A DNA stretch of 21,040 bases from NCBI RefSeq assembly GCF_000717715.1, contig NZ_JOAI01000074.1, forward strand, positions 1 to 21,040, given 5' to 3'. Each line of letters opens with the position of its first letter. Position 1 is the stretch's first letter. Shown here one piece after another: positions 1 to 21,040 of the stretch. The notes beneath the pieces are model-generated. The model did no database searches and had not been told where the DNA came from. It saw nothing but the letters and a program-made list of their open reading frames with translations. Position numbers and translations under genes: made by a program. This stretch comes from Streptomyces sp. NRRL B-24484 (lineage in GTDB: Bacteria > Actinomycetota > Actinomycetes > Streptomycetales > Streptomycetaceae).

Positions 1-67
1 GATCAGCTGGCGGTGGAGGTCTTGCTGCACAACGTTCCTTGCAGATAGGGATCGTCTCGCTCCATGA

Positions 68-520
68 TCAGAAGCGATTAGTGCAGTTAACACACCAGAT
101 GTGCTTGCCCCCGCTGTACATGGGCAGCGTGCCCGAGGCGCGCAACTCGTCCGACAGCGTCCAGGGTCCGGCCGGCTCGATGTCGACAGGATGGCGGGTG
201 TCGGAGAGAACCACGTACCCGTCCGCGTCCCGCCGGCCGCCGCGGGCGACCTGGACGTAGCGGACACCCTTCTCTGCCATCAGGGGCAATAGGTGGAGGC
301 GGGCCAGCTCGATCGTGTCCGACCACTCGTCCCCCGTCATGGAGGTTACGACGGTCAGGTTCGACAGATCCTCGCGCAAGCCGTGGCCGACCGGATCGGC
401 GAGCAGCCGCAGCAGGATGAGCGCCGAGTCGGCACCCAGGCCGAGGCTCAGCAGGACCTGGTCATCCGGCGAAGGGGGTGACAGGACATGGGCCGCGAGG
501 GCAGGCGCGAAGGCTGGCAC
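68..520 (-). CDS. PAPS-reductase-like / N-type ATP pyrophosphatase family protein, probably C-terminally truncated
   Basis: The 150-residue product carries a PP-loop near its N terminus, SLGLGADS (about residues 25-32), a variant of the SGGxDS ATP-pyrophosphatase signature of PAPS reductases and DndC-like enzymes. It is followed by VVTSMTGDEW (about 57-66) and YVQVARGGR (89-97), which I recognise from phage and plasmid 'phosphoadenosine phosphosulfate reductase' proteins of actinobacteria. Those are usually roughly twice this length and continue after a GT-P-x-x-SGG stretch; here that stretch (about 130-138) is followed within a dozen residues by a stop, so the C-terminal half is missing. I chose the GTG at 520, preceded by GAAGAG. 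An in-frame ATG at 583, inside the conserved leader, would add 21 residues and cannot be excluded. The enzymatic role is inferred from the family and doubtful if truncated. Confidence 0.7.
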   Translation of the reverse strand: MPAFAPALAAHVLSPPSPDDQVLLSLGLGADSALILLRLLADPVGHGLREDLSNLTVVTSMTGDEWSDTIELARLHLLPLMAEKGVRYVQVARGGRRDADGYVVLSDTRHPVDIEPAGPWTLSDELRASGTLPMYSGGKHIWCVNCTNRF

Positions 521-544
521 AGGGGACTCTTCGAAGGCTCGGGC

Positions 545-612
545 GATCGAGTGGCCGGCCGGGGCGCCAACCCCTACCGACATGATAAGCATACCACATT
601 ATGGGCCTGATT
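545..612 (-). promoter_or_regulatory. Conserved promoter-hairpin element, copy 1
   Basis: Drives the PAPS-reductase-like gene. On the minus strand, the -10 TATGCT (588-593) sits in the extended form TGTGGTATGCT, followed by TATC, ATGTCGG and the hairpin (about 553-580; GGGG/CCCC closing a TTGGCG loop, with two mismatches farther out). This is one of the copies whose leader ATG is in frame with the gene. Confidence 0.85.
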
Positions 613-638
613 GAGGATGTGGGGTGCCCAGGTCGCCG

Positions 639-1256
639 TCAACGGGATCCCCACGGCCGCGCGCGCAACCAGCGCACCCTTCCGCCGGACCGCTCCTCGG
701 CCACCTGCCACCGCTGCGCCTGCAGGGCGGCGGTGACAGCCGCGGCCAGCTCGGCCTCGGCCTCCACCGCCTCCGCTGTGTCGACGAACGCCGGCCACCC
801 GCCGACCGGTCGGGCCCCGAGGAACGCGACGGGGAGCACGTCCACCGACACCGTCCGAGGCAACTGCGGCACCGACAGGCGAAACCCCACTCCCCCGCCC
901 TCCGGATCCACCAACGGCGCGCAGCCGGCGGCCGTCAGCACCAGGGCACAGGCCCGGACGTTGAGCCGTGCCCCCTGGCCCGGGCAGATCCCCAGCTCCT
1001 CGTCTGCCGGCCGCGACGGACCGCCGACAGCGAGGTTCGCGGCGATCCGTTCCGCCGCGAGGTGCTCGGCGACGGCCAGCCCCCGCTCGCTCAGCCGCAC
1101 GATCGAGCGCGGGTCACCGGGGCGCAAACGCTCCCCCAGCTCCAGGCGCACCAGGTCGTTGCGCACACGGGGCTGCGCGTCGACCCGGTGCCCCTCGTTG
1201 AAGACGGCGAAGCGCAGGGCCTCGCTCTGCTTCGCCGTCAGGTCCAGGTGATTCAT
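639..1256 (-). CDS. Hypothetical protein, possible winged-helix N-terminal region
   Basis: A 205-residue protein I do not recognise. The ATG at 1256 follows GGAG with a 7-nt gap; an open frame extends upstream but has no ribosome site. Residues about 7-66 look like a winged helix-turn-helix: a helical stretch, then RNDLVRLELGERL, then SIVRLSERGLAVAEHL, the 'recognition plus wing, L-S/T-E-x-G' pattern seen in many small regulators. The gene at 7065-7625 shows the same pattern (FRLTEAGRLAA). The C-terminal half is rich in Ala, Val and Glu, and ends with a basic RVRWLRARPWGSR tail. It is the only gene between the ParB-like gene and copy 1, has no conserved element of its own, and may depend on read-through from the ParB-like unit. 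DNA binding is a guess. Confidence 0.75.
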   Translation of the reverse strand: MNHLDLTAKQSEALRFAVFNEGHRVDAQPRVRNDLVRLELGERLRPGDPRSIVRLSERGLAVAEHLAAERIAANLAVGGPSRPADEELGICPGQGARLNVRACALVLTAAGCAPLVDPEGGGVGFRLSVPQLPRTVSVDVLPVAFLGARPVGGWPAFVDTAEAVEAEAELAAAVTAALQAQRWQVAEERSGGRVRWLRARPWGSR

Positions 1257-1417
1257 GGTGGGGCTCCGATCTCGGGATGGTTCACGGGGGCCGGCCGACC
1301 CCGGAGGCTCGGCTGGCGGCTTGCATTCGGCCGGACTACGCCCGCTACACTCAGAAGCGACTCCAGCCCTCTGTTCGGTGGTCTTCGACCCCGGCGGTGG
1401 TGGTTTGGATCGAGTGA

Positions 1418-1488
1418 GAGCGGCAGACTGAGCGCGCCAACGCCCCCGGAAACGGTGGCCACCCTCCGGGGTGGGCGGTCTGCCGCTC
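1418..1488 (-). terminator. Nested hairpin after the ParB-like gene
   Basis: An 11-bp perfect outer stem (GAGCGGCAGAC at 1418-1428 with its complement at 1478-1488) encloses a second stem (CCCCGGA/TCCGGGG, about 1444-1471). It lies 57 bases beyond the stop codon, in the intergenic space before the next gene, as a terminator or processing site would. There is no T tract. The spacer also holds GCGCCAA (1434-1440), and GATCGAGTG (1408-1416) lies beside it; both words occur in the conserved element, so this may include a decayed copy. Confidence 0.55.
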
Positions 1489-1544
1489 GCTGACTTTCCG
1501 GCCCCCGGGCTGGGCGCGGCCCCAGGGGACCGCGCCCGCACCCG

Positions 1545-3386
1545 TCAGGCGGCCAGCGCCCCCGGTCCGTCGTCCTCCTGGCCGGGAGCGTCCTCCTCGG
1601 TCGCAGCCCCGGCGGCGGGGTGCTCGGCGGACGCGCCTCCGGCCTGCACCTCCAGCGGGTCATCGTCGTCGGACACGTCCTCCTCCAGCTCTCCGCCGTC
1701 CGCGCCCTGGTCGTCGTCCTCGGCGTCCAGCAGCTCCCCGGATTCGGCGGCTGCGTCGGCGAGCGCCGCGTCCAGCTCCTTCTCGGCCTCCTCGTCACTC
1801 TTCTTGGCCTTCGCGGCGGCCTCCTGCTGCTTCGCCGTCACCTCGGCGATCAGCTCCTGCTCGCACGCGGCCAGGGTGTAGCCCTCACCGGCCAGGAACT
1901 CCAGCCAGCCAGCGGCGGCGTCGTCCGGGTTCCGCCACTTCATGTCATGCATCTCCTCCCGCTCGAACGCAGCCGCGACCTGGGCGAGCAGGATGAACGG
2001 TCGGCCCGGACGCCCGCGCCGCTTGACCACGTGGGCGAACGGCTCCTCGTCGCGCGGGTAGGTGGTCTTGGGCGCTTCGGTCTTCAGCAGCACGGCCAGC
2101 TCATCCAGCCGCCGCGACGACCCGTAGTAGCGGGCGAACCAGCGGGTGTTGCCGGACGTGGCGAGCATGATCCACGACCACGCGGCGTCCGAGACCTCCT
2201 TGGGCCCGTCCTTGCCCGGGTTGATCAGCCGGATCAGGAAGGCCCGCCGCGCGTCCCGGGCGGCCCGCCACGCCGCGTTGCCCTCGCGGACACGCCGCGC
2301 GTTGGCCTTCGCCGCCTCCTTGTCCTCCACCGGGTTCTTGGCAGCCTCCTCCGGCGAGAGGGTGTGGCCGTTGCCGGACCAGTCCTTGCAGGCGTACACC
2401 GGGCGGATCTTGTCGTGGTCGATGTAGGCGGCGTGGTCCGGGCACAGCTCCGCGTGCGCCTTCGGGGTCATCTTCTTCCCGGCCGGAGTCACCAGGTGCG
2501 ACAGCGGCCGAACCCGGCTGTTGCGGTCCCACGAGGCGTAGTGGACCACCGCGACTCCGGCCGCCTCCAGCTCCGCGACCAGCGCCGCGCGCCTGCGCTT
2601 CTCCTCCAGGTCCCGGCGCAGCCGCGCCATCGCCTGCTCCCAGTTGCCGCGCGACTTGTTGCCGCTGCGCGCATCCGCGCGCCGGGCCTCGCTCAGCGCC
2701 CGCTCGGCGTCCCAGCCCAGTTCCTCGACCTCGGCCAGGTCGGCCATCTCCACGAAGTCCCACCCGGCGGTGGAGTACTTGCTGAGGTTCTCGTCCTTGA
2801 GACCGCTGGCGCGCTGGGCGGCGGCGATCTCGGCGGGCTTGTACCCGAGTCGGCGGGCGTGCTTGGCCCGCTGGCCAGCCGGGATGTCCATCAGGGCGAG
2901 CTGGGTGAGCCCATCGGCCACGTCCCGCTGCGAGGACTGCACCCGCTGCATGTTCTCGATCATGGAGAGCACCAGGGTGTCGTCGTCGACCCCGGCCAGG
3001 TCCCGGCGCACCAGGACGGGGATCTTGCGGCGCGGCTTCTTCTTTCGGTCGGCCTCGCGGTTGGCCGCGAGCTGCGCCTTCCAGCGGCGCTGACCCTTGA
3101 AGATGCCGATCTTTCCGTCGGCCTGCGGTCGAGCGCCGACCGGCTCCTGGACGCCGATGTCCCGCACGGACGCCTTCAGGGTCGCGTCCGGCTCGGTGTC
3201 GATCTGCTTGCGGTGGTTGTACGCGTCGAGGACCAGGTCCTCGGGGTAGTGCCACTCCAGCTCGCCGATCGCGTGCGTCAGACCCCCCTCGGCATCGGCG
3301 GCCGGGTCCGGAGCGGTGGGCTGCAGCTCGGTGGTGGTCTCCTGCTCCGCGTCGGCGGGCGGGTTCTCGATGATGGTCGCGCTCAT
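1545..3386 (-). CDS. ParB/Spo0J-like nuclease-domain protein with acidic C-terminal tail
   Basis: A 613-residue protein with the ParB N-terminal signature: a YNHRK entry (about 56-60), the box II motif GQRRWKA (98-104), IPVLVR (122-127) and ENMQR (144-148), then a likely helix-turn-helix (about 172-197, AKHARRLGYKPAEIAAA). In this family box II binds CTP/phosphate and the HTH binds a DNA site. Beyond residue 250 it is unlike chromosomal ParB: a basic helix, a Cys/His cluster (C315, H318, C333, H341) that could hold zinc, and an acidic tail (about 540-595). It is about twice the length of a typical ParB, with no ParA gene beside it. Start: ATG at 3386 with GAAGGA 11 nt upstream; the frame stays open much farther but only by overrunning the leader element. 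A plasmid-borne transcription or segregation factor is the inference. Confidence 0.85.
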   Translation of the reverse strand: MSATIIENPPADAEQETTTELQPTAPDPAADAEGGLTHAIGELEWHYPEDLVLDAYNHRKQIDTEPDATLKASVRDIGVQEPVGARPQADGKIGIFKGQRRWKAQLAANREADRKKKPRRKIPVLVRRDLAGVDDDTLVLSMIENMQRVQSSQRDVADGLTQLALMDIPAGQRAKHARRLGYKPAEIAAAQRASGLKDENLSKYSTAGWDFVEMADLAEVEELGWDAERALSEARRADARSGNKSRGNWEQAMARLRRDLEEKRRRAALVAELEAAGVAVVHYASWDRNSRVRPLSHLVTPAGKKMTPKAHAELCPDHAAYIDHDKIRPVYACKDWSGNGHTLSPEEAAKNPVEDKEAAKANARRVREGNAAWRAARDARRAFLIRLINPGKDGPKEVSDAAWSWIMLATSGNTRWFARYYGSSRRLDELAVLLKTEAPKTTYPRDEEPFAHVVKRRGRPGRPFILLAQVAAAFEREEMHDMKWRNPDDAAAGWLEFLAGEGYTLAACEQELIAEVTAKQQEAAAKAKKSDEEAEKELDAALADAAAESGELLDAEDDDQGADGGELEEDVSDDDDPLEVQAGGASAEHPAAGAATEEDAPGQEDDGPGALAA

Positions 3387-3412
3387 GGCGATGCATGTCC
3401 TTCGAGGTCGTT

Positions 3413-3481
3413 GAATCGAGTGGCCGGAGGAGCGCCAACCCCTTCCGACAGAAAGAACTCTACCACATTTGAGAGCTGAAT
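3413..3481 (-). promoter_or_regulatory. Conserved promoter-hairpin element, copy 2
   Basis: Drives the ParB-like gene. The -10 is the poorest of the set, TAGAGT (3457-3462), and the usual ATGTCGG is CTGTCGG. The hairpin (about 3424-3447) has a G-T pair in the arm (loop-proximal GGGG against CTCC). If weaker initiation follows, this ParB-like gene would be the least expressed of the units; that is inference. Confidence 0.8.
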
Positions 3482-3786
3482 GCGCGTGTTGGGGTGTCAA
3501 TTCCGCAGGTGAAGACAGAATCTCCGACCATCGGGTATCCGCGCCGGCGAGGGGCTGAGCCGCGAGCCGCTCCCGCAGGCCGGCCGACACACCATGGCGG
3601 TGCCCGCGCCCCGGTGCCGCGCACCAGGGCAGAACTCCTATCCGCGCGTTCCGGGCCCGCCGTTGCTGCGTTCGGCCGTGCCGCCGACGGTGGGGCAGGA
3701 GGTGGGCAGGAAGTGGTTCGCCCGCCACGTCCACCCCGGCCCCAAGGACGGTGCCCGGCCTCTCCCTGGCGCCGCCCTGCCCCCGG
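3482..3786. other. 305-base intergenic stretch without a supported gene
   Basis: No open frame here has both a ribosome site and protein-like composition. On the minus strand TTGACA occurs at 3500-3495, but no acceptable -10 lies 16-18 bp downstream. A short imperfect inverted repeat (GGTGC...GCACC) lies in the middle. Most intergenic gaps in this window are under 110 bases, so this one is unusually long. Confidence 0.5.
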
Positions 3787-4263
3787 TCAGCGGTAGTCGG
3801 TGCAGGGGGCCAGCAGCCACGCCGGGTATGCCTGCGCAGGGGTCAGGCCGAGCGCGGCCAGCGCGGCGCGCAGCCGGCCGGCCCAGTCCTCGGCGCGCGC
3901 CCGCGCCTCGAGTTCGGCGAAGTCCACCGCTGCCCAGTGGCCGCGCTCCGCCTCGATCGAGTGCGCAGCGAGCACGTAGCTCGGGAAGTCCACGTGCCCA
4001 TGAACGACGATCCGCACGCCCTGGCGCTGCAACGCCTCCTCCTGCTGCCGCCATCGGGAGCCGCCGGTCGCAGGGTCCGGGGCGAATCCGGCCGCGGCGA
4101 GAAGGACCCGCTCGCCGGCCTCCTCCAGGGGCGTGCCGTCGTCCACCCTGGCCCAGTCCGCGAGGAGCGCGCCGTACGCGTCGACCTCGGCGACCTGCCA
4201 CCCGCTCTCGTCACCCCCCAGCGCGAAGCCGAAGTCGAGCCGGGCGTCTGTCCTCACGCTCAC
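3787..4263 (-). CDS. Hypothetical protein
   Basis: A 158-residue acidic protein, not recognised. The start is GTG at 4263, preceded by GGAAGG at 7 nt. The sequence alternates short strands and Ala-rich helices; residues about 82-100 (GVRIVVHGHVDFPSYVLAA) look like a buried beta strand plus turn, and the C-terminal third (115-142) is a helix rich in Ala, Leu, Glu and Arg. There is no signal peptide, membrane segment or metal motif. It lies 85 bases after the DUF3560 gene with a terminator-like hairpin between, and has no element of its own, so it is probably transcribed by read-through from copy 3. Confidence 0.8.
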   Translation of the reverse strand: MSVRTDARLDFGFALGGDESGWQVAEVDAYGALLADWARVDDGTPLEEAGERVLLAAAGFAPDPATGGSRWRQQEEALQRQGVRIVVHGHVDFPSYVLAAHSIEAERGHWAAVDFAELEARARAEDWAGRLRAALAALGLTPAQAYPAWLLAPCTDYR

Positions 4264-4308
4264 TGTGATGCCTTCCTGTACGTCTGGTCTGTTCGAACGC
4301 CACCGCCC

Positions 4309-4335
4309 GGGGGCCGGACTCGCAATCCGGCCCCC
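4309..4335 (-). terminator. GC hairpin after the DUF3560 gene
   Basis: A perfect 10-bp stem, GGGGGCCGGA (4309-4318) with its complement at 4326-4335 and a 7-nt loop, starting 13 bases beyond the stop codon. No T tract follows. Confidence 0.6.
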
Positions 4336-4348
4336 GGTCAGACCTCTG

Positions 4349-5806
4349 CTACTCGGTGTCGACGTCGGCCGCGCCGTGTTCTCCCCCCTCCCGCTGCCCG
4401 GCGAGGTGGGTGGCCATCTCCGCAGCCGACATGCGGCCGGTGATCTCGGAGTACGGGGCCGCTGCCGTCCGGCTGTCGGCCGCCGACCGGTCCACCACCA
4501 GCCCCGGGTTGTCCGGGTGCGGGACGGTGACGGTCTTCGCGTTCACCCGCACCACCTCGAACCACCGGCCCTTGTGGCGCAGGAAGTCACCCCGGACGAA
4601 GTCGCCCTTCTCCCATGTCCGCTCGCGGCGGGCCTCGGCCTCCTCGATGACCACGGCCCAGTGCTCCCGCTGGCGCGTGAGGTCATCGCGGCGGGCGGTC
4701 CACCGCTGGTGCTCCTCCGGCTGCCGCTCCAGATCGACGCCCGCGAGCGACTCCGAGACCTTCGCGATCTGCAGGCCCAGCGCCTCGGCGAGAAGCCGCG
4801 CCATCTCCTCGCCGCTCTTGCGGCCCTGGATGTCGTCGTAGGGGAAGTTCCACGTCCAGTCGAGGCGGGCGCCGACCTTCGTGACGACCGGCCCGTCGTT
4901 GTGGATGTGCGGCCCCGTCAGCGACTTCGCGTTGACCTTCAGCACCTCGTACCACTCGCCCCGCGACTTCAGGAAGTCGCCAGGCGCGAAGTCGTCGGAC
5001 CCCCAGACCTTGAAGCCGGCTTCCTCGGCCGCCTTCACCACACCCCGCCAGTACTCCAGCTGCTCCGTGATCTCGGCCCGGCGGGCCTCCAGCTGCGCAC
5101 GCTGCTCCGGGTACTTGTCCGGGTTCCAGCCCGACGAGCCCGTGCCCGCCAGGTTGCGCGCGTTGCGCCGCAGGGCGGCCTCAAGCTCCTTGATCCGGCG
5201 CAACGTCCGCCCCGGGTCCCGGCGGTACTCCTCGTACCCGGCCGCGGCTGCCGCCCGGTCCGCGTGGTACTCCGCCTTGCCCTTCTCGGCGATGCTGCGC
5301 CGCATCCCGTTGTCGATGCGCTCCAGGTCGCGCCGGTGGCGCCGCTCGCGGTGGTGCCCCACCAGGACCGGCTGACCGGACGGGATGCCGTCGCCGATGG
5401 CGCGGGCGGCCTGGTAGGCGGCGCCCGACCGGGCCGCCGCGTTGCCGCTGAGCTCCTCGTGCCGCTCGGCTCGGCCGGCGGCCCGCTCGTAGCGCTCCTG
5501 CTCGGCGTCGGCGAAGCTGCGCGTCTGGGTGTCGTCGACCTCGATGGTGACGGTGAACCGGCCGGTGGCCTCCAGGAGGGTCTTGGCGCGGTTGATTCGG
5601 TACATGTCGGCGCGGCTGTCGCGGGAGCGGCGCAGGGCGATCAGCTGGACCGACCGCATCCACGTGAAGCCGGCGCCGCGGGCGATCTCGTAGGCGCCGT
5701 CGCCCTTGCTGGAGCCTTCGAGGACGGTGCCGTCCTCCCAGGTGTGTCGGATGGTCAGCGACTTGGGCTCGGTGTTGTTCGGGGTCTCGGTGGTGCTGGT
5801 GATCAC
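4349..5806 (-). CDS. DUF3560 domain-containing protein with duplicated C-terminal module
   Basis: The 485-residue product has an N-terminal DUF3560 domain (about 16-175): LTIRHTWEDGTVLEGSSKGDG, FTWMRSVQLIALRRSRD, then a long Ala/Arg/Glu helix and SGQPVLVGHHRERRHRRD with RIDNGMRRSI. The family is common on actinobacterial plasmids and ICEs and has no established activity; its fold may act on nucleic acid. After a coiled region come two similar modules of about 110 residues (about 228-340 and 357-468), each with a helical lead, GDFL, a W/F-E-V core and VNAK-x-(L/V)-(T)-x-PH. Start: GTG at 5806, with GGAGGG 5 nt upstream. The stop of a leader reading frame from copy 3 overlaps this start (GTGA). 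Transcribed from copy 3; 4 kb from the left edge, upstream of the ParB-like gene. Confidence 0.88.
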   Translation of the reverse strand: MITSTTETPNNTEPKSLTIRHTWEDGTVLEGSSKGDGAYEIARGAGFTWMRSVQLIALRRSRDSRADMYRINRAKTLLEATGRFTVTIEVDDTQTRSFADAEQERYERAAGRAERHEELSGNAAARSGAAYQAARAIGDGIPSGQPVLVGHHRERRHRRDLERIDNGMRRSIAEKGKAEYHADRAAAAAGYEEYRRDPGRTLRRIKELEAALRRNARNLAGTGSSGWNPDKYPEQRAQLEARRAEITEQLEYWRGVVKAAEEAGFKVWGSDDFAPGDFLKSRGEWYEVLKVNAKSLTGPHIHNDGPVVTKVGARLDWTWNFPYDDIQGRKSGEEMARLLAEALGLQIAKVSESLAGVDLERQPEEHQRWTARRDDLTRQREHWAVVIEEAEARRERTWEKGDFVRGDFLRHKGRWFEVVRVNAKTVTVPHPDNPGLVVDRSAADSRTAAAPYSEITGRMSAAEMATHLAGQREGGEHGAADVDTE

Positions 5807-5835
5807 GGATGCCCTCCAGGGCGTGAGTGGTGGGT

Positions 5836-5902
5836 GATCGAGTGGCCGGGCGGGGCGCCAACCCCTTCCGACATAGAGAAGCATACCATATATGAGGCTT
5901 GC
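5836..5902 (-). promoter_or_regulatory. Conserved promoter-hairpin element, copy 3
   Basis: Drives the DUF3560 gene. The -10 is TATGCT (5880-5885) in the variant TATGGTATGCT; the ATG of ATGTCGG is one base farther from the -10 than in copy 1. Hairpin about 5846-5870. The reading frame opened by that ATG runs 23 codons and ends in TGA overlapping the gene's GTG. Confidence 0.85.
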
Positions 5903-5915
5903 TTGGGAGTGTGCG

Positions 5916-5948
5916 GATCCCGGCCGGCCGCGTCGGTCGGCCGGGATC
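5916..5948 (-). terminator. GC hairpin after the DUF3085-like gene
   Basis: A perfect 11-bp stem, GATCCCGGCCG (5916-5926) with its complement at 5938-5948 and an 11-nt loop, 6 bases past the stop. It separates this unit from copy 3 just downstream. Confidence 0.6.
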
Positions 5949-5954
5949 GCTTGG

Positions 5955-6362
5955 CTACTCGACCGCGAAGCCGAGCGAATCCGCGGTGACCTCCAGAAGG
6001 AAGCGGCGGCCGCGACCACTTCGCCCGTGGCTCTCGCGCAGCCACTCCAGCAGGGTGGCCGTACGGCCATCGGCCAGCTCGACGGGGCTGTCGACCGGGA
6101 TCATCTGCCCGAAGTCGTCGCCACCGACGGGCGTCTCGGCGAGAGCCTCGCCCGTTCCCGGGCCCCGGCCCTCGGCGTAGATGTCCGGCAGCTCGCTCGG
6201 GCGGCCGTTCGACGTGAGGAACGTTCCGTTCATCCGCGCCCAGACCAGGGCCGGGACGGGCGGGAGCCCGCCATACCCCTGGTGGGCGCTGGCGGTGGCG
6301 GCGTGCTCCGCCAGGGCGAGAACGGCGGAGAGATTGAAGCGCAGGGTGATGCGGTCGGCCAT
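5955..6362 (-). CDS. DUF3085-like protein
   Basis: A 135-residue protein that matches my memory of DUF3085, a small family of actinobacterial mobile elements: an N-terminal LRFNLSAVLALAEHA (7-21), then PALVWARMNGTFLTSNG (37-53), GRGPGT (66-71), and a GGDDFGQ motif (80-86). No activity is known for the family. ATG at 6362 follows GAGGAG with a 6-7-nt gap. It lies 79 bases after the preceding gene with a hairpin between, and has no element of its own, so it is likely the second gene of the copy 4 unit. The family assignment rests on pattern memory and should be confirmed with a profile search. Confidence 0.8.
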   Translation of the reverse strand: MADRITLRFNLSAVLALAEHAATASAHQGYGGLPPVPALVWARMNGTFLTSNGRPSELPDIYAEGRGPGTGEALAETPVGGDDFGQMIPVDSPVELADGRTATLLEWLRESHGRSGRGRRFLLEVTADSLGFAVE

Positions 6363-6382
6363 GGCGACTCCTCAAGTTCGGC

Positions 6383-6423
6383 GGGGCCGGTCCCGGGCGG
6401 CGGGCGCGCCGGGCACCGGCCCC
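6383..6423 (-). terminator. GC hairpin between two genes of one unit
   Basis: A 9-bp stem, GGGGCCGGT (6383-6391) with its complement at 6415-6423; the loop can pair further through CCCGG/CCGGG. It lies 18 bases past the stop of the upstream gene. Because no promoter element follows, it may be a processing or attenuation site rather than a full terminator. Confidence 0.5.
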
Positions 6424-6441
6424 GTGGTGTGCGAGCGCCGC

Positions 6442-6951
6442 TCAGGCGATGCGCGCGGGGGTGATCGCCTCGCGTCGCACGTTGCGCAGCACGGGAATGC
6501 CGTCCTGGCTGAGCAGGACGTACTGGACGTCGTCCTTGTCGCACTTCTCGCACTCGCACACGTCGGCCAGGTACAGGGCCCGGTACTCGCGGTGCTCGCC
6601 GTGGTACATCACCAGCTCACCTGGCCAGATCGGCCCGGCCTCCTGCAGCTCCCTGGCGATCTCCTCGAACGCCCCGTCGGAGAAGGCCGGGTTGTCGGGG
6701 GCGTCGTCAGTGTCCGGCTCGGCGGGCTCCGGCGTCACGTCCTCCCAGCCGCGCCCCCAGGCGAAGGCCGTCAGGGAGGTGCTCTCCCACTCGGCGGCGT
6801 CGTCGGCCCGGGTGATGAAGCCGTGGGCGTGCGGTTCGCGCGTCACGGGATGGCAGGACACCGTGTCGCAACGGAAGATCTGGGCGATCGCCGTGGGGTC
6901 GTCGGCGCGTGCGTATGTGCGGCCGGGCTCGAAGAAGGCGGACGGGTTCAT
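6442..6951 (-). CDS. Hypothetical protein with CxCxxC cluster
   Basis: A 169-residue acidic protein. The N-terminal part (about 6-75), starting FFEPGRTYARAD with FRCDTVSCHP and later AFAWGRGWE, resembles small actinophage and plasmid proteins that begin F-x-P-GRTY and have no assigned role. The middle (about 72-95) is acidic and likely disordered. The C-terminal part (108-169) holds VMYHGEHREYRALYLADVC and CECEKC (132-137), then VQYVLLSQDGIPVLRNVRREAITP. The cysteines C28, C33, C132, C134 and C137 could bind metal. ATG at 6951 with GGAG 7 nt upstream. First gene of the copy 4 unit. Confidence 0.85.
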   Translation of the reverse strand: MNPSAFFEPGRTYARADDPTAIAQIFRCDTVSCHPVTREPHAHGFITRADDAAEWESTSLTAFAWGRGWEDVTPEPAEPDTDDAPDNPAFSDGAFEEIARELQEAGPIWPGELVMYHGEHREYRALYLADVCECEKCDKDDVQYVLLSQDGIPVLRNVRREAITPARIA

Positions 6952-6974
6952 GAAGGCACTCCGTGGTCGTGATG

Positions 6975-7042
6975 GATCGAGGGCCGGAAGGGGCGCCAAC
7001 CCCTTCCGGCATGAAGAAGTATACCGCATTTAAGCGCTGTTT
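6975..7042 (-). promoter_or_regulatory. Conserved promoter-hairpin element, copy 4
   Basis: Drives 6442-6951. The -10 is TATACT (7018-7023), close to the consensus TATAAT. The hairpin is one of the three best: an 11-bp stem GCCGGAAGGGG (6983-6993) with its exact complement (7000-7010) around the six-base loop (TTGGCG on the minus strand). Confidence 0.87.
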
Positions 7043-7064
7043 GTGAGTGTTTCTGTTCCGCTGC

Positions 7065-7625
7065 TCAGTCCTGCCGAGCGGTGACCTTGCTCGATTCCGC
7101 GCCGCCGGTGCCGGCCGGGTCGTGGTCGGCCGCGATGAACTCGTTGGCAATGCCTGTCAGGTGGACGCACTCCACGCGCCGCCCCTCCGGGTCCAGGCGG
7201 CGGCACGTCGCGCCGGCCAGGATCGCTCGAGCCATCCATCGCTGGGCGCGCTCAGCGTCCTTGACGCCCGCGTCCGTCGAGGTTTCGCGCGTCGCGGGCC
7301 AGGTCAGGATCTGCCGGGCGGGTTGGGTGCGCTCGTCGTCGCCCAGGCGCAGCAGGCGCCGGGCCTCCGCTAGCGCGTCCGCCCAGACCTGGCTGTACGC
7401 GGCCCCGTGCGCTGCGCGGGCGATCTCCGACGCGGCGAGGCGACCCGCCTCGGTGAGTCGGAAGCTGGGTGACTGCCCGTCAGTGAGCGGCTGGGCCAGG
7501 CCGCGCCGCACCAGCCCCGCCACCGTGGCCGGGTTGCCGTGCACTGCGTGACCCTGGGAAGTGAGGGCGGTCAGGAGCGAGTCGTTCATGGCCGGGGTCG
7601 GTTCTGTGTCGCGGGAGTTCAGCAC
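7065..7625 (-). CDS. Hypothetical protein, possible winged-helix N-terminal region
   Basis: The 186-residue product is not recognised. GTG at 7625 has AAGGAG 5 nt upstream; the internal ATG (residue 13) has none. Residues about 15-68 resemble a winged helix: LLTALTSQGH, ATVAGLVRRGLAQPL, SFRLTEAGRLAASE, comparable to the protein at 639-1256. A basic helical section follows (about 78-140, WADALAEARRLLRLGDDER; AERAQRWMARAI), then CRRLDPEGRRVECVHLTG. The C terminus is disordered. It is a single-gene unit led by copy 5, and its stop lies only about 22 bases upstream of copy 4, with no hairpin in between. Confidence 0.8.
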   Translation of the reverse strand: MLNSRDTEPTPAMNDSLLTALTSQGHAVHGNPATVAGLVRRGLAQPLTDGQSPSFRLTEAGRLAASEIARAAHGAAYSQVWADALAEARRLLRLGDDERTQPARQILTWPATRETSTDAGVKDAERAQRWMARAILAGATCRRLDPEGRRVECVHLTGIANEFIAADHDPAGTGGAESSKVTARQD

Positions 7626-7642
7626 GGGGGCTCCTTGGGCCG

Positions 7643-7713
7643 GATCGGTGGGCGGCAGGGGCGCCAACCCCCGCCGACATGAGAAGCATACCACATATGA
7701 GTCTTGCTTTGTG
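7643..7713 (-). promoter_or_regulatory. Conserved promoter-hairpin element, copy 5
   Basis: Drives 7065-7625. The -10 TATGCT (7685-7690) is in TGTGGTATGCT. The hairpin (about 7652-7676) has CGGCGGGGG against CCCCTGCCG: relative to copy 4 the pair next to the G run has changed on both sides (C-G), with one G-T pair. Confidence 0.87.
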
Positions 7714-7716
7714 GCA

Positions 7717-7745
7717 TGGGCAGGCAGGCTGAACCGGCCTGCCCA
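7717..7745 (-). terminator. GC hairpin after the first LPD29-like gene
   Basis: An 8-bp stem TGGGCAGG (7717-7724) with complement at 7738-7745; an alternative 7-bp register, GGCAGGC with GCCTGCC, also forms. It lies 19 bases past the stop and just upstream of copy 5. Confidence 0.5.
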
Positions 7746-7764
7746 CCCACGCCGATGCCCGGCG

Positions 7765-8397
7765 CTACAGGCACAGGCGCGAGCCATCCGGCGCCTCCAC
7801 GTCCAGCGACAGGTAGTAGTTCACGTGGAAGTAGTCCGTGGCGATGTCGCTGCCGTCGAAGTTGTAGGCGTTCGCGAGTGCCCGCAGCTCGTCGGCCAGG
7901 GCGTTCATCGGCTCCGTCGCGACCTTCCGGGGGTATCCGCGGTCGTCCTTGATCGTCCACGCCCATTCGGCGTCGGGGACCTTGACCGTCATCCGCACGG
8001 CGCTGCCGCCCGAGAAGTACTCCCGCCGGACCGAGAACTTGACCCCGGCCGGCGCGTCGCCGATGGCGTTGGGCAGCTTGACGGTGCCGGGGCCGTCGTC
8101 GGGGCCGGCCTTCGCGGCGAGCTTGCGGGCCAGCTTGATGTCCTGCCGGATCAGCGCGGCAATCTCGGTGGTCGAGAGCCGGCCGTCGTACTTCTGCCCG
8201 TACCAGATCGGCAGGCTCGCCCATCCCCCGCCGCGCTTCTCGCCCTCGTCGTCGGCGGCCTTCTGTGCGGCCAGCACGCGGGTGAGGGCGCGTTCGGCCG
8301 CGGCGCGCTCCTCGGGCGAGGTGCGCTCGTGGGCGATCAGGCCCTGCAGGTACTTGATGCGGGTCGGGCGGGCTTTGGTCTTCGTCGTGGTGGGCAT
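7765..8397 (-). CDS. LPD29-like protein, tandem paralogue A
   Basis: A 210-residue protein. Residues about 10-48 form a helical hairpin (RIKYLQGLIAHERTSPEERAAAERAL) similar to the N-terminal DUF2786-type region of some plasmid proteins. Then WYGQKYD (65-71), TEIAALIRQDIKLARKLAAKAG (77-98), VKFSVR (119-124), a strand pair, and NAYNFDGSDIATDYFHVNYYLSLDV (176-200). The order 'IRxDIK...VKFSVR...YN-DGSD-x-TDYF' resembles the large polyvalent protein-associated domain 29 family as I remember it. That family is found on mobile elements and has no defined activity. ATG at 8397 follows GGAGG by 8 nt. Single-gene unit from copy 6; closely similar to the next gene upstream. Confidence 0.85.
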   Translation of the reverse strand: MPTTTKTKARPTRIKYLQGLIAHERTSPEERAAAERALTRVLAAQKAADDEGEKRGGGWASLPIWYGQKYDGRLSTTEIAALIRQDIKLARKLAAKAGPDDGPGTVKLPNAIGDAPAGVKFSVRREYFSGGSAVRMTVKVPDAEWAWTIKDDRGYPRKVATEPMNALADELRALANAYNFDGSDIATDYFHVNYYLSLDVEAPDGSRLCL

Positions 8398-8424
8398 GAT
8401 GCGAGCCTCCGTCGGGGGCGGGTG

Positions 8425-8494
8425 GGATCGGGTGGCCGGAGGGGCGCCAACCCCTGCTGACGTAAAAAGCATACCACATGTGGAGTCTGTTTTG
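8425..8494 (-). promoter_or_regulatory. Conserved promoter-hairpin element, copy 6
   Basis: Drives paralogue A. -10 TATGCT at 8468-8473. The conserved ATGTCGG is ACGTCAG here, so this copy has no leader start codon, yet the rest is intact. Hairpin about 8435-8460, with the usual loop. Confidence 0.85.
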
Positions 8495-8534
8495 CGGTGT
8501 GGGTGCTGCGGAGAGTCCGCAGCACCCACACCGC
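8494..8534 (-). terminator. 19-bp perfect hairpin after paralogue B
   Basis: A perfect 19-bp stem (8494-8512 with 8516-8534) with a 3-base loop, starting 2 bases beyond the stop codon at 8537 and abutting copy 6. This is the strongest hairpin in the window. Confidence 0.75.
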
Positions 8535-8536
8535 GC

Positions 8537-9157
8537 CTAGGCGTTGCCCCAGTAGCCGTCCGTCGACTCGATCCGCAGCGACAGGTAGTAGTTCCGGTGG
8601 AAGTAGTCCGTGGTGATGTCGCTGCCGTCGAAGTTGTACGCGTTCCCGAGCGTCTTCAACTCGACGGCCAGGGTCCGCATCGTCTCCGTCGGGACCTTCA
8701 CCGGGTGGCCGTTGTGGTCCTTGGTGGTCCACGCCCATGCCGGGTCCGTGTTCTGCACCGTGATGTCGATCGCGTTCCCATGGCGGGAGCGGACGGAGAA
8801 CTTGACCCCGGCCGGCGCGTCGCCGATGGGGTTGGGCAGCTTGACGGTGCCGGGGCCGTCGTCGGGGCCGGCCTTCGCGGCCAGCTTGCGGGCCAGCTTG
8901 ATGTCCTGCCGGATCAGCGCGGCAATCTCGGTGACCGTCAGCTTGCGGTCGTACTTCTCGCCGTACCACATCGGCAACCCGTTCGGCCGGGCTCCTCCCT
9001 GCCGCTCGGCGCTGTCGCCTGCGGCGGCCTCGGCGGCGCGGACGCGAGCCAGGGCGCGCTCGGCAGCGGCACGCTCCTCGGGGGAGGTGCGCGGGTGGTC
9101 GATCAGGTTCTGCAGGAACTGGATGCGGTTCGGGCGGGGCTTGGTCGTCGCGGGCAC
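8537..9157 (-). CDS. LPD29-like protein, tandem paralogue B
   Basis: A 206-residue paralogue of the gene at 7765-8397, with the same order of features: RIQFLQNLIDHPRTSPEER, WYGEKYD, TEIAALIRQDIKLARKLAAKAG, VKFSVR, and NAYNFDGSDITTDYFHRNYYLSL near the end. Differences are concentrated in the linker after the first helices, in the strand between VKFSVR and NAYN, and at the C terminus. GTG at 9157 with GGAGG 8 nt upstream. It is its own unit from copy 7 and ends in the strong 19-bp hairpin. The two paralogues share a nearly identical 138-bp segment, while their flanks have diverged. Function unknown. Confidence 0.85.
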   Translation of the reverse strand: MPATTKPRPNRIQFLQNLIDHPRTSPEERAAAERALARVRAAEAAAGDSAERQGGARPNGLPMWYGEKYDRKLTVTEIAALIRQDIKLARKLAAKAGPDDGPGTVKLPNPIGDAPAGVKFSVRSRHGNAIDITVQNTDPAWAWTTKDHNGHPVKVPTETMRTLAVELKTLGNAYNFDGSDITTDYFHRNYYLSLRIESTDGYWGNA

Positions 9158-9178
9158 GGTCGTGTCCTCCGTCGGGGG

Positions 9179-9251
9179 CGGGTCGAGTGGCCGGAGGGGC
9201 GCCAACCCCTGCCGACAGAAAGAAGCTTACCACATTCAAGTCTTGATTGGG
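9179..9251 (-). promoter_or_regulatory. Conserved promoter-hairpin element, copy 7
   Basis: Drives paralogue B. The -10 is TAAGCT (9224-9229). The conserved ATG is CTG (CTGTCGG), as in copy 2. Hairpin about 9191-9215. Confidence 0.85.
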
Positions 9252-9272
9252 GGCATGCTGGTGTCAGTCCGA

Positions 9273-9632
9273 TCAGCCGCCGCGCTCCTGGGCTTCGTAG
9301 TGGTCGAACCAGCGGCCCATGACCGCGCGCCACTGCTCGTACGCCACGGCGAACTCGCCGGCGCCAGGCGGGCTGGCCTCGACGAACCACGACGCGAAGT
9401 TCTCCGCCATCCGCAGGGAGCACCGGCTGGCCGCCCACTCCCGTGCGGCCGCTCGAGCCGTGACCCGCTCCGGGTGCGTGCAGGCCGGCCGCGGCCCGTT
9501 CAGGGGTCGTTCGATCGCTGCGCCGCACACGCAGCTGCCGCCGACGGTCGGCCCCGGTGGCCCGTCCGCCGCGGGCGGAGTGAGGTCGAACAGCGCGTCC
9601 TGGTCGGCGCCGGCGTGCGGGCGTCGGTTCAT
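9273..9632 (-). CDS. Hypothetical small protein with Cys cluster and N-terminal LFD motif
   Basis: A 119-residue protein. Near the N terminus is QDALFDL (11-17), followed by a proline-rich linker, then C34-V-C36 and C51-T-H53, a CxC...CxH arrangement that could hold a zinc ion, and a C-terminal helical half (70-116) with aromatic residues (FASWFVE; EQWRAVMGRWFDHYE). ATG at 9632 with AAGGGA 8 nt upstream. It follows the 9739-10680 gene with a strong hairpin between, and has no element of its own. Its stop lies 22 bases upstream of copy 7. Not recognised. Confidence 0.8.
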   Translation of the reverse strand: MNRRPHAGADQDALFDLTPPAADGPPGPTVGGSCVCGAAIERPLNGPRPACTHPERVTARAAAREWAASRCSLRMAENFASWFVEASPPGAGEFAVAYEQWRAVMGRWFDHYEAQERGG

Positions 9633-9694
9633 CGGGGGTGTCCCTTCCGGAGAGTGTGGGAAGCGCCGGGCGGTCGCCCGGCGGCGCGGGTGTG

Positions 9695-9727
9695 GGCCTG
9701 TCCGCCCCGTGCCGGGGCGGACAGGCC
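9695..9727 (-). terminator. 14-bp hairpin after the 9739-10680 gene
   Basis: A perfect 14-bp stem (9695-9708 with 9714-9727) and a 5-base loop, 12 bases after the stop codon. No T tract. Confidence 0.65.
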
Positions 9728-9738
9728 GCCATTTGGCG

Positions 9739-10680
9739 TCAGTCCTGCAGGGTGCGCAGACCGGCCAGCGTCCCGAGAAGGGCGACCGCCCAGGGCCCGG
9801 GGAGGTCATCGAAATGCAGGTCCACCAGGCCGTTGTCGAAGAGTGAGACGCGGACCGCGACGTCCTCGCCGACCCCCGGGACGTAGCCGGACAGGGTCCG
9901 TACGTCCTCGTCCCCGCGGTGCCGGTCGACCTCCGGGAGCAGCTCGCCGACCCGAGCGGCCAGCCGCGTCCGCAAGTCGAGTTCGCGTTGCCGCTCGGCG
10001 TTGAACTCCATGATCGCGGACCTGACGGACCGGTAGCGGGGCAGCAGATGGCGGAAGACCTGCCATGCCAGGACCTCGGGGGCGCGCCCGGCCGCGACGG
10101 ACACGACCGCGTGCTCCTTCGGGCCGAACGGACGGAGCGTGTCCGGGTAGAGGCCGGTGACCGACACACGGGCCCGCCCACGGCGGTTGGCGCGACGGTG
10201 GGTCCGGAGCGCGGAACCGTCGCCGTGCCGCAGGATCCGGCCGTCCCCGTCGGCGGGGTGCGCCGGGTCGACGGTCCACCCGCGGCCGATCAGCGCCGCT
10301 ACCGCTGTTGCCGTGTACCAGTCGGCGCTGACCTCGCGGATGCGCTGCTGCACGGCGTCCAGTAGCACCGTGACCTCTTGCCGCCAGGCGTCGAGGCCGC
10401 GAGCCTCCATCCCGAGCTCGGGCGACTGGTGCACTGGGAGCGTGGTCCGCCGTTCCGGGCCGCTGCGCAGCACGGCCTGCAGCCCCGTGTAGTCGGACAG
10501 GGTTCCGTCGAGCTCGCCGTTCACATCGCAGATCCAGATCTCGCTCTCGTCCGGCAGTTTGACCACCATCCGGTCGAGCGTGAGGTGTCCGTCGAAGTGG
10601 AAGGAGATTCCGCGTGCGGTCGCGGCCCGGGCCAGGGCCTCCTCCAGCGGGTCCTCGGCGGTGAAAAGGGTCTCGGACAC
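9739..10680 (-). CDS. Hypothetical protein
   Basis: A 313-residue protein, not recognised. GTG at 10680 has AGGAG 5-6 nt upstream; the frame also runs in from the leader of copy 8 (in-frame ATG at 10743). N terminus: SETLFTAEDP, then a compact domain (about 15-115) with FHFDGHLTLDRMVVKLPDES and IWICDVNGELDGTLSDY. The middle (about 117-215) has SADWYTATAVAALIGRGWTVDP and a basic RTHRRANRRGRARVSVTG. The C-terminal third has a long helix (about 240-268, FNAERQRELDLRTRLAARVGELL) and a final strand-rich part (SLFDNGLVDLHFDDLPGPWAV). No membrane or metal motif. First gene of the copy 8 unit. Confidence 0.82.
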   Translation of the reverse strand: MSETLFTAEDPLEEALARAATARGISFHFDGHLTLDRMVVKLPDESEIWICDVNGELDGTLSDYTGLQAVLRSGPERRTTLPVHQSPELGMEARGLDAWRQEVTVLLDAVQQRIREVSADWYTATAVAALIGRGWTVDPAHPADGDGRILRHGDGSALRTHRRANRRGRARVSVTGLYPDTLRPFGPKEHAVVSVAAGRAPEVLAWQVFRHLLPRYRSVRSAIMEFNAERQRELDLRTRLAARVGELLPEVDRHRGDEDVRTLSGYVPGVGEDVAVRVSLFDNGLVDLHFDDLPGPWAVALLGTLAGLRTLQD

Positions 10681-10701
10681 AGGCGCTCCTGCGGGGTCGG
10701 C

Positions 10702-10776
10702 GGATCGGGTGGTCGGGGAGGGGCGCCAACCCCTCTCCGACATAAATAAGCATACCACATTTGAGGTGTTAGTGAT
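10702..10776 (-). promoter_or_regulatory. Conserved promoter-hairpin element, copy 8
   Basis: Drives 9739-10680. -10 TATGCT at 10749-10754. The hairpin (about 10713-10740) has one extra base per arm compared with copy 4 (CGGAGAGGGG against CCCCTCCCCG), keeping GGGG/CCCC around the loop, with one A-C mismatch. The leader ATG is in frame with the gene. Confidence 0.85.
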
Positions 10777-10815
10777 GGCGTTTGTCGCGTCACCTGCCCG
10801 GCAGACCCCGCACCC

Positions 10816-11394
10816 TCACGCCCCATCGGGCGTGATGCCGGCGAACGTCGCCCGGGCCCTGCGGGCGAAGCGGCGGACCAGGCCGGGGGCGTCGTCGGGG
10901 AAGGTGTCCCGCCAGACGCCGCCGGGCTGGGCGCTGTCGGGGTCGTCGTTCAGCAGCTCCCAGACCAGGGTGTCCTCCATGCCGACGTACAGGGTGCGCA
11001 GACCGGAGCGGGTGGTCAGGTCGACCGCCGTGCAGTACAGCTCGTGGCCGACCGCCTCCGTCCTGGCGGGGATGCCGACGGCGGTCAGTGCGTCGGTGAC
11101 CAGCCGGGCCCGGGCCGTGTTGGGCAGGTGGGCCGGGTGCAGCCGCCAGTCGGCCGGGGTGCCCCACCCCGTGGCCTGCACCTCCCGGGGGCCACGGTCG
11201 GCGGTGCTGGCCAGGGTGAGGCGCACCGCCGGGCGGGGAAGGGTCGTTCCGTCGCCGGACGGCGAGGGGATGCTGACCGCCTCGATACCGAGGACGGCCG
11301 CGTTGCGGACGTGCGGGCCGGGGAAGACGTCGCCGCCGGAGCGGTAGGGGTCGGTCTCGCCGGTGTAGGTGAACGGCTGGTGTGCGGTGGACAT
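10816..11394 (-). CDS. Hypothetical protein
   Basis: A 192-residue protein, not recognised. ATG at 11394; GGAGAG lies 7 nt upstream. The N-terminal half is rich in Pro and Gly and looks like beta structure (PAVRLTLASTADRG; VQATGWGTPADWRLHPAHLP), while the C-terminal half mixes helix and strand (LVTDALTAVGIPARTEAVGHELYCTAVDL, TLYVGMEDTLVWELLNDDP) and ends with a basic FARRARATF. It lies 87 bases after a gene of the copy 9 unit with a hairpin between, and its stop is about 40 bases upstream of copy 8. Confidence 0.78.
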   Translation of the reverse strand: MSTAHQPFTYTGETDPYRSGGDVFPGPHVRNAAVLGIEAVSIPSPSGDGTTLPRPAVRLTLASTADRGPREVQATGWGTPADWRLHPAHLPNTARARLVTDALTAVGIPARTEAVGHELYCTAVDLTTRSGLRTLYVGMEDTLVWELLNDDPDSAQPGGVWRDTFPDDAPGLVRRFARRARATFAGITPDGA

Positions 11395-11424
11395 ATCGGT
11401 GCTCTCCGGGTCTCGGTGGGCCGG

Positions 11425-11448
11425 GCGGCGCGCGCGGTGGCGCGCCGC
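11425..11448 (-). terminator. GC hairpin within the copy 9 unit
   Basis: An 8-bp stem GCGGCGCG (11425-11432) with complement at 11441-11448 and an 8-nt loop, about 34 bases past the stop at 11482. Confidence 0.4.
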
Positions 11449-11481
11449 TCGGTGGCGGGGCGGTCCAGCGTTGGCGGGTCG

Positions 11482-11811
11482 TCAGCCGGTCGGGATGTCG
11501 GTCCGCGTCAGGGTCGAGGGGTGCCGGAACCGGATGGCGGCGCTGCTGCCGTTCCGCTCCCACCCGCCGTGGCCCCACCCGGCGCTCACGAAGGTCTCCG
11601 TGAGGACGGCCGCGATCTCCTGGAGGAACAGGGGGCCGATGTCGGCGCTGCGCACGGTGGCGACGACTCCGCTGCGGATGAACGAGAAGGTGATCCGGCC
11701 CGGGGTGAACGCGCCGATCGGCAGCGCGCCAAGGGCGACGGCGATCACCGGCGCGGCCGCGCCGACGATCTCGGCCGGGTTCGGGGTGTCGGGAAGGGCG
11801 TTCGCGGACAA
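11482..11811 (-). CDS. Hypothetical small protein with hydrophobic N-terminal segment
   Basis: A 109-residue protein. The best start is TTG at 11811, with GGAGG 5 nt upstream; there is no ATG or GTG with a ribosome site. Residues about 15-35 (IVGAAAPVIAVALGALPIGAF) form an uncharged stretch long enough for one membrane helix, though Pro at two positions weakens this. The rest has a strand (TFSFIRSGVVATV), a helix (LFLQEIAAVLTETFVSAGW) and a Ser/Arg-rich end. The copy 9 leader reads into it in frame. If membrane-bound it would stand apart from its soluble neighbours. Confidence 0.65.
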   Translation of the reverse strand: MSANALPDTPNPAEIVGAAAPVIAVALGALPIGAFTPGRITFSFIRSGVVATVRSADIGPLFLQEIAAVLTETFVSAGWGHGGWERNGSSAAIRFRHPSTLTRTDIPTG

Positions 11812-11833
11812 GGCGGCCTCCTGGGGCGGGATG

Positions 11834-11905
11834 CGGATCGGGCGGCCGGTGAGGGCGCCAACCCCCATCGACAAGAAAAAGAATACCACATTTGTGTGTC
11901 GCATG
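11834..11905 (-). promoter_or_regulatory. Conserved promoter-hairpin element, copy 9
   Basis: Drives 11482-11811. The -10 is TATTCT (11880-11885). It is the most diverged of the complete copies: ATGTCGG is TTGTCGA and the hairpin (about 11843-11868) is shorter, GATGGGGG against CCCTCACC, held by G-C, T-A and one G-T pair. Confidence 0.8.
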
Positions 11906-11936
11906 AGGGGTGGCGTTCGATCCGGGGCCTTCCGGT

Positions 11937-11962
11937 CGGCGGGGCGGGGTGCCGCCCCGCCG
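11937..11962 (-). terminator. 11-bp hairpin after the 11968-12672 gene
   Basis: A perfect 11-bp stem (11937-11947 with 11952-11962) with a 4-base loop, 5 bases past the stop codon and about 30 bases upstream of copy 9. Confidence 0.62.
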
Positions 11963-11967
11963 GGTCG

Positions 11968-12672
11968 TCAGGCGGTGGTGGTCATCTCCTTGGGCGAGCA
12001 CCCGCCCCAGGCGCGCGTCGGGTCGTGCTCGGTCGCAACCCGACGGCACCGGATGCACTCGGGCCCCCACGCCTCCGGCTCCTGGGCCGGCTGCGCCGTG
12101 TACACGGCCTGGCTCCAAGGGGTGCCGCAGGGGGCGAAGCGGACCGCGCCGTCCGGCATCAGCAGTGCCCAGCCCTGCGGCCAGTCGAATGGGCCCGGCT
12201 GCAGTGCGCGTTCCACGGCCTGGCGCAGGCCGAACGCCCGCCACGGTCGGGGGGTGTCGTCGGGGCCGGTGACCAGGTAGGCGCCTTCGGGGATCTGGTG
12301 GTGCGGCCGGTTGACGACCGTGCCGGACTGCGGGTCGGGGACGAACATGACCGCGTTGTGGTGGTCGCCCTGCCGGTAGTAGACGGTCCCGTCGGCGTCG
12401 ACTGCGGCGCTGCTGGCGAGCCAGAAGCGCATGCTGTTCTTGATGAAGTTGCGCACCTCGACGCCCGTGACCTCGCGCTTGCCGTACCAGATCAACTCCC
12501 GCACGGGGTAGCCGGCCTCGTCCTGGCCGTAGTGCTGGGTGTACCGGCCGTGCAGCGGGACCTCCTCCAGCAGTAGCCGGGCCGGGCCGGTGTACCACTG
12601 CGGGTCGGGGAGGGGGGTGATCGGTTTGCCGGGCAGGGGCTGGCGGGGCGGGGCGGCGGTCGGCTGGGTCAC
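11968..12672 (-). CDS. Hypothetical protein with C-terminal CxxC
   Basis: A 234-residue protein. GTG at 12672 has AGGAG 6 nt upstream. The first 30 residues are Pro-rich and probably disordered. The body (about 26-195) is rich in Trp and Tyr, with short motifs WYTGPARLL, HGRYTQHYG, WYGKREVTGVEVRNFIKNSMRFWL, YYRQGDHHNAVMFVPDP and GWALLMPDGAVRFAP. The end has PC182, C206-IR-C209 and C225, which could bind zinc. Not recognised. Single-gene unit from copy 10, ending in an 11-bp hairpin. Confidence 0.83.
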   Translation of the reverse strand: MTQPTAAPPRQPLPGKPITPLPDPQWYTGPARLLLEEVPLHGRYTQHYGQDEAGYPVRELIWYGKREVTGVEVRNFIKNSMRFWLASSAAVDADGTVYYRQGDHHNAVMFVPDPQSGTVVNRPHHQIPEGAYLVTGPDDTPRPWRAFGLRQAVERALQPGPFDWPQGWALLMPDGAVRFAPCGTPWSQAVYTAQPAQEPEAWGPECIRCRRVATEHDPTRAWGGCSPKEMTTTA

Positions 12673-12691
12673 TGCTGGCTCCTCGGGCTCG

Positions 12692-12762
12692 GATCGGGCG
12701 GCCGGGAGGGGCGCCAACCCCTCCCGGCATGTAAAAGCATACCACATTTAGAGTCTAGTTTG
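12692..12762 (-). promoter_or_regulatory. Conserved promoter-hairpin element, copy 10
   Basis: Drives 11968-12672. -10 TATGCT at 12736-12741. The hairpin is a perfect 11-bp stem, 12701-12711 with 12718-12728: where copy 4 has A-T, this copy has G-C, changed on both arms. The stop codon of the upstream gene (12755) falls inside the element. Confidence 0.88.
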
Positions 12763-13036
12763 GCAGGTGGGAAAGGTTGTACAGGTGGGGGATCTGCTCG
12801 GCGGGGACCTCGCCCGGATTGGCGTCCCAGTCGTAGGCGCAGGTGCCGTAGTGGATTCCGGCGCGGCGCATCAGGGTCGGCTCGAAGTCCTCCGGGCCGA
12901 AGCCGTCGGGGTTGAGCAGGTTCTCGAACGCGCGGCGCGCGTCCTCCCGGCTGTCGGCGCGCACGTGCAGCACGATCGGGATTCCGTAGTAGCCGGGGCC
13001 CTCGGCGCGGTAGGCCTGGTCGGTCTGGTCGGTCAC
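12755..13036 (-). CDS. Hypothetical small protein
   Basis: A 93-residue acidic protein with GTG at 13036 and AAGGAG 4 nt upstream. It reads like a small alpha/beta (ferredoxin-like) domain: a strand (YYGIPIVLHVRADS, 16-29), a helix (REDARRAFENLL, 30-41) and a later IHYGTCAYDWD. The stop falls inside promoter element copy 10, so translation ends only about 13 bases before the extended -10 of the next unit and there is no room for a terminator. Second gene of the copy 11 unit. Not recognised. Confidence 0.78.
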   Translation of the reverse strand: MTDQTDQAYRAEGPGYYGIPIVLHVRADSREDARRAFENLLNPDGFGPEDFEPTLMRRAGIHYGTCAYDWDANPGEVPAEQIPHLYNLSHLPN

Positions 13037-13092
13037 GACTCTCCTTGCGGTGCGGTCGAGCGGGGGACGGTGGGCCGCCGGCCCGAGGTGGG

Positions 13093-13134
13093 CCGCGGCC
13101 GCCCGTGCGCGCTCGGCGGCGCGGGCGGCCGCGG
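13093..13134 (-). terminator. 13-bp hairpin within the copy 11 unit
   Basis: A perfect 13-bp stem (13093-13105 with 13122-13134) with a 16-base loop, 5 bases past the stop of the upstream gene. Another gene of the same unit follows, so it may not terminate fully. Confidence 0.6.
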
Positions 13135-13139
13135 GGCGG

Positions 13140-13664
13140 CTACTGCCGCTCGGCGCTGCGCTCGCGGACGACCAGCATCTTCGCCCGGTGACCGAGCCCG
13201 CACCGGAGCATGTCGTCGTCCACCCACCACGGGGCGCCGCTCACCTCGAAGTGGCGGTGCACGGTGCCGGGGCTGTGCGTGAGGTGCTTGTCGGTCCAGC
13301 CGGTCACCGTCGGGTAGGCGCTCGCGTCGCTGAGCCTGCACGCGAGCCGCATCCCCTCCTTGACGTCCTCGGCGGGAATCCACTCCAGCTCGCCGGTGGG
13401 GCCGCCGGGAACGATGGGGGAGCGCGCCGGCGGGGTGTACCCGACGGCCTTGTAGTGCTGCGCCAGGGAGGCCAGCAAGTCGCCGAACGTCGGCTGCGGC
13501 CCGGGCTTCCATTCGCCGCAGGGGCATTCGCCCAGGTAGCCCTCGAACGAGGGCAGGCGCAGCAGCTGGTGCGGCCGGTCCGGCTCGGCGCCGGCCTTGT
13601 TGAGCTCGGACTGGGCGGCCTGCGCGTACCGCATGCCGGGGGTGTCGTCGGTGGAGTAGGGCAT
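13140..13664 (-). CDS. Hypothetical protein
   Basis: A 174-residue protein, not recognised. ATG at 13664 with GAGGA 8 nt upstream. Residues 31-62 contain PHQLLRLPSFEGYLGECPCGEWKPG, with a CxC at 47-49, and LLASLAQHYKAVGY (63-76). The second half has WIPAEDVKEGMRLACRLSDASAYPTVTGW (95-123), HFEVSGAPWWVDDDMLRCGLGHRAKMLVVRERS (138-170). The C terminus is basic. The cysteines (C47, C49, C109, C155) are not arranged in an obvious zinc finger. First gene of the copy 11 unit. Confidence 0.82.
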   Translation of the reverse strand: MPYSTDDTPGMRYAQAAQSELNKAGAEPDRPHQLLRLPSFEGYLGECPCGEWKPGPQPTFGDLLASLAQHYKAVGYTPPARSPIVPGGPTGELEWIPAEDVKEGMRLACRLSDASAYPTVTGWTDKHLTHSPGTVHRHFEVSGAPWWVDDDMLRCGLGHRAKMLVVRERSAERQ

Positions 13665-13686
13665 CTGGTCCGTCCTCGGGCTGGGT

Positions 13687-13755
13687 GGATCGGGTGGCCG
13701 GAAGGGGCGCCAACCCCTTCCGGCATGAATAAGTATACCATATTTCGACGCCGTT
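13687..13755 (-). promoter_or_regulatory. Conserved promoter-hairpin element, copy 11
   Basis: Drives 13140-13664. -10 TATACT (13732-13737) in TATGGTATACT. The hairpin is identical to that of copy 4: an 11-bp stem at 13697-13707 with 13714-13724. The end of the GP88-type gene (stop at 13754) abuts the element. Confidence 0.88.
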
Positions 13756-14581
13756 ATGGGGTGTGATTCGGCTCCGGCGTCGCCTCGCTGGGGGAGTGCC
13801 GCCGCCGCTTGGCGGCAAGCCGGGCGTCCCGGTCGGCCTGGAGCTCGCCGAAGGTGTGCGGGCCCTGGCGCTTCCTGGTGATCGGGTTGGGGTTGGCCGC
13901 CATGCCTACCCGCACCACATCCGGGGAGACCGCCAGCAGGTCGGATGCGGCCTGGTCGAGGTAGCCGGCCGCCTCGAGCCGCTCCGTCGTCGGGAACACG
14001 TCGGCGTGCCGCTGGGTCTGAAGGTCGATCAGGTGGTCCTCCCGCCCGCCGAGACTCAGGGTGTACTCGAAGTTGTCCGGCTTGGCCGGGGCCACGATCC
14101 GGGCGAAGCGGTCCACGGCCTTGGTGTAGGCGTAGAACCGCGTGCGCGGGGCTGATCGCATGATGCGCAACCACGCCTCGGTGTAGGGGTCGCTGAAGAA
14201 GTCCCCCGCGTCGTGCACCCGGACGACGGCATCGCGGAACCGGGGCTGGCGCAGCTCCTCGGTCATCCAGCGCTCCCAATCGCGCGGCGTGTCCAGCACC
14301 ATCGCCAGGTTCTGCTGATGGGAGGCCAGCACGTTCGGCAGTCGCCGGTAGGAACTGGTCGGCGCAGTGGCGTAACACAGCCGCGCGCACACGCCCGCCT
14401 CCGGGCAGGTGTTGACCCGCCGGCCGTCAGGCAGGGTGACCACCCAAGCGGGCAGGGTCCACGTGTAGATCTTCCTCGCGCCGCCGCGGTTCAGGTCGCG
14501 GTTGTTGGCGGTCAACAGGTGGGGCTTCGGCTTGGCGGGCGGGGCGTCGAACAGGGCGAGCGGGCTGCCGGCCTCGGGCAT
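13754..14581 (-). CDS. GP88-type phage protein
   Basis: The 275-residue product matches the phage Gene product 88 family as I remember it. It opens with an N-terminal LALFDAPPA, then LLTANNRDLNRGGARKIYTWTLPAW (22-46), a Cys set C59-x5-C65-x3-C69, HDAGDFFSDPYTEAWL (123-138), RFYAYTKA (148-155) and SLGGREDHL (176-184). The Cys set plus H-D-A-G-D-F resembles the radical-SAM-like phage proteins; I infer, but cannot show, an iron-sulfur enzyme. Typical family length is similar. ATG at 14581 with GGAG 7 nt upstream. Second gene of the copy 12 unit; its stop TAA touches copy 11, with no terminator. The best-known phage-type gene of the window. Confidence 0.85.
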   Translation of the reverse strand: MPEAGSPLALFDAPPAKPKPHLLTANNRDLNRGGARKIYTWTLPAWVVTLPDGRRVNTCPEAGVCARLCYATAPTSSYRRLPNVLASHQQNLAMVLDTPRDWERWMTEELRQPRFRDAVVRVHDAGDFFSDPYTEAWLRIMRSAPRTRFYAYTKAVDRFARIVAPAKPDNFEYTLSLGGREDHLIDLQTQRHADVFPTTERLEAAGYLDQAASDLLAVSPDVVRVGMAANPNPITRKRQGPHTFGELQADRDARLAAKRRRHSPSEATPEPNHTP

Positions 14582-14630
14582 GGTGGGGCTCCGTGTCGTG
14601 GGGTCGGGGTCGAGCGCCAGGAGGGAAATC

Positions 14631-14661
14631 CCGGGGCTGCGCCGGGCGGGCGCAGCCCCGG
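14631..14661 (-). terminator. 12-bp hairpin within the copy 12 unit
   Basis: A perfect 12-bp stem (14631-14642 with 14650-14661) with a 7-base loop, 7 bases past the stop of the 14669-15025 gene and upstream of the GP88-type gene. Confidence 0.6.
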
Positions 14662-14668
14662 CGGTCGG

Positions 14669-15025
14669 TCAGGCGACGGTGAGGCAGACGTGCGGGCACA
14701 TCGGGTCGGCCAGCTGGTCGGCCAGCGCCAGGGCGTGCTGCGCCGCCTGCCGCTCCGCGAACGTTCGGCCCTCCTCGTTCAGCCCGCTGCCGACGGCCAG
14801 GAGCAGCGCCAGCGACTCGGCCATCAGCTCCTCGGTCAGCACCAGGGCGCCCTTCCCCTTGAGCTGCTCGCGCAGCGCGCGGTGGTCGGCCTCCTGCTCC
14901 GGGTCGGCCGCGATCACCACGCCCGTCGCCGGGCGCAGCGCGCGCAGCAGCGCGGTCCGCAGGGTGAGCCCGCGCCAAGCGGTCTCGGTGCGCAGGGCGT
15001 CGGGGTCGACAACGGCAATGTTCAT
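14669..15025 (-). CDS. Hypothetical small helical protein
   Basis: A 118-residue protein, mostly helical and rich in Ala and Leu. ATG at 15025 with AAGGA 8 nt upstream. It starts MNIAVVDPDALRTET, then LTLRTALLRALRPATGVVIAADPEQEADHRALREQLKG and a long helix (about 62-108; ELMAESLALLLAVGSGLNEEGRTFAERQAAQHALALADQL), ending with CPHVCLTVA, where C110 and C114 could pair. Not recognised. First gene of the copy 12 unit, ahead of the GP88-type gene. Confidence 0.8.
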   Translation of the reverse strand: MNIAVVDPDALRTETAWRGLTLRTALLRALRPATGVVIAADPEQEADHRALREQLKGKGALVLTEELMAESLALLLAVGSGLNEEGRTFAERQAAQHALALADQLADPMCPHVCLTVA

Positions 15026-15044
15026 GGGGTCCGTCCTTGGGTGA

Positions 15045-15118
15045 GTGAATCGAGTGGCCGGGTGGGGCGCCAACCCCTTCCGACATAAAGAAGTATACCA
15101 CAACTGCGCTCTGATTGG
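15045..15118 (-). promoter_or_regulatory. Conserved promoter-hairpin element, copy 12
   Basis: Drives 14669-15025 and the GP88-type gene. -10 TATACT (15092-15097). Hairpin about 15057-15081; the distal part of the 3' arm is altered (CCCCACCC), so the outer stem is weaker. Confidence 0.85.
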
Positions 15119-15148
15119 TGCCGTGTTGGCCCCCGCTGCACCCGCCCA

Positions 15149-15745
15149 CTATCGCCCGGACGGCCGCCCGCCGGCGGTCTTCTTGCGCTTCGCCTCCCGC
15201 TCTCGCGCACGCTCGACCTGCTGCGCCTCGCTGAGCAGCCGCACCCGACCCGAGTAGCGCAGCTGGTAGCCGTCCTGGAAGCTGTCCGATCCGTCCCGCT
15301 GGTACGCGTCGTAGATCAGCTCCAGCGTCTCCAGCAGCGCCGCCGCCTCGCGCCCGTACAGCGAGCCGGCCGGACGCTCGGCGTTCAGGAAGGCGTCGGT
15401 CAACCCGGAGACGTCCACCAGGATTCCGTACCCCGAACCGCACCGGACCGAGATGCGCAGGCGTGCCGGGATCACGCCGCGGTCCCGGGCCTGCCGGTAG
15501 TCGGCCCGGATCCTGGCTGCGACCTGAACCTCCCGCTCGCCGTCGCTGCGCCGGTACTTCGGGCCGAACACGACCCGGCCCACGCTCGCGCCGTCGGCGG
15601 TCACCATTCCCCGTCGGCTGCGCCAGCGGCCGTCGACATACCGGGTGATGAACCGGCCGGGGCGGGCCTGGGTGATGGTGTGCAGCCGGTAGCCGGCCGG
15701 GGCGGCCTCGCGGGCGCGCTCGCGGGCCTCGTGGTGGGTGAGCAT
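15149..15745 (-). CDS. LPD29-like protein, divergent third copy
   Basis: A 198-residue basic protein. The N-terminal part (about 5-65) is RLHTITQARPGRFITRYVDGRWRSRRG-like. The C-terminal part follows the same order as the tandem pair at 7765-9157: VAARIRADYRQARDRG (75-90), LRISVR (96-101), a GYGILVDV strand, a helix EAAALLETLELIYDAYQRDGSDSFQDGY (about 133-160), and a strand (RYSGRVRLLSE). The DUF2786-type helices of the pair are absent. It ends in a lysine/arginine-rich tail (180-198). ATG at 15745 with GAGGA 7 nt upstream. Third gene of the copy 14 unit. Family call is from the order of motifs, not a search. Confidence 0.8.
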   Translation of the reverse strand: MLTHHEARERAREAAPAGYRLHTITQARPGRFITRYVDGRWRSRRGMVTADGASVGRVVFGPKYRRSDGEREVQVAARIRADYRQARDRGVIPARLRISVRCGSGYGILVDVSGLTDAFLNAERPAGSLYGREAAALLETLELIYDAYQRDGSDSFQDGYQLRYSGRVRLLSEAQQVERAREREAKRKKTAGGRPSGR

Positions 15746-15778
15746 GCTCGGGTCCTCGTCTCGGGGTGATGGCGGGGG

Positions 15779-15804
15779 CCGGGGGCGGCGGGTGCCGCCC
15801 CCGG
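15779..15804 (-). terminator. 11-bp hairpin within the copy 14 unit
   Basis: A perfect 11-bp stem (15779-15789 with 15794-15804) with a 4-base loop, 10 bases past the stop of 15815-16405. Confidence 0.6.
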
Positions 15805-15814
15805 CGCGGGGCGG

Positions 15815-16405
15815 TCAGAAGCGGCGGTGCGACGCGGGCGGCCGGTAGGGCTGCGGGTCGGACACGGTCGACGTCCCGTCGGCGTGCACCGTGATCGTGG
15901 TGACCTTGGGGCCGCGCTCCACCCGTGCGCGGCGGTCGAGCTCCTGCTGCCACGCCTCCTCGGTGGCCCGGAACTCCACGGCCTGGCGGACGGCCTGGTC
16001 CTCGGCGGCCTGCGCACCCGAGTAGTACGAGTCGGTCAGTTCCTCGTACACCTTGTGCAGCTGCGCCGTCTCGGGGGTGCTGAGTTCCCCCTGTTCCTCG
16101 GCGATGCGCAGGATCGACCGCCACGCGCAGGTGAGCGCGCTCACCGTGACGTCGGCGTCCGCCGCCTCTCGGCCGTACTCGTTCAGCGTCGGGCGGTGCG
16201 CCGCGTTCCCGGCGGCCGTCAGCGCCTTGCGGGCCTGGCGGACGACGACGGCGGCCAGGCGTCGGGCCTCGGCGAGCTCGGCGGGTGGCAGCCAGTCGGC
16301 TGGGGCGGAGGGGACGCGGTCGGCGGCGCGGCGGCTGGTGCGCTCGGCGCGCTCGGCGTCGGCCTGCCACTGCTCGCGGGTCGGCCAGGCGATGGCACGG
16401 GGCAT
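15815..16405 (-). CDS. Hypothetical helical protein
   Basis: A 196-residue protein, largely alpha-helical and rich in Ala, Glu and Arg, with a probable coiled region (about 40-65, ELAEARRLAAVVVRQARKALTAAG; 112-165, ending ELDRRARVERG). The last 30 residues hold a strand pair (VTTITVHADGTSTV) and a basic end. ATG at 16405 with GGAGG 5 nt upstream. Immediately upstream, at 16459-16478, is the hairpin-only remnant of the conserved element (copy 13), so this gene may have its own 5' hairpin without a promoter beside it. Not recognised. Confidence 0.8.
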   Translation of the reverse strand: MPRAIAWPTREQWQADAERAERTSRRAADRVPSAPADWLPPAELAEARRLAAVVVRQARKALTAAGNAAHRPTLNEYGREAADADVTVSALTCAWRSILRIAEEQGELSTPETAQLHKVYEELTDSYYSGAQAAEDQAVRQAVEFRATEEAWQQELDRRARVERGPKVTTITVHADGTSTVSDPQPYRPPASHRRF

Positions 16406-16445
16406 GGATGCCTCCAAGGGGTGGGGCCCCGGGTGGGGGCCGGTC

Positions 16446-16480
16446 GGATCGAGCGGGGGGAGGAGCGCCAACTCCTCCGG
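16446..16480 (-). repeat. Hairpin-only remnant of the conserved element, copy 13
   Basis: The GATCGAG tail and the hairpin (GGAGGAG, 16459-16465, with complement 16472-16478, loop cgccaa on the plus strand) are intact, but upstream there is no extended -10 or ATGTCGG. The arms differ from the usual GGGG/CCCC at matching positions on both sides, so the stem survives changed in sequence. Confidence 0.8.
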
Positions 16481-16495
16481 TGGGCGGGTCGGCCT

Positions 16496-16527
16496 CCGGT
16501 GCGCGGCCACGGGCGGCCGCGCACCGG
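16496..16527 (-). terminator. 13-bp hairpin after the 16537-16863 gene
   Basis: A perfect 13-bp stem (16496-16508 with 16515-16527) with a 6-base loop, 9 bases past the stop and upstream of copy 13. Confidence 0.6.
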
Positions 16528-16536
16528 GGGGACCGG

Positions 16537-16863
16537 CTAGAACTTGGGCTGTAGGGGGCGCAGCAGAAGCGGGAGGAGCGCCGGGTCGAGGTCGCCGCCC
16601 TCCAGCGGGATCGGCTCGCCGTCCTCGCCCACCGCCAGGACGGTCACGCGCACCGGTCGGCTGTCGCGCAGCGACCGGCCGCCCTGGCCGATCTCGACCT
16701 CCAGCCGCAGGCGCACCGGCTGCCGGGTGCCCGTCTGGATGTTGCCTGCCATCAGTTCCAGGAGATCCGTGGAGCTTGCCCGGTCGAGCGGCCGCGTGGT
16801 GCGCGCCCAGCGGCAGGTGTCGCAGGGGCAGCCGATCCAGTGCAGACCGTGGGGGTGGAACAT
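16537..16863 (-). CDS. Hypothetical small protein with CxCxxC near N terminus
   Basis: A 108-residue protein. It opens MFHPHGLHWIGCPCDTCRWAR, with C12, C14 and C17 (CxCxxC) and three nearby His (H3, H5, H8), so a metal site is plausible. A strand-rich middle follows (VRLRLEVEIGQGG; VRVTVLAVGEDGEPIPLEGG, 50-90) and a leucine-rich end (LDPALLPLLLRPLQPKF). ATG at 16863 with GGAGG 5 nt upstream; the copy 14 leader reads in frame into it. First gene of the copy 14 unit. Not recognised. Confidence 0.82.
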   Translation of the reverse strand: MFHPHGLHWIGCPCDTCRWARTTRPLDRASSTDLLELMAGNIQTGTRQPVRLRLEVEIGQGGRSLRDSRPVRVTVLAVGEDGEPIPLEGGDLDPALLPLLLRPLQPKF

Positions 16864-16881
16864 GTGTGCCTCCGTGGTGGT

Positions 16882-16951
16882 GGGTCGAGTGGCCGGGGGA
16901 GCGCCAACCCCTCCCGACATGAGAAGCATACCACAATTCAACGCCGATTCA
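16882..16951 (-). promoter_or_regulatory. Conserved promoter-hairpin element, copy 14
   Basis: Drives 16537-16863. -10 TATGCT at 16925-16930. The hairpin (about 16891-16917) has a G-T pair where the 3' arm reads CTCC. The leader ATG is in frame with the gene. Confidence 0.87.
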
Positions 16952-16958
16952 ACGTATC

Positions 16959-17594
16959 TTAGCTGGCGGGCAGGGACGAACGGTCGCGGGCGCCTTCGTC
17001 GACCACGGCGACGGGGAACGGCAGTCCGTAGTGGCGGGCCAGGCATTTCACCGCCCCCGCCGCGTCGGAGTCGCCCACCCATACAGCCCCGCCCGCGTGG
17101 TCGGCGGCCTCGTAGCGAGCGCTGGCGTGGGTGGCCAGGAACCGGAGCGTCCCGCCGATCTCCGGCCAGCCGTCGAAGCTGACCGAACGGCGGAACTCCT
17201 CGGGGCTGCCGACCCTGCGCAGCCGGGCCACGCTCTGGGGTTCGGACGGCACCGGCACCCGCACGTAGGTCTGCGAGCTGCCGGGGTTGACGATCTGCAG
17301 GCCGCGGGCGCGCAGGTGCTCCCGGTCACCGCGGATCAGCTCGTCCCACTCGTCGCGGGCCCGCCCCGCGCGGGAGGGGCGCAGGTAGTGCCCGCCCATG
17401 ATCCGCTGGACGGCCACCCCCTGGTCCCAGGGGACGGCGTGCCAGCCGTCGGCCGCTTCGTGCGGGACGGCCGGGGCGCGCTCGGCCATGATCGCCTCCA
17501 CGGCCCGGACGTCCCAGGGCTTCGCACCGGGGGCGGGTCGGAAGGGCGCAGCCTCGGCGCCGGGGGTTTCAGCGGCTGCGGGGTGCGGGGGCAT
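16959..17594 (-). CDS. Hypothetical protein, paralogue of 18434-19063
   Basis: The 211-residue product belongs to the same family as the one at 18434-19063. Shared blocks: FRPAPGAKPWDVRAV (18-32), DREHLRARGLQ (90-100), VRVPVPSEPQSVARLRRVGSP (111-131), FDGWPEIGGTLRF (140-152), YEAADH (161-166) and HYGLPFPVAVV (188-198). The first 16 residues and the last 12 look disordered. No catalytic motif is evident. ATG at 17594 with GGAG 7 nt upstream. Third gene of the copy 15 unit; its stop is about 30 bases upstream of the copy 14 promoter, with no hairpin between. Confidence 0.83.
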   Translation of the reverse strand: MPPHPAAAETPGAEAAPFRPAPGAKPWDVRAVEAIMAERAPAVPHEAADGWHAVPWDQGVAVQRIMGGHYLRPSRAGRARDEWDELIRGDREHLRARGLQIVNPGSSQTYVRVPVPSEPQSVARLRRVGSPEEFRRSVSFDGWPEIGGTLRFLATHASARYEAADHAGGAVWVGDSDAAGAVKCLARHYGLPFPVAVVDEGARDRSSLPAS

Positions 17595-17631
17595 GGGCGG
17601 ACTCCTCGTCTGGGTTCGGTCGGGGTGGGGC

Positions 17632-17661
17632 GGCCGGCCGGGCGGATGGGCCCGGCCGGCC
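17632..17661 (-). terminator. 12-bp hairpin between 17761-17970 and 16959-17594
   Basis: A perfect 12-bp stem (17632-17643 with 17650-17661) and a 6-base loop. Unusually it lies 100 bases past the preceding stop; the space from 17662 to 17760 holds no gene I can support. Confidence 0.5.
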
Positions 17662-17760
17662 CGGGTGCGCGGCGCCAGCAGTTGATGACCTGGACGGCGC
17701 GCTGCGCGTTGGCCCTGGGGATTGGGTGGTCCCGGCCACGTGCCGCCGCTCGGGGCGGAA

Positions 17761-17970
17761 TCAGTCAGTGCCGGGGTGGGCGACGTCGGTGGTGATGGCG
17801 TCGGCGTCCACGTCGATGCCGAGGTCGGCGAACCACTGGGTGAGGGCGTCGACGACGTCGCCGCCGTTCCAGCCGCCGCTGTCGTCCTCGATGTACTCCT
17901 TGATGCCGTTGAATAGGTCGACGATCTCGGCGCCCTCGGGGGTCGACGGGTCGAACTTCAGGTTGTGCAC
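17761..17970 (-). CDS. Hypothetical small acidic protein
   Basis: A 69-residue, strongly acidic protein (DPSTPEGAEIVDLFNGIKEYIEDDSGGWNGGDVVDALTQWFADLGIDVDAD). Helices about 12-28 and 38-50 are separated by a Gly/Asn turn; there is no Cys, no hydrophobic segment and no basic surface. Small acidic proteins on mobile elements often mimic DNA or bind a host protein, but nothing here shows that. GTG at 17970 with AAGGGA 6 nt upstream. Middle gene of the copy 15 unit. Confidence 0.78.
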   Translation of the reverse strand: MHNLKFDPSTPEGAEIVDLFNGIKEYIEDDSGGWNGGDVVDALTQWFADLGIDVDADAITTDVAHPGTD

Positions 17971-18025
17971 GGGGTTTCCCTTCTCGGGGCGGTGCGCGGA
18001 TGCGGTCGTGGTGGATGTTCCGGGT

Positions 18026-18046
18026 GGGGCGCCTGGTCGACGCCCC
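18026..18046 (-). terminator. Weak hairpin after the 18089-18382 gene
   Basis: A 6-bp stem GGGGCG/CGCCCC (18026-18031 with 18041-18046) with a 9-base loop, 42 bases past the stop. Weaker than the other hairpins and of uncertain meaning. Confidence 0.3.
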
Positions 18047-18088
18047 CATAGCGCTCAGAACAGGCAGAGTTCAGCGTCGCCGCGCCCG

Positions 18089-18382
18089 TCAGGAGGTGCG
18101 CAGCCGTCGGCTGCTGTACATCCGGTAGGTGAACGTCCGGTCGCCGAGCTGGGGGATGGTCACCTTGAGCTCCTGCTCGGCTCGGATCAGCGTGATGCCG
18201 TCCCACGCCTCCGCCGATCCTGCGATCCGGACGGCGAGGTTCTCGACCGTGCTGCGGCACCCGTTGTGGTCCGTGGCCTGCGACCATCCGGCCGCCTCGG
18301 CCCACTCCGCTACCAGCCTCGCCGCCGCGTTGCCTCGGACGACGTGGTCGCTGCCGCTGATCTTCTCCGTGTGGCGGTCCAT
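18089..18382 (-). CDS. Hypothetical small protein
   Basis: A 97-residue protein. ATG at 18382 with GGAG 8 nt upstream; the frame is open through the element but only by overrunning the leader. The N-terminal half is helical (NAAARLVAEWAEAAGWSQ, 18-35); the second half is strand-rich (NLAVRIAGSAEAWDGITLIRAEQELKVTIPQLGDRTFTYRMYSS). One Cys (C42). First gene of the copy 15 unit, where the hairpin half of the element has been lost. Not recognised. Confidence 0.8.
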   Translation of the reverse strand: MDRHTEKISGSDHVVRGNAAARLVAEWAEAAGWSQATDHNGCRSTVENLAVRIAGSAEAWDGITLIRAEQELKVTIPQLGDRTFTYRMYSSRRLRTS

Positions 18383-18389
18383 GGTGGAG

Positions 18390-18446
18390 GCTCCCTCGTT
18401 CGCGCCTGCCAACAGAAAGAAGCATACCACATTTCAGGTTCGATTG
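18390..18446 (-). promoter_or_regulatory. Promoter-only variant of the conserved element, copy 15
   Basis: The extended -10 (TGTGGTATGCT, -10 at 18421-18426) and the following TTCTTTCTG are intact, but the hairpin is gone: CTG runs directly into TTGGCAGGCGCG, as if the 5' arm TCGGAAGGGG had been deleted. The stop of 18434-19063 lies inside this element, two bases before AATGTGG. Confidence 0.85.
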
Positions 18447-19063
18447 GTGGCGTGGTGCGGGTTGCTTCGCGGGATGACTCGCACGGGGAGGGGCAGGCCG
18501 TAGTGATGGGTCAGCGCCGCGACCGCCTCGGCTGCCTCCGTGAACCGTTCGGGCGCAGCCTGGCCCAGGTGGTCGGCCACCTCGTAGGCGCCGAGCGGGT
18601 CGCCCGGGTGGTAGCGCAGCATGCCGCCGATGCCCGGAAACCCTTCGAAGTCGATTCGGGTGGTGAGAGCGGTCGGGGGCCCGACGCGCCGCGCTGTCGC
18701 CGTGGACTGCGGGCGGTCGGGCGCGGGGACGTGCACCACGGTCCGGTCGCCCTCGGCGAACAGAACCGGGATGCCGTGGGCGGCCAGGTGCGCCCGATCG
18801 GCGCGCAACGCCTCGTCCCACCGCTGCTGTTCGGCGCCCGGCGCCTCCGGACGCTGGAACTCCCCGCCGGCGGCGCGGTGGACCGCCACCGCGTCCCGGC
18901 CCTCCTCGACCAACCACCACCCGTCCCGGCCGCTCGCCGCCGGCGGGCACAGGCCGCTCATGACCCGCGCCACCGCCCGGACGTGCCAGGGGGTGGCACC
19001 CGGGGCGGGCCGGAACTCCTCGGCCGTCTCCACGGTGCCGGTCGGCTGCTCCACGGTCTGCAT
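18434..19063 (-). CDS. Hypothetical protein, paralogue of 16959-17594
   Basis: The 209-residue product shares with its paralogue FRPAPGATPWHVRAVARVM (17-35), DRAHLAAHG, VHVPAPDRPQSTATARRVGPP, FEGFPGIGGMLRYH, YEVADH and THHYGLPLPVRVI. The N-terminal 15 residues and the last 10 differ. ATG at 19063 has AAGGAG 8 nt upstream. It is the last gene of the copy 16 unit. Its stop falls within promoter copy 15, so no terminator separates the units. Family not recognised; no catalytic residues evident. Confidence 0.84.
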   Translation of the reverse strand: MQTVEQPTGTVETAEEFRPAPGATPWHVRAVARVMSGLCPPAASGRDGWWLVEEGRDAVAVHRAAGGEFQRPEAPGAEQQRWDEALRADRAHLAAHGIPVLFAEGDRTVVHVPAPDRPQSTATARRVGPPTALTTRIDFEGFPGIGGMLRYHPGDPLGAYEVADHLGQAAPERFTEAAEAVAALTHHYGLPLPVRVIPRSNPHHATNRT

Positions 19064-19141
19064 GGTCTCGTCTCCTTGGTCGATGGTCGGTCGGGGCGGC
19101 GCAGTCGGCGCGGCTGCGTCACCCCCGTTCGCTCGGTGCGG

Positions 19142-19453
19142 CTAGAACAAAGCGGCCGTCTCGCCCGGGCCGCCGTGCTCGGGGGACTCGAACAGCCCGG
19201 ACTGGTGGGACGTGATGGCGTGCCCGAACTGGCGGGGCGTCATCTGCGACCAACTCGGCACCGGCCCGGCGCCGGACTCCGGGTCCGCCCGGCGGGCGGG
19301 CTGCTCCGGCTGCTCGTAGGTCGCCAACAGCAGCAGCGAGGATGCCGCGGGGACCGGGCCCGGCACTGGCCGCGCCGGACGGGCGTGGGTCGGCAGGACA
19401 TCGAACAGCGGCGCGGCCTGGGCGTCCGGCTGGACACTGCGTCGGCGGGTCAC
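19142..19453 (-). CDS. Hypothetical small protein with N-terminal LFD motif
   Basis: A 103-residue protein, low in secondary structure and rich in Pro, Ala and Arg. APLFDVLP (14-21) lies near the N terminus, and GLFESPEH (86-93) and a final ETAALF are nearby. A hydrophobic LLLLATYEQ (40-48) may be a strand. GTG at 19453 with GAGGAG 6 nt upstream. Middle gene of the copy 16 unit. Not recognised; the layout suggests a linear peptide-containing adaptor, which is speculative. Confidence 0.72.
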   Translation of the reverse strand: MTRRRSVQPDAQAAPLFDVLPTHARPARPVPGPVPAASSLLLLATYEQPEQPARRADPESGAGPVPSWSQMTPRQFGHAITSHQSGLFESPEHGGPGETAALF

Positions 19454-19497
19454 GGGTCTCTCCTCAGTTGTCCGGGGTGCGTCCGGGGCACGGGGGA

Positions 19498-19520
19498 GGG
19501 GCGGGCCGGCGGCCCGCCCC
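19498..19520 (-). terminator. 10-bp hairpin within the copy 16 unit
   Basis: A perfect 10-bp stem (19498-19507 with 19511-19520) with a 3-base loop, 9 bases past the stop of 19530-20024. Confidence 0.55.
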
Positions 19521-19529
19521 GGGCGGGGA

Positions 19530-20024
19530 TCAGTCCCAGTTCTGCGGGGCCGGGCGGTACAGCCGGTCGAACCGCTCGCGCTCCTCGTCGGTCGCGCGCC
19601 GCCAGTTGGCCACCTTCTCCTCCAGGGACATGAACACGGAGTCGTCAACCCCCTCGCGGTGCCCGTCCCACGACTCGTAGGTGAAGAACCGGCCGTACTG
19701 GGTGCTGATGCCGGTGATCCGCACGGTGGCGGCGCCGTCGCGCAGATCCCACGACACGTAGTCCCCGACGCTCCACCCCAGCAGCTGTGCCCGGACCGGC
19801 TCCGGCTGCTCCTGGCCGCGCTCCAGCACCGACCGGAAGGCGCCGGAGAGGCGGCCCAACTGCTCGGCGCGGCGCTCCTCGTCCAGCGGGCAGGGGGTGG
19901 CGGGGCGCTCGTCCTCGTCGGCCAGCTTGCACCAGCACGACCGGGTGACCTTGTTGAGGTCCACCACGAAGTAGAACGGGCCCTCCTCGACGGTGTCGAC
20001 GATCTCGAAAATCTGGTGCTCCAT
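19530..20024 (-). CDS. Hypothetical protein
   Basis: A 164-residue acidic protein. ATG at 20024 with a strong GGAGGA 6 nt upstream. It begins EHQIFEIVDTVEEGPFYFVVDLNKVTRSCWCKLADEDERPATPCPLDEE; C30, C32 and C45 are close. A helix follows (RRAEQLGRLSGAFRSVLERGQ), then QLLGWSVGDYVSWDLRDGAATVRITGISTQYGRFFTYESWDG (80-121), which reads as a small beta domain, and a charged C-terminal helix (EEKVANWRRATDEERERFDRLY). Not recognised. First gene of the copy 16 unit. Confidence 0.82.
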   Translation of the reverse strand: MEHQIFEIVDTVEEGPFYFVVDLNKVTRSCWCKLADEDERPATPCPLDEERRAEQLGRLSGAFRSVLERGQEQPEPVRAQLLGWSVGDYVSWDLRDGAATVRITGISTQYGRFFTYESWDGHREGVDDSVFMSLEEKVANWRRATDEERERFDRLYRPAPQNWD

Positions 20025-20043
20025 GGCGATTCCTCCAAAGTTC

Positions 20044-20113
20044 CGATCGAGTGGCCGGGAGGGGCGCCAACCCCTTCCGACATGAGAAGCATACCACAAT
20101 ATGGCACCGTTTT
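20044..20113 (-). promoter_or_regulatory. Conserved promoter-hairpin element, copy 16
   Basis: Drives 19530-20024 and two further genes. -10 TATGCT at 20088-20093. Hairpin about 20054-20079, with one A-C mismatch. It starts directly beside the terminator hairpin of the upstream gene (20114-20150). Confidence 0.88.
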
Positions 20114-20150
20114 GTGGTGTGCCCGGACGCCACGCGGCCGGGCACACCAC
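20114..20150 (-). terminator. 13-bp hairpin after the 20153-20752 gene
   Basis: A perfect 13-bp stem (20114-20126 with 20138-20150) and an 11-base loop, 2 bases past the stop and directly adjacent to promoter copy 16. Confidence 0.65.
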
Positions 20151-20152
20151 CC

Positions 20153-20752
20153 CTACCGGGCCGCGGCCGCCAACCGGGCCACATCCGCCGGCGACATGTC
20201 GACCGACCACACCCCCAGCCGCCGCCGCAGCCGCTCCCACTCGCGCCCCTGCACGTTCTGGACGTCCGCAACCGGCAGCGCCGGGCTGCCGCTGCGCGAC
20301 CACATCCCGGAACCCACCCGCCGGTTCTCGCAGCCGGCGTTCGGGCACGGCACGCCGTCGAACTTCGGGAGCGGACCGGCCCGGTACTCCTCGAACGACC
20401 GGCCGCGGCGGTCGAAACCGATCCGGATCGTCCCGCCCTCACGGAACGTCTCCACCGCCCGGCGGCACCACATGCACCATGCCGCGTGGGTGAACCGCGC
20501 CCCCGTGATAGACACCGTCCACCCTTCGCGGGTGACCTCGGGGAGCGGGGAGGGGAGCACCCCCAACTCCACGAAGGTCCGGCCGGGCTCCACCCCCCAC
20601 ACCACCGGCGGGACGGCGTGCCCGGACACGGTGGCCTGTCCGCTGCCCCGGCACTGGCCGTATGCCTCGACGGCGTACGGGGCATCGTGGGCGGCGGCCT
20701 GGTCGCCGTCGGCCTCGACGGGCAGGAAGCAGTGGGAGCAGCGAACGGACAC
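20153..20752 (-). CDS. Hypothetical Cys-rich protein, possible zinc ribbon
   Basis: A 199-residue protein with three Cys pairs: C5-SH-C8 at the N terminus, C93-MW-C96, and C136-PNAG-C141; C34 is single. The CxxC spacing suits zinc knuckles of a ribbon, and the middle (75-100, TREGWTVSITGARFTHAAWCMWC) resembles a treble-clef type fragment. The rest has ETFREGGTIRIGFDRRGRSFEEYRAG and a helical C terminus (REWERLRRRLGVWSVDMSPADVARLAAAAR). GTG at 20752 has GAGGAGG 6 nt upstream. No conserved element lies upstream (20753-20820), so it probably shares the transcript of the next gene. Confidence 0.8.
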   Translation of the reverse strand: MSVRCSHCFLPVEADGDQAAAHDAPYAVEAYGQCRGSGQATVSGHAVPPVVWGVEPGRTFVELGVLPSPLPEVTREGWTVSITGARFTHAAWCMWCRRAVETFREGGTIRIGFDRRGRSFEEYRAGPLPKFDGVPCPNAGCENRRVGSGMWSRSGSPALPVADVQNVQGREWERLRRRLGVWSVDMSPADVARLAAAAR

Positions 20753-20820
20753 GGGGTGCCTCCTCGGGCTGCCGGATCGGGGCCGGCTGGCTGGGTGGGG
20801 GTCGGATGGGACGGTTGGCG

Positions 20821-20853
20821 GGCTGCTGCGCCCCTCGGCGGGGCGCAGCAGCC
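20821..20853 (-). terminator. 14-bp hairpin after the partial right-edge gene
   Basis: A perfect 14-bp stem (20821-20834 with 20840-20853) and a 5-base loop, 9 bases past the stop of the partial gene. Confidence 0.65.
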
Positions 20854-20862
20854 GCATAGGGG

Positions 20863-21040
20863 TCAGACGTCGTAGCGGGGATCGAGCAACCGGCGGGCGG
20901 CCTGGCGGCTGTGCTCGGTCAGCCGCTCGCCCATGCGGATCCGGAACGCCCGAGCGGCGCCGAACGCCTGCTGAGCGGACTTGTCGCCCTGGGCGGCGCG
21001 GGCCAGCAGCACGACCAGGGGGTCGCGGTCGAGAAGCAGC
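20863..21040 (-). CDS. Hypothetical protein, C-terminal part, cut by the window edge
   Basis: The last 58 codons of a gene that begins beyond position 21040. The frame is open to the edge and reads LLLDRDPLVVLLARAAQGDK, then SAQQAFGAARAFRIRMGERL, then TEHSRQAARRLLDPRYDV, a helical, basic stretch ending at the TGA. The reading is supported by composition (strong G/C third positions) and by the 14-bp hairpin just after the stop. Function unknown. Confidence 0.65.
   Translation of the reverse strand, partial: LLLDRDPLVVLLARAAQGDKSAQQAFGAARAFRIRMGERLTEHSRQAARRLLDPRYDV

Follow-up and report, generated by a model that had tools for sequence, protein, structure and literature searches.

Repeated elements and genes of the window

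The window, an entire contig of 21,040 nucleotides (21 kb) from a Kitasatospora-like draft genome, carries 14 full copies of a promoter-plus-hairpin element on its gene strand, together with one promoter-only and one hairpin-only copy. The elements and the recognisable genes are listed below.

541–599, minus strand: full element; −10 at 588–593, predicted +1 G at 581, tail from 551; before gene 68–520, likely start GTG 520
1545–3386, minus strand: ParB-like protein, 613 aa (ParB_N); candidate trans-acting factor or core establishment gene
3410–3468, minus strand: full element; heads the ParB-like gene, ATG 3386
4349–5806, minus strand: DUF3560 protein; recurrent, 6 of 16 arrays
5832–5891, minus strand: full element; heads the DUF3560 gene, GTG 5806
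6971–7029, minus strand: full element, stem perfectly paired; gene start ATG 6951
7639–7696, minus strand: full element; gene start GTG at about 7625
8422–8479, minus strand: full element; gene start ATG 8397; this gene is duplicated in tandem (first copy)
9177–9235, minus strand: full element; gene start GTG 9157; second copy of the tandem duplication
10699–10760, minus strand: full element, longer stem; a U-A pair replaces the U-G or C-G of other copies; gene start GTG 10680
11832–11891, minus strand: full element; gene start TTG 11811
12688–12747, minus strand: full element; gene start GTG 12672
13684–13743, minus strand: full element, top score; gene start ATG 13664
13754–14581, minus strand: GP88-family protein; recurrent, 7 of 16 arrays
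15044–15103, minus strand: full element; gene start ATG 15025
16443–16478, minus strand: hairpin and tail without a −10; before gene 15815–16405
16879–16936, minus strand: full element; gene start ATG 16863
18394–18432, minus strand: promoter-only copy that keeps an intact extended −10 but has lost its hairpin and tail
20041–20099, minus strand: full element; gene start ATG 20024

An earlier note on this DNA had counted 14 complete and two partial copies upstream of genes, and the pattern search, the alignment and the start-codon spacing bear this out. With up to two mismatches, TGTGGTATGCT gives 15 matches in the window, 14 of which are minus-strand element sites including the promoter-only copy, against a chance level of 1.4 on average and 5 at most (100 shuffles). 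These 15 do not include the copy at 3.4 kb, which has three mismatches. The mean column identity is 83% over 64 columns of the alignment of the 14 complete copies. In each of them an invariant G lies 6–7 nt past the −10, and a plausible start codon follows this G after 53–66 nt; the Shine–Dalgarno sequence is weak (3/5 match) in two. The 15 transcription units of the earlier note correspond to 15 promoter copies, the number of units itself being derived from those copies.

All copies lie on the minus strand, as had been claimed, but so does every plausible gene of the window, and element orientation there is by itself weak evidence. The other replicons are more informative, since all 169 matches found among genomes follow a one-strand rule per locus (single-match loci are uninformative). 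Random orientation, which the earlier note regarded as damaging to its reading, is thus absent within loci, although contig G778:C98 has matches in both orientations about 135 kb apart. The tandem gene duplication of the window carries a separate element on each gene copy. A REP- or MITE-like mobile repeat, inserted before genes by chance, could account for this and for the many copies per replicon, but the fixed phase to start codons and the one-strand arrangement of the 169 matches make it extremely unlikely.

Only the ParB-like, DUF3560 and GP88 genes are recognisable by Pfam in the window. The ParB-like gene scores 31.2 bits for ParB_N (cut-off 26.3), and its product gives PDB-profile and Foldseek matches to Spo0J, Noc and KorB. 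By domain and predicted fold it is assigned to the ParB/KorB/Noc superfamily, its N-terminal region resembling that of the KorB and ParB plasmid proteins. Most element-headed genes, including most of those in the window, have no assigned function, and the majority of genes in the establishment regions of Streptomycetaceae conjugative replicons carry the annotation hypothetical. PADLOC returned nothing for nine proteins of the window or for the Mom-like protein encoded on contig C62.

Promoter sequence and RNA hairpin

The promoter half has the sequence features of a sigma-70-type extended −10 promoter, a type with a TGnTATnnT-like −10 and a purine start 6–8 nt downstream. TG is present at −15/−14 in 13 of the 14 full window copies, in support of the extended −10 proposed before; the reported lack of a conserved −35 in the window is likewise borne out, and because of the poor −35 a consensus promoter scan of the window found just one site. 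On other replicons the −10 hexamers, for example TATAGT or TACTAT, are still sigma-70-like, and inspection by eye shows TTG-type −35 boxes in several copies on G016:C69. The earlier note considered an extended −10, an activator or an alternative, possibly element-encoded, sigma factor likely. The weak window −35, the replicon-specific −10 wording and a sigma-70 family gene some 6–9 kb past the transfer genes of two S. anulatus plasmids would agree with an alternative sigma factor. The sigma-70-like hexamers, the TG dinucleotide and the TTG-type boxes point the other way, and Pfam recognised no sigma gene in the window; an alternative sigma factor is not needed, and we regard it as very unlikely.

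Promoter and tail are worded differently from replicon to replicon. The identity is 0.76 within and 0.60 between replicons for the promoter, and 0.73 and 0.57, respectively, for the tail. Where homologous genes occur on different replicons, each is headed by the version of its own replicon, and replicon siblings are more alike in 88 of 95 pairs. Such within-replicon similarity could also arise by duplication or gene conversion, with no dedicated factor involved.

By covariation, the hairpin is a structure of the sense-strand RNA. In 147 distinct copies, compensatory double changes occupy 177 cells compared with 59 after shuffling and affect nine of the ten pairs; the fitting of this large alignment (the best 150 of the 169 matches, which include three duplicates from overlapping loci) to the structure of the model biases the pair counts in favour of that structure. 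A less model-dependent comparison is the swapping of arms within replicon groups, where own arms pair better than swapped ones in all four groups (0–3 of 5000 permutations, not strict probabilities since the copies are related); 63 of 67 matches were parsed and four dropped, and at least one misparsed row (L046:6649) was kept. G-U pairs fill 124 cells and A-C 34, compared with 157 and 85 in the shuffles; both are below the shuffles, and it is their ratio that indicates a structure of the sense-strand RNA. The 14 window copies alone show modest covariation, with six double-change cells versus 2.0 shuffled (0 of 500), confined to two pairs, a number reached by 96 of 500 shuffles. The loop is UGGC in 130 of the 147 copies. 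In most window copies the stem begins at the predicted +1, and the first paired base is likely the +1 G.

Several other readings of the hairpin were rejected. An intrinsic terminator would need a T-run, which is missing, and there are no terminator-like sites in 1041–21040. A loop–tail pseudoknot was dismissed by reasoning only: the tail directly follows the stem and would be most unlikely to bridge its roughly 11 pairs. A leaderless leader peptide from ATGTCGG is incompatible with CTG, TTG or ACG in place of the ATG in four of 14 copies and with the frame shifts caused by stem length.

A frame of at least 40 aa begins within 110 nt downstream of all 147 copies, and 143 have a Shine–Dalgarno match of at least 4/6 (both without a chance control). 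At least 25 copies have no promoter, 20 of which directly follow an upstream stop; a previous count of 30 was too high, as the pattern missed some promoters. Promoterless and promoter-bearing copies lie at similar distances from the start codon (37 and 32 nt), whereas the stems of the former are stronger (−28.7 versus −16.0 kcal/mol). No promoterless-type hairpin with tail occurs in 114 kb of non-array control sequence. Since promoterless copies stand between cistrons, stem-loop and tail would work at the RNA level on the cistron that follows. This arrangement, the covariation and the replicon-specific wording all extend the earlier note. One element on G016:C69 (L047:1224–1280) lies inside an open frame that joins GNAT and methyltransferase domains.

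These data bear on two further explanations. First, the palindrome could be a DNA operator for a replicon-encoded repressor, as for Reg of p576 or KorB of RK2, with the ParB-like protein as the repressor. A ParB-like gene is found in 15 of the 16 element arrays examined and is itself element-headed in the window, and the replicon-specific wording would fit a trans-acting factor. However, the arms covary rather than keeping half-site letters, G-U exceeds A-C, which is not expected from DNA symmetry, promoterless copies stand between cistrons, and the dual heptamer TTATCCCnnTTATCCC of p576 has no match in the window with up to three mismatches. We consider an operator improbable. Second, the hairpin may be passive, protecting the 5′-terminal or processed end of the mRNA or displaying the ribosome site in a fixed way without any trans-acting factor. 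The stem start at the predicted +1 is in line with this, as are the stronger stems of promoterless copies, which a processed 5′ end might need; the conserved loop, the replicon-specific tail and the local version on homologous genes are left unexplained, and we find a purely passive role unlikely.

Distribution and comparison with known systems

The earlier note had proposed a profile scan of actinobacterial plasmids, phages and chromosomes. Covariance models detected the architecture in 19 of the 293 genomes that represent the order, and no other family had it in a sample of 394 across the class; the first such search had matched three of 70 genomes of the genus, including the window's own. 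A replicon carries up to some two dozen copies. E-values of these purpose-built models are rough: matches up to E 0.1 are confined to the array, with none in the transfer-gene stretches examined, and weak ones outside the array have E 0.34 (L055) and E 0.99 (L053). Four further plasmids carry the ParB gene; of these, NZ_CP109573 shows just a single weak match (E 0.036), and NZ_CP109216 one match at 8e-4 with weak ones besides. A phage origin was rejected, as phage-derived contigs gave no match to one strict element pattern and a phage collection none to the ParB-like protein.

The arrays share a characteristic gene content. On G016:C69, genes for ArdC, SSB, PAPS reductase and a methyltransferase are followed by Replic_Relax and AAA_10 ATPase genes. 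Related arrays together hold ArdC, SSB, PAPS reductase, methyltransferase and ParB-like genes (the SSB match is over the cut-off on C69 and below it on two other arrays), and annotated plasmids have elements directly before ArdC and methyltransferase genes. Replic_Relax or conjugal-transfer genes come after the arrays. Beyond what the earlier note contained, the region thus resembles the establishment (leading-type) block that a conjugative replicon would have.

We compared the element with three known systems, each as presented in the excerpts of the cited papers used here. In the pLS20 family and p576, the conserved sequences EGeRS1 and EGeRS2 are repeated before establishment operons of conjugative plasmids, ardC included (PMC8708921). 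EGeRS2 combines a promoter and dual operators (TTATCCC) of a ribbon–helix–helix repressor, and EGeRS1 is 420–750 bp long and heavily structured, with several inverted repeats and without a constitutive promoter (PMC8708921). Our arrays likewise repeat one regulatory sequence before clustered putative establishment genes with ardC among them and, like EGeRS2, place a predicted sigma-A/70-type promoter before the units, here at 15 extended −10 places. Unlike EGeRS1, the element is about 60 bp with a single hairpin and a promoter-like sequence; the combination of extended −10 and UGGC hairpin in many copies, some of them promoterless, differs from EGeRS as it is described there.

In F-like plasmids, the Frpo/ssi hairpin elements precede leading-region genes for SSB, methyltransferase and anti-restriction proteins, and in Frpo the promoter forms within the folded single strand (PMC11541004). 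The repeated hairpins before the same kinds of gene, here SSB-like, ParB-like, methyltransferase and anti-restriction, and their many copies would fit single-stranded-DNA promoters of this type, active on the entering strand. In contrast to Frpo as reported, the −35/−10 lies outside the conserved hairpin, which is downstream of the −10, and its pairing is not above the shuffled control (0.554 versus 0.566; higher in 72 of 147 copies). A Frpo-type promoter was rejected on this ground and seems very improbable.

Cluster K mycobacteriophages have the SAS/ESAS elements, in which a dispersed promoter is combined with an inverted repeat of subcluster-specific wording; the repeats are 17 bp long, and the 13-bp GGGATAGGAGCCC lies near the start codon (PMC3203893, PMC11373665). 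The dispersed promoter, inverted repeat, conserved sequence before the start codon and group-specific wording are shared; those elements, as described, belong to phages and ours to conjugative replicons, and GGGATAGGAGCCC has one match in the window with two mismatches, not above chance (mean 0.86). The element lacks the features of Frpo, EGeRS and ESAS that were tested, except for the promoter type of EGeRS2. At E up to 1, Rfam gave three matches in the window, all far below the gathering score and off the elements, and none at the gathering score in arrays L044, L046 and L078. The earlier note could name no matching family, and neither Rfam at the elements nor the literature searched supplies one. 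We conclude that this leader family, a covarying cis-RNA family without an Rfam match, was previously undescribed as far as these sources go.

A proposed shared leader for establishment genes

We lean, with slightly better than even confidence, towards a conjugative replicon whose establishment (leading-region-type) regulon has these elements as its common leader, including the following factor mechanism. A full copy would be a housekeeping-type promoter with an extended −10, and transcription would most likely start at the invariant G, also the first paired base. The transcript would then begin with a stem-loop of about 11 pairs and a conserved UGGC loop, followed by a short single-stranded tail (in the window, CUCGAUCC) and the Shine–Dalgarno sequence. 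A factor, probably encoded by the replicon, may recognise loop and tail and set the translation or stability of all these mRNAs jointly. A replicon entering a factor-free cell could then give a burst of expression, and the genes could be held down later. The dispersed regulon with one shared switch that had been suggested earlier is supported.

A more specific version is possible but doubtful: each lineage may have a private mRNA-leader code, in which a replicon factor reads the UGGC hairpin and tail on every establishment cistron and represses or activates post-transcriptionally. If this is true, entry and anti-defence genes would all be expressed at once in a cell without the factor, captured genes would have to adopt the local leader to be used, and the system would be a post-transcriptional counterpart of the repressor-based and single-stranded-promoter establishment switches. 

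The element is short and can be searched for as a marker of the putative establishment regions on conjugative replicons of Streptomycetaceae, and the genes that it heads are candidates for anti-defence functions.

Linear plasmids are associated with the idea of end-first transfer into the recipient. Of 32 plasmid records from Streptomycetaceae, at least one of them circular, 26 have the ParB-like gene no more than 20 kb from an end of the record. We infer that the element marks an establishment region beside the transfer genes, often near the replicon end, where 'leading' refers to gene content and neighbourhood. Near the record end, the ParB-like gene reads inward in 24 of the 26 records, and this inward-reading block may provide a handle on how linear plasmids enter the recipient.

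Element copies in the window and beyond

The window is the entire contig C74 (21,040 bp); the draft genome that it belongs to totals 8.86 Mb over 186 contigs. Its G+C content is 69–75% per 1-kb block, every plausible gene lies on the minus strand, and a tRNA search of the window found none. Pfam finds ParB_N (1545–3386), DUF3560 (4349–5806), GP88 (13754–14581) and a sub-threshold LPD29 match among the 29 window proteins. The TGTGGTATGCT core, with up to two mismatches, has 14 minus-strand matches and one plus-strand match, compared with a mean of 1.4 and a maximum of 5 in the shuffled window. When counted again, the 14 complete and two partial minus-strand copies claimed in the earlier note are all found; the 14 can be aligned across promoter, hairpin and tail, and the partial copies are as follows.

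18394–18432, minus strand: promoter-only copy; promoter kept, hairpin and tail lost
16443–16478, minus strand: hairpin and tail copy without a -10

Each of the 14 full copies has an invariant G 6–7 nt 3′ of the -10 and, 53–66 nt beyond this G, a plausible start codon, so the copies do lie ahead of genes with the hairpin half on the gene side; the Shine–Dalgarno match is weak in two. The TG at -15/-14, read from the alignment, is present in 13 of the 14, in line with the extended -10 suggested previously. The alternative sigma factor suggested with it is not required: the -10 hexamers are sigma-70-like on the replicons examined, and the promoter looks like a housekeeping type. By eye, most carry the TG extension, and several TTG-type -35 boxes occur on genome G016. 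The tandem-duplicated window genes 7768–8397 and 8540–9157 (repeats D6–D8, stretches 75–93% identical) each have their own element, and such duplication is one way in which element copies multiply.

The profile proposed in the earlier note was built from the 14 window copies as covariance model R1. In the same genome, R1 adds four copies of the window type on contig C62 and two weaker copies on C32; it also detects a diverged set on C73 and a single doubtful match on C44. Across the genus, three of 70 genomes are positive including this one, with sets on contig C69 of G016 and on the Kitasatospora plasmid of NBC_00374 (NZ_CP107965). The broader models R2 and R3 are positive in 18 of 394 genomes across the family and 19 of 293 across the order, own genome included in each; a class-wide sample of 394 genomes has four positives including this one, every one in the family Streptomycetaceae. 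Strict-pattern scans of viral (phage) contigs and genome contigs found no element. Orientation is not random: the 169 R2 matches on 33 loci (including three duplicates from overlapping loci) keep to the same strand throughout each locus; in a later search, one contig (C98 of G778) has matches in both orientations, far apart. That no described family matches agrees with Rfam, which has no match at the elements, and with searches of open-access literature, which turned up no description; subscription papers lay mostly outside this search. In genome G375 (locus L089), elements read inward less than 20 kb from one end of a chromosome-sized contig (8.5 Mb), and at L086:14960–15056 (G031, contig C12) an opposite-strand tRNA-Ala gene lies within an element array.

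The hairpin as an RNA structure

In an alignment of 147 distinct copies, which is biased towards its own model, 87% of cells are paired, both-sided changes occur in 177 cells compared with 59 in shuffles, and nine of the ten hairpin pairs include a double change. Because of this bias, we also swapped 3′ arms within replicon groups (63 of 67 matches parsed). In each of the four groups, a copy's own arms fold better than swapped ones; the observed mean was reached in 3, 0, 0 and 0 of 5000 permutations. Covariation from the 14 window copies by themselves is modest. Of the 147 copies, 130 have a UGGC loop and ten a CGGC loop, and the first paired base of the stem is the invariant G in most copies. 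The alignment contains 124 G-U and 34 A-C cells, against 157 and 85 in shuffles; leaving out one bulge-side pair gives 111 and 14, against 145 and 62. Relative to the shuffles, these counts favour a sense-strand structure over a DNA palindrome. They thus speak against a ParB-like repressor using the hairpin as its DNA operator, a reading that we regard as quite improbable. The element hairpin is an RNA structure.

In 20 array loci, we searched for hairpins whose loop reads UGGC or CGGC, with the family tail and then a Shine–Dalgarno sequence with start codon behind them, using tail patterns composed post hoc from data already seen. This gives 61 copies with a promoter sign and 25 without (56 and 30 in a looser previous scan); the hairpin and tail scan of 114 kb of non-array control gives none. 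Stems are stronger in the promoterless copies (-28.7 versus -16.0 kcal/mol), spacing to the start codon is similar (37 versus 32 nt), and 20 of the 25 lie directly past the stop of an upstream frame. Therefore, the downstream cistron is what hairpin and tail act on, and a primary 5′ end is not required. Loci L093 and L094 of genome G257 show 12 UGGC hairpins without a -10 on a single replicon, mostly long perfect inter-cistron stems.

Replicon-specific wording

Identity within and between replicons is 76 and 60%, respectively, for promoter columns, and 73 and 57% for tail columns.

Tail sequences of four replicon groups
Window: CUCGAUCC
C73: CCUUCGAACC
G016: CUCAACCCG
NBC_00374: UCGAACCGC

We compared 96 pairs of homologous element-headed genes across different replicons, 95 of which have siblings. 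In 88 of the 95, the element is closer to its replicon siblings than to the element of the homologous gene (mean likeness 0.758 versus 0.605); in one pair, the proteins are 94% identical over 173 residues, and promoter plus tail just 53%. Thus, captured genes carry or acquire the local leader. The simplest reason for the local wording is a replicon-specific trans-acting factor. Duplication or gene conversion is a possible source, and the window contains one tandem gene duplication with the leader on both copies.

The element is an RNA element with replicon-specific wording. As the first part of the RNA, the hairpin would leave loop and tail exposed and readable by a factor, and a factor that we infer to be replicon-encoded would control all element-headed mRNAs jointly. 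On entry into a cell lacking this factor, the element-headed genes would be expressed, if the sign of control is as we infer. A post-transcriptional factor reading the leader is a tentative proposal, and a hairpin that acts by passive stabilization is doubtful.

Gene neighbourhood and related systems

On contig C69 of G016, the array genes encode ArdC (headed directly by an element), a methyltransferase, a PAPS reductase and an SSB-domain protein, and the arrays are followed by Replic_Relax and an AAA_10 ATPase, presumably of the VirB4-like family. On this contig, at L047:1224–1280, an element lies within an open frame joining an upstream GNAT domain to the methyltransferase domain, with the methyltransferase start 3′ of the element: a gene fusion across the leader, or a lost stop. 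On contig C32 of the own genome, two successive genes are each preceded by a window-type element, the first of them having a sub-threshold SSB match, and Replic_Relax comes after; the window is therefore probably part of a conjugative element. On C62, window-type elements flank a Mom-family gene (L043:12145–13197; Pfam E 5e-28). An integrase (L043:9508–10728) and metabolic genes, aconitase and transaldolase among them, are close by, and chromosomal integration of the element at this place is possible.

On five plasmids (NZ_CP107965, NZ_CP108590, NZ_CP086103, NZ_CP108666 and NZ_CP108410), matches to E 0.1 are confined to the array, with none in the fetched transfer-gene stretches; the directly headed genes include ArdC, DUF3560, ParB and methyltransferase. 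The array block resembles an establishment region, and its gene content and position suggest a role in establishment. No element match occurs in the F region or in five other plasmid loci, which were picked for their GP88 homologues. Two further Streptomyces plasmid loci, L079 (NZ_CP108060) and L082 (NC_023284), have similar, mostly unidirectional blocks beside Replic_Relax and ParB genes and no element match; these blocks may use another regulatory sequence. The window proteins 16959–17594 and 18434–19063 fall into the ArdC cluster by single linkage, and Pfam finds nothing in them. Phage relatives of the GP88-family protein (13754–14581) number 281 records; one is from Streptomyces phage Gilgamesh (51%), and many mycobacteriophages are represented.

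Closest in kind are the sequences that regulate establishment genes in the pLS20 family (PMC8708921). There, EGeRS2 has a strong promoter accompanied by dual TTATCCC motifs, which are absent from the window, and EGeRS1 spans hundreds of base pairs without a constitutive promoter. Frpo elements form their promoter in folded single-stranded DNA (PMC11541004), whereas promoter pairing in the present element is no higher than in the shuffled control. In the SAS/ESAS of cluster K mycobacteriophages, a promoter and an inverted repeat occur together with a start-site sequence, and the wording varies by subcluster (PMC3203893, PMC11373665); layout and group-specific wording are alike, but the sequences differ.

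Of 16 arrays, 15 encode a ParB-like protein of about 600 residues. Both its sequence and its predicted fold match Spo0J, Noc and KorB, and it is homologous to the 652-residue ParB-like protein encoded in the F leading region (hhalign probability 95.8%, E 8e-9, 141 columns; SopB control 0.2%). Its gene lies less than 20 kb from the record end in 26 of the 32 Streptomycetaceae plasmid records that carry it, compared with about seven expected, although a record end is not always a telomere, since at least one of these records is circular; 24 of the 26 read inward. H311, C315, C333 and H341 are invariant in this family (window 1545–3386), possibly as a metal site outside the ParB fold.
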